DNA of 64,000 nt from Saccharothrix sp. NRRL B-16348 (GTDB taxonomy: Bacteria > Actinomycetota > Actinomycetes > Mycobacteriales > Pseudonocardiaceae), in the NCBI RefSeq assembly GCF_001280085.1, contig NZ_LGED01000198.1, positions 62,001 through 126,000 of the forward strand, written 5' to 3'. How positions within the stretch are numbered: position 1 is the stretch's first letter; each line of letters starts with the position of its first letter. This document shows, in pieces, positions 1-64,000 of this stretch. The notes below the pieces were generated by a model. It saw only the letters and a list, made by a program, of their open reading frames with translations, had not been told where the DNA came from and did not search any database. The position numbers and the translations under genes were made by a program.

Positions 1-1098
1 GGCAACGGCCCGACCGGCGTCGCGGTCGACACCAACGGCAAGGTGTGGGTCACCAACATCAACTCCAACAACGCCCAGCGCATCGACCCGGACGCCGGTC
101 CGGTCGGCGGCGGCGGGTTCGCCGTGGGCGCGGTCGACCTGACCGTCGACCTCGGCGCGGGCGCCGGCCCGTACAACTACAGCGACATGACGGGGTCGGT
201 GCTGGGCGAGATCACCGCGCCGGTCGGCACGTGGTCGGTGGTGCAGGACGGCGGCGTCGCGGGGCAGACCTGGGGCACGGTCACCTGGAACACCGAGGCG
301 CAGGGCAGCGTCCCGGCGGGCACCTCGATCACGGTCGAGGCGCGCACGTCCGACACCGAGGCGGGGCTGGCCGGCGAGGCGTTCGCGCCGGTGTCGAACG
401 GGGTGGAGTTCGCCCGGGTCGGCCGCTACATCGAGGTTCGGGCGACGTTGACCGCGAGCCCGTCCGGCGACACGCCGGTGCTGTCGGACCTGCGGATCAC
501 GACCTCCGAGCGGACCGGCGTGTTCTCCTGCCAGGCGACCGCGCTGAACCTGGCCGGGATCGTGGTGGCGCGGGCCAACCCGCCGGACGTGCCGTGCGTC
601 GACGACTACGCCAACGTGGCGAACGTGAACCTGTCGGCGGGCATCCTCACCGTGCGGGCCAACGCGTTGACCGCGAGCACCGAGCAGACACCGGACGACC
701 TGCTCGCCCTGCCGCCGGCTCCCGGCGACGGCGCGGTGTCCAACGCCCGGGTCGACTACACGCGGATCAGCAGCCTGCTGGTGACCATCGAGGTGGGCGT
801 CATCCAGGCGACCGCGTCGGTGACGTGCGACGCGAACCTGAACCCGCAGTTCGCCGGTTCGTCGCAGATCGCGAGCCTGCGGATCAACGGGGTGCAGGTG
901 AACGTGGGCAGCGCGCCGCTGACCATCCCGCTGGTGATCGGCTCGTTGCAGCTCAACAGCACCACGACCACGTCGAGCAGCGTGGTGCAGCGGGCGTTCG
1001 CACTGGACACCCTGCTGACCGACGTGGTGCTCGGTGAGGCGAAGGCCAACGTGGAGGCGTTGCCGGGCGAGCCCGGCGGCAGCCCCTGCCGGGTCTGA
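1..1098 (+). CDS. Secreted beta-propeller / choice-of-anchor P protein, 5' end missing
   Basis: The reading frame is open from base 1, so the true start lies outside the window. The visible N-terminus (NGPTGVAVDTNGKVWVTN) looks like an NHL/SMP-30 propeller blade. A beta-rich middle follows, with a sandwich region near residues 60-165. The last ~175 residues resemble the choice-of-anchor P domain of actinobacterial exported proteins (FSCQATALNLAG, cysteines in a CxxD context, a second TCDAN segment and a C-terminal cysteine). This implies a secreted or wall-associated protein. No enzymatic motif is visible. It ends with TGA at 1096. Family assignment is moderately sure; function is unknown. 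Confidence 0.7.
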   Translation, partial: GNGPTGVAVDTNGKVWVTNINSNNAQRIDPDAGPVGGGGFAVGAVDLTVDLGAGAGPYNYSDMTGSVLGEITAPVGTWSVVQDGGVAGQTWGTVTWNTEAQGSVPAGTSITVEARTSDTEAGLAGEAFAPVSNGVEFARVGRYIEVRATLTASPSGDTPVLSDLRITTSERTGVFSCQATALNLAGIVVARANPPDVPCVDDYANVANVNLSAGILTVRANALTASTEQTPDDLLALPPAPGDGAVSNARVDYTRISSLLVTIEVGVIQATASVTCDANLNPQFAGSSQIASLRINGVQVNVGSAPLTIPLVIGSLQLNSTTTTSSSVVQRAFALDTLLTDVVLGEAKANVEALPGEPGGSPCRV

Positions 1099-1112
1099 GC
1101 CACCCACCCCAC

Positions 1113-1144
1113 TAGTAGCCGTACTATACGTAGTGCGGCTACTA
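1113..1144. promoter_or_regulatory. Near-perfect 14-bp inverted repeat, probable repressor operator
   Basis: Arms at 1113-1126 (TAGTAGCCGTACTA) and 1131-1144 (TAGTGCGGCTACTA) match at 13 of 14 positions around a TACG centre. The repeat ends two bases before the GGGG Shine-Dalgarno of the gene at 1158, so a protein bound here would block transcription start or elongation. Size and symmetry fit a TetR- or MarR-type operator. No such regulator gene is in the window, so the binder is unknown. Confidence 0.6.
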
Positions 1145-1157
1145 ATGGGGGTTGGTC

Positions 1158-1775
1158 ATGAGCCGGAAGTTGCTGGTCTGGTTGCACGTCGTGTCGTCCA
1201 CGGGCTGGATGATGATGGCGTTGGCGTTGTTCGTGGTGGTGAACCACGCGCTGACCACGCCCGGACGGCTGGTTGCGTTCGAGGTGGCGACGCTGCTCGA
1301 CGTGCAGGTGCTCCAGTTCATGGCCACCACGTCGGCGTTCAGCGGGCTGATGCTGTCCGGCCTCACCGCGTGGGGCTACTTCCGGCACTGGTGGGTGCTC
1401 GCGAAGGTCGCGATCACGTTCAGCCAGCTGTACGCGGGGATCTTCGTGCTCAGCCCGAACCTGCACCCGGGCGGCTCGCCGCTGCTCCTGCGCGTCGGCT
1501 CGCTGCTGATGGCGTCGGCGCTCGCGTGCCAGGTGTGGTTGTCGGTGGCCAAGCCGTTCAAGCGGACGCCGTGGGCGGCTCCCCGGAAGCCGAAGACCGC
1601 GCCGCCGTGGGGTTTCGCGCTGTGCCTCGCCGTGCCCGCGTTCGACTACGCGCTCGGCCAGAACCTGCTCGGCGTGCCGCTCCCGGCGGTGTCGGCGCTG
1701 GTCGCGGCCGGGTACCCGATCGTCCGCGCCGTCCGGCTGAGAAGCCACTCGCGGGAAACCGCGCATTCCTCATGA
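1158..1775 (+). CDS. Small integral membrane protein (DUF2269/CopD-like)
   Basis: 205 residues. The ATG at 1158 is preferred to an upstream in-frame TTG (1152) because GGGG at 1147-1150 sits 7 bases before it. Hydrophobic segments lie near residues 5-27, 45-70, 75-95, 110-128 and 150-180. The N-terminus KLLVWLHVVSSTGWMM recalls DUF2269/CopD-like membrane proteins, which begin with a His-containing helix. The C-terminus is basic. The palindrome at 1113-1144 overlaps its promoter region, so it is probably repressed by a diffusible regulator. Specific function unknown. Confidence 0.6.
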   Translation: MSRKLLVWLHVVSSTGWMMMALALFVVVNHALTTPGRLVAFEVATLLDVQVLQFMATTSAFSGLMLSGLTAWGYFRHWWVLAKVAITFSQLYAGIFVLSPNLHPGGSPLLLRVGSLLMASALACQVWLSVAKPFKRTPWAAPRKPKTAPPWGFALCLAVPAFDYALGQNLLGVPLPAVSALVAAGYPIVRAVRLRSHSRETAHSS

Positions 1776-1815
1776 TGGGGAATGGGCACGGTCCGCGCGG
1801 CCTTGTCGTCGGACC

Positions 1816-2167
1816 ATGGTTGACACCGATCGCCGACGTCGCCGGCCGGCGTACGCCTTGACCATCGTGTTCCTCGCCTACGCGGTGGGCAAGGCCGTGT
1901 TCGCCGCGCAGTCCCGGCTCGGCATCCCGGGCGGCCCTCTCGTGTCGGCCGCCGACACCGAGGCCTACGCCCTGGAGTGGTGGGTTTCGGCTTCGTCGGC
2001 GACGCGCTCGTGCTGACCGGCGTCGACCAGCCGCCGGCCGAGCACACCGCCCTGGCCCGCGACCTCGCGTGGTGGGACTGCTGCTGTGGTCGCCGTTCTT
2101 CCTGGTCTGGGGCGTGTGCTGGGCAACCGCCGGGTGGCGGCTCGGTCGGCTGCCCAGCACCACGTGA
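1816..2167 (+). pseudogene. Frame-broken remnant of a small membrane protein
   Basis: Membrane-protein sequence can be followed only by changing frame twice. The ATG at 1816 gives MVDTDRRRRRPAYALTIVFLAYAVG and on to about 1978. The frame from about 1977 continues with GFGFVGDALVLTGVDQPP to about 2075. A third frame gives LLLWSPFFLVWGVCWATAGW and stops at 2165. Each piece is hydrophobic and codon-biased as expected for coding DNA. This suggests a small multi-span protein (DUF3995-like) that decayed, or two base-calling errors. The end lies 4 bases from the stop of the convergent pnkp gene. Confidence 0.45.
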
Positions 2168-2171
2168 CGCC

Positions 2172-4661
2172 TCAGAGCCTGGGGTCGACCGGCTCCGACT
2201 CCAGCGCCAGCACGGCGAACACGCACTCGTGCACGCGCCACAGCGGCTCGTCGCGGGCGACGCGTTCCAACGCCTCCAGGCCGAGCGCGTACTCGCGGAT
2301 CGCCAGCGACCGCTTCGCGCCGAGGCCGCGCTTGCGCAGGCGTTCCAGGTTCTCCGGCTCGGTGTAGTCCGGGCCGTAGATGATCCGCAGGTACTCGCGC
2401 CCGCGCACCTTCACGCCCGGCTGCACCAGGCCGCGGTCGCCGCGCACGAGGTTCGCCAGCGGCTTGACGACCATGCCCTCGCCGCCGGCCGCGGTCAGGT
2501 CCTCCCACCAGCGGATGCCGGCGGCGACCTGCTCGTCGTCCGCCGTGTCGACGACCAGGTGCCGGGTGCGGGTGAAGAGGTCCCCTTCCAGGCGTCCCAG
2601 CACGTCCAGGTGCCACAGGTGGTCGCGGTCGTGGAACGTCCTGCCGCGGGCGGCGAGCAGCTGGAACGGCGCGATCGTGACGCCCGCCAGCCCGTCGGTC
2701 GGCCGCACGTACCGCAGGTAGGCGTCGCGGTAGCCGGTGGCGTTCGCCCTCCTGCTCTCCGTGCGGGCCAGCAGTTCGCCGACGTCGACGCCCCGCGAGG
2801 CGGTCCGCGCGAGCACGTCCACCGCCACGCCGAGGGCGCCCGTGGCCGCCGCGCCGACCGAGGCGTACTGCTCCCTGATCAGCCCGGCCGCCTTGGCGTT
2901 CCACGGCAGCAGCTCGGCGTCGAGCAGCAGCCAGTCGGTGTCGAACTCTTCCCACAGCCCGGCCCTGGTCACCTCCTCGCGCACGCGTGCCAGCAGTTCC
3001 TCGCCCGACGGCGGGTCGAAGAACGCGCGGCCGGTCCGCGTGTGGATCACACCGCCGTCGTCCTTGCGCACCAGGACCACCGCGCGCGACCCCATGTGCT
3101 TCTCCTCGCAGATCACCTGGCGCACGCCCGCGCTCCGGTACTCCACGAACGCGTCCTCCGGGTGTTCCAGCACGTCCGGCCGCTGCGAGGTGGCCGTCGG
3201 CGCCATCGTCGGCGGCAGGTACAGCAGCGCGTGCGGGTCGATCGCGAAGCGGCTCATCACCTCCAGCGCCGACGCGGCCTGCTCCGGGCGCACCCCGATG
3301 CGACCCCGGTGCGCCGTCTCGACGAACCGGCGGCCGGTGACGTCGGACAGCGCGAGCACGTCCGGCTCCCGTTCCGCCTCGGGCACGACGAGCGGGCGCA
3401 CCGGCTCGTACCAGACCTCGTGCGCGTCGACCGCCACGACCTCGCGCTCCGGGTAGCGCAACGCGGTGAGCCTGCCGCCGAACACCACACCGGTGTCCAG
3501 GCACATCGTGTTGTTGATCCACTCGACCTCGGGAGTCGGCGTGTGCCCGTAGAGCACGGTCGCCTTGCCGCGGTACTCCGTCGCCCACGGGTAGCGCACC
3601 GGCAGGCCGTACTCGTCGGTCTCCCCGGTGGTGTCGCCGTACAGCGCGAAGCTGCGCACGCGGGCCGACGCGCGGCCGTGGAACTTCTCCGGCAGGCCGG
3701 CGTGCGCGATCACCAGGTCTCCGCCGTCGAGCACGTAGTGCGCGATCAGGCCGTCGCAGAACCGCACGGCGCGCTCGCGGAACTCCTCCGGCTCGGCCGC
3801 GAGCTGCGCCAGCGACTCCGCGAGACCGTGCTTGACCTGCACGTTGCGCCCGCGCAGGGCGCGCACCAGCTTCTGCTCGTGGTTGCCGCACACGGCGAAC
3901 GCGTGCCCGGCCTCGACCATGCCCATCACCAGGCGCAGCACGCCGGGCGTGTCCGGGCCGCGGTCGACCAGGTCGCCGACGAACGCCGCGCGCCGCCCCG
4001 CCGGTGGCACGGCGTCCACCGGACGTCCCTCGTCGTCGCGCACCAGCGCGTAGCCGAGCTTGACCAGCAGGTCCTCCAGCTCCGCGCGGCAGCCGTGCAC
4101 GTCGCCGATCACGTCGAACGGCCCGGTCTCGTGCCGCAGGTCGTTCAGCAGCCGCTCCGGCACGACGACCGCTTCGTCCACTTCGGACTGCGAGTGCAGC
4201 ACGTGCACCCGCTTGAAGCCCTCCTTGCCGAGGTGCTTCAACGACTTGCGCAACGCGGTGCGGTGCCGGCGCACGACGTGCGCGCCGAAGTCGCGGTCCG
4301 GCCGGGAGGCGTTGCGGGCCAGGCAGACCTCCTCCGGCAGGTCCAGCACGATCGCGACCGGCAGCACGTTGTGCTCACGGGCCAGCTCGATCAGCTGCGC
4401 GCGGTCGGACCGCTGCACGTTCGTCGCGTCGACCACGGTCGTGCGGCCCGCGTCCAGGCGCTTGCCCGCCACGAAGTGCAGCGTCTCGAACGCCGCGGCG
4501 GACGCCGACTGGTCGTTCTCGTCGTCCGCGACCAGGCCGCGGAAGTAGTCGCTGGACAGCACCTGCGTCGGCAGGAAGTGCCTGCGCGCGAACGTGGACT
4601 TGCCCGAGCCGGAAGCGCCGATCAGCACCACGAGGCAGAGGTCCGGGATCTTGAGGTCCAT
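2172..4661 (-). CDS. pnkp: Polynucleotide kinase-phosphatase-ligase, RNA repair (Pnkp)
   Basis: 829 residues with three catalytic modules in the order known for bacterial Pnkp. An N-terminal 5'-OH kinase carries P-loop GASGSGKST at 15-23. A metallophosphoesterase 2',3'-phosphatase has GDVHG at 186-190, then GDLVDRGPD and GNHEQK. A C-terminal adenylyltransferase/ligase has the KHMG nucleophile motif with Lys521. Bacterial Pnkp heals and seals broken RNA together with Hen1, which adds a 2'-O-methyl mark that blocks re-cleavage. The ATG at 4661 shares one base with the hen1 stop (TGATG), so translation is coupled. An in-frame extension further upstream overlaps hen1 in another frame and is not credible. 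Identification is firm. Confidence 0.95.
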   Translation of the reverse strand: MDLKIPDLCLVVLIGASGSGKSTFARRHFLPTQVLSSDYFRGLVADDENDQSASAAAFETLHFVAGKRLDAGRTTVVDATNVQRSDRAQLIELAREHNVLPVAIVLDLPEEVCLARNASRPDRDFGAHVVRRHRTALRKSLKHLGKEGFKRVHVLHSQSEVDEAVVVPERLLNDLRHETGPFDVIGDVHGCRAELEDLLVKLGYALVRDDEGRPVDAVPPAGRRAAFVGDLVDRGPDTPGVLRLVMGMVEAGHAFAVCGNHEQKLVRALRGRNVQVKHGLAESLAQLAAEPEEFRERAVRFCDGLIAHYVLDGGDLVIAHAGLPEKFHGRASARVRSFALYGDTTGETDEYGLPVRYPWATEYRGKATVLYGHTPTPEVEWINNTMCLDTGVVFGGRLTALRYPEREVVAVDAHEVWYEPVRPLVVPEAEREPDVLALSDVTGRRFVETAHRGRIGVRPEQAASALEVMSRFAIDPHALLYLPPTMAPTATSQRPDVLEHPEDAFVEYRSAGVRQVICEEKHMGSRAVVLVRKDDGGVIHTRTGRAFFDPPSGEELLARVREEVTRAGLWEEFDTDWLLLDAELLPWNAKAAGLIREQYASVGAAATGALGVAVDVLARTASRGVDVGELLARTESRRANATGYRDAYLRYVRPTDGLAGVTIAPFQLLAARGRTFHDRDHLWHLDVLGRLEGDLFTRTRHLVVDTADDEQVAAGIRWWEDLTAAGGEGMVVKPLANLVRGDRGLVQPGVKVRGREYLRIIYGPDYTEPENLERLRKRGLGAKRSLAIREYALGLEALERVARDEPLWRVHECVFAVLALESEPVDPRL

Positions 4662-6025
4662 CAGTCCTCCACGCTGCTGTGCTCGACGAGGGTGAAGACG
4701 GCGAGCTGGGTCGGCGCGCCGCGCTCGGGATCCACCGGTCCGATCGGCAGGTGGGTCACGGTGTAGCCACGGCGGTGCGCGACGCCGTCCGCCCAGTCCG
4801 CGAACTCGGCCCTGGTCCACTCGAAGCGGTGGTCGGAGTGCCGGTGCCGCCCTTCCGGCAGCGTCTCGAACAGCGCGTTGTACTCGACGTTCGGCGTGGT
4901 GACCAGGACCGTGCGCGGCCGTGCGACGACGAACACCGAGTGCTCCAACGCGGGCAGGCGGTCCGGGTCGAGGTGTTCCACCACCTCCATCAGCACGGCG
5001 GCGTCGTAGCCCTTCAGGTCCGGGTCGGCGTAGGTCAGCGACGACTGGCGCAACGTGAGCCGGGCGCGCTGACGATCCGACATCTTGTCCACGTTCAGCT
5101 TGCGCGCGGCCGTGGCCAGGGCGTTCGCGGACACGTCCACGCCCTGGATGCGGGTGAAGCCGGGGTCTTCGAGCAGGGCGCGCAGCAACGCGCCACCGCC
5201 GCAACCCAGGTCGAGCACGGAACGCGCGCCGACCTGCTTGAGCTGCTCGACGATCGCCTCGCGGCGCTGCACGGCCAGCGACATCTTCGGCTCGACGAGC
5301 GCGTTGTCCAGCTCCTCCGGCTCGACCTCCTCGACGTCGGCCAGGCGGGCCAGCGCGGACCGCACCAGCGGGCGGCGGCGCATCAGGTACCGGGTGGTGA
5401 TCAGCTCGCGGTCGGGGTGCGCGCCGAGCCACCCCTCCCCCGCGCGCAGCAGCTTGTCCACCTCGTCCTCGGAGACCCAGTAGTGCTTGTCGCCGTCGAG
5501 GACGGGCAGCAGGACGTACAGGTGCTTCAGGGCTTCGGACAGCGTGAGCGTGCCGGTGAGGGTGACGTCGGCGTACCGCGAGTCGTCGCCGTCGCCGAGC
5601 GGGAGGGGCGTGATGTGCGTGGTCCAGCCCAACGGCGTGAAGAGCTGGTCGACCAGGCGGTGCGGCAGGACGGGCACGCGCACGGTGAGCGGGATCGGGG
5701 TGGCTGCCACGTCCGCGCGGCTCTGGCTGCGGCCGTTCATCGCGGTGCGGAACACCGAGCCGAGCGCGACCGTCAGCAGCGAGCCGGCCACGTACGGGCG
5801 GTCGTTGACGTACTGGGTGAGCGTGCTGCCGGGACCGCGCACCAGCGCGACCGGGTCGACCTCCAGCAGGAGCGCGACCGTGCACTCCTCCTCGTCCGCG
5901 CGCGGGTAGAAGACGTGCGCGGTGCCGGAGGAAGTGGTGAACGACTGCGCCCGATCGGGATGTTTGTGCAGGAGGTGGCTGAGGTCGGTGGCCGGGCGGT
6001 GGGTCGTGGTCAGGGTGAGCAGCAC
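4661..6025 (-). CDS. hen1: 3'-terminal RNA ribose 2'-O-methyltransferase Hen1
   Basis: 454 residues, first gene of the RNA-repair operon. The N-terminal half (residues 1-~240) is the bacterial-specific Hen1 region that supports Pnkp ligation. The C-terminal half is a SAM methyltransferase with VLDLGCGGGALLRALL. Metal-binding Hen1 signatures are present: EVVEHLD and, downstream, RHRHSDHRFEW. It methylates the 2'-OH of the 3' terminal nucleotide at the cleavage site before sealing. The start is GTG (MLLTLTTTHRPATDL), as usual in the family. It is followed directly by pnkp. The 129-bp space upstream, shared with the divergent SodC-like gene, shows no clear operator. Confidence 0.95.
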   Translation of the reverse strand: MLLTLTTTHRPATDLSHLLHKHPDRAQSFTTSSGTAHVFYPRADEEECTVALLLEVDPVALVRGPGSTLTQYVNDRPYVAGSLLTVALGSVFRTAMNGRSQSRADVAATPIPLTVRVPVLPHRLVDQLFTPLGWTTHITPLPLGDGDDSRYADVTLTGTLTLSEALKHLYVLLPVLDGDKHYWVSEDEVDKLLRAGEGWLGAHPDRELITTRYLMRRRPLVRSALARLADVEEVEPEELDNALVEPKMSLAVQRREAIVEQLKQVGARSVLDLGCGGGALLRALLEDPGFTRIQGVDVSANALATAARKLNVDKMSDRQRARLTLRQSSLTYADPDLKGYDAAVLMEVVEHLDPDRLPALEHSVFVVARPRTVLVTTPNVEYNALFETLPEGRHRHSDHRFEWTRAEFADWADGVAHRRGYTVTHLPIGPVDPERGAPTQLAVFTLVEHSSVED

Positions 6026-6154
6026 GTCGTCCAGTGTGGACGAGGTGAACCGCCCACCGCCCCCGAATTACGAGGGTCTTACGGTGAACCCGGCCCATGA
6101 CGATCGGTGCTAATTTCGGATGGGCCGCCGCCTTGTCCTACGGAAGGCAGAAGT

Positions 6155-6717
6155 GTGAAACGTCTGATCCCCCTGGTCATCGGCGGATTGCTCGCGACAG
6201 CGGTGACGCCGATGGCGTCCGCGGAGAGCACCCGGGGCTCCGGAGTCGCGGTGACGGTGGCCCGCTTCGCCACCCCCGACGCCGCGACCAAGGCCTACAC
6301 CTACGACCCGGCGCTGATCGCGCCCGGCGCGGCCGTGATGGTCGTGGCCACCCCGGTGCGCCGTGCCACGAAAACCCTGCTCAGCGTCTACGGCCTGGTG
6401 CCGAACCGGACCTACGGCGCGCACGCGCACCAACGGCCGTGCGGCGCGGCGCCCACCGACGCCGGCGCGCACCACCAGCACGTGGTCGACCCGAACCAGC
6501 CGTCGGTGGACCCGGCCTACGCCAACCCCGAGAACGAGCTCTGGCTCGACTTCACCACCGACGACCGCGGCCGCGCGGTGGTCGGCGCGGTCGTGCCGTG
6601 GCGGTTCGCCGACCGCCGGGCGGGCTCGGTCTGATCCACGCCCAGCGCACGGCCACCGAACCGGGCAAGGCGGGCACCGCCGGTCCCCGGCTCGGCTGCG
6701 CGACGGTCGACTTCTGA
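6155..6717 (+). pseudogene. Exported SodC-like (Cu/Zn superoxide dismutase family) protein, frameshifted near the 3' end
   Basis: GTG at 6155 follows GGAAGG at 6142-6147 and opens a Sec signal peptide (MKRLIPLVIGGLLATAVTPMASA). The mature part has a family-like GLVPNRTYGAHAHQRPCG segment and HHQHVVDPNQ. The frame stops at 6632-6634 just after DRRAGSV. The expected C-terminus (LIHAQRTATEPGKAGTAGPRLGCATVDF, stop at 6715) continues in the +1 frame, with the second family cysteine. Loss of one base near 6631 (GTC-TG instead of GTC-NTG) explains this. Either the gene lost its last strand and disulphide, or the assembly has one missing base. It may be a redox-inactive SodC homologue. Confidence 0.75.
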
Positions 6718-6725
6718 GCTGACGG

Positions 6726-6759
6726 CAGGCTGGCCCGGTGGGAGCCGGGGGCCGGCCTG
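6726..6759 (+). terminator. Hairpin terminator after the SodC-like gene
   Basis: CAGGC at 6726-6730 pairs with GCCTG at 6755-6759, and GGCCC pairs with GGGCC further in, giving a GC-rich stem of about 11 bp with one G-U pair. There is no U-tract, as is common in actinomycetes. Confidence 0.5.
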
Positions 6760-6829
6760 TTGCGGAAACGGCAACAAGGTTTGCCGATCCGTCGACCTCG
6801 CACGCATGGTGGTCGTGGAGGTGGTCGCG

Positions 6830-7846
6830 ATGACCTTTCAGCTGAGTGACAGCTATGACGTGGCAGTGGTCGGCGGTGGGGCCGCCGGGCTCAACGGCGC
6901 CCTGATGCTGGCGCGGTCGCGGCGGTCGGTGGTCGTGATCGACGCCGGGTCGCCGCGCAACGCGCCGGCCGACGGCGTGCACGGGCTGCTGGCCAGGGAC
7001 GGGATGCCGCCGGCCGAGCTGGTGGCCCGCGGCCGGGAGGAGGTCCGGGGTTACGGCGGCCACGTGGTGACCGGCGAGGTCGACGCCGTGACGCGTGCCG
7101 GCGACGGGTTCGCGGTGGCGCTGGCCGACGGCCGCGCGGTCCGGGCCCGCCGGCTGCTGGTGACCACGGGCCTGGTGGACGAGCTGCCGGACGTGCCGGG
7201 GCTGCGCGAGCGCTGGGGCCGCGACGTGGTGCACTGCGCGTACTGCCACGGCTGGGAGGTCCGCGACCAGGCGATCGGCGTGTTGGCGAGCGGGCCGATG
7301 GCGGTGCACCAGGCGTTGATGTTCCGGCAGCTGAGCGCCGACGTCACGTTCTTCTCCCACACGCAGCCGCCGACCGCCGAGCAGGCCGAGCAGCTGGCCG
7401 CGCGCGGCGTCGACGTCGTGGCGGGCGAGGTCGCGGCCCTGGAGATCGCCGGCGACCGCATCGTCGGCGTGCGGCTCGCCGACGGCCGCACGGTGGGCCG
7501 GGAAGTGGTCGCGGTCGCGTCGCGGATGGTGGCGCGCGCCGGTTTCCTGGCCGCGCTGGGGCTCGAACCCGTCGCGCACCCGTCCGGGATGGGCGAGCAC
7601 GTCCCCGCCGACGCGTTCGGCCGCACCGACGTGCCCGGCGTGTGGGTCGCGGGCAACGTCACCGACCTGTCCGCGCAGGTCGGCGCCGCCGCCGCGGCGG
7701 GCGCCACGGCCGGCGCCCAGATCAACGCCGACCTGATCGCGGAGGAGACCCGCCTCGCCGTCGAGGCACACCGGGGCCCGTTCTCCCACGAGTCCGAGGC
7801 ACGGGTCGCCGAACTCGTCGCGGGCGACCGCCGCCACGGCGGGTGA
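6830..7846 (+). CDS. NAD(P)/FAD-dependent oxidoreductase, thioredoxin-reductase-like
   Basis: 338 residues. ATG at 6830 is chosen over the ATG at 6806 because GGAGGTGG at 6817-6824 is correctly spaced. It has an N-terminal FAD-binding VVGGGAAGLNGAL motif, the redox-family signature CAYCHGWEVRD with Cys136 and Cys139, a shortened nucleotide-binding central domain and a C-terminal GVWVAGNVTDL FAD motif. It matches the single-gene thioredoxin-reductase-like family of actinomycetes, often of unknown substrate. The central GxGxxG of true thioredoxin reductases is replaced (VLASGPMAV), so NADPH use by a classical mechanism is uncertain. Monocistronic; a hairpin follows the stop. Confidence 0.85.
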   Translation: MTFQLSDSYDVAVVGGGAAGLNGALMLARSRRSVVVIDAGSPRNAPADGVHGLLARDGMPPAELVARGREEVRGYGGHVVTGEVDAVTRAGDGFAVALADGRAVRARRLLVTTGLVDELPDVPGLRERWGRDVVHCAYCHGWEVRDQAIGVLASGPMAVHQALMFRQLSADVTFFSHTQPPTAEQAEQLAARGVDVVAGEVAALEIAGDRIVGVRLADGRTVGREVVAVASRMVARAGFLAALGLEPVAHPSGMGEHVPADAFGRTDVPGVWVAGNVTDLSAQVGAAAAAGATAGAQINADLIAEETRLAVEAHRGPFSHESEARVAELVAGDRRHGG

Positions 7847-7863
7847 GGCGGCGGAAAGCCGAT

Positions 7864-7903
7864 GCCCGCACCGGCCGCGTCGTGCGCGGGACCCGGTGCG
7901 GGC
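7864..7903. terminator. Bidirectional terminator between convergent genes
   Basis: GCCCGCACCGG (7864-7874) and CCGGTGCGGGC (7893-7903) form a perfect 11-bp stem with an 18-base loop. It lies between the stops of the oxidoreductase (+) and the transporter (-). Confidence 0.6.
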
Positions 7904-7924
7904 GCGGGGGCTTCGGCCGATGGG

Positions 7925-8824
7925 TCACGTCCCGCTCGGCGTCACCTCGCGGTCGGCGGTCGCAGCCGACGTGCGGCGGGCCACGACGAGGCCGAAGACC
8001 AAGGCGGTGAAGAACATGACGAACCCGTAGGTCACCGGCGGCATGGCCATCACCGTGTTGTTGAGCAGCGACGGGCTCATCGCGATGCCGATCGCCAGCG
8101 GGCCGTTGTGCAGGCCGATCTCGAACGCGGAGGCGGTCGACTCGCGCGGGCCGACCTTCATCAGGCGCGGCCCGAAGTACCCGATCGCCATGCCGAGCAG
8201 GTTGAACAGCACCACCACGACGATGATCTCACCGAGGATGGCGAAGACCTCCTCGCCGAGGCCCGCGATCACGCTGGTGATCATGATGATCAGGACGACC
8301 ACCGAGAGGATCTTGACCGGCCGTTCCATGCGGATGGCGAAGGCGGAGAACTTCGCGCGCACCGCCATGCCGATCGCGATCGGGATCAGCACGATCGCGA
8401 ACACCTGGAGGACCTTGTCGAACTGCAGGCCGATCGAGCTGTCCGCGCCGATGAAGCCCGCGACCGACAGGTTGACGATCAGCGGCAGGGTGAACATCGC
8501 CAGCACCGAGTTGACCGCCGTCAACGAGATGTTGAGCGCCACGTCGCCCTTGAACAGGTGGCTGTAGAGGCTGGCCGTGCTGCCGCCCGGCGACGCGGCG
8601 AGCAGCATCATGCCGATCGCCAACTCGGGCCGGAGGTTGAACGCGACCACGAGACCGAGGCAGATCGCGGGCAGCACCACCATCTGGCAGACCAGGCAGA
8701 CCACCATCGCCCGCGGGTACCTCACCACCCGGCGGAAGTCCTCCAAGGTCAACGTCAGGCCGAGCCCCAGCATGATCACGGCCACGGTGATGGGAAAAAG
8801 GAGGAGTACCGTGGAATTCGTCAT
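7925..8824 (-). CDS. Bile acid:sodium symporter (BASS) family transporter
   Basis: 299 residues, nearly all membrane-embedded, with about nine to ten helices as usual for BASS/SBF proteins. Typical features are MLGLGLTLTLEDFRRVVRYPRA in the first helix pair, LLAASPGGSTASLYSHLFKGD and the C-terminal FEIGLHNGPLAIGIAM with the family E/N pattern. BASS proteins carry organic anions or bile-acid-like compounds with Na+. The substrate cannot be read here. It is transcribed alone from a promoter in 8825-8964. Confidence 0.88.
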   Translation of the reverse strand: MTNSTVLLLFPITVAVIMLGLGLTLTLEDFRRVVRYPRAMVVCLVCQMVVLPAICLGLVVAFNLRPELAIGMMLLAASPGGSTASLYSHLFKGDVALNISLTAVNSVLAMFTLPLIVNLSVAGFIGADSSIGLQFDKVLQVFAIVLIPIAIGMAVRAKFSAFAIRMERPVKILSVVVLIIMITSVIAGLGEEVFAILGEIIVVVVLFNLLGMAIGYFGPRLMKVGPRESTASAFEIGLHNGPLAIGIAMSPSLLNNTVMAMPPVTYGFVMFFTALVFGLVVARRTSAATADREVTPSGT

Positions 8825-8964
8825 GCCACCCTGCCTTCCGCTTGGAGCGAGGTACAGGGAGTTTCACACCGGCGGTCGACCCGCTACTTCTCCAGCGTTG
8901 CCGTTTACGCCCGATTCGCCGTGGTCGCACGGGTTCCTCGGCGGCTGAAGCCGGTCGTGCGGAA

Positions 8965-9001
8965 CGCGCGTGCGCCGCTCGACGTGAGCGGCGCACGCGC
9001 G
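8965..9001 (-). terminator. Terminator of argG
   Basis: Perfect 16-bp stem (8965-8980 with 8986-9001, CGCGCGTGCGCCGCTC) and a 5-base loop GACGT, 19 bases beyond the argG stop. Confidence 0.7.
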
Positions 9002-9020
9002 TCCGGTGCTCCGGGAGCCG

Positions 9021-11086
<2,066 letters not shown>

Positions 11087-11290
11087 TCGGAACTCCTGGT
11101 CATCGAGTATGACCCGGCCCCACGCGTCAGCCGCGTGCGAGCCGGACGAGGACATGCTGAAGACGGCTGCCGACAGCCATATTCATCAACCCCCTCGCCC
11201 TCGATGCCCCGGCGATCTTCGTCGCCGCCGCGAGACTAGCAACCGCCCGCGCCACGGACAAACCGTTCCCGGCGACCGACACACACCTCC
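11087..11290. other. Non-coding stretch upstream of the first SARP gene
   Basis: This is the left part of the 355-bp gap between two divergent genes (11087-11441). Coding potential is absent and A/T content is higher than in flanking genes. The only structured element is the set of direct repeats listed at 11291-11318. The rest holds promoters I cannot place with confidence. Confidence 0.5.
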
Positions 11291-11318
11291 TTGCAGTTTT
11301 CTTGCAGTTCACTTGTGC
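11291..11318. promoter_or_regulatory. Three direct repeats with 11-bp period upstream of the AfsR-like gene
   Basis: TTGCAG at 11291 and again at 11302, followed by TTGTGC at 11313, each exactly 11 bp apart, so all lie on one DNA face. SARP/AfsR and PhoP proteins bind such direct repeats (the intervening GTTTTC/GTTCAC also recalls PHO boxes). The array lies 124-151 bp before the start at 11442, consistent with autoregulation or PhoP control. Confidence 0.55.
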
Positions 11319-11441
11319 CGCCGATCGCCGCCCGACCGTTCGGCACAACGGAGCAACAACACGACATTCCACTGCACAATCCCGTCCGAATCCAGCACAC
11401 TGGCAATACCGGACCGTCGTGCCAGCGAAAGGTGAACGCTG

Positions 11442-14400
11442 GTGGAATTCAAGATCCTGGGTAAGACCCGATTACGCGTGGCGGACGAGGACGTGGACCT
11501 CGGGTCCGCGAAGCAACGCGCGGTTCTGGCGCTGCTGCTCTACCACGTCGGCCAGCCCGTCGGCATCGGCACGATCGCGCAGGCGGTGTGGCCCGACGAG
11601 GACCCCTCCAGTATGCGAGGAAGGCTCCAACCACTGATCAGCCGCCTGCGCGGGGTGCTGGGCCGAACCGGCCTCGACCGGTCGATCGACCGGGAGGGCG
11701 ACGCCTACCTGCTCGACGTCGACCGCGAATTCGTCGACTACCACCGGTTCCGCAAATTGGCGGAAATGGGCCGGGCGGCGGCGGCCGCGGGCGACCACGC
11801 GCGCGCGAAAGAGGTGCTGCGGGAAGCGTTGTCGCGGTGGCAAGGACGTCCGTTGCAGGATGTCGAAAGCATGTGGGCGGACCACCTGCGTTACCAGATG
11901 GACACCTTCGACCGGCTCACCGCCCACTACGCGTTGGTGGAAAGCCTGAACGCGCTCGGCGAGCACGTCGAAGCGATGGGCGAAGCGGGCAGGCTGGCCC
12001 AGGAGCACGAACTCGACGAGGTGCTCGCGCGGCTGTACATGCGCTCCCTGGAGGGACAGGGCAAGTACGCCGCGGCGCTGGAGTACCACGAGCGGTTCTG
12101 CGAACGCCTCTTCGAGGCAACGGGCGCCGAGCAGGGCCCGGAGCTGCGCGCGGTGTACCAGAGCGTCGTCCGCAAGCAAGCCGGCACCGCCACCACGTCC
12201 ACCAAGCCGCAGCACGTCCCACCCCGTCAGCTGCCCAGGCGGGCCCGGACGTTCGTCGGCCGGGAGGGCCTGCTCACGGCGTTGGACGCGTTGCTCGACG
12301 GGCCCGACGGCGGACGGGGCCAGGTCGTCGCGCTGCACGGGATGCCGGGTGTCGGCAAGACCCGGCTGGCCATCCACTGGGGGCGGACGAGGGCGGACCG
12401 GTTCCCGGACGGCCAGCTCTTCCTCGACCTCCGGGGCTTCGGCCGCGGCACCGCGATGACTGCCGAGGACGCGTCCGGCGTGCTGCTGGCCTCGCTCGGC
12501 GTGACGCGCATCCCGACGACGGGCGCCGAACGCGCCGCCGCGCTGCACCGCGCGCTCGGCGACCGCAAGGTGCTGCTGGTGCTCGACGACGCCCGGCACA
12601 GCCCTCAGGTCCGGCCGCTGCTGGGAGCCGCCACGAACTGCTTCACCATCGTGACCAGCAGGACCCGGCCGTGGGGCCTGGACCTGCACGACGACGTCCA
12701 CCTCCTCGCCGTGCCGCCGCTGTCCTTCGACGAGTCGATCGAGCTGCTGCGCCGCAAGATCGGCGCGAGCCGGGCCGACGCGGAGCCCGCCGCGCTGTGG
12801 GCCCTGGCCTCGCGGCTCGACGGCCACCCGATGGCCGTCAAGATCGTCGCCCAACACGTGGCGAACCGGCCGCAGGTGCCGATCGCCTTCCTGGTCGAGG
12901 AGTACGCGACGCAAGAAGGTCTGGGGATACTGGGCTCGCTGGACGACAGCGACGACGACAGCGCGAGCCTGTCGTTCGCGTTCGAGGTGTCCTACCGGGA
13001 CCTGCCGACCGAGACCGCCCGGGTCTTCCGGCTGCTGGGCCTGCACCCCACGGCCGAGTTCTCCTCTGCGGCGGCGAGCGCCCTGACCGAGCGACCGGAG
13101 GGCGACGTCGTCGTCCACCTGCGGACGCTCACCAAGGCGAACCTCCTCCAGTACACGACCCCCGGACGCTTCCGCCTGCACGACCTGCTGCACGACTACG
13201 CCCTGGACCGGGTCCGCACCGAGGAGTCGGCCCACCAGCGGCAGGTGGCGCTCAGCGGGTTGCTGACCTGGCAGCTCGCCGGTGCCATCGGCTTGGAGCG
13301 CGCCCTGAACGCGCCCGACGACCCCGTGCCGCTGCTGCCGGGCATGACCCTCGACGCCGTGCCCCGCTTCGTCGACGAGGTCGACGCGCTGAGCTGGTTC
13401 GCGACCGAGCGGGCCAACCTCGTCGCCGCCGTGCCGCACGCGTTCCGCCACGGCTTCGCCGGTCACGCCTGGCGGATCGCGGCGAACATCGATCAAGCCC
13501 TGGACCGCACCGGCGCACACCGGGACCTGGTCGCGGTCGAACGGGTGGCGGCGGACGCAGCCCGCTCGACCGGGGACTTGGAGGGCCAGTGCGGCATCCT
13601 GCTCAACCTGGGCACGGCCCACTTCCGGCTCGGTGAGTACGACGAGGCGATCGAGCACATGCAGGCCGCGCTCTCCATCGCACAGCGCCTGGAGAACGTC
13701 GAGTTCACCGAGATCGCGGTGCACAACCTGGCCAGCGCCCACCGTGAACGCGGTGACGTCCGGATCGCGCTGTCGCTGTACGAGTCGGCCCTGGAACTCC
13801 ACCGCGCGACCGGCCACCGAAGCCTCGAAGCCTCCACGCTGGACCAGATGGCCGCGGCCTACCAGCGGCTGGACCGGGTGGACGAGGCCGTGGAGCTGTA
13901 CCGGGAGGCCCTGGCCCTGCGCCGGACCATCAAGCACCGCCACGGCGAGGGCACGACCTTGACCGCGCTCGGGAAGCTCCACCACCAGCGCCGTGAGCTG
14001 GGCGAAGCCCTCCGGTGCCTGGAGGCGGCGCTCGAGATCAACCTGTCCACCGGCGAGCGGGCCCGCACGGTCGAGGCGCTGGTGGCACTGGCCCGCGTCC
14101 ACTACGACCGCAAGTCCTACGAGAGGACCGTCGAATTCTGCCGCCGGGCACTGGACCTGTCGGCCGACCTGGACGCCACCAGGGAAAAGGCGCAGGCCCT
14201 TTTCCTGCTCGGGCACGCGTGCGCCGTGGTGGGCGATCAGGTCGAGGCGGAGCGGCGGTGGCAGGAGGCCGAGCCACTGCTCGCCCAATCCGGTCTCACG
14301 GAACAAATGCACACCGCGCTCGGCGAACCGGAATTCATGCGCGGCAGGCCGGCCGCCATCCCGGACCCACGGGACCATTCTTCTGCGGACAGCTCAAATA

Positions 14401-14504
14401 GACCGGCCCGGAACGATGAGCACAGCGATCCGCAATCTACTCGCTTCGTCCAGCGCGACATAGCCACACGATCGGGTGACGAAGACGAAATGGACTCACG
14501 TTAA
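11442..14504 (+). CDS. AfsR-like SARP regulator: winged helix, BTAD, NB-ARC ATPase, TPR repeats
   Basis: 1020 residues. Residues 1-~90 form an OmpR-type DNA-binding domain (MEFKILGKTRLRV...KQRAVLALLLYHVGQPV). The BTAD helical domain runs to ~245. The NB-ARC ATPase begins near 270 with Walker A GMPGVGKTRLA (~300-310) and Walker B VLLVLDDAR. TPR repeats fill ~680-970 (for example GTAHFRLGEYDEAIEHMQAAL). This is the AfsR class: ATP- and signal-responsive activators of secondary metabolism. The start is GTG, with AAAGG 9 bases upstream. Leu11 is encoded by TTA (11472), so synthesis may depend on the rare bldA tRNA. Three 11-bp direct repeats lie upstream. It sits 4 kb left of the cluster border and may or may not act on it. 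Confidence 0.92.
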   Translation: MEFKILGKTRLRVADEDVDLGSAKQRAVLALLLYHVGQPVGIGTIAQAVWPDEDPSSMRGRLQPLISRLRGVLGRTGLDRSIDREGDAYLLDVDREFVDYHRFRKLAEMGRAAAAAGDHARAKEVLREALSRWQGRPLQDVESMWADHLRYQMDTFDRLTAHYALVESLNALGEHVEAMGEAGRLAQEHELDEVLARLYMRSLEGQGKYAAALEYHERFCERLFEATGAEQGPELRAVYQSVVRKQAGTATTSTKPQHVPPRQLPRRARTFVGREGLLTALDALLDGPDGGRGQVVALHGMPGVGKTRLAIHWGRTRADRFPDGQLFLDLRGFGRGTAMTAEDASGVLLASLGVTRIPTTGAERAAALHRALGDRKVLLVLDDARHSPQVRPLLGAATNCFTIVTSRTRPWGLDLHDDVHLLAVPPLSFDESIELLRRKIGASRADAEPAALWALASRLDGHPMAVKIVAQHVANRPQVPIAFLVEEYATQEGLGILGSLDDSDDDSASLSFAFEVSYRDLPTETARVFRLLGLHPTAEFSSAAASALTERPEGDVVVHLRTLTKANLLQYTTPGRFRLHDLLHDYALDRVRTEESAHQRQVALSGLLTWQLAGAIGLERALNAPDDPVPLLPGMTLDAVPRFVDEVDALSWFATERANLVAAVPHAFRHGFAGHAWRIAANIDQALDRTGAHRDLVAVERVAADAARSTGDLEGQCGILLNLGTAHFRLGEYDEAIEHMQAALSIAQRLENVEFTEIAVHNLASAHRERGDVRIALSLYESALELHRATGHRSLEASTLDQMAAAYQRLDRVDEAVELYREALALRRTIKHRHGEGTTLTALGKLHHQRRELGEALRCLEAALEINLSTGERARTVEALVALARVHYDRKSYERTVEFCRRALDLSADLDATREKAQALFLLGHACAVVGDQVEAERRWQEAEPLLAQSGLTEQMHTALGEPEFMRGRPAAIPDPRDHSSADSSNRPARNDEHSDPQSTRFVQRDIATRSGDEDEMDSR

Positions 14505-14594
14505 CTCGAACGTCACACCACCCTGACGGGCGACCCCACAGCGCTCCCGGACCCCTGGCCCAATGCTAGGGAACGGCTGTGGTTAAATCCGGAC

Positions 14595-14765
14595 ATGATC
14601 AAGAGCACGGTCCGCAGAACGTCGACCTACCTCGCACGATGCATCGCTTCCCACCCGGTGCAGACCTTGGCGTGGACCGTCACCGTGGCCATCGTGGTCC
14701 TGTCGTGGCCCAACGTGATCTATTTCTTTCCCGGCGTCGGCGCGACCGACATCTCCGCCGCTTAG
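14595..14765 (+). CDS. 56-residue single-span membrane peptide
   Basis: ATG at 14595 to TAG at 14763. The sequence begins with a basic segment (MIKSTVRRTSTYLARC), continues with one hydrophobic helix (TLAWTVTVAIVVLSWPNVIYFF), and ends in a short acidic tail. The positive-inside pattern predicts a cytoplasmic N-terminus. Third codon positions are G/C-rich across the segment but include TAT, TTT and TCG. No clear Shine-Dalgarno is visible (GGAAC lies too far upstream). It follows the AfsR-like gene by 90 bp. No family recognised; it could be non-coding. Confidence 0.4.
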   Translation: MIKSTVRRTSTYLARCIASHPVQTLAWTVTVAIVVLSWPNVIYFFPGVGATDISAA

Positions 14766-14855
14766 TGCGGAGTCATCCATCAATTCGGAGAGAGCTACCA
14801 CGACCGACGGGCACCTGGGCACCGGCTAGCTGAAACCAGACCAGGCCCCGTAACA

Positions 14856-14887
14856 GGTGGGGCAGGCGGACAATCCGCCTGCCCACC
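14856..14887 (-). terminator. Terminator of rtcB
   Basis: GGGCAGGCGGA (14860-14870) and TCCGCCTGCCC (14874-14884) make a perfect 11-bp stem with a CAA loop. GGT/ACC extends the stem across one bulged G. It begins 3 bases after the rtcB stop. Confidence 0.7.
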
Positions 14888-14889
14888 GG

Positions 14890-16059
14890 TCAATCGCCCT
14901 TCACGTTGACGATCTGCCGCAACGTGTGGCGCACCTCGACCAGGTCCTCCGCGTCACGCATGACGACGTCGATGTCCTTGTACGCCGCCGGGATCTCGTC
15001 GATGAACGCGTCGGTGTCGCGGTACTCGATGCCGACCATCGCCTTGCGCAGGTCGTCCCGGTCGAACGTCCGGCGCGCGGCCGAGCGGGAGTACTCACGG
15101 CCCGCGCCGTGGGGCGAGGAGTTCAGCGCGACGCGGTTGCCCTTGCCGACCACGACGTACGACGCGGTGCCCATCGAGCCCGGGATGAGACCCGCCCGGC
15201 CCTCCTCGGCGTTGATGGCGCCCTTGCGGGACAGCCACACCTGCTTGCCGAAGTGGGTCTCCTGCTCCGTATAATTGTGGTGGCAATTCACCACTTCCTG
15301 CCGCTCCACCTCGCGGCCCGTCCACTCGGCCACGCACGCGACGACCCGGTCCATCATCTCCTCGCGGTTGAACCACGCGAAGTCCTGGGCCCAGCGCATC
15401 TCGCGGATGTAGCGCCAGAACTCGTCCTCGCCCTCGACCAGGTAGGCCAGGTCCGGGTCGGGCAGGTCGATCCACCGCCGCTTGCACTGCTCGTGCGCGA
15501 CCCGGATGTGCTTCTGGGCGATCTTGTTGCCCACGCCGCGCGACCCGGAGTGCAGGAACAGCCACACCCGGCCGGTCTCGTCCAGGGTGATCTCGATGAA
15601 GTGGTTGCCGCTGCCGAGGGTGCCGAGCTGCAGCTGCCAGTTGCCCGCGTACGAACCGGGGTCGAAGCCGGCCGCCTCCGCACGGCGGGTGAGCACGTCG
15701 ACGCGTTCACGCGCCGTGTCGGTCATCCGGGTGTTGTACTTCCCCGCCGACAGCGGCACGGCGTGCTCGATCGCCTCGCGCAGCGGTGCGAGCGGACGCC
15801 CTCGGAACTCGTCCTGGGTGAACTGGGTGCGCACGGCGATCATGCCGCAGCCGATGTCGACGCCGACGGCCGCCGGGATGATCGCGCCCAGGGTGGGGAT
15901 GACGCTGCCGACCGTGGCGCCCTTCCCGAGGTGCGCGTCGGGCATGAGCGCCAGGTGCGGGAAGATGAACGGCATCCGCGAGGCCTTCTCGGCCTGTTCG
16001 CGCGTGCCCGGGTCCAGGATGGACGCCCAGTTCACCAGTCGCTTGCTGATCTGCTCCAC
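14890..16059 (-). CDS. rtcB: RtcB family RNA-splicing ligase
   Basis: 389 residues, a normal RtcB length. The GTG at 16059 has AGAGGAG 5 bases upstream; the longer frame from 16197 adds unrelated residues. Conserved features: MPDAHLGKGATVG near 39-51, the metal-binding VDIGCGM with Asp68 and Cys71, GSGNHFIE, LHSGSRGVGN, the NCHHNY metal motif, and SSPHGAGREYSR in which His317 is the expected GMP-accepting histidine. RtcB joins 2',3'-cyclic-phosphate or 3'-phosphate RNA ends to 5'-OH ends with GTP and Mn2+. Divergent from the DNA ligase gene across 118 bp. With Pnkp-Hen1 it is the second RNA-sealing system in the window. Confidence 0.95.
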   Translation of the reverse strand: MEQISKRLVNWASILDPGTREQAEKASRMPFIFPHLALMPDAHLGKGATVGSVIPTLGAIIPAAVGVDIGCGMIAVRTQFTQDEFRGRPLAPLREAIEHAVPLSAGKYNTRMTDTARERVDVLTRRAEAAGFDPGSYAGNWQLQLGTLGSGNHFIEITLDETGRVWLFLHSGSRGVGNKIAQKHIRVAHEQCKRRWIDLPDPDLAYLVEGEDEFWRYIREMRWAQDFAWFNREEMMDRVVACVAEWTGREVERQEVVNCHHNYTEQETHFGKQVWLSRKGAINAEEGRAGLIPGSMGTASYVVVGKGNRVALNSSPHGAGREYSRSAARRTFDRDDLRKAMVGIEYRDTDAFIDEIPAAYKDIDVVMRDAEDLVEVRHTLRQIVNVKGD

Positions 16060-16177
16060 GGTTCTCCTCTGCTCGACGCAGAAGTTAAACGTGATCGGGT
16101 GGTCCCGCGACCGAATTCGCGGCGGTCGCGCGTCGCCCGCCCCCGGATTGTCGGTGGTCGCCGGTAACTTGTGAGCC

Positions 16178-18169
16178 GTGAACGCTCGGGAACGCATCCA
16201 GGAACTCGCCGATCAGGTCGTCGTGCTGCGCGACGCCTACTACCGCGGTTCGCCGCTGGTGGCGGACGCGGAGTACGACGCGATCGAGGACGAGCTGCGC
16301 GGGCTGATCGAGGCGAACCCGGAGCTGGCGCCCGACCCGAACCCGCTCGACCAGGTGGGCGCGCCCGCCGTGCTGCACGCGCCGATCCGGCACTCGCGGC
16401 CGATGCTGTCGCTGGAGAAGGCGACCAAGCCGGAGCAGGTGGCGGCGTTCTTCGACCGCTTCCCCGGCCAGCCGGTGGTGGTCATGCCGAAGCTGGACGG
16501 GCTGTCGCTGGCGCTGGTGTACGAGCACGGCAGGCTGGCCCGTGCGATCACCCGCGGTGACGGCACGACGGGCGACGACGTGACGCCGCTGGTGCGCGCG
16601 CTGGTCGACGGTGTGCCGGAGCGGGTCGAGGCTCCGGGCCGGGTGGAGGTGCGCGGCGAGGCGGTGATGCTGCGGTCCACGTTCGTCGCCTACAACACCG
16701 CGCACCCGGACAAGCCGCTGATCAACCCGCGAGGCGCCGCCGCGGGCACGCTGCGGGCGAAGGACCCGGCCACGGTCGCCGAGCGGCGCCTGCAGTTCTT
16801 CGCCTTCGACCTGGACACGTCCGAGGGCGGCGCGGCGGCCGACCTGGAGCACGGGCTGCGCGCGTTCGGGTTCGACGTCGCCGACATGCGGCACTGCGAC
16901 GACGCGGCGGCGGCGCAAATCGTGATCTCGGCGATCGAGGAGCAGCGCAACGGCCTGGACTACGACCTGGACGGCGCGGTGCTGCGGCTGGCGAACCGGG
17001 ACGCCTTCGCCGCCGCGGGCACCCGGTCCAGCTCGCCGCGCGGTGCGTTGGCGTTCAAGTTCGCCGCCGAGGAGAAGACCACGGTGCTGGCCGACGTGGT
17101 GTGGGACGTGGGCAAGACGGGCAAGATCGCCCCGGTGGCCTGGTTGGAGCCGGTGTTCGTCGGCGGCACGACGGTGACCCGCGCGACGCTGGCGAACCAG
17201 GAGGTCATCAAGGCGAAGGGCATCAGGATCGGCGACACCGTGCTGATCCGCCGGGCCGGTGACGTGATCCCGTTCGTGGCGGGTGTGCTGGACGAGTCGA
17301 AGCGCACGGGCGCGGAGCGGGAGATCGTGCCGCCGTCGGAGTGCCCGTCGTGCGGTCAGCCGTTGACCGAGCAGGGCAACAGCCGGGAGCTGTTCTGCAC
17401 CAACGTCGCCTGCCCCGCGCAGACCGTGCGCAGGTTGATCCACTGGGCGTCGCGGGCGGCGGCGGACATCGAGGCGGTCGGCCCGGTGTGGATCGAGCGG
17501 CTCGCCGAGGCCGGGCTGCTGGAGCACCCGTCGGACTTCTACGCGTTGACCAAGGAGCAGTTGCTGGAGTTCGACCGCATCGGCGACACCTCGGCCACGC
17601 GCATGATCGACTCGATCGCCGCGAGCCGGGCCGTCGGCCTGCGGCGGGCGTTGATCGGGCTCGCCATCCCGATGGCGTCGGAGGGCACCGCGACCCGGCT
17701 GTGCCGCGCGGGGTTCGGCTCGTTGGAGGAGGTCGCCGACGCCGGCGAGGAACGGCTGGTGGCCGTCGAGGACATCGGGCCGAAGGTCGCCGCCTCGCTG
17801 ATCGAGCACCTGGCCCGGCTGCGTCCCGAACTCGAACGGCTGCGGGAGCGCGGCGTGTCGCTGGACGTGCGGGACGAGGACCTGCCGCCCGTCGTGGCGT
17901 CCGACGCGCCGTTGGCGGGCAAGACGGTGGTGATCACGGGCGCGATCAGCGACCCGCGTTCGGGCGAGAAGGTGCCGCGCCCCACCTTCCAGAGGCTCTG
18001 CGAGAAGGCGGGCGCGACCACCGCGACCTCGGTCTCGGCCAACACCGACTACCTGATCACCGGCGCGGACGTCGGCGCGAGCAAGACCGCGAAGGCCGAG
18101 AAGCTCGGCGTCGAGGTCGTGGACCAGGGCGTGATCTGGCAGCAGCTCATCGCCGCCGGCGTCGCCTAG
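16178..18169 (+). CDS. ligA: NAD-dependent DNA ligase, LigA-type
   Basis: 663 residues with full LigA architecture. Domain Ia binds NMN (YYRGSPLVADAEYDAIEDEL). The adenylation domain has nucleophile motif KLDG at Lys105 and TRGDGTTGDDVT. The OB fold carries WDVGKTGKIAPVA and RIGDTVLIRRAGDVIPF. A Cys4 zinc finger starts with CPSCG at Cys389, followed by helix-hairpin-helix repeats and a C-terminal BRCT domain (~585-663). Several normally fixed spots differ (NPRGAAAGTLR for NPRNAAAGSLR, ATLAN for ATLHN). This suggests a second, accessory LigA rather than the essential replicative one. GTG start with weak Shine-Dalgarno. Next to rtcB, hinting at a repair role. Confidence 0.92.
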   Translation: MNARERIQELADQVVVLRDAYYRGSPLVADAEYDAIEDELRGLIEANPELAPDPNPLDQVGAPAVLHAPIRHSRPMLSLEKATKPEQVAAFFDRFPGQPVVVMPKLDGLSLALVYEHGRLARAITRGDGTTGDDVTPLVRALVDGVPERVEAPGRVEVRGEAVMLRSTFVAYNTAHPDKPLINPRGAAAGTLRAKDPATVAERRLQFFAFDLDTSEGGAAADLEHGLRAFGFDVADMRHCDDAAAAQIVISAIEEQRNGLDYDLDGAVLRLANRDAFAAAGTRSSSPRGALAFKFAAEEKTTVLADVVWDVGKTGKIAPVAWLEPVFVGGTTVTRATLANQEVIKAKGIRIGDTVLIRRAGDVIPFVAGVLDESKRTGAEREIVPPSECPSCGQPLTEQGNSRELFCTNVACPAQTVRRLIHWASRAAADIEAVGPVWIERLAEAGLLEHPSDFYALTKEQLLEFDRIGDTSATRMIDSIAASRAVGLRRALIGLAIPMASEGTATRLCRAGFGSLEEVADAGEERLVAVEDIGPKVAASLIEHLARLRPELERLRERGVSLDVRDEDLPPVVASDAPLAGKTVVITGAISDPRSGEKVPRPTFQRLCEKAGATTATSVSANTDYLITGADVGASKTAKAEKLGVEVVDQGVIWQQLIAAGVA

Positions 18170-18185
18170 GGCGCGCTCCACGGGC

Positions 18186-18226
18186 AAGGCGACCGGAACG
18201 TGGTGTCCGCACGCCAGGGTCGCCTT
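18186..18226 (+). terminator. Hairpin downstream of the DNA ligase gene
   Basis: AAGGCGACC (18186-18194) pairs perfectly with GGTCGCCTT (18218-18226) around a 23-base loop, 16 bases after the ligase stop. Confidence 0.5.
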
Positions 18227-18270
18227 CGACCTCGGCGGCACGGCAGGCGCACCGGTCACGGCACGCGGAT

Positions 18271-18298
18271 GCCCGGCCCTCAGCACCGAGGACCGGGC
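18271..18298 (-). terminator. Hairpin downstream of the first flavin monooxygenase gene
   Basis: GCCCGGCCCTC (18271-18281) and GAGGACCGGGC (18288-18298) pair in 10 of 11 positions with a 6-base loop, 45 bases beyond the stop at 18344. With the preceding hairpin it separates the housekeeping side from the gene cluster. Confidence 0.5.
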
Positions 18299-18311
18299 GT
18301 CCGTGCACGGC

Positions 18312-18351
18312 GTCGACCAGAGGAGGTCGACCGAGGAGGTCGATCAGAGGA
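18312..18351. repeat. Three short tandem repeats at the 3' end of the monooxygenase gene
   Basis: GTCGACCAGAGGAG (18312), GTCGACCGAGGAG (18326) and GTCGATCAGAGGAA (18339) follow each other without gaps. The third contains the stop codon of the gene on the minus strand. Probably local slippage. Confidence 0.5.
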
Positions 18352-19516
18352 AGTACGTGCCCGGGTCCAGCCCCAGCAGGACGCGGCCCTGGAGTTCCAG
18401 GTTCACGTTCGGCTGGGCCAGGGCGTGCAGGGCGAAGCCCTGGATGTCGCGGTGGAAGCGCTGGATCGGGGAGTTCCGCTGGATCACCGAGCCGCCGCTC
18501 GCGCTGTAGATGATCTCCACGGCTTCCTTGCACAGCTGCACGGCGTAGCCGACCTGACCGCGGATCACGGCCTTCTCGGTGTCCGTCGGCTGCTCGCCCG
18601 CGTCCGCGCGGTCCTGCAGGACCTTCAGCCACGCCTGCGACAGGCCCTCCGCGGCGGCGATCTTGTTGGCCGCCGTGGCCACCTGGACCTGGGTCAGCGG
18701 GTGCTGGCTCTGGTCGGTCCAGTTGGTGTAGGTGATGCCGCGGCCGGGCACGCGCTCCAGGAACAGGTCGAGGGCGCCCTTCGCGATACCGATGAACACC
18801 GCCGCCGCCTCGGCCATGACGAACGCCAGCACGCCGTAGTTGCGGCCCGTCGCGCCGACGTTGGAGCGGTCGCCGGTGGTGCCCGCGAACGCGTCGCCGA
18901 AGCCCGCCACGCGGTGGGACGGCACGAACACGTCGTCCGCCGTCGCCGTGACGCTGCCGGTCGCGCCGCCGGCCGTCACGTCCCAGTCGTCACCGAGGGT
19001 CAGGTCGGACACCGGCACGATGACCATCGCCTCGTCGTGCTCGCCGCCCTCCTCGCGCACCGCCGCCAGGAAGTCCCAGTCCGCGCCCTTGACGCCGGAG
19101 TTGTACCGCCAGGAGCCGCTGAGGCGGTAGCCGCCGTCCACCGGGGTCAGGGTGCCAGTCGGGGCGAACGCGCTGGAGATGCGCACCGACCCGGTGGCGA
19201 ACACCTCCTCCTGGGCCCGGTCCGGGTACAGGGTGGCGGTCCAGTTGCTGGTCAGCCACACGAACGACACCCAGCCGGTCGACGGGCAGCCCCGGGCGAT
19301 CTCGGTGATCACGCGCGCCTGGTCGGCCAGGCTCAGGTCGAGGCCGTCGAACCGGCGCGGCGTGGCCGTGCGGAACACACCCGCCTTGTCCAGCAACTGG
19401 AGGTTCTCCTCCACCACCCAGTGCTGGGACTCGGATTCCTCGCCGTTCTTGCGCAGGACGGGAACAATGCCCCTCACCGCGTCCAGCACGGATTCCACGT
19501 CGCCATCCACGGCCAT
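18344..19516 (-). CDS. Acyl-CoA-dehydrogenase-fold flavin-dependent monooxygenase 1
   Basis: 390 residues; ATG at 19516 with GGGGAG 5 bases upstream. The sequence follows the group D flavin monooxygenase pattern (HpaB-C2, DszC, ActVA-ORF5 type): helical N-terminal domain (ENLQLLDKAGVFR), ITEIARGCPSTGWVSFVW, a beta domain (LTPVDGGYRLSGSWRYNSGVKGADW) and a C-terminal helical bundle ending RFHRDIQGFALHAL. These enzymes use FMNH2 or FADH2 from a separate reductase to hydroxylate, N-oxidise or epoxidise. It lacks the catalytic Glu context of true acyl-CoA dehydrogenases. Closely similar throughout to the gene at 20387, so the pair arose by duplication. Partner reductase: probably the gene at 61952. 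Operator site A lies upstream. Confidence 0.85.
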   Translation of the reverse strand: MAVDGDVESVLDAVRGIVPVLRKNGEESESQHWVVEENLQLLDKAGVFRTATPRRFDGLDLSLADQARVITEIARGCPSTGWVSFVWLTSNWTATLYPDRAQEEVFATGSVRISSAFAPTGTLTPVDGGYRLSGSWRYNSGVKGADWDFLAAVREEGGEHDEAMVIVPVSDLTLGDDWDVTAGGATGSVTATADDVFVPSHRVAGFGDAFAGTTGDRSNVGATGRNYGVLAFVMAEAAAVFIGIAKGALDLFLERVPGRGITYTNWTDQSQHPLTQVQVATAANKIAAAEGLSQAWLKVLQDRADAGEQPTDTEKAVIRGQVGYAVQLCKEAVEIIYSASGGSVIQRNSPIQRFHRDIQGFALHALAQPNVNLELQGRVLLGLDPGTYFL

Positions 19517-19623
19517 TTCCGCTCCCCTTGCTTTCAAACATTCCGGCACGTCGATCCCAGTTCTAACGGGGACGGGCCACCGGCCACTCCCGGTCAGGTC
19601 TGCGGCGGCCGGTTGCGGCGGGA

Positions 19624-19640
19624 TTACCGGACAGTGACCG
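19624..19640. promoter_or_regulatory. Cluster operator site A (TTACCG-N5-TGACCG)
   Basis: TTACCG at 19624-19629 and TGACCG at 19635-19640, 11 bp apart, in the 155-bp divergent promoter region between the monooxygenase (-) and the DinB-like gene (+). Same element as at 20292, 24527, 26848 and 58265. Confidence 0.7.
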
Positions 19641-19671
19641 CAGCCGTGCCACGCGCGCGGACGATGCCCCG

Positions 19672-20253
19672 GTGAACACCTCTTGGGCTGATCTCGTCCG
19701 CACCGCCGCCACCGGGTGCGCCGCCGTCCTGACGACGGCCGCCGACCGGGACTGGTCCTCACCGGCGGGCGAGGTCGAGTGGACCTGCCGCGCCACGCTC
19801 GACCACATCGCGGTCGGTCAGGTCGGCTACGCCGGCATGCTCATCGCCCAGCCGGCCGACCGCTACGTCACGCTGTTCTCCCGGCTCGACCCCAGGGCGC
19901 CGATCGACCGCTGCCTGGAAGCGCTGCGGATCGGCGGCACGCTGCTGGCCTCGACGATCGAGCGGACCGCGCCCGACGTGCGCGCCTGGCACCCGTGGGG
20001 CCGCTCGGACCCCAGCGGGTTCTCCGCGATGGCCGTGCTGGAGCTGACCGTGCACTCCTACGACATCGCACAGGGTCTCGGGGTGGACTGGACACCGCCG
20101 GACGAGTGGTGCCCGCCGGTGGTCGAGCGCCTGTTCCCGCACGCGCCCGCGGGCCACGCCCCGGCGCGGACGCTCCTGTGGTGCACGGGCCGCGGCGAGC
20201 TGCCCGGCGTGCCGAGGCAGACGTCCTGGCGGCCGCACGTGGCGGCGCGCTGA
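19672..20253 (+). CDS. Mycothiol-dependent-enzyme-like (DinB/MDMPI N-terminal) protein
   Basis: 193 residues from GTG at 19672. It matches the four-helix DinB/maleylpyruvate-isomerase-like fold of actinomycetes: a first-helix His in ATLDHIAVGQVGY and a metal-ligand-type ELTVHSYDIAQGLGVDW in the third helix. Related proteins use mycothiol to isomerise or detoxify electrophiles. Here it shares operator A with a cluster oxygenase, so it may open or protect against reactive epoxide or enone intermediates (inference). The usual N-terminal PCPGW motif is replaced by GEVEWTCRATL. The catalytic role is not certain. Confidence 0.7.
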   Translation: MNTSWADLVRTAATGCAAVLTTAADRDWSSPAGEVEWTCRATLDHIAVGQVGYAGMLIAQPADRYVTLFSRLDPRAPIDRCLEALRIGGTLLASTIERTAPDVRAWHPWGRSDPSGFSAMAVLELTVHSYDIAQGLGVDWTPPDEWCPPVVERLFPHAPAGHAPARTLLWCTGRGELPGVPRQTSWRPHVAAR

Positions 20254-20291
20254 CCGGTGCCCGGATCGCCGCGCCGGAGGTGACGCGGCGA

Positions 20292-20308
20292 TTACCCGGA
20301 CAAGACCG
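20292..20308. promoter_or_regulatory. Cluster operator site D
   Basis: TTACCC at 20292-20297 and AGACCG at 20303-20308, 11 bp apart, within the shared context GATTACC-CGGACA. Lies 79-95 bp before the start of the second flavin monooxygenase. Confidence 0.6.
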
Positions 20309-20386
20309 GGCAGCACCCGGGCTCGCCGAAGCTGTGGTCACGGATCCTCGCCACACCATCGAGGAATGTCACTTCGAGGGAGCAAG

Positions 20387-21565
20387 ATGACCACGGCCGA
20401 AAAAGAGTTCGTCGATGTGCTGGACGCGGTGAAAAGCATTGTGCCCACGCTCCGGGAGAACGGCCAACTCGCCGAGCAGCAGCGCTGGATCCCGGACGAG
20501 AACCTCCAGCTGCTGGACAAGGCGGGCGTGTTCCGCCTCGTGACCGAGCGCCGCCACGGCGGCTTGGACGCCTCGATCGCCCAGCAGTGCGCGGTGCTCG
20601 CCGAGATCGGGCGCGGCTGCCCGTCCACCGCGTGGGTGTCCACGGTGTGGCTGGCCAGCTCGTGGGTCGCCCGCGGCCACTCGGCCCAGGCGAAGGAGGA
20701 GATCTGGTCGACCCCGTCGGTGCGCGTCTCCGGTGTGTTCAGCCCGTTCCCGACCGCGACGCTCACCCCGGTGGACGGCGGCTACCTGCTCAACGGGTTC
20801 TGGAAGTTCAACACCGGCTGCCGGGGCGCCGACTGGAACGGCATGAGCGCGACGCTCACGCTGCCGGACGGCACCACCGAGGAGATGGCCACGATCGTCC
20901 CGATCGGCGAGTTCGAGTTCGCCGACGACTGGAACGTCTCGTCCGTGGCGGCCACCGGCAGCTCCACCACCACCGCGAAGGACATCTTCGTCCCCGCGCA
21001 CCGCGTGCAGAAGCTGCACGTGCTGCTGGAGGGCGCGGACAGCCGGTCGGAGCCGGGCAAGACCGACCGGAACTACTCGCTCGGCGAGTTCGCGGTGGCG
21101 CAGGCGGTGGGCACGTTCATCGGCATCGCCAAGGGCGCGCTGGAGCTGTTCATGGAGCGGCTCCCCGGTCGCGGCATCGCCTACACCGCGTGGACCGAGC
21201 AGAGCAAGCACCCGTTCACCCAGATCCAGGTCGGCACGGTGTCGGCGAAGATCGCCGCCGCCGAGGGCCTGTCCGCCGGCGTCAACGAGCTGGTGCAGCG
21301 GCGCGCCGACGAAGGCGTGGAGCTCACCGCGCTGGAGAAGGGCAAGGTCCGCGGCGACAGCGCCTACGCCATGCAGCTCGCCCGGGAAGCCGTGGAGATC
21401 CTGTACAACGCGAGCGGCGCCACGGGCATCCAGCTCAGCGTGCCGCTGCAGCGGTTCCACCGCGACATCCAGGGCCTGTCGCTGCACGGCCTGGGGCTGC
21501 TGAGCACGAACATGGAGATCTACGGTCGGGCCGTCCTCGGCCTGGACGCCGACGGGGCGTTCTGA
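20387..21565 (+). CDS. Acyl-CoA-dehydrogenase-fold flavin-dependent monooxygenase 2
   Basis: 392 residues. ATG at 20387 has GAGGGAG at proper distance; an ATG at 20366 without one is rejected. It is a paralogue of the gene at 18344 with the same blocks: ENLQLLDKAGVFRL, AEIGRGCPSTAWVSTVW, LTPVDGGYLLNGFWKFNTGCRGADW, VAATGSSTTTAKDIFVP and RFHRDIQGLSLHGLGL. Expected to use reduced flavin delivered by a separate reductase to oxygenate the polyketide-alkaloid skeleton. Two copies suggest two oxygenation positions or a heteromer. It has its own promoter (operator D) and a strong bidirectional terminator. Substrate unknown. Confidence 0.85.
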   Translation: MTTAEKEFVDVLDAVKSIVPTLRENGQLAEQQRWIPDENLQLLDKAGVFRLVTERRHGGLDASIAQQCAVLAEIGRGCPSTAWVSTVWLASSWVARGHSAQAKEEIWSTPSVRVSGVFSPFPTATLTPVDGGYLLNGFWKFNTGCRGADWNGMSATLTLPDGTTEEMATIVPIGEFEFADDWNVSSVAATGSSTTTAKDIFVPAHRVQKLHVLLEGADSRSEPGKTDRNYSLGEFAVAQAVGTFIGIAKGALELFMERLPGRGIAYTAWTEQSKHPFTQIQVGTVSAKIAAAEGLSAGVNELVQRRADEGVELTALEKGKVRGDSAYAMQLAREAVEILYNASGATGIQLSVPLQRFHRDIQGLSLHGLGLLSTNMEIYGRAVLGLDADGAF

Positions 21566-21584
21566 CTCCGCTTCTCCCGCCGCG

Positions 21585-21632
21585 CACGCGAGAACGGCCG
21601 ATCTTCCGCGGAAGATCGGCCGTTCTCGCGTG
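21585..21632. terminator. Perfect 24-bp palindrome, bidirectional terminator
   Basis: 21585-21608 is the exact reverse complement of 21609-21632, centred on CCGCGG, between the convergent monooxygenase 2 and MFS genes. Very stable cruciform/hairpin in both directions. Confidence 0.85.
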
Positions 21633-21637
21633 GTGCG

Positions 21638-22822
21638 TCAGGCAGCCTGCGGCGCGGGCGCGGGAGCCGTCGTGACGGCCGCACGCCTGGTGCCGAGGTT
21701 GACCAGCAGGCCGAGCACGCTGATGCCGGCGGCGATGAGGCCGAGGCGGGCGGGCGTGAGCTGCTCCTGGAACAGGCCGCCGACGGCGCCGCCGAGGGCG
21801 ACACCGACGTAGATCGCCGAGTTGTTCAGACCCAGCAGCACCGCCGAGGCGCTCGGCGCGTACATGACGAACCGGCTCTGCTGCGGCACGACCGGCAGCG
21901 AGACGAACACGCCCCACAGCACGGCCCAGACGATCGCGGTGACCAGGTTCGTGACCACGAAGGGGCTGATGCCGAGCATCAGCGCGGCGGCGGCGAGACC
22001 GCCGGTGACGACGCGCTCCGGCGGGTAGCGGTCGGCGAGCCGGCCCGCCACCGTGTTGCCGATCATGTTGCCGACACCCCACGCCAGCAGGATCACGGTC
22101 AGCGCCGTGGTGGAACCGCCCGTGGCGCCCTCGACGGCGGGGCTGATGTAGGTGTACAGCACGTGCGTGCCCGCCAGGCTGGCCGTGGTGACCACCAGCA
22201 GGCCGAACACCCAGCCCTCCTTCAGCGGCTGGAGCCGGGCCTTCAGGGAGTCGGCCGGCAGCATGATCGACGGCAGCGCCACCGCGACGCCGACGACCGC
22301 CGCCACGCCGATGCCGGCGACGACCCACAGGGTGAGCCGCCAGTCGGCGCCGCCGATCAGCGTGCCCGCGGGCAGGCCGAACGCGATGGCCAGGGTGAGA
22401 CCGCCCATCACGAACGCGAGCGCCTGGCCGCGCTTGGCCTCCGGTGCGATGGCCGCCGCCGCGCTGAACGCCGCGGAGCCGATCAGACCGGCGCCGACGG
22501 CCGTGACGATGCGGGCGATCATCACGATCTCGTAGTTGGGGCCGACCGCCGTGACCGCGTTGCCCACGATGAAGACGGCGAGCCCCAGGTACAGGGCGGT
22601 GCGCCGGTCCATCGAGCTCGTGAGGGCGCCCACGATCGGCGCGGAGACGGCGAACGCCAGCGCGAACGCGGTGACGAGCTGACCGGCCGCGGAGACGCCG
22701 ACCTCCAGATCGGCGGCGATCTGCGGGAGCAGACCGGCGATGACGAACCCGTCGGTGCCGACCGCGAAGAGGGCCACCGAAAGGGGGATGAGTTGCTTGT
22801 ACAGCGAGCTCCGAGTTTCCAA
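21638..22822 (-). CDS. MFS transporter, DHA1 drug-efflux type
   Basis: 394 residues with twelve predicted helices. The DHA1 signature is visible: LFAVGTDGFVIAGLLPQIAADL in helix 1, GALTSSMDRRTALYLGL in loop 2-3, and the antiporter-type GxxxGPxxGG-like GGLTLAIAFGLPAGTLIGG in helix 5. It most likely exports the cluster product, giving self-resistance. The start is probably TTG at 22822 (METRSSLYKQLIPLS); GAGGA lies very close to it, so the true start is uncertain. It follows the GMC gene by 69 bp and is probably co-transcribed from operator F. Confidence 0.85.
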   Translation of the reverse strand: METRSSLYKQLIPLSVALFAVGTDGFVIAGLLPQIAADLEVGVSAAGQLVTAFALAFAVSAPIVGALTSSMDRRTALYLGLAVFIVGNAVTAVGPNYEIVMIARIVTAVGAGLIGSAAFSAAAAIAPEAKRGQALAFVMGGLTLAIAFGLPAGTLIGGADWRLTLWVVAGIGVAAVVGVAVALPSIMLPADSLKARLQPLKEGWVFGLLVVTTASLAGTHVLYTYISPAVEGATGGSTTALTVILLAWGVGNMIGNTVAGRLADRYPPERVVTGGLAAAALMLGISPFVVTNLVTAIVWAVLWGVFVSLPVVPQQSRFVMYAPSASAVLLGLNNSAIYVGVALGGAVGGLFQEQLTPARLGLIAAGISVLGLLVNLGTRRAAVTTAPAPAPQAA

Positions 22823-22891
22823 GTCCTCACATCTTTCTCGTGTTCCGGCGCGCGTTCTGCCACGCCGGACGGTGGACGCCGCGAGACCTGG

Positions 22892-24475
22892 TCAGCGCCA
22901 GGCGTCTCGGACGAACTCCGCGGCCCGCTCGGCGAGCATCGCCACAGCGGCGTGGCTGTGACCGCGGGGCAGCGCCGGAATGACCGACGCGTCGACCACG
23001 CGCAGCCCTTCGACACCGCGGACCCTCAGGTGGGGGTCGACGACCGCTTCCCCGTCGTCCGCCCGACCCAGCCGGCAGGTGCCGACCGGGTGGAACATCG
23101 TGCTGGCGTGCTCCCGGATCGTGTCCACGAGCACGTCGTCGTCGACCTTGCCGGGCCAGGGGGCCAGCGGTCCCAGCACGAGCGGTCGCAGCGCCTCGGT
23201 CTCGAACAGCCGCTCGGCGACGCGCAGGGCGTCGACGAACACGCTGACGTCCTCCTCGGCGCAGAGGTAGCCCGGGTCGATCAGCGGCGCCTCGGCCGGG
23301 TCGGCGCTCGCCAGTGAGATCCGGCCGCGGCTGTGCGGCTGCAACGGGATGACGGTGAACCCGAAGCCGGGGACGTTGCCTTCGTCGGTCAGCCCGACCG
23401 GCGAGAAGATCAGCTCGACGTCCGGCGCGCCGGGACCGCCGTCGGCACGCAGGAACGCGACCGCCTCGGCCATGTTGGACGTCAGCGGCCCGGTCCGCTT
23501 GCGCTCGTAGAGCTCCCGGTTCTCCGGGGTGTCCGCGCCGACCAGCCGGAACTCGCCGCTCGCGCGCACCGCGGCCGACACGAACATGTGGTCGCGGAGG
23601 TTGCGGCCGACACCCGGCAGCTCGACGCGCGGCTCGATGCCCAGCTCGCGCAGCTCGGCGCCGTGCCCGATGCCCGACAGCTGCAGCAGGTGCGGCGAGC
23701 CGACCGCGCCCGCGCTCAGCAGCACCTCGCGGGTGGCGGTGAGCCGGGGCACGCCGCCGGACAGCTCGACGCCGGTCGCGCGACCGTTCTCGACGACGAT
23801 CCGGTGCACCAGGGTGTCGGTGAACACGGTGAGGTTCGGCCGGTCCAGCACGGGGCGCAGGTAGCCGTCGGCGGAACTCCACCGGGCGCCGCGCTCCTGG
23901 TTCAGCGGCGTGAGCGCGACACCCGTCGGGTCGCCGCCGCCGAGGCCGCCGACGACCTCCTTGAGGCCGAGTTCCGCGCACGCGTCGAGGAACCGCGCGT
24001 TGAGCGGGTCCGGGTCGCGCGGCGGAGAGATCCGAAGTGGACCGTCCGTGCCGTAGCTCGCGCCGTCGGCCCGGTCGCCCGTCCACGTCTCCGTGCGGCG
24101 GAAGTACGGCTCGACGGCCTCCCACGACCACAGCTCGCCCGCGGCGTCGACCCAGGGGTCGAAGTCCTGGCGGTGGCCGGGAACCCACATCTGGAAGTTG
24201 ATCGTGGACGACCCGCCGAGGCCCTTGCCGCGCGGCCACGGCACGGTGCGGCCGTTCAGCTCGGGCTGCGGCACCGTGGTGAACGCCCAGTCCAATTCGG
24301 ACCCGAAGAGCGCGAACAGGTCGAACGGCACGCGCACCGCCGGGTTCTCCAGGTCCGTGCCGCCCGCTTCGACCAGCGCGACGCGCACGCCGCGGTCCTC
24401 GGAGAGCCGGTTGGCCAGCACGCAACCCGCGGAACCCGCCCCGATCACGACGTAGTCGAACTCCGCGTCGACCAT
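22892..24475 (-). CDS. GMC family FAD oxidoreductase (choline-dehydrogenase-like)
   Basis: 527 residues from ATG at 24475 (GGGGGAG 6 bases upstream; MVDAEFDYVVIGAGSAGC). Another ATG at 24514 also has AGGA and would add 13 residues. N-terminal FAD motif GAGSAGCVLANRLSED, GMC signature 1 region WPRGKGLGGSSTIN, signature 2 region LSAGAVGSPHLLQLSGIG. The C-terminal catalytic pair is given by FHPVGTCRLG and PRGHSHAA, where the second His replaces the more common Asn. GMC enzymes oxidise alcohols to carbonyls. In this cluster it may oxidise the module-5 hydroxyl or a later alcohol (inference). Operator F precedes it. Confidence 0.88.
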   Translation of the reverse strand: MVDAEFDYVVIGAGSAGCVLANRLSEDRGVRVALVEAGGTDLENPAVRVPFDLFALFGSELDWAFTTVPQPELNGRTVPWPRGKGLGGSSTINFQMWVPGHRQDFDPWVDAAGELWSWEAVEPYFRRTETWTGDRADGASYGTDGPLRISPPRDPDPLNARFLDACAELGLKEVVGGLGGGDPTGVALTPLNQERGARWSSADGYLRPVLDRPNLTVFTDTLVHRIVVENGRATGVELSGGVPRLTATREVLLSAGAVGSPHLLQLSGIGHGAELRELGIEPRVELPGVGRNLRDHMFVSAAVRASGEFRLVGADTPENRELYERKRTGPLTSNMAEAVAFLRADGGPGAPDVELIFSPVGLTDEGNVPGFGFTVIPLQPHSRGRISLASADPAEAPLIDPGYLCAEEDVSVFVDALRVAERLFETEALRPLVLGPLAPWPGKVDDDVLVDTIREHASTMFHPVGTCRLGRADDGEAVVDPHLRVRGVEGLRVVDASVIPALPRGHSHAAVAMLAERAAEFVRDAWR

Positions 24476-24526
24476 CCCACGCTCCCCCTGTGCCCGCTCA
24501 TATGTCTGCTTCATCGTTCCTGCCGC

Positions 24527-24543
24527 CAGTCACTGGCTGGTAA
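24527..24543. promoter_or_regulatory. Cluster operator site F (minus-strand orientation)
   Basis: On the minus strand TTACCA-N5-TGACTG (24543 to 24527), 11-bp period, two differences from the consensus of sites A and C. Positioned 52-68 bp before the ATG at 24475, which argues against the start at 24514. Confidence 0.5.
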
Positions 24544-24565
24544 TCGATCTCTCACGCACGGTGAA

Positions 24566-24599
24566 GGGCCTGCCGCCGCGCCATCGCGGTGGCAGGCCC
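24566..24599 (-). terminator. Terminator of the SDR-P450 operon
   Basis: GGGCCTGCCGCCGCG (24566-24580) pairs with CGCGGTGGCAGGCCC (24585-24599) over 15 positions, with one G-T pair and a CCAT loop. It lies 38 bases beyond the P450 stop and isolates the GMC-MFS unit. Confidence 0.75.
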
Positions 24600-24636
24600 C
24601 GGTCGGGTCACCGTGCTCGTGCTGTCGTCGCTCCGG

Positions 24637-25884
24637 TCAGGCGTTCACGGCGGCCCGCAGGCGCACCGGCAGCTCGCGGTGGCCGTTGGAGATGAACGAC
24701 TCCAGCGGCAGCAGCTCCTCGGCCGGACGGGCCAGCTCGAGGTCCGGGAAGCGGGCGAACAGCTCGGACAGCGCGACCGCCGCCTCCAGCCGGCCGAGGG
24801 ACTGACCCGGGCAGAAGTGCACGCCGTGGCCGAACGCCAGGTGGTCGCGCCGGGTGGCGCGGGTGATGTCGAAGCCGTCGGCCGTGTCGCCGTGCACCAG
24901 CGGATCGCGGCCGGCGGAGCCGAACGACACCAGGATCGCGTCACCCTTCGCGATGGTCACGTCGTCCAGCTCGATGTCCTCCACGGCGAACCGCAGCGGC
25001 ATGTTCACCAGCGGCGCCTGCCACCGCAGCGTCTCGTCGATCACGTCCTCCCACGGCACCTCGCCCGCGCGCACCGCGGCGAGCTGGTCGGGGTGCGTGA
25101 CCAGCGCGTACACCGCGTGGTCGAGCAGGTTGACCGTGGTCTCGTGCCCCGCGGTGAAGGTCAGCAGCAGGGTGTCGATCAGCTCGCGCTCGGTCAGGCC
25201 GTCGTCGCCGTCGCGGACCGTGATCAGGCCGGTGGTCAGGTCCTCCCCCGGGTCGGCGCGCTTGAGCTCCAGCAGCTTGGCCATCGTCGCGTAGATCGCG
25301 GCGACGTTCGCCTCCGCCTCCGCCGGCGTCAGCGTGGTGTCGAAGATGCGGTGCACCTGCTCCAGCAGATCCGGCCGCAGCTCGTGCGGGATGCCGAGCA
25401 GCTCGCTGATCACCTGGGTGGGCAGGGCGTAGGCGAACTCGGTGCGCAGGTCGACCACCGCGCCGTCACGCCCCAGCTCTGCGATCCGGTCGAGCAGCTC
25501 CGCGGTGATCTCCTCGATCCGCGGCCGCATCGCCGCCGTGCTGCGCGCGGTGAACGCCTTGACGACGAGCTTGCGCAGGCGCGTGTGCTCCTTGCCGTAG
25601 GCGGTCATCATGTTGCGGTCGGAGACCCAGATCGCCAGCGGCCAGGTCTTCGCCAGCTCGCCCTCGCCGTTCTCCCACGCGGGCCAGTGCTGGTAGCTGT
25701 CGCGGGACACCCGCGGGTCGAGCAGCAGTTGCTTGATCAGGGCGTGGCCCGTGATGGCCCACGCGGGCACGCCGCCGGGCAGTTCCACGAGCGTGGCGTG
25801 GCCGCGTTCCCTCAGCATGGCGGCTTCGCCGTGCACGTCACGGCCGGTCGGGTCGATGGCGTACGGGCAGGTCGGTTCGTCCAT
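24637..25884 (-). CDS. Cytochrome P450
   Basis: 415 residues, typical soluble class I bacterial P450. The I-helix oxygen-activation motif is AGHETT at 245-250, the K-helix is ETLR, and the haem loop is [15 protein letters not shown] with ligand Cys358. The residue after the cysteine is Pro instead of the usual Leu/Ile. It needs an external ferredoxin and reductase, which are not in the window. It likely hydroxylates or epoxidises the alkaloid. Transcribed with the upstream SDR (35-bp gap) from operator B; a strong terminator follows. Confidence 0.93.
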
Positions 25885-25919
25885 CAGCGTTGTCTCCAGG
25901 AAGAAGGGGCGGCGGGTCG

Positions 25920-26699
25920 CTATGCGGGCATCACGGCCAAGCCGTGCCCGAGACCTCCGTCGACGGTGAGTTCCATGCCGGTGGTGAAGGTGGCGTCGAA
26001 CGCCAGGAAGAGGACCGCCTGCGCGATCTCGGCCATCGTGCCGTGCCGCTTCATCGGCGTGATCAGGTCACCGGCCTCGACGATCGCGGCGCGCGCCTCC
26101 TGCGGGATGCCGACGAAGCCCATCGACGGCGTGTCGATGAAGCCGGGGCTCACCGCGTTCACGCGGATGCCGCGCGGCAGCAGCTCGGTGGCGAACCCCT
26201 TGGTGAACGCGCGCACGGCGGCCTTCGCGCCGGCGTAGGCGGTCAGCCCCACGTTGCCGGTGTCGTTCGCGACCGACGTGGTGAAGACGAACGACCCGCC
26301 GTCGTTGACGAGGGGCGCGAGGCGCTGCACGGTGAAGAACGCGCCCTTGGCGTTGATGTCGAACGTGCGGTCGTAGGACTCGGGCGTCACCATGTGGAAC
26401 GGCTCCATCGCGGCGTAGCCGACGTTGGCGTGCACCAGGTCCGCGGCGCCGAGGCGGTCCTCGACGACCTTGGCCAGTTCGTCGATGTGGTCGAGGTTCG
26501 ACGCGTCGGAGCGCACGACGTGGCCGCGGTCGGCCAGCCCGTCCCGCTCCAGCTCCGCGCGCGCCCGGTCGACGTTGGCCTCGTTGTTGCCGGTGAACAC
26601 CACCTCGGCGCCGCGGGCCAGCAACGCGTCGACCACGGCCCGGCCCATGCCGTGCGTGCCGCCGGTGACCACGGCTTTCTTGCCCGTGTAGTCGCTCAT
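25920..26699 (-). CDS. Short-chain dehydrogenase/reductase
   Basis: 259 residues from ATG at 26699. Classical SDR: cofactor motif TGGTHGMG at 12-19, a SxxANVGYA segment in place of NNAG (HANVGYAAM), catalytic Ser in FTTSVAND, Tyr155 and Lys159 in YAGAK, and a C-terminal [14 protein letters not shown]. There is no Asp after strand 2 ([11 protein letters not shown]), which favours NADP(H). It probably reduces or oxidises a ring or side-chain carbonyl of the cluster product. First gene of the SDR-P450 operon, behind operator B. Confidence 0.92.
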
Positions 26700-26847
26700 C
26701 GGTGGAAATCCCTTCGGTGACTCTTGGTGGGCGTTCACGCCGGACGGCGACCAGTGGGCGACAACGGCCGCACGCGTCTTTCCCGGCAGGACCAGCATTG
26801 CCGCCGGTCGGCACTTCCGGGTCATCGACGCCGCGCGGGGGCGGAAG

Positions 26848-26864
26848 TGACCGGACAATGACCG
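26848..26864. promoter_or_regulatory. Cluster operator site B (TGACCG-N5-TGACCG)
   Basis: Two identical hexamers TGACCG at 26848-26853 and 26859-26864 with spacer GACAA, 149-165 bp upstream of the SDR start. On the minus strand this reads CGGTCA-N5-CGGTCA. The spacer GGACA is shared with sites A and D. Confidence 0.7.
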
Positions 26865-26899
26865 CGATGGTTTATCGGGGGCGGCCGTGACCGGTCCGG

Positions 26900-26931
26900 A
26901 AAGCAAAACAGCCGCAGAAGATCTGCGGCTG
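26900..26931 (-). terminator. Rho-independent terminator of the second SARP gene
   Basis: CAGCCGCAGA (26909-26918) and TCTGCGGCTG (26922-26931) form a perfect 10-bp stem with an AGA loop. On the minus strand it is followed by TTTTGCTTT (complement of 26900-26908), a rare proper U-tract in this GC-rich window. It lies 142 bases beyond the stop at 27074. The rest of the 26700-27073 gap holds only operator B. Confidence 0.8.
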
Positions 26932-27073
26932 GTTCGGGCGTGCGGTTATCGGGTTGTGGTGCTCCGCACGGCTCCCCGGCGGAGCGGGGCCGGCGTCCGA
27001 GCGGTGCGGGTAGTGCGATCGGGCGATTTGTGGCGGACGCTCGGCAGCGACGCTGCGACCGGCGCCCGTCCGC

Positions 27074-29272
27074 TCATCCGACGGCTGTCGCGGTCGCTGT
27101 CGAGTACAGCCGCATCGCACCTGGCCTGGACACGACGTCCAGCGTCAACGTGGTGGCGTAGGGCTTGCCGCCACCCCACTCCGGGCGGCGCTGCAGCAGG
27201 CCGAGCCGGCCGCCCACGATCACCATCAGAGGCACGCCCACCATGCACCCGACCACGCCCTCGATGAGGTTCAGCATCGCGTCGTTGGCGAGGTGGAGGT
27301 CGTCGACGAACACGGCCAGCGGCCGTTCCCGCAGCGCCTGGCTGACCACCTGGTTCCAGTCGCGGGCCGCGGCCTGCTTGCCCTCGGCGTCGTAGTTGTC
27401 GCCGTCCTGGCCCGGTTCGAGCAGCGGGGCGAGGCTCTCCATGGCCAGCTCGGTGTTGGCGGGATCACCGAGCACCTGCTGGACCGTGCGGTACAGCTTG
27501 AGCTCCGCGACGTTGGACGAGTCGCCGGGCTGGATGCCGCAGCACGCCGCGAGGATCTCGGCCCGCAGGCCCCACGGGCCGGCGAACGGCGGCGTGCGCA
27601 CCACGTGCAGCGGCGTGCCGTCCACGACCCGGCCCGCGACCCGGCTCTCGAACGTCGACAGGAACCAGCTCTTGCCGCTGCCCGGCACGCCGAGCACGGA
27701 CGCGAGCATCGGCCGCTTCCTGGTCACCGCGAGCATGAGCAGGCTCTCCAGCACGTCCATCTCGTGCTCGTACTCGGCGGGCGGCACGGCGTCGTGCGCG
27801 ATGTCCAGGCAGCGGCAGCCCGCCACCCGCCAGCCCGCCTCACCCGTGCGCTCGAAGGCGATGTGCCCGGCGGTGGCCATCCGGGTGCGCTCGCACACCA
27901 GGACCTCGCCGGGGCCGCCGAGCGAGAGCAGCTCCTCGCAGGCGACCATCAGCGCGCCGTTGCCCGACTGCGAGCCGCCCTGGGCGGCGGCGGAGCGGAC
28001 CGTCGTCTCCCCCGTCGAGACCGCCGTGTGGAACGCGAACCGGCCGGCCCGCGCGTCCAGCTCGGTGCGGTCCCGGATGGCCAGCGCCGCCATGACCGCG
28101 CGCTTGGCGTAGTCGTCGCCGTGCCGGTTGGGCTCGAACAGGGCCAGCGAGTACGACCCGATCGAGGCCAGCACCGCACCGCCGCAGCGCTCGGTCTCCT
28201 CGCGGATGACCGCCGCCACGTCGTGCAGCGTGTCGTCCACCGTCACGCCGTCGTCCCAGCCGCGGGTGCCGATCTCGGCGCGGACGATCAGCGCGCTGGC
28301 CTGCCGCCACGACGTCGCGCGACGGTGGTCGGCGTGCCCGTGGTCGGCGGCGACCGGCTCCGGCTTGCTCTCGAGCCTGCCCTCGGACCGGCTCTCCACC
28401 CTGCTCTCGGTCCTGGGGTCGCCGGCCAGCACCAGGGGCCCGCGCCGGCGCACCGGCTCCACCAGCGGCGCCTCGATCAGCGCGGGCAGCCCCGTCGGCC
28501 TGCCGGGCAGCGCCAACGCGGCCGACTGCTCCAGGATCGACTGCTGGAGCTGCTGGAGCTCCAGGCCGGGGTCCAGCCCCATCTCCTCCGCCAGCGCCAC
28601 CCGGAACCGGGCGTAGACGTTGAGCGCGTCGGCCTGCCGCCCGCACCGGTAGAGGGCGAGCATCAGGTGCGCGATCGAGCGTTCCCGGAACGGCTCGGCC
28701 TCGACCATCTCCTCCAGGTCGCCGAGCACCGCGTAGTGGCCACCGCAGCGCAGCTCGGCCTCGAACCGGTCCTCCACCGCCGCGAGCCGCGACGTCTGGA
28801 TGGACGCCAGCTCGGACCACTCGACGCCCGCCTCGACCAGGTCGGCGAGCACCGGACCGCGCCACAGCGCCAACGCGTCCCGCAGCAGCGACGCCGCCTT
28901 GTCCGGCTGGCCGTCGGCGAGCTCACGGCGCCCGTCGGCGACCAGGCCGCGGAACCGGCACAGGTCGATCTGGTCGGGCTCGACGTGCAGCACGTACCCC
29001 GGCGCCTTGGTCTGCAGCGACACGCCCGAGGCCGCGCCGCCCGCCGTGGCCAGGATCCCGCGCAGGCCCCACACCGCGTTCTGCAGCATCTTCCGCGCCG
29101 ACGCGGGCGGGTCGTCGCCCGTCCACAGCGCGTCGACCAGACCGCTCGTGGACACCACCCGATTCGCGTGCAGGAGCAGGAAGCCCAGCGTGGCTCGTTG
29201 CTTGATTCCGCCGAGTTGAACGGATGTTTCACCGACGTTTAAGTCGAGCGGTCCTAAGACTCGAAAAAGCAT
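27074..29272 (-). CDS. Cluster-situated SARP with degenerate cyclase domain and ATPase
   Basis: 732 residues. N-terminal winged helix (MLFRVLGPLDLNVGE...GGIKQRATLGFLLLHANRVVS), then BTAD to ~255. Residues ~325-470 resemble a class III adenylate/guanylate cyclase (ALIVRAEIG, GGAVLASIGSY, GDDYAKRAVMAALAIRD, FHTAVSTGE, GPGEVLVCERT). Both metal-binding aspartates are replaced (Glu333 and Ser373), so it should sense rather than make nucleotides. An ATPase domain follows, with Walker A GVPGSGKSW (Lys534) and Walker B-like PLAVFVDDLH. It ends abruptly without TPR repeats. Leu6 and Leu11 are TTA codons, implying bldA dependence. Located between tailoring genes and PKS: the probable pathway activator. 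Confidence 0.88.
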   Translation of the reverse strand: MLFRVLGPLDLNVGETSVQLGGIKQRATLGFLLLHANRVVSTSGLVDALWTGDDPPASARKMLQNAVWGLRGILATAGGAASGVSLQTKAPGYVLHVEPDQIDLCRFRGLVADGRRELADGQPDKAASLLRDALALWRGPVLADLVEAGVEWSELASIQTSRLAAVEDRFEAELRCGGHYAVLGDLEEMVEAEPFRERSIAHLMLALYRCGRQADALNVYARFRVALAEEMGLDPGLELQQLQQSILEQSAALALPGRPTGLPALIEAPLVEPVRRRGPLVLAGDPRTESRVESRSEGRLESKPEPVAADHGHADHRRATSWRQASALIVRAEIGTRGWDDGVTVDDTLHDVAAVIREETERCGGAVLASIGSYSLALFEPNRHGDDYAKRAVMAALAIRDRTELDARAGRFAFHTAVSTGETTVRSAAAQGGSQSGNGALMVACEELLSLGGPGEVLVCERTRMATAGHIAFERTGEAGWRVAGCRCLDIAHDAVPPAEYEHEMDVLESLLMLAVTRKRPMLASVLGVPGSGKSWFLSTFESRVAGRVVDGTPLHVVRTPPFAGPWGLRAEILAACCGIQPGDSSNVAELKLYRTVQQVLGDPANTELAMESLAPLLEPGQDGDNYDAEGKQAAARDWNQVVSQALRERPLAVFVDDLHLANDAMLNLIEGVVGCMVGVPLMVIVGGRLGLLQRRPEWGGGKPYATTLTLDVVSRPGAMRLYSTATATAVG

Positions 29273-30106
29273 GGCTCCACCTACCCCCCCGTAGGCTGAC
29301 TTCACGGAAATACCGTACCATGGGCCCTGGTAAACGCCCGGCACAGACAGTGCACAAAGCGACCCTCCGTCACTCGATCGGTCGCATCCGCCAAGCACTC
29401 GCCGTGACCACCGTTGCAGGCACGCACGTCGAGCACCCGACGGGTTGCGGATGGCGGTGACGGCAATCGCACCGCGGATCCGGACAGCGGGCGCGCGAAT
29501 CGAATTCGGATTCCCACTTCCCGTCCGCCGGATCCACTTTTCACACCAATTCGGGTACGGCGCAACGAAAAACCGATCCGGGAATACGGGACCACGTCGC
29601 AGCCGACGCCATTCACCTGAACAGCGGAGCGCGTCCAGCGCATTCGACACCGACCGGCGCACACCACTGCGGAATGCCGCAGCGGGCAATCCCGTCCCGC
29701 GCGGTCCGCCTGAAGTCGCGCACCGCGACGGCGGCACGCCGAACAGGACCCTGCGCGATCTTCCGGCGTGCCGCGCTATTCCGGCGTTACGGTCCAGCGG
29801 CTCGCGGCGGAACGTCCCCGCGAGAGGCGACCCACGAGGCCCGGGTGGCGCGGTCGCGAGGTCGACCGGTGATCAACCGTCCCTCGCGACGCCCTTATAC
29901 TTCGCCCAACTGCCATTTCGAACTCCCCCAGTCGACGACGCCCACGCCGGACCCGCACGTGCCGGTCTCGGCCTGGCCAGTCTTGCGGCCCGATCATCAC
30001 TGCCCGGACACCGTTGGCTCATCCCAGGTCGTGGACACCGGGTGACCCCACGATGACCGAAGGTAGGTAAGCACCGTGTGAAAACGGGCACGCCTGCGGT
30101 GTGAGC
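29273..30106. other. Non-coding region between SARP gene start and PKS end
   Basis: 892 bp separate the SARP start from the last PKS stop. Open frames here lack codon bias and family similarity. Local A/T content is higher near 29470-29600 (AATTCGG words repeated at 29499 and 29550, EcoRI-centred near-palindrome GAATC-GAATTCG-GATTC at 29498). It must contain the SARP promoter, but I could not place -10/-35 elements or a copy of the cluster operator. Confidence 0.5.
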
Positions 30107-30162
30107 GCACGCGCACGACCGGGGCCGGTGAGCAGCCACCGGACCCGGTCGTGGACGCGTGC
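30107..30162 (-). terminator. Terminator of the PKS operon
   Basis: Long hairpin two bases beyond the PKS C stop. GCACGCG (30107-30113) pairs with CGCGTGC (30156-30162), CACGACCGGG (30114-30123) with CCCGGTCGTG (30144-30153), and CCGGTG (30125-30130) with CACCGG (30137-30142), around an AGCAGC loop. Confidence 0.8.
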
Positions 30163-30164
30163 GA

Positions 30165-36179
<6,015 letters not shown>

Positions 36180-36201
36180 GAGTGCTCCCCAGTGGTGGTG
36201 G

Positions 36202-36231
36202 CCCACCCGGCGCGAGGCGCGGCCGGGTGGG
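36202..36231 (-). other. Hairpin in the PKS B-PKS C intergenic gap
   Basis: CCCACCCGGC (36202-36211) and GCCGGGTGGG (36222-36231) pair perfectly over 10 bp with a 10-base loop. It lies in the 101-bp spacer, 23 bases before the PKS C start and next to its GGGGAG ribosome site. Could attenuate transcription, stabilise a processed end or hide the ribosome site. Confidence 0.5.
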
Positions 36232-36280
36232 TTGTCCGTCCCGCGGGCGCGGGTTCTTCCGGTGGTGGCCTGCGACGGCG

Positions 36281-39200
36281 TCAGCGCGAGGCGCGGCCGA
36301 GTTGGTTGTCGATGAAGTCGAACAGCTCCGAGGTGGACGCCTCGGCGAAGTCGGGCCGGGCGCGGTCACCGCCGTTCTCGTTCCAGCGCGTCAGGATCGT
36401 GTGCAGTCGGACGGTGATCTCGTCGCGGTGGTCCTCGTCGTGGCCGATCGCCGCCAGCGCCTCCTCCAGCCGGTCCAGCTCGGCCAGCGCGCGTGGCGTC
36501 GCGGCGGGCGTGAGGCGGTCCAGCAGCGACCCGGCGAGCGCCGCCGGCGTGGGGTGGTCGAACACCGCGGTGGCCTCCAGCCGGACACCGGTCGCGGCGA
36601 CCAGCCGGTTGCGCAGGTCCACCGACGTCAGCGAGTCGAAGCCGAGGTCGCCGAACTGGCGGTCGAGGTCGACCCGGTTCGGGTCGCCGTGGCCGAGGAC
36701 CGCCGCGACCTCCTGCCGGACCGCTTCCTCGACCAGCCCGCGCCGGTCGTCGTCCGCCACGGCGGCCAGTCGTTCGGCCAGCGTGGCGCGCGGGGTCTCG
36801 CGCACGAGACCGAGCAGCAGCGGGCTGGCCGGCATGGCCGACAGCGGTGCGGCGACCACGGCGGGTCGGCCCGCGCGCACGGCGTCCTTCAGCGCACCCT
36901 CCTTCAGCATGGCCTCGTCGGCCAACGCGTTGTCCGCCAAGGCGTCTTCGCGCAGGGCCACGAACACCGCGTGCGGCCGGGTGCGCGCCAACGCCTCCAT
37001 GAACGCGGCGCCCGCGGCGTGGTGCGCCCGGCCGGACGCGCCGAACCAGTCCTCCACGCTCGACACGAGCACGAGCGGCTGGTCGGGGTGCTCCTGGTGC
37101 AGCCGCCACGCCGTGTCGACCGCGGCGCGCAGGGCCGAGGTCAGCGCGTCGTCGTCCAACGCCGCCAGCACCGCGCGGTCGAGGGCCTCGGGCCGGTGCA
37201 CGACCGCGTCGACCAGCTCGGCCGTCTCCTTCACCGCCGCCCTGACCAGCCGCGGCGCGAACGCGCGACCGTCGCGGACCAGCACCTGCGCCTCGCCGGA
37301 GGCCACGATCGGGGCTAGCGACGCGGGTTCGCCGCCCACCAGCACGATCCGGCCCGGCGCCTCCGCCTGCGCGGCGCGCACCAGGCCCCACACGGCGGCC
37401 ACGCCCGGATCGGCCGGGTCGGGGGTGAGGACGACGACCCGGCTGTCGTCGGCGGACCGGGCCCGCAGCTCCGCCAGCACGTGCCGGGTGGCGGTGTGCG
37501 CGGTCGCCACCGGGTCCGGCCCGGCCTCGACCCTGATCACGACCGCCTCGGGCTCGGCCGGCCGGTCCACATCGGACTGGTGATCGCCAGACCGGTGCGT
37601 ATCGGACCGATCGGCCGACTGGTGTTCGGCGGACTGAAGATTGTTCGAGAGGTGCTCGGCCGACGGCAGCTCAAGCGGCGTCCACTCGACCTCGTACAGC
37701 GTGGTGCGGCCGAGCGGTCGGTGCTCGACCGAGTCGACCCGCGCCACCTCCGCGCCCCGCTCGTCCCGGAACACCAGCGCGTCCACGTGGGTGGCGACGC
37801 CCGGCGCCGTGGCGCGCAGACCCCGCCACGACGTGGGCTCCACGTCGTCCCGGACCAGCAGCGCCAGGTCGACCTTGGCGGCGACCGGCGCGCCCGCGGT
37901 CAGCGTGCCCCGCGCGTGCTCGACCCAGCCGTCGTGCCACGCGTGCACCGCGACCGGTCGGGCGCCGTCGTGCGGCGCGCCCACCCTGACCTGGACCCGA
38001 GCGCCGTCCACCACCGGCAGCGACGTGACGTCGAGGTCCACCACGGGGTGCCCGACCTCGCGGCCCGCGTGCCACGCCAGGTCCGCCAGGTCCACGGCGG
38101 TCAGCGGACCGGTGGCCGTGCCGGTGAACAGGACCTCCTCGCTGCCCGCGACCGGCACGGCGGCGTCCAGCACCGGGTGGCCGCTCGCGGTGCGCGGGCG
38201 CGGAGTGAGCCAGTACCGCTCGCGCTGGAACGGGTACGTGGGCAGCACGACCCGGCGGCCGGGGAACGCCGACCAGTCGACCGGCACGTCCCGCGCGTGC
38301 AGGCGGGCGAACAGCTCCGTCGCGGTGTGCCGCTCCGACCGGTCGCGGCGCAGCGCGGGCACCGCCTCCGCGCCCTCCGGCAGCACCGCGTCCACCAGGC
38401 CCGACAGCACCGCGTCCGGCCCCAGCTCGACGAACGTCGTGACGCCCGCGTCGAGCAGCGCCTGGGTGGCGTCGGCGAACCGGACCGCGTCGCGGACGTG
38501 CCGCACCCAGTGCTCCGGGTCGGTCCAGTCGGCGTCGCCGCCGGTCACCGTCGACACGGTCGCGAGCACCGGTTCCCGGTAGGTCAGCGACTCGGCCACC
38601 GCGCGGAACTCGGCCAGCATCGGGTCCATCAGGTGCGAGTGGAACGCGTGGCTGACCACCAACCTCTTGTGCCGGAACCGGGCCGCGTACTCGACCACGG
38701 CCCGCTCCTCGCCGGACAGCACCACCGAGCGGGGACCGTTCACCGCCGCGATCGCCACGCCGGCGGGCAGGTCGAGCTCGTCCTCGGCCGCCTGGACGGA
38801 CACCATCGCGCCACCCGGCGGCAGCGCGCCCATCAGCGAGCCGCGCGCGGCCACCAACTTCGCCGCGTCGTCCAGGGACAGCACGCCGGCGACGTGCGCG
38901 GCGGCGATCTCGCCGACCGAGTGCCCCGTGACGAAGTCGGGTCGCACGCCCCACGACTCCAGCAGTCGCGCCAACGCCACCTCGACCGCGAACAGCGCCG
39001 GCTGCGCGGTGGCGGTGTCGTCCAGCCCGTCGCCGGAGCGGATCGCCTCGCGCACCGGCAGCAGCGAGCACACCTCGTCCAACGCGGTCGCGAACACCGG
39101 GAACGCCCGCGCCAGCTCCTCCCCCATGCCGACGCGCTGCGAACCCTGACCGGTGAACAGGAACGCCAGCCGCCCAGGACGGACCTTCGGCAGCCGCACC

Positions 39201-42200
39201 GCGGAGGTCAGGTCGGCGTGGCGCTCGGCGACGACCACCGCGCGGTGCTCCAGCAACGCCCGGCCCGTGCCCGCGGTGAACGCCAGGTCGGGCAGCGGCA
39301 CGTCGGCCGCGGCCAGGCGCTCCAGCTGCTCCGCCAACGCCTCCGGGGTGCGGGCGGACACCACGACCGGCACGGGTCCGCCCTGCCGCGGGACCTCGGG
39401 TGCCCCGTCGGGCGCCTGCTCCAGCACGACGTGCGCGTTGGTGCCGCTGATCCCGAACGACGACACCGCCGCCCGGCGCGGGCGGTCCACCCGCCACTCC
39501 CAGGGCTCCGTCAGCAGTTCGATCGCGCCGGACGACCAGTCGACGTGCGGGGTCGGCTCGTCCACGTGGAGGGTGCGCGGCAGCACACCGTGCCGCATCG
39601 CCTCCACCATCTTGATGATCCCGCCGACGCCCGCCGCGGCCTGGGTGTGGCCGATGTTGGACTTGAGCGAGCCCAGCGCCAGGGGACGCTCGCGCTCACC
39701 GCCGTAGACCGCGTGCAGCGCCTCGGCCTCGATCGGGTCGCCCAGCGTCGTGCCGGTGCCGTGCGCCTCGACGGCGTCCACGTCGGACGGTCCGAGCCCG
39801 GCCGCCGCGAGGGCCGCGCGGACCACCCGCTGCTGGGCCGGGCCGTTCGGCGCGGTCAGGCCGTTGGACGCGCCGTCCTGGTTGACCGCCGTGCCGCGCA
39901 CCAGGGCGAGCACGGGGTGGCCGAGGCGTCGTGCGTCGGACAGCCGTTCCACCAGCAGCACGCCGACGCCCTCGGACCAGCCGGTGCCGTTCGCGGCGGC
40001 GGCGAACGGCTTGCACCGGCCGTCGGGCGCGAGACCGCGCTGGCGGGAGAACTCGACGAACGCGGTCGGCGTGGACATCACGGTCGCGCCGCCGGCCAGC
40101 GCCAGGTCGCACTCGCCGGACCGCAGCGCCTGCGCGGCCAGGTGCAGCGCCACCAGGGACGACGAGCACGCCGTGTCGACGGTGATCGCCGCGCCCTCCA
40201 GGCCGAGCGCGTAGGCCACGCGACCGGACGCCACGCTGCCCGCCGTGCCGCCGGCGAGGTAGCCCTCCAGCTCCGGCGGCAGCGCGCCGCCGGTGCCGTA
40301 GTCGTGGTACATCAGCCCGGTGAACACCCCGGTCCGGCTGCCCCGCAACGACACCGGGTCGACGCCCGCGCGTTCCAGTGCCTCCCAGGCGGTCTCCAGC
40401 AGCAGCCGCTGCTGCGGGTCGGTGGCCAGCGCCTCGCGCGGCGACATGCCGAAGAACTCGGGGTCGAACAGGTCGGCGTCGTGCAGGAACCCGCCCTCAC
40501 GCGCGTAGGACGTGCCCGTCCGCTCCGGGTCGGGGTCGTAGAGCCCGTCGAGGTCCCACCCGCGGTTGGCCGGGAAGGGGCCGATCGCGTCGACACCGCC
40601 CTCGACCAGCCGCCACAGGTCCTCCGGCGACCGCACGCCGCCCGGGTAGCGGCACGCCATGCCCACGATCGCGATCGGGTCGCCCGCCACGGCCCGCTGC
40701 TCGACGCGCACGGGCGCCGTCGCCCCGGCCAGGTGGGTGGCCAGCGCGTGCGGCGTCGGGTGGTCGAACACCAGCGTGGTGGACAGCCGCTGCCCGGTGG
40801 CCGCGGCCAGCCGGTTGCGCAGTTCCACCGCGGTCAGCGAGTCGAAGCCCAGCTCGGTGAACGCGCGGTCCGCGTCGACGCCGTTCGGGTCGGTGTGGCC
40901 GAGCACCGCCGCGACGTGCGTGCGCACCAGTTCGGTCAGCGCCCGCAGCCGGTCGGCGTCGGACAGGCTCGCGAACCGGTCCGGGGTGGTGGCGGCCTTC
41001 GCCTTGCGCGGCGCGAGACCGCTCAGCGCCGGGTGCGGGTTCTCGCGCAGCGCCGCCCGGTCGACTCCCGTCACGGCCAGCACCGGCGCGCCGGTCGCGA
41101 CCGCGGCGTCGAACGCGGCCAGCGCCTCGTCCGTGCCCATCGGCTTGAGGCCGAGCCTGCCGATCCGCTTGCGGTCCACTTCGGACAGACCGCCGGACAG
41201 CGCGCTCTCCGTCTCCCACAGGCCCCAGGCCAGGGACGTCGCGGGCAGGCCGAGCGAGTGCCGGTGCTCGGCCAGCGCGTCGAGGAACGTGTTGCCCGCC
41301 GCGTAGTTCGCCTGCCCGGCCGTGCCGAGCAGGCCCGCGATGGACGAGTACAGCACGAACGCCTCGACGTCGCCGACGAGCTCGTGCAGGTGCCACGCAG
41401 CGTCGACCTTCGGCCGCAGCACCTCGTCGACCTGCTCGGGGGTGAGCGAGTCGAGCACACCGTCGCGCACCACACCCGCCGCGTGCACCACCGCCGTGAC
41501 GGGGTGTTCGGCGAGCAGTTCGGCGAGCGCGTCCCGGTCCGTGACGTCGCACGCGGCGACGACGACCTCCACGTCGCCCGTCGGCCGGGGCGCCGTGCCG
41601 CTACGGCTGACCAGGACGAGCTTCCGCGCGCCGTGCCTGGTCACCAGGTGCTGGGCCAGCGCGGAGCCGAGCGCGCCGCTCGCGCCGGTGACGAGGACCG
41701 TGTCCCAGGTCGGGCCACGGCCCTCGGGTCGCGGCGTCGGCTCCAGGCGAGGTTCCCGCACGCGGCCGTCGCGGACGAGCGCGAACCGGTCGGGGTGCTC
41801 GGCCTGCGCGCTGCGGACCAGACCGGTGACGGCCGCGTGCGCCAGGTCGTCGCCGACGACGACGCCGAGCCGGCCGTCGTCCCGGGTGAGCCAGTCGCGC
41901 AGCACGCCGAGCGTGTGGTGGACGGCGTGGCGGGCCCGTTCGGGCAGCGTGCCGTCACCGGTCTCGACCTCCGCGGTCGCGTCCGGCTCGACGTCCGACT
42001 CGTGCCACGTGGGCGTCAGCAGCAGCCGGTCGCCGGTCAGGGGCGCGTCGAACGGCCGCAGCACCAGTTCGGCCACGGACACGACCGGGCTGCCCGCGGC
42101 GTCGGCGACCAGCAGCGACACCGACTCCAGGCCGACGGGGGCGATGCGCACGCGGAGCGCGGCGCCCGCCGTGCCGTGGAAGCGCACGCCGTGCCACGAG

Positions 42201-45200
42201 AACGGCAGCAGGGCGGGCCGGTCGTCGACCACGCCGGGCAGCAGCGGGTGCAGCGCGGCGTCGAACAGCGCCGGGTGCACGGTGAACCCGGTGAGCGGCA
42301 CCTCCTCGGGCGACGCGACCTCGGCGAACAGCTCGTCGCCACGCCGCCAGACCCGGCGCAGCCCCCGGAAGACCGGGCCGTAGCCGTAGCCGTGCTCCTG
42401 GAGCCCGTCGTACGTGAAGTCCACTTCGGACGCGTCCGCGGGCGGCCACGCCACCAGGTCGGCCACGTCGACGCCACCGTCCTCGACCGTGCCGGTGGCG
42501 TGCCGGGTCCACGGTTCGTCGTCGTCACGCCGGGAGTGGATCTCCACGGTCGTGTCGGCGCGCACGACCCGCAGCGTCAGCGCGCCGTCGTCGGGCACCA
42601 CGAGCGGCGCGGTGACGGTCAGCTCGGCGACCGGGCCGACGAGTTCCACCAGCGCCGTGCCTGGCACGACGATCGCGCCGTGCACCCGGTGCTCCGCCAG
42701 CCACGGCTGGGTGGCCGCGGAGAGGACGCCGGTGACCACCGTCGAGCCGTCCGGCAGGTCGACCGACGCGCCCAGCAGCGGGTGCCCGGTGGACCGCAGG
42801 CCGGCGGCGGCCACGTCACCGCCCGCCACGGGCCGCAGCCAAAAGCGCTTGCGCTGGAACGCGTACGTGGGCAGCGAGACCTTCCGCGCACCCGGGAACA
42901 CCCGGTCCCAGTCGACGCCGACGCCCTGCACGTGCAGCGCGGCCAGCGCGCTCGCGACCGTGCGGGGTTCGGACTGGCCCGCGCGCAGGAGCGGCACCGG
43001 TCGCACGTCGTCGGTCGCCGAGGCGGCCAGGCCGGACAGGACGGCGTCCGGGCCCAGCTCGACGAGCGTCGTCACGCCTTCCTCGCGCAACGCGACGAGG
43101 GCGTCGTGGAACCGCACCGTCGCGCGGACCTGCTCCACCCAGTACTCCGGGTCGGTCCAGTCCGCGTCCCGCGACACCGTGGACACCGCGGTGATCGACG
43201 GCGGCCGGTAGGTGAGCGTCCGGGCCACCGCGCGCAGGTCCGCGAGCATGGGCTCCATCAGCGGCGAGTGGAACGCGTGGCTCACGGCCAGCCGCTTGCC
43301 GCCCCACGGTTCCGCGGCCCGGAGCACGGCCTCCTCCGGCCCGGACAGCACGACCGATCGCGGACCGTTGACGGCGGCCACCGCCACGCCCTCGGGCAGG
43401 TCCAGCTCGTCCTCGGCGGCCCGCACGGCCACCATGGCGCCACCGGCGGGCAGTGCCTGCATCAACGCGGCCCGCGCGGTCACCAGCTTCGCCGCGTCGG
43501 CCAGGGACAGCACCCCGGCCACGTGCGCGGCGGCGAGTTCGCCGATCGAGTGGCCGACCACGAAGTCCGGGCGCACGCCCCACGACTCGACCAGCCGGAA
43601 CAGCGCCACCTCGACGGCGAACAGCGCCGGCTGCGCGAGACCGGTGTCGTCGAGCCCGTCGCCGGACTCGATCGCCTCGCGCAGGGGTAAGTCGAACCGC
43701 GCGCACACCTCGTCCAGCGCGGCGGCGAACACCGGGTACGTGCGGGCCAGCTCCAAGCCCATCCCGACGCGCTGCGCGCCCTGACCCGTGAACGCGAACG
43801 CGGTCCGGCCCTTGCGCGGGACGACGGCGGCCGGGATGTCGTCCGCGTCGACGCCGGCGGCGCGGTACGGCATCGGCGTGCGGGTCGCGAGGGTGTACGC
43901 GGCGTCCGGCGTCCACTCGACCCCGGCGAGTCGGCGGGCCTGCTCCGCGACCGCCTCCGGCGAGCGACCGCACAGCACGATCGGCACCGGAACGGTCGCC
44001 GGAGCCGTCGGTGGCTCGGTCTCGTCCGGCTCCTCCACGATCACGTGCGCGTTCGTGCCGCCGAAGCCGAACGACGACACCGCCGCCCGGCGCGGCCGGT
44101 CTCCGCGCGGCCACTCGCGGGCCTCGGTCAGCAGCTCGACCGCGCCGGAGGACCAGTCGACGTGCCGGGACGGCTGCTCGGCGTGCAGCGTGCGGGGCTG
44201 CACGCCGTGCCGCATCGCCTGCACCACCTTGATGACGCCGCCGACGCCGGCCGCCGCCTGGGCGTGGCCGATGTTCGACTTCAACGAGCCCAGCCGCACC
44301 GGCTCGGCGCGGTCCCGCCCGTAGGTCGCGAACACCGCCCGCGCCTCGATGGGGTCGCCGAGCGTCGTGCCGGTGCCGTGCGCCTCGACCAGGTCCACGT
44401 CCGCGGCGGACAGCCCGGCGGCGTCGAGCGCGGCCCGGATGACGCGTTCCTGCGCCGGGCCGTTCGGCGCGGTCAGGCCGTTGGACGCGCCGTCGGAGTT
44501 CACCGCGCTGCCGCGGAGCACGGCGAGCACCCGGTGGCCGTTGCGGCGGGCGTCGGACAGCTTCTCCAGCAGCAGCACGCCGACGCCCTCGGCCCAGCCG
44601 GTGCCGTCGGCGTCGTCGGAGAACGACTTGCAGCGCCCGTCGGCGGCCAGGCCGCGCAGCCGGGAGAACTCGACGAACGCGGTCGGCGTGGACATCACCG
44701 TCGCGCCGCCCGCCACCGCCAGCTCGCACTCGCCGCGGCGCAGCGCGTTCGCGGCCAGGTGCATCGCCACCAGCGACGACGAGCAGGCCGTGTCGACGGT
44801 GACGGTCGGGCCCTCCAGGCCGAAGGTGTAGGCCAGCCGACCGGAGGCGATGCTGCCCGCGCTGCCGCTGAACAGGTAGCCCTCGACGCCCTCCGGCGGC
44901 AGGTTCGCCCGCGAGCCGTAGTCGTTGTACATCACGCCGACGAACACGCCCGTCCGGCTGCCGCGCAACGCCTCCGGGTCGAGGCCCGCGTCCTCGAACG
45001 TCTCCCAGGTGGTCTCCAGCAGCAACCGCTGCTGCGGGTCCACTGCCACCGCCTCGCGCGGCGAGAGGCCGAAGAACTCGGCGTCGAACCGGTCGGCGTC
45101 GTGCAGGAAGCCGCCGTGCCGGCTGGTGGACTTGCCGACCCGCTCGGGGTCGGGGTCGTACAGGTCGGCGGGCCAGCCGCGGTCGGTCGGGAACGGGGTC

Positions 45201-45397
45201 ACCGCGTCGCGCCCCTCCGCCACCAGCCGCCACAGCTCGTCCGGCGAGGTCACGCCGCCGGGGTACCGGCAGGCCATGCCGACGATCGCGACCGGTTCCT
45301 GGTCGCGTTCCTCGACCTCCTTGAGCCGGCGGCGGGCTTCCCGGGCGTCGGCGATGGCCCGCTTGAGGTAGTCGCGGAGCTTGTCTTCGTCAGCCAC
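36281..45397 (-). CDS. Type I PKS B: module 3 (KS-AT-DH-KR-ACP) and module 4 (KS-AT-DH*-KR*-ACP)
   Basis: 3038 residues. GTG at 45397 (AGGAG 5 bases before), 12 bp after PKS A. N-terminal coiled-coil docking segment ([21 protein letters not shown]). Module 3: KS Cys205; AT HAFH at 707 (malonyl); DH His903 in [10 protein letters not shown] plus [17 protein letters not shown] at 1237, VRD (B-type), [12 protein letters not shown] Ser1520. Module 4: KS Cys1744; AT HAFH at 2250; then a DH-like stretch with no HxxxGxxxxP; and a KR remnant without the TGxxGxxG motif, whose catalytic Tyr is His (GRAHHAAGA); ACP Ser2922. Module 4 should leave a ketone. Leu570 is encoded by TTA (43688-43690). C-terminal docking helices follow the last ACP. 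Confidence 0.95.
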
Positions 45398-45409
45398 GTC
45401 GTCTCCTGG

Positions 45410-58162
<12,753 letters not shown>

Positions 58163-58264
58163 CGACTGTCCTTCGCACCAGGGGATTCCTCGACGTCCTT
58201 TCCTATCAACCTTTTTCTCGGTTCCAGTCACGAATCGGTAGGCGGCCGTTCTCGGAATGGCCGA

Positions 58265-58281
58265 TTACCGGCCCGTGACCG
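58265..58281. promoter_or_regulatory. Cluster operator site C (TTACCG-N5-TGACCG)
   Basis: TTACCG at 58265-58270 and TGACCG at 58276-58281, 11 bp apart, in the divergent promoter region of PKS A (start 58162) and the NTF2-like/aminotransferase pair (start 58341). CTAACG begins 8 bp after the second repeat, the spacing between repeats and -10 reported for SARP promoters. Confidence 0.72.
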
Positions 58282-58340
58282 ACCGCCGGCTAACGTCGGG
58301 AACCGTTGCCACCGCTACCGGAGAAGAGGACTGGTTCACC

Positions 58341-58724
58341 ATGACCACGAATACGGACGAGTTCGCGCTGACCGACGACGCGACGCAGATGACCGCTCTC
58401 TACGTGCGTGCGATGAACGCGGGCCACGTCGAAGCGGTGCTCAACCTCTACACCGAGGACGCCGTGTCGGTGTGGGACCCGGAGAAGCCGATCAGCGGCG
58501 CGGAGCACCGGGCCGCGGTCGAGGAGTTCATGGCCCAGCGGCCGGTGATGCGGGCCGAGCTCAAGGAGTCCTACGTCACCGGTGACACCGCGCTGCTGGT
58601 CGTGGACTGGGAGATCGCCGTCGAGGGCTCGGAGACGCTGACCGGCACCGGCCTCGACGTGCTGCGCCTCGGCGACGACGGCAAGTGGCGCTACGCCATC
58701 GACAACCCGTTCGGCGACAACTGA
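58341..58724 (+). CDS. SnoaL/NTF2-like small protein 1
   Basis: 127 residues. ATG at 58341 is preferred; a longer frame from 58257 would run through operator C. NTF2-like cone fold: ATQMTALYVRAMNAGHVEAVLNLYTEDAVSVWDPEKP, then GAEHRAAVEEFMAQRP, then paired beta strands (TALLVVDWEIAVEG) and DGKWRYAIDNPFGDN. Related to the DUF4440/YybH group and distantly to limonene-epoxide hydrolase and SnoaL cyclases. It ends one base before the aminotransferase start, so the two are translated together. Candidate cyclase or epoxide-opening enzyme for the amine intermediate. Similar to the protein at 62545. Confidence 0.8.
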   Translation: MTTNTDEFALTDDATQMTALYVRAMNAGHVEAVLNLYTEDAVSVWDPEKPISGAEHRAAVEEFMAQRPVMRAELKESYVTGDTALLVVDWEIAVEGSETLTGTGLDVLRLGDDGKWRYAIDNPFGDN

Positions 58725-58725
58725 C

Positions 58726-60180
58726 ATGGTCCTCGAACTGGCCGAGGCGCACCTGCGCGGCCTGCTGTCCCAGCTCGGGCTGGACGCGGAGTACGTGCGC
58801 GGCGAGGGCGACACGCTGTGGTGGCGCACCGGCGACGGCGAGGTGCCGGTGGCGGACTTCGTCGGCGGCTACGGCTCGCTGGTCCTGGGCCACAACCACC
58901 CGGACGTGCTGGCACTGGCGCGGGAGCTGCTCGACGCGCGCGTCCCGGTGCACGCGCAGTTCTCCTACCACCCGTACGCCAACGACCTCGCCACCGCGCT
59001 GAACCGCGTGCTGTGGCGCGAGTTCGACACCGAGCAGCCGTACGCGGCCATCTTCGCCAACACCGGCGCGGAGGCCGTCGAGGTGGCGCTCAAGCACGCC
59101 GAGATGGCCCGCGTCGGGCGCGTCGAGGCGCTGCGCGCGGAGATCGAGGCGCACCTGGCCGACGCCGACCCGGGGCTCGCCCGCCAGGCGAGGGAGCACA
59201 ACGACGGGCTCTTCGAGTCACCGCCGGTGTTCCTGACGTTGGAGGGCTCGTTCCACGGCAAGCTCGCCGCCAGCGTCCAGCTCACCCACAACGCGGGCTA
59301 CCGGCTGCCGTTCCGCGGCTTGGCCGCGCAGGCGCGGTTCGTGCCGGCGGCCGAGGTCGCGAAGGCCGTCGAGGCGGAGCGGGTGACCGTGCTCGACGTG
59401 GTGGACGGCCGGTTGACGGAGCGTGACCTGCCAGTGGTCGCGGCGTTCTTCGTCGAGCCGATCCAGGGCGAGGGCGGCATCCACCTGCTGGACACCGCGG
59501 TCGCGGCGGAGATCCGGGCGGCGGCCGACGCGGGCGGCTTCCCGGTCGTGGTCGACGAGATCCAGACCGGGTTCGGGCGCACCGGCGCGTTCTACGCCGC
59601 GTCGCACGTCGGCCTGCTCGGCGACTACGTGCTGCTGGGCAAGGCGCTGGGCGGCGGGCTGGCGAAGGCGTCGGTGATGCTGGTGCGGCAGGACCGGTAC
59701 CTGTCGGACTTCGAGCTGCTGCACAGCTCGACCTTCGCCAAGGACGCCTTCTCCTGCCACATCGGCTCGCGCGTGGTCGAGCTGCTGGAGGCCGACGGTG
59801 GCGCCGCGTACCGGCAGGCGGCCGAGCGCGGCGAGGCCTTGGCCGAGGCGTTGCGCGCGGTGCGGGAGGAGTTCCCGACCGTCGTGTCCGAGGTACGCGG
59901 GCTCGGCCTGCTGCTGGGCCTGGAGTTCCACGACCAGACCGCGGGTGACGGCCCGGTCGCCGAGTTCGCCCGGATGGGGCTGCTCGGCTACCTGGTGGCC
60001 GGGTACCTGCTGCGGGAGCACCACGTGCGGGTGTTCCCGACCGCGAGCGCGACGCACACGCTGAGGTTCGAGCCGTCCATCGGGATCGAGGACGCCGCGA
60101 TCACCCGGCTCACCACGGGCCTGCGGGAGGTGTGCGCCGCGCTGCGCGACCACCCGGAGACCCTCATTCCGCCTGGCTGA
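58726..60180 (+). CDS. Class III PLP-dependent aminotransferase
   Basis: 484 residues. Fold-type I, class III signatures: ANTGAEAVEVALKHAEMAR for the PLP phosphate region, LEGSFHGKLAASVQLTHN, Asp277 in VVVDEIQTGFGRTG, and PLP-binding Lys306 in LLGKALGGG. The C-terminus has the substrate Arg region (LRFEPSIGIE). Such enzymes swap a carbonyl for an amine. Next to a PKS ending in a thioester reductase, the natural substrate is the released C12 aldehyde, giving a primary amine that can cyclise on the C5 ketone. This parallels the aminotransferases of coelimycin- and streptazone-type clusters (from memory). A perfect hairpin follows. Confidence 0.93.
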   Translation: MVLELAEAHLRGLLSQLGLDAEYVRGEGDTLWWRTGDGEVPVADFVGGYGSLVLGHNHPDVLALARELLDARVPVHAQFSYHPYANDLATALNRVLWREFDTEQPYAAIFANTGAEAVEVALKHAEMARVGRVEALRAEIEAHLADADPGLARQAREHNDGLFESPPVFLTLEGSFHGKLAASVQLTHNAGYRLPFRGLAAQARFVPAAEVAKAVEAERVTVLDVVDGRLTERDLPVVAAFFVEPIQGEGGIHLLDTAVAAEIRAAADAGGFPVVVDEIQTGFGRTGAFYAASHVGLLGDYVLLGKALGGGLAKASVMLVRQDRYLSDFELLHSSTFAKDAFSCHIGSRVVELLEADGGAAYRQAAERGEALAEALRAVREEFPTVVSEVRGLGLLLGLEFHDQTAGDGPVAEFARMGLLGYLVAGYLLREHHVRVFPTASATHTLRFEPSIGIEDAAITRLTTGLREVCAALRDHPETLIPPG

Positions 60181-60205
60181 CCCATCCCCCAGGTTCGCAC
60201 AGGCG

Positions 60206-60249
60206 GCAGCGGCCCGCCCGACTCCCCCAGTGGTCGGGCGGGCCGCTGC
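60206..60249 (+). terminator. Terminator of the NTF2-like/aminotransferase operon
   Basis: Perfect 17-bp stem: 60206-60222 (GCAGCGGCCCGCCCGAC) with 60233-60249, 10-base loop, followed by TTCTGT. Confidence 0.85.
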
Positions 60250-60316
60250 TTCTGTGCCGTCAACCACCGCGTGTGACGTCGAGACCCAGGGGTTGGACAA
60301 GGTGCGCGCACGCGAA

Positions 60317-60353
60317 AAACTCGCGCCGGCGACCGAGTCACCCGCGCGAGTTT
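60317..60353 (-). terminator. Terminator of the carboxyltransferase operon
   Basis: AAACTCGCGC (60317-60326) pairs perfectly with GCGCGAGTTT (60344-60353). It starts 12 bases beyond the stop at 60366. The A/T ends give a short U-run on the minus-strand transcript. Confidence 0.65.
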
Positions 60354-60365
60354 CCGCGACCGCGA

Positions 60366-61955
60366 TCAGAGAGGGACGTTCCCGTGCTTGCGAGCCGGGC
60401 CGCGACGCCGCTTGTCGCGCAGCATCGCCAGCCCCCGGGCCACCGCGGACCGGGTCTCGGCGGGGTCGATCACGTCGTCGACCAGGCCGCGTTCGGCGGC
60501 GTAGTAGGGGTGCATCAGCTCGTCGGCGTAGCGCTCCATGAGCGTCGCGCGCAACGTGGCGGGGTCGGCGGAGGCGGCCAACTCCTTGCGGTGCACCACG
60601 TTGACCGCGGCCTCCGCGCCCATGACCGCGATCTCGTTCGTCGGCCACGCCAGCGACAGGTCGCAGCCGATCGACCGGGAGTCCATCACGATGTAGGCGC
60701 CGCCGTAGGCCTTGCGGAGGATGACCTGGACGCGGGGCACGCTCGCCTCGCAGTACGCGTACAGCAGCTTGGCGCCGTGCCGGATCGCGCCGCCGTACTC
60801 CTGCTCGGTGCCGGGCAGGAAACCGGGCACGTCCACCAGGGTCACCAGCGGGATGCCGAACGCGTCGCAGAACCGCACGAACCGCGCCGCCTTCTGCGAC
60901 GCCGCCGTGTCGAGCACGCCCGCGAGCACGCGGGGCTGGTTGCCGACGATGCCGACGACCTCGCCCCGGATGCGCCCGAACGCGCACAGCACGTTGCCCG
61001 CCCAGCCCTCGTGGACCTCCAGGAACTCGCCGCCGTCCACCAGTTCCGCCACGACCGCGCGCATGTCGTAGGGCCGGTTCGGCTCCACCGGCACGATGTC
61101 GGCCAACGCGGGCCGCAGGTCGTCCACGGCGTCGTGCGGCACGATGGGCAGGGGCTCGACGTTGTTGCTCGGCAGCAGCGACAGCAGGTACCGCACGTCC
61201 TCCAGGCAGCTCTCCTCGTCGTCGTGCACGAACGACGCCACACCGGAACGCCCGCCGTGCACGTCGGCGCCACCCAGCTCGGCGTGCGTCACCCGCTCGC
61301 CGCTGACCGCCGCCACGACGTCCGGCCCGGTCAGGTACATCTGGGCGGTGTCGCGCACCATGAACGTGAAGTCGGCCAACGCGGGCGAGTAGGCGGCGCC
61401 GCCGGCGCACGGCCCCAGCACCACGGAGATCTGCGGGATCACGCCCGACGCCTCGACCTGGCGGCGGAAGATGCCGCCGTAGCCGTCCAGCGCCAGCACG
61501 CCCTCCTGGATCCGGGCGCCGCCGCTGTCGTTGAGCGCCACGATGGGCGACCCGGTCGCCACCGCCAGGTCCATCACCTTGTGGATCTTCGCCGCGTGCG
61601 CCGCGCCGAGCGACCCGCCCGAGATGGTGAAGTCCTGGGCGTACACGAACACGCGCCGGCCGTCGACCGTGCCGGAGCCGGCCACGACGCCGTCGGTGTG
61701 CGCCTTGGTGGCGCCCGTCCGGTACATCTCGACCTCGACGAACGAGCCCTCGTCGAGCAGCAGCTCCAGCCGTTCCCGCGCGGTCCGCTTGCCGAGGGAG
61801 TGCTGGCGGGCCACCGCGTCCCGGTTGCCCAGCGCGATGCGCGTGGTCAGCTCGTCACGGCGGTCCCGCAGCCCGCGCATGGTGCGCGGCGGTCGCGCCG
61901 GCGGTTCGGGTTCGGGCCGGACCGCCGGCCGGAGATCCATTTCCGAGATGCTCAT
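60366..61955 (-). CDS. Acyl-CoA carboxylase carboxyltransferase (beta) subunit
   Basis: 529 residues, full-length PccB/AccD-type carboxyltransferase. N-terminal half: RQHSLGKRTARERLELLLD, GASGGSLG-like SGGSLGAAHAAKI, LNDSGGARIQEG (acyl-CoA oxyanion site), and GPCAGGAAYSPAL. C-terminal half: VDVPGFLPGTEQEYGGAIRHGAKLL and RKAYGGAYIVMDSRSIGCD with AWPTNEIAVMGAEAA, the biotin-site region. With a biotinylated alpha subunit, not in this window, it makes malonyl-CoA from acetyl-CoA, matching the six malonyl-type ATs. Starts with ATG overlapping the flavin reductase stop (ATGA), so coupled. Confidence 0.93.
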   Translation of the reverse strand: MSISEMDLRPAVRPEPEPPARPPRTMRGLRDRRDELTTRIALGNRDAVARQHSLGKRTARERLELLLDEGSFVEVEMYRTGATKAHTDGVVAGSGTVDGRRVFVYAQDFTISGGSLGAAHAAKIHKVMDLAVATGSPIVALNDSGGARIQEGVLALDGYGGIFRRQVEASGVIPQISVVLGPCAGGAAYSPALADFTFMVRDTAQMYLTGPDVVAAVSGERVTHAELGGADVHGGRSGVASFVHDDEESCLEDVRYLLSLLPSNNVEPLPIVPHDAVDDLRPALADIVPVEPNRPYDMRAVVAELVDGGEFLEVHEGWAGNVLCAFGRIRGEVVGIVGNQPRVLAGVLDTAASQKAARFVRFCDAFGIPLVTLVDVPGFLPGTEQEYGGAIRHGAKLLYAYCEASVPRVQVILRKAYGGAYIVMDSRSIGCDLSLAWPTNEIAVMGAEAAVNVVHRKELAASADPATLRATLMERYADELMHPYYAAERGLVDDVIDPAETRSAVARGLAMLRDKRRRGPARKHGNVPL

Positions 61956-62476
61956 CGTCGCCTTTCGGTCGTGTCGACGTGCCCGTACGCGCCCTCGAAG
62001 AACAGCAGGCCGGCCGCTCCGCCACCCCGACCGGAGCCGAGGACGCGGCCGATGAACACCGAGTGGTCGCCCGCTTCGTGAGCCTCCGCCAGCTCACACT
62101 CCAACCACGCCAGCGAGTCGGTGAGGACCGGCGCGCCGGTCCGCTCGCCCGGCCGCCACGCGACCGCGTCGAACTGGGCGGGCCCGTCGGGACGGGCGCG
62201 GTCGGCGAAGTGGCGTGCGCTGGCCTCCTGCTCGGCGCTGAGCACCGACGTGGCGAAGTGGCCCGCCGCGGTGATCGCACCGTGCATGGTGGCCGTGCGG
62301 GCCACGCAGCACAGCACGAGCGGCGGGTCCAGGGACACCGAGCTGAACGCGTTGGCGGTCATGCCGTGCATGTGCTCGCCGCCGACGGTCAGCACGACCA
62401 CGCCGGTGGCGAACCGGGCCAGGGTGGAGCGCATCTCGGCCGGGGTGACGCCGGACAGCTCAGGGGCGAGGTCCAT
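61952..62476 (-). CDS. Flavin reductase (HpaC/flavin reductase-like domain)
   Basis: 174 residues from ATG at 62476 with AAGGAGG 6 bases before it. Typical features are MRSTLARFATGVVVLTVGG, MTANAFSSVSLDPPLVLCCV (flavin-phosphate contacts), GHFATSVLSAEQEASARHFAD and a C-terminal GRVLGSGRGGG. It uses NAD(P)H to reduce free FMN/FAD, which diffuses to the group D monooxygenases. It is the only such reductase in the window, so it probably serves both enzymes at 18344 and 20387. Four-base ATGA overlap with the carboxyltransferase gene. Confidence 0.92.
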   Translation of the reverse strand: MDLAPELSGVTPAEMRSTLARFATGVVVLTVGGEHMHGMTANAFSSVSLDPPLVLCCVARTATMHGAITAAGHFATSVLSAEQEASARHFADRARPDGPAQFDAVAWRPGERTGAPVLTDSLAWLECELAEAHEAGDHSVFIGRVLGSGRGGGAAGLLFFEGAYGHVDTTERRR

Positions 62477-62502
62477 CGCGCGCCTCCTTTTCGCGAGGGT
62501 GG

Positions 62503-62531
62503 GCGCGGACCGCGACGGGCGCGGTCCGCGC
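62503..62531 (-). other. Hairpin between NTF2-like 2 and flavin reductase genes
   Basis: GCGCGGACCGCG (62503-62514) and CGCGGTCCGCGC (62520-62531), perfect 12-bp stem, 5-base loop, in the 68-bp gap. It may be a partial terminator that lowers expression of the two downstream genes relative to the first. Confidence 0.5.
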
Positions 62532-62544
62532 GTGGCCGTGGGTG

Positions 62545-62955
62545 TCAGAGGTCCTGGACCTGGTCGGCGACCGGTCGGTCGACGGCCATGACCCACTTGC
62601 CGTCCTCGCCGCGCACCAGGACATCGGTGCACTTGCCGAGGATGCGCTGCTTGCGACCGTCCTCGAGGGTGAGCACCAGGTCGTAGTTGACGATGATCAA
62701 CGACGTGTCCGCGGTGGCGTAGTAGGCCTTCACGGACGACTTGAGCTCCGGGCCGGTGGCGAGCAGCGCGGTGATGGCCTCGGTGCGCTCCTTGCCCGTC
62801 AACGGCTTGCCGGACAGGTTGGAGATCGAGTCGTCCCGGTAGAGGCTGTCGAAGATGGCCCCCTCACCGGAGTTGAACGCGGCCAGGAAGACGTCGTTCT
62901 GGGTCTCGGGATCGTCGGTGAGATCCAGGTTCCGCAGGTCGATCTGCGCGGTCAT
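62545..62955 (-). CDS. SnoaL/NTF2-like small protein 2
   Basis: 136 residues. ATG at 62955 has GAGG 7 bases upstream; an ATG at 62973 is possible. NTF2-like: PETQNDVFLAAFNSGEGAIFDSLYRDDSISNLSGKPLTGKERTEAITALL, strands SLIIVNYDLVLTLEDG, and C-terminal DVLVRGEDGKWVMAVDRP. It has the same layout as the protein at 58341 (DUF4440/YybH group), with little exact identity. Members act as isomerases, cyclases, epoxide hydrolases or binding proteins; no catalytic triad can be assigned. First gene of a three-gene unit with the flavin reductase and carboxyltransferase, behind operator E. Confidence 0.78.
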   Translation of the reverse strand: MTAQIDLRNLDLTDDPETQNDVFLAAFNSGEGAIFDSLYRDDSISNLSGKPLTGKERTEAITALLATGPELKSSVKAYYATADTSLIIVNYDLVLTLEDGRKQRILGKCTDVLVRGEDGKWVMAVDRPVADQVQDL

Positions 62956-63092
62956 GGGCAGCCTCGCTTTCATGCGTGGTTCTTCAGAGATCCCACGCCA
63001 CGCTATCCACCACGCCCTTTCTGCCCCTCACCGCGGAATAACTGGGCGCACACCGCCGTGTCCATTGCGCATTCGACGCGGAGATCAGCCGA

Positions 63093-63110
63093 TTACCGCC
63101 GACCGAACCG
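63093..63110. promoter_or_regulatory. Cluster operator site E (degenerate)
   Basis: CGATTACCG (TTACCG at 63093-63098) is identical to site C on its left side. The second repeat is weak: GAACCG at 63105-63110, 12 instead of 11 bp away. It lies 138-155 bp upstream of the NTF2-like protein 2 start. Confidence 0.45.
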
Positions 63111-63134
63111 GTTGTGCGGACGCCGGCCGGCCGC

Positions 63135-64000
63135 TCAGCGGAGCTTGCCGAAGAACTCCCGGATGTCGCCGATCAGCAGGTCGGGCGCCTCCATGGCCGC
63201 GAAGTGGCCGCCCCGACCGAATTCGGACCAGTGCACGACGTTGTGCTCGGCCTCGACGGTGCGCCGGATCGACACGTCCAGCGGGAACACCGCGACCCCG
63301 GTCGGCACGGTGGAGCGCTCGCTCGCGCCCCACGCGCCGGCGTGCGCCGTCTCGTAGTAGCTGTTGGCCGACGAACCGGCGGTGCCGGTCAGCCAGTACA
63401 GCATCACGTTGGTGAGCAGCAGGTCCCGGTCCACCGCGTCCTCGGGCAGCTCGGCGGCCGGGTCGGTCCACTCCTTGAACTTCTCCACGATCCACGCCAG
63501 CTGCCCGACCGGCGAGTCGTGCAGCCCGTGCGCCAGGGTCTGCGGCCGGGTGATCTGGATGGCCACGTAGCCGGCCTGCTCGGTCGTCAGGTACGCCAAG
63601 TGCTCCAGCCGCGCCCGTTCGGCCTCGGTCAGCTCACCGACCTCGTCCGGCGGGACCTCGGTGAACGCGGAGAGCCCGTTCGTGTGCACGCCGACGACCT
63701 TGTCGGGGTTGAGCCTGCCGAGCCCGGGCGAGATCACCGCGCCCGTGTCGCCGCCCTGCGCGCCGTAGCGGTCGTAGCCGAGCCGGTCCATCAGCTCGGC
63801 GAACGCCCTGGTCACCCGGTTGGTGTCCCAGCCGGCCTCACGGGTCGGCCCGGAGAAGCCGCTGCCCGGGATCGACGGGATCACCAGGTGGAACGCGTCC
63901 GCCGGGTCGCCGCCGTGCGCCCGCGGGTCGGTCAGCGGTCCGATGACGTTCAGGAACTCCGCGACCGAGCCGGGCCAGCCGTGGGTCAGGATCAGCGGCA
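63135..64000 (-). CDS. Epoxide hydrolase (alpha/beta hydrolase), N-terminus beyond the window
   Basis: 288 residues visible; the frame stays open to the last base, so the start is outside. Begins with PLILTHGWPGS, the oxyanion-hole HGWPGS motif of epoxide hydrolases. The nucleophile Asp is in GAQGGDTGAVISP, the cap domain has tyrosines typical of substrate activation (YWLTGTAGSSANSYYETA), and the catalytic His is in RGGHFAAMEAPDLL. These enzymes open epoxides to diols. With the monooxygenases and P450 it suggests an epoxide step on the polyene or ring; an epoxide hydrolase is also reported in the coelimycin cluster (from memory). A promoter would lie beyond 64000. Confidence 0.9.
   Translation of the reverse strand, partial: PLILTHGWPGSVAEFLNVIGPLTDPRAHGGDPADAFHLVIPSIPGSGFSGPTREAGWDTNRVTRAFAELMDRLGYDRYGAQGGDTGAVISPGLGRLNPDKVVGVHTNGLSAFTEVPPDEVGELTEAERARLEHLAYLTTEQAGYVAIQITRPQTLAHGLHDSPVGQLAWIVEKFKEWTDPAAELPEDAVDRDLLLTNVMLYWLTGTAGSSANSYYETAHAGAWGASERSTVPTGVAVFPLDVSIRRTVEAEHNVVHWSEFGRGGHFAAMEAPDLLIGDIREFFGKLR

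Follow-up and report, generated by a model that had tools for sequence, protein, structure and literature searches.

The 64,000-nt window of Saccharothrix sp. NRRL B-16348, that is, the whole stretch of DNA that was analysed, carries a biosynthetic gene cluster in which one direct-repeat box recurs at the promoters. These boxes probably form the operator of the cluster's own SARP regulator (27074-29272), which would drive expression of the cluster; we put the probability of this reading at roughly 0.86, and binding, activation and cooperativity are what we infer within it. The sequence, register, conservation, -10 phase, SARP-subfamily association and back-to-back phasing of the boxes were computed directly.

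The cluster, its regulator and its boxes

Judged from its genes alone, this is an alkaloid cluster of the coelimycin/argimycin type. Six ketosynthases are distributed over three PKS proteins (3+2+1) with a terminal reductase domain, and both a class III aminotransferase and a flavin reductase are present. The block collinear with the orthologous cluster of Saccharothrix variisporea starts exactly at 18344, the gene that an earlier sequence-only reading had marked as the left edge, and ends at 63057. The hairpins claimed by that reading at 21585, 24566, 60206 and 60317 are all four present in the sequence.

The SARP contains a BTAD domain (PF03704, 161 bits) and a C-terminal ATPase part (AAA_16, PF13191, 36.2 bits vs a cut-off of 32.6); the search query 27074-29275 was the SARP plus one extra residue. 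Residues 1-260 align with the structures of AfsR (8hvr, E 1.3e-29) and EmbR (2fez, E 3.7e-37), an alignment that identifies the N-terminal OmpR-type DNA-binding domain, and Trans_reg_C did not reach E 1e-3 in the Pfam scan. No second regulator was recognised by Pfam scans in the 18344-63057 block, and no other SARP of the host genome passed E 1e-60 among 44 candidates scored.

The sequence-only reading had proposed a single operator in front of six transcription units, with five good sites at 19624, 20292, 24527(-), 26848 and 58265 and a weaker one at 63093. All six sequences match its wording, and the five good sites are real, lie where it placed them and are conserved in the S. variisporea cluster. 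In leave-one-out matrices each of the five tops the 64-kb window or ranks directly under other known sites, the 20292 site also ranking behind a new site at 30041. The common operator stood, but the count was too low: additional boxes lie at 30041(+), 58225(-), 30005(-) and 26808(-), with further weaker ones at 19585 and 63025. The features are as follows.

19585..19603, minus strand: P0, weak box GCAGACCT-3-CGGGAGTG, candidate for monooxygenase 1 (18344-19516), 37 bp behind P1; -10-like TAGAAC at 19560-19565, 19 nt downstream
19611..19651, plus strand: P1, candidate operator with in-register repeats GGTTGCGG, GATTACCG, AGTGACCG, CCGTGCCA; -10-like GACGAT at 19660-19665, 8 nt past the last repeat; predicted to drive the MDMPI/DinB-like gene 19672-20253
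20279..20319, plus strand: P2, candidate operator, 11-bp register: GGTGACGC, GATTACCC, CAAGACCG, AGCACCCG; -10-like GAAGCT at 20328-20333; predicted to drive monooxygenase 2 (ATG 20387)
21585..21632, no strand: perfect 24-bp hairpin between convergent units
24527..24556, minus strand: P3, candidate operator CGTGAGAG, GATTACCA, AGTGACTG; -10-like AACGAT at 24513-24518; predicted to drive GMC oxidoreductase-MFS (ATG 24475)
26808..26826, minus strand: P4, candidate operator GATGACCC-3-AGTGCCGA, identical in S. variisporea; -10-like AATGCT at 26794-26799; predicted to drive SDR-P450 (ATG 26699)
26846..26864, plus strand: P8, strong box AGTGACCG-3-AATGACCG, facing no gene, back to back with P4 (38 bp)
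26906..26934, minus strand: terminator-like hairpin 3' of the SARP gene, absent from the earlier list
27074..29272, minus strand: SARP regulator, 732 aa from ATG 29272; DNA-binding domain, BTAD, AAA_16; proposed binder of all boxes
29994..30023, minus strand: P5, candidate operator GATGAGCC, GGTGTCCG, AGTGATGA; -10-like AAGACT at 29979-29984; upstream of the SARP gene, leader about 700 nt
30041..30059, plus strand: P9, strong box GGTGACCC-3-GATGACCG, facing no gene, back to back with P5 (36 bp)
30165..58162, minus strand: three modular PKS genes carrying 3+2+1 ketosynthases; a NAD_binding_4 reductase domain closes the last one (Pfam scan)
58225..58243, minus strand: P6, candidate operator of the PKS genes, GCCTACCG-3-CGTGACTG; -10-like TAGGAA at 58200-58205, 19 nt downstream; PKS ATG 58162
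58263..58281, plus strand: P7, candidate operator GATTACCG-3-CGTGACCG, back to back with P6 (38 bp); -10-like TAACGT at 58291-58296; predicted to drive the SnoaL-aminotransferase unit (58341-60180)
58726..60180, plus strand: class III aminotransferase (Pfam scan)
63025..63054, minus strand: P10, weak in-register triple GGTGTGCG, AGTTATTC, GGTGAGGG; -10-like TAGCGT at 63000-63005; would drive SnoaL2-flavin reductase-carboxyltransferase (ATG 62955)
63080..63098, plus strand: weak sixth site of the earlier reading, GGAGATCA-3-GATTACCG, pointing away from the SnoaL2 unit

The PKS, SDR-P450 and SARP units each have a box of their own; those of monooxygenase 1 and the SnoaL2 unit are weak only. The strand of the boxes alters several earlier gene assignments. 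The box at 26848, taken for the SDR-P450 promoter, is oriented away from the SDR gene; the box that belongs to this gene is 26808(-). The site at 58265 had been given to both PKS and aminotransferase; it suits the SnoaL-aminotransferase unit, but not the PKS genes, which have 58225(-). Similarly, 19624 was correctly linked to the MDMPI/DinB-like gene but not to monooxygenase 1, which has only the weak box 19585(-). At 63093 a weak box does exist (63080-63098(+), scoring 15.3 in the window and 13.7 in S. variisporea), but it faces the wrong way for the SnoaL2 unit. P4 (26808) scores 15.4, below two in-gene matches. P0 scores -0.9 here and 5.0 in S. variisporea, with TAGAA kept at +19; the P10 scores are 3.7 and 5.3 here and 3.5 and 0.3 there, where the hexamer lies 1 nt further.

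Conservation, promoter geometry and genome-wide occurrence

Over the five original sites, 67/80 half-site bases are identical in S. variisporea, as are 9/15 spacer and 188/330 flank bases; the 30041 site gives 16/16, 1/3 and 20/66, respectively. The boxes at 26808, 30005 and 58225 (half-site 45/48) were discovered through conservation, and the nine-box total (128/144 half-site, 15/27 spacer, 305/594 flank) includes these three. In all these counts the partner register was free to slide by up to 4 bases.

A -10-like hexamer of the form xAxxxT is kept in both genomes at +8, +9, +19 or +20 for 6/9 boxes, and TA at +8, +9 or +19 for three of the nine. Among 30 offsets, off-phase conserved -10-like hexamers are found only for P5 at +6 and P9 (TA) at +4. 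SARP promoters are described as having 8 bp between the last repeat and the -10, with the SARP dimer engaging the -35 region and sigma (PMC10936776). The conserved hexamers at +8/9 and +19/20 reproduce this geometry in silico, in agreement with the earlier proposal of a SARP-type 11-bp direct-repeat operator common to the units.

The half-site would be the 8-bp [GA][AG]T[TG]ACCG, repeated with an 11-bp period in two to four copies, some degenerate, and each half-site would be bound by one SARP monomer. A poor -10 element would follow the last repeat at 8 or 9 nt; in an alternative spacing the -10 would lie 19-20 nt past the second good repeat, a degenerate one occupying the space between. The bound SARP might then replace the -35 element and recruit RNA polymerase, as in the AfsR structure. 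Every transcription unit of the cluster, probably including the SARP gene, would possess a box of this kind, whether strong or weak. At some promoters a second, back-to-back box on the opposite strand, about 38 (28, 49) bp away, may anchor a second SARP dimer and steady the weaker gene-facing box.

The outward boxes 26846+ and 30041+ could instead be promoters from which RNAs antisense to the SARP and PKS genes are made, providing negative feedback. Both are among the strongest boxes and conserved, and a TA-containing hexamer lies 8 nt downstream, for 26846+ in both genomes and for 30041+ in the window. These hexamers, however, lack the xAxxxT form of the other promoters, and at related loci a -10 at +19 occurs in 0/20 gene-less vs 8/43 gene-facing boxes, a weak contrast of unmerged counts in which an off-phase count of 4 at +0 also occurs. 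We consider antisense promoters rather unlikely.

In the host genome the boxes are densest in the cluster but also occur outside it. The pattern TKACCN6WGACNG matches 44 times over 10.89 Mb, including 6 times in the 39 kb of this cluster, and the reversed control pattern 12 times; of seven TTACC forms genome-wide, four are inside the cluster. A crude coding test on 30/44 matches also called 3/6 cluster sites coding (over-extended ORFs). The full consensus is matched with at most one mismatch at 31 places, 27 outside the cluster, and 12 places score 18.4 or more among the matches listed, 8/12 outside; the two-mismatch scan comprised 391 places in all, and the number of equal-scoring sites outside is at least that given. 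Such isolated equal-scoring matches rule out a motif unique in the genome. The sequence-only reading had named many equally good matches elsewhere as evidence against its operator. This is partly true for the motif alone, but conservation, SARP association and promoter geometry are independent of uniqueness.

Boxes around SARPs in other genomes

The prediction was tested elsewhere with a weight matrix built from the five original sites. At a score of at least 19 it gave 24 matches around 22 related SARPs, mostly of Saccharothrix (768 kb), 20 around 15 Streptomyces-type SARPs (579 kb), 2 around 10 SARPs with a NAVS or NAVA helix (398 kb) and 0 in random stretches (400 + 180 kb = 580 kb). With the mirror matrix at the same threshold, 0 matches occurred around SARPs and 1 in the 180-kb random set. 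Enrichment was found at the 11-bp direct-repeat spacing; spacings of 9, 10, 12 and 13 gave 0-2 matches. According to a simple gene caller, 34/38 and 25/25 matches of at least 17 are intergenic, where intergenic DNA makes up ~20%. All the above argue that the SARP at 27074 is the likely binder, as had been proposed from the sequence.

Among Streptomyces-type loci, a box of at least 17 is present at 8/9 with W in the recognition helix and at 1/6 with Y there. No such box was found at 6/22 Saccharothrix-type and 6/15 Streptomyces-type SARP loci, some of which have the same recognition helix (e.g. G011, G802). A W in the helix as a sufficient marker is ruled out by 6/22 such loci without a box of at least 17; three W-helix loci with short flanks only (L038, L058, L090) were excluded from the counts.

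Relatives of the window's enzymes are also common to most box-bearing SARP loci, and the 10 NAVS/NAVA-helix loci have few such enzymes and few boxes. Both observations would fit an operator inherited with whole alkaloid clusters and read by another protein, the SARP acting at most indirectly. The aminotransferase was used to look for a control cluster in which these enzymes stand under another regulator. Both loci added in this way carried the same SARP type, so they did not separate cluster descent from SARP identity. Against such inheritance, which we regard as very improbable, the argimycin counterpart ArpRI is an essential activator as described in PMC5300972 and PMC5820336, no regulator besides the SARP was recognised in the cluster of the window, and box placement varies between clusters.

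Slighter still is the chance that some other regulator recognises the boxes. PhoP would be an example; in Streptomyces it and AfsR have the afsS site in common. Pho boxes are 11-bp repeats of the GTTCACC type. At afsS the PhoP-bound region is described as overlapping the AfsR site (PMC10972967). The boxes, however, cluster around one SARP subfamily, not around other SARPs or in random stretches, they lie at the SARP distance from the -10, and a phosphate regulon would be expected genome-wide. Finally, the genome is GC-rich and has isolated matches, but a repeat that is noise picked by eye is refuted by conservation, 11-bp specificity and the prediction in other genomes, and we give it next to no credence.

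Back-to-back pairs and comparison with known systems

Opposite-strand boxes stand back to back in 21/32 promoter families and face to face in 0/32, a control that looks geneward and may cover slightly less intergenic DNA. The distances are mostly about 28, 38 or 49 bp, with 15/21 within 27-29, 36-39 or 48-50. In-register third repeats influence these distances to some extent (one promoter family gives 28, 39 and 50), so we prefer the merged family figures; the count is lowered by the merging, in which 22 boxes became chained as a single family. Such pairs are also present in other bacteria that carry related clusters, and in some pairs one box has no gene in front of it. The two aminotransferase-selected loci have a pair at 37 bp before the PKS and, being 96% identical, count as one case. 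P1-P3 have no good back-to-back partner.

For the ArpRI-type subfamily we give even odds that the operator unit is the phased back-to-back pair, on which two adjacent SARP dimers would form one assembly and a gene-less strong box would anchor the weaker promoter box. The adjacent dimers are perhaps joined through their ATPase parts. Paired assembly, if true, would be a mode of SARP activation not found in the portions of the related SARP literature available to us. Among the matches listed, literature on the SARP recognition helix or on divergent or inverted sites held nothing on a back-to-back layout, and the motif letters combined with SARP returned unrelated papers only. With an operator matrix for the ArpRI-type subfamily in Saccharothrix and Streptomyces, the promoters, borders and targets of silent alkaloid clusters become predictable, and exact mutations can be chosen for testing. 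Phased pairs, gene-less boxes included, make cooperative SARP assembly testable and may bear on the reason for the ATPase part in large SARPs.

The AfsR box at afsS of Streptomyces coelicolor is described as 11-bp direct repeats of which the first 8 bases are contacted (PMC10936776). The 11-bp register found here fits the afs box, and W74, P79 and R94 are kept in the 27074 SARP by alignment. The half-sites differ (GTT[CT]ATCG, from CGTT(T/C)ATCGNN, vs [GA][AG]T[TG]ACCG), as does the recognition helix, where T88, S91 and R92 of AfsR become N, W and G. AfsR carries NOD/TPR parts, whereas the 27074 SARP has AAA_16, and the back-to-back pairs seen here were not found in the accessible parts of the AfsR literature. 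PimR, the SARP-LAL regulator of pimaricin, is described as binding cooperatively to two or three repeats with 4-bp spacers (PMC5930380). It resembles the 27074 SARP in its fusion to an ATP-binding part and in the 11-bp operator period, but as described there it differs in its consensus CGGCAAG, its single target gene and an operator not overlapping the -35; compared by eye, the matrix consensus lacks this heptamer.

CpkO and CpkN of coelimycin, classed as medium and small SARPs, respectively (PMC10972967), are likewise described as activators of the SARP family that act on a polyketide-alkaloid cluster. PMC8062868 gives no DNA sites as determined for CpkO, and its model figure marks the activator's binding site as unknown. 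The word 'operator' is absent from the main texts of PMC5300972 and PMC5820336, and we found no ArpRI operator described there. These texts present ArpRI of argimycin P (Streptomyces argillaceus) as an 828-aa SARP with BTAD and AAA_16, in a cluster with three PKS (loading+2, 2 and 1 modules plus reductase), an aminotransferase and a flavin reductase, and additionally a TetR repressor. Among the characterised regulators that we met, ArpRI is the nearest, being like the 27074 SARP in BTAD + AAA_16 and in cluster type.

Direct-repeat boxes within the cluster

The sequence-only reading had placed one direct-repeat operator, read by the SARP of the cluster, in front of six transcription units. Its five good sites (19624, 20292, 24527 on the minus strand, 26848 and 58265) and a weaker sixth are present as described on re-reading of the sequence, and leave-one-out matrices recovered every site. 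The interpretation holds in essence, but some of its details are wrong. The box is an 8-bp half-site, [GA][AG]T[TG]ACCG, repeated at an 11-bp period, and the boxes are labelled as follows, with the unit that each faces:

P0, monooxygenase 1, weak box
P1, MDMPI/DinB-like protein
P2, monooxygenase 2
P3, GMC-MFS
P4, SDR-P450
P5, SARP gene, 27074-29272 (-)
P6, PKS
P7, SnoaL-aminotransferase
P8, 26846 (+), facing no gene
P9, 30041 (+), facing no gene
P10, SnoaL2-flavin reductase-carboxyltransferase, weak box

The pattern TKACCN6WGACNG has 44 matches in the 10.89-Mb genome (reversed control pattern, 12). Six of these lie in the cluster, the sixth, at 30043, being absent from the earlier list. The objection that equally good matches might occur elsewhere proved partly true: 8 of the 12 places scoring at least 18.4 fall outside the cluster, the 12 being drawn from 31 genome places at most one mismatch off the consensus, with only part of the two-mismatch sites listed.

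The entire cluster is collinear in S. variisporea with 84% identity over aligned bases. The shared block runs exactly from 18344 to 63057, in agreement with the left edge previously set at 18344. Immediately left of this edge, an RtcB RNA ligase gene (-) adjoins an NAD-dependent DNA ligase gene (+) (14890-18169). At the five sites, 67/80 half-site, 9/15 spacer and 188/330 flanking bases are kept in S. variisporea; the corresponding values at 30041 are 16/16, 1/3 and 20/66. A half-site matrix built from these five sites in both genomes was run across the whole 44.7-kb block, and its top ranks are eleven intergenic boxes: the five training sites, 30041(+), 30005(-), 58225(-) and three in-register repeats upstream of P1, P2 and P3. 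They are followed by 25914(-), at the end of the SDR gene (21.4), and by the best in-gene box (21.2). The match at 26808(-) scores 15.4 and ranks under another in-gene match (16.1); we accept it as a box because of its position, its phase and its identity in both genomes. The extra boxes are new relative to the earlier reading.

The stretch of approximately 600 bp that separates the SARP start from its box pair (29273-29900) is poorly conserved in S. variisporea and holds no clear gene. At two convergent gene ends of the S. variisporea cluster (L066-L069) there are long repeats rich in hairpins and containing the words GTATGGCCTGCCCGAAGGGCTACC; the window has simple hairpins at these places.

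The same boxes around related SARPs

The matrix was applied unrefitted around related SARPs. At a score of at least 19, the surroundings of 22 SARPs with the helix N[AS][VI]W (768 kb) contained 24 matches, those of 15 Streptomyces-type (genus g53) SARPs (579 kb) contained 20, and those of 10 SARPs with a NAVS or NAVA helix (398 kb) contained 2. The first set is mostly from Saccharothrix; two of its loci, G160 and L064 (Actinokineospora), belong to other genera. Random stretches of 400 kb and 180 kb gave none at this score, and with spacings of 9, 10, 12 or 13 bp each set yielded between 0 and 2 matches. The mirror matrix had no match around SARPs or in the 400-kb random set and a single one in the 180-kb random set. 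At a score of at least 17, boxes are found at 16/22 loci of the N[AS][VI]W set and 9/15 of the Streptomyces-type set (W-helix loci 8/9, Y-helix loci 1/6), and a simple gene caller places 34/38 and 25/25 of them, respectively, between genes.

At most related loci the aminotransferase, monooxygenases, flavin reductase or PKS of the window have relatives, so that these loci largely represent one alkaloid-cluster family with one SARP family. Two loci picked via the aminotransferase, 96% identical to each other, encode a SARP of this type, and in both the PKS is preceded by two paired boxes at a distance of 37 bp. The SARPs of L130 and L135, two related loci, have S in the recognition helix. Close to them is a GATTACCG-3-GATTCCC[GC] box, perhaps a variant operator particular to these SARPs. 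The operator that the matrix predicts for a SARP subfamily in more than one genus is new.

Promoter phase and back-to-back pairs

Offsets to the -10 element take the final base of the second repeat as their origin; 30 offsets were checked, and the element was required in both genomes. A -10-like xAxxxT occurs at +8 (P3, P4), +9 (P7), +19 (P1, P2) and +20 (P5), and TA at +8 (P8), +9 (P7) and +19 (P6). The value +19 equals 8 plus one further 11-bp repeat, and a degenerate third repeat is visible at P1 and P2. The only off-phase elements kept are those of P5 (+6) and P9 (TA, +4). On our reading of the sequence, transcription would start approximately 30-50 nt ahead of the start codon for P0, P2, P3, P6, P7 and P10, near the GTG itself for P1, and approximately 90 and 700 nt ahead for P4 and P5.

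The window pairs P4/P8, P5/P9 and P6/P7 lie on opposite strands with their backs together and starts 38, 36 and 38 bp apart. Around related SARPs, 63 strong boxes (at least 17) gave 54 pairs with an opposite-strand box behind (score at least 8, within 12-90 bp) and 1 in front; the mirror-matrix control gave 3. After related promoters were merged, a partner stands behind in 21/32 families and in front in 0/32. The merged distances (12, 16, 28, 29, 33, 35, 36, 37, 38 (five), 39, 48 (four), 49, 68 and 81 bp) are phased: at periods of 10.5 and 11 the Rayleigh p is about 1e-4. The 39 unmerged pairs at 24-51 bp comprise 20 in which each box faces a gene, 13 in which this is true of the strong box's partner alone and 6 in which it is true of the strong box alone; in none do both boxes face no gene.

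We read this layout as cooperative anchoring; less probably, the boxes facing no gene are antisense promoters. In 20 strong boxes facing no gene, xAxxxT occurs at most twice at any offset. The counts for 43 gene-facing strong boxes are 8 at +19, 4 each at +9 and +0, and 3 at +20. The phased back-to-back layout is new. Among the papers listed in a literature search for the motif letters and layout, with most subscription papers and bioRxiv preprints outside its coverage, none fitted.

Cluster type and comparison with known SARPs

By Pfam, the cluster encodes two flavin monooxygenases that are acyl-CoA-dehydrogenase-like, an MDMPI/DinB-like protein, an MFS transporter, a GMC oxidoreductase, a P450, an SDR, two SnoaL-like proteins, a class III aminotransferase, a carboxyltransferase and a flavin reductase. 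The PKS proteins hold 3, 2 and 1 ketosynthases, the last ending in an NAD_binding_4 reductase domain. The SARP has BTAD and AAA_16 domains; its middle and C-terminal part matches the kinase/cyclase fusion model TIGR03903 weakly (33.7 bits, well short of the cut-off), a hint of a degenerate cyclase-ATPase module. Outside the cluster block, 11442-14504 (+) encodes another regulator of SARP type, which has NB-ARC and TPR parts; it is AfsR-like, scoring 364 bits with the AfsR model, whose cut-off is far higher.

The argimycin P cluster, as described in part of PMC5300972, shares the plan of PKS proteins and terminal reductase; the portions of PMC5300972 and PMC5820336 available to us gave no operator for its SARP. 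SARPs with direct repeats and triplet operators are already known from sections of PMC5930380, PMC10972967 and PMC10936776, and the excerpt of PMC8062868 states that the DNA sites of CpkO are undetermined. According to the accessible text of PMC10936776, SARP repeats lie 11 or 22 bp apart with the last one 8 bp from the -10 element, and the first 8 of 11 bases are contacted.

In an alignment with AfsR, the window SARP keeps W74, P79 and R94, whereas T88, S91 and R92 are replaced by N, W and G. The register of this comparison uses the -10 coordinates of the afsS promoter. With R92 numbering and 8-mer register following our reading of the AfsR alignment and of part of PMC10936776, R92 of AfsR contacts T at base 2 of the 8-mer, whereas the window operator has A or G there.
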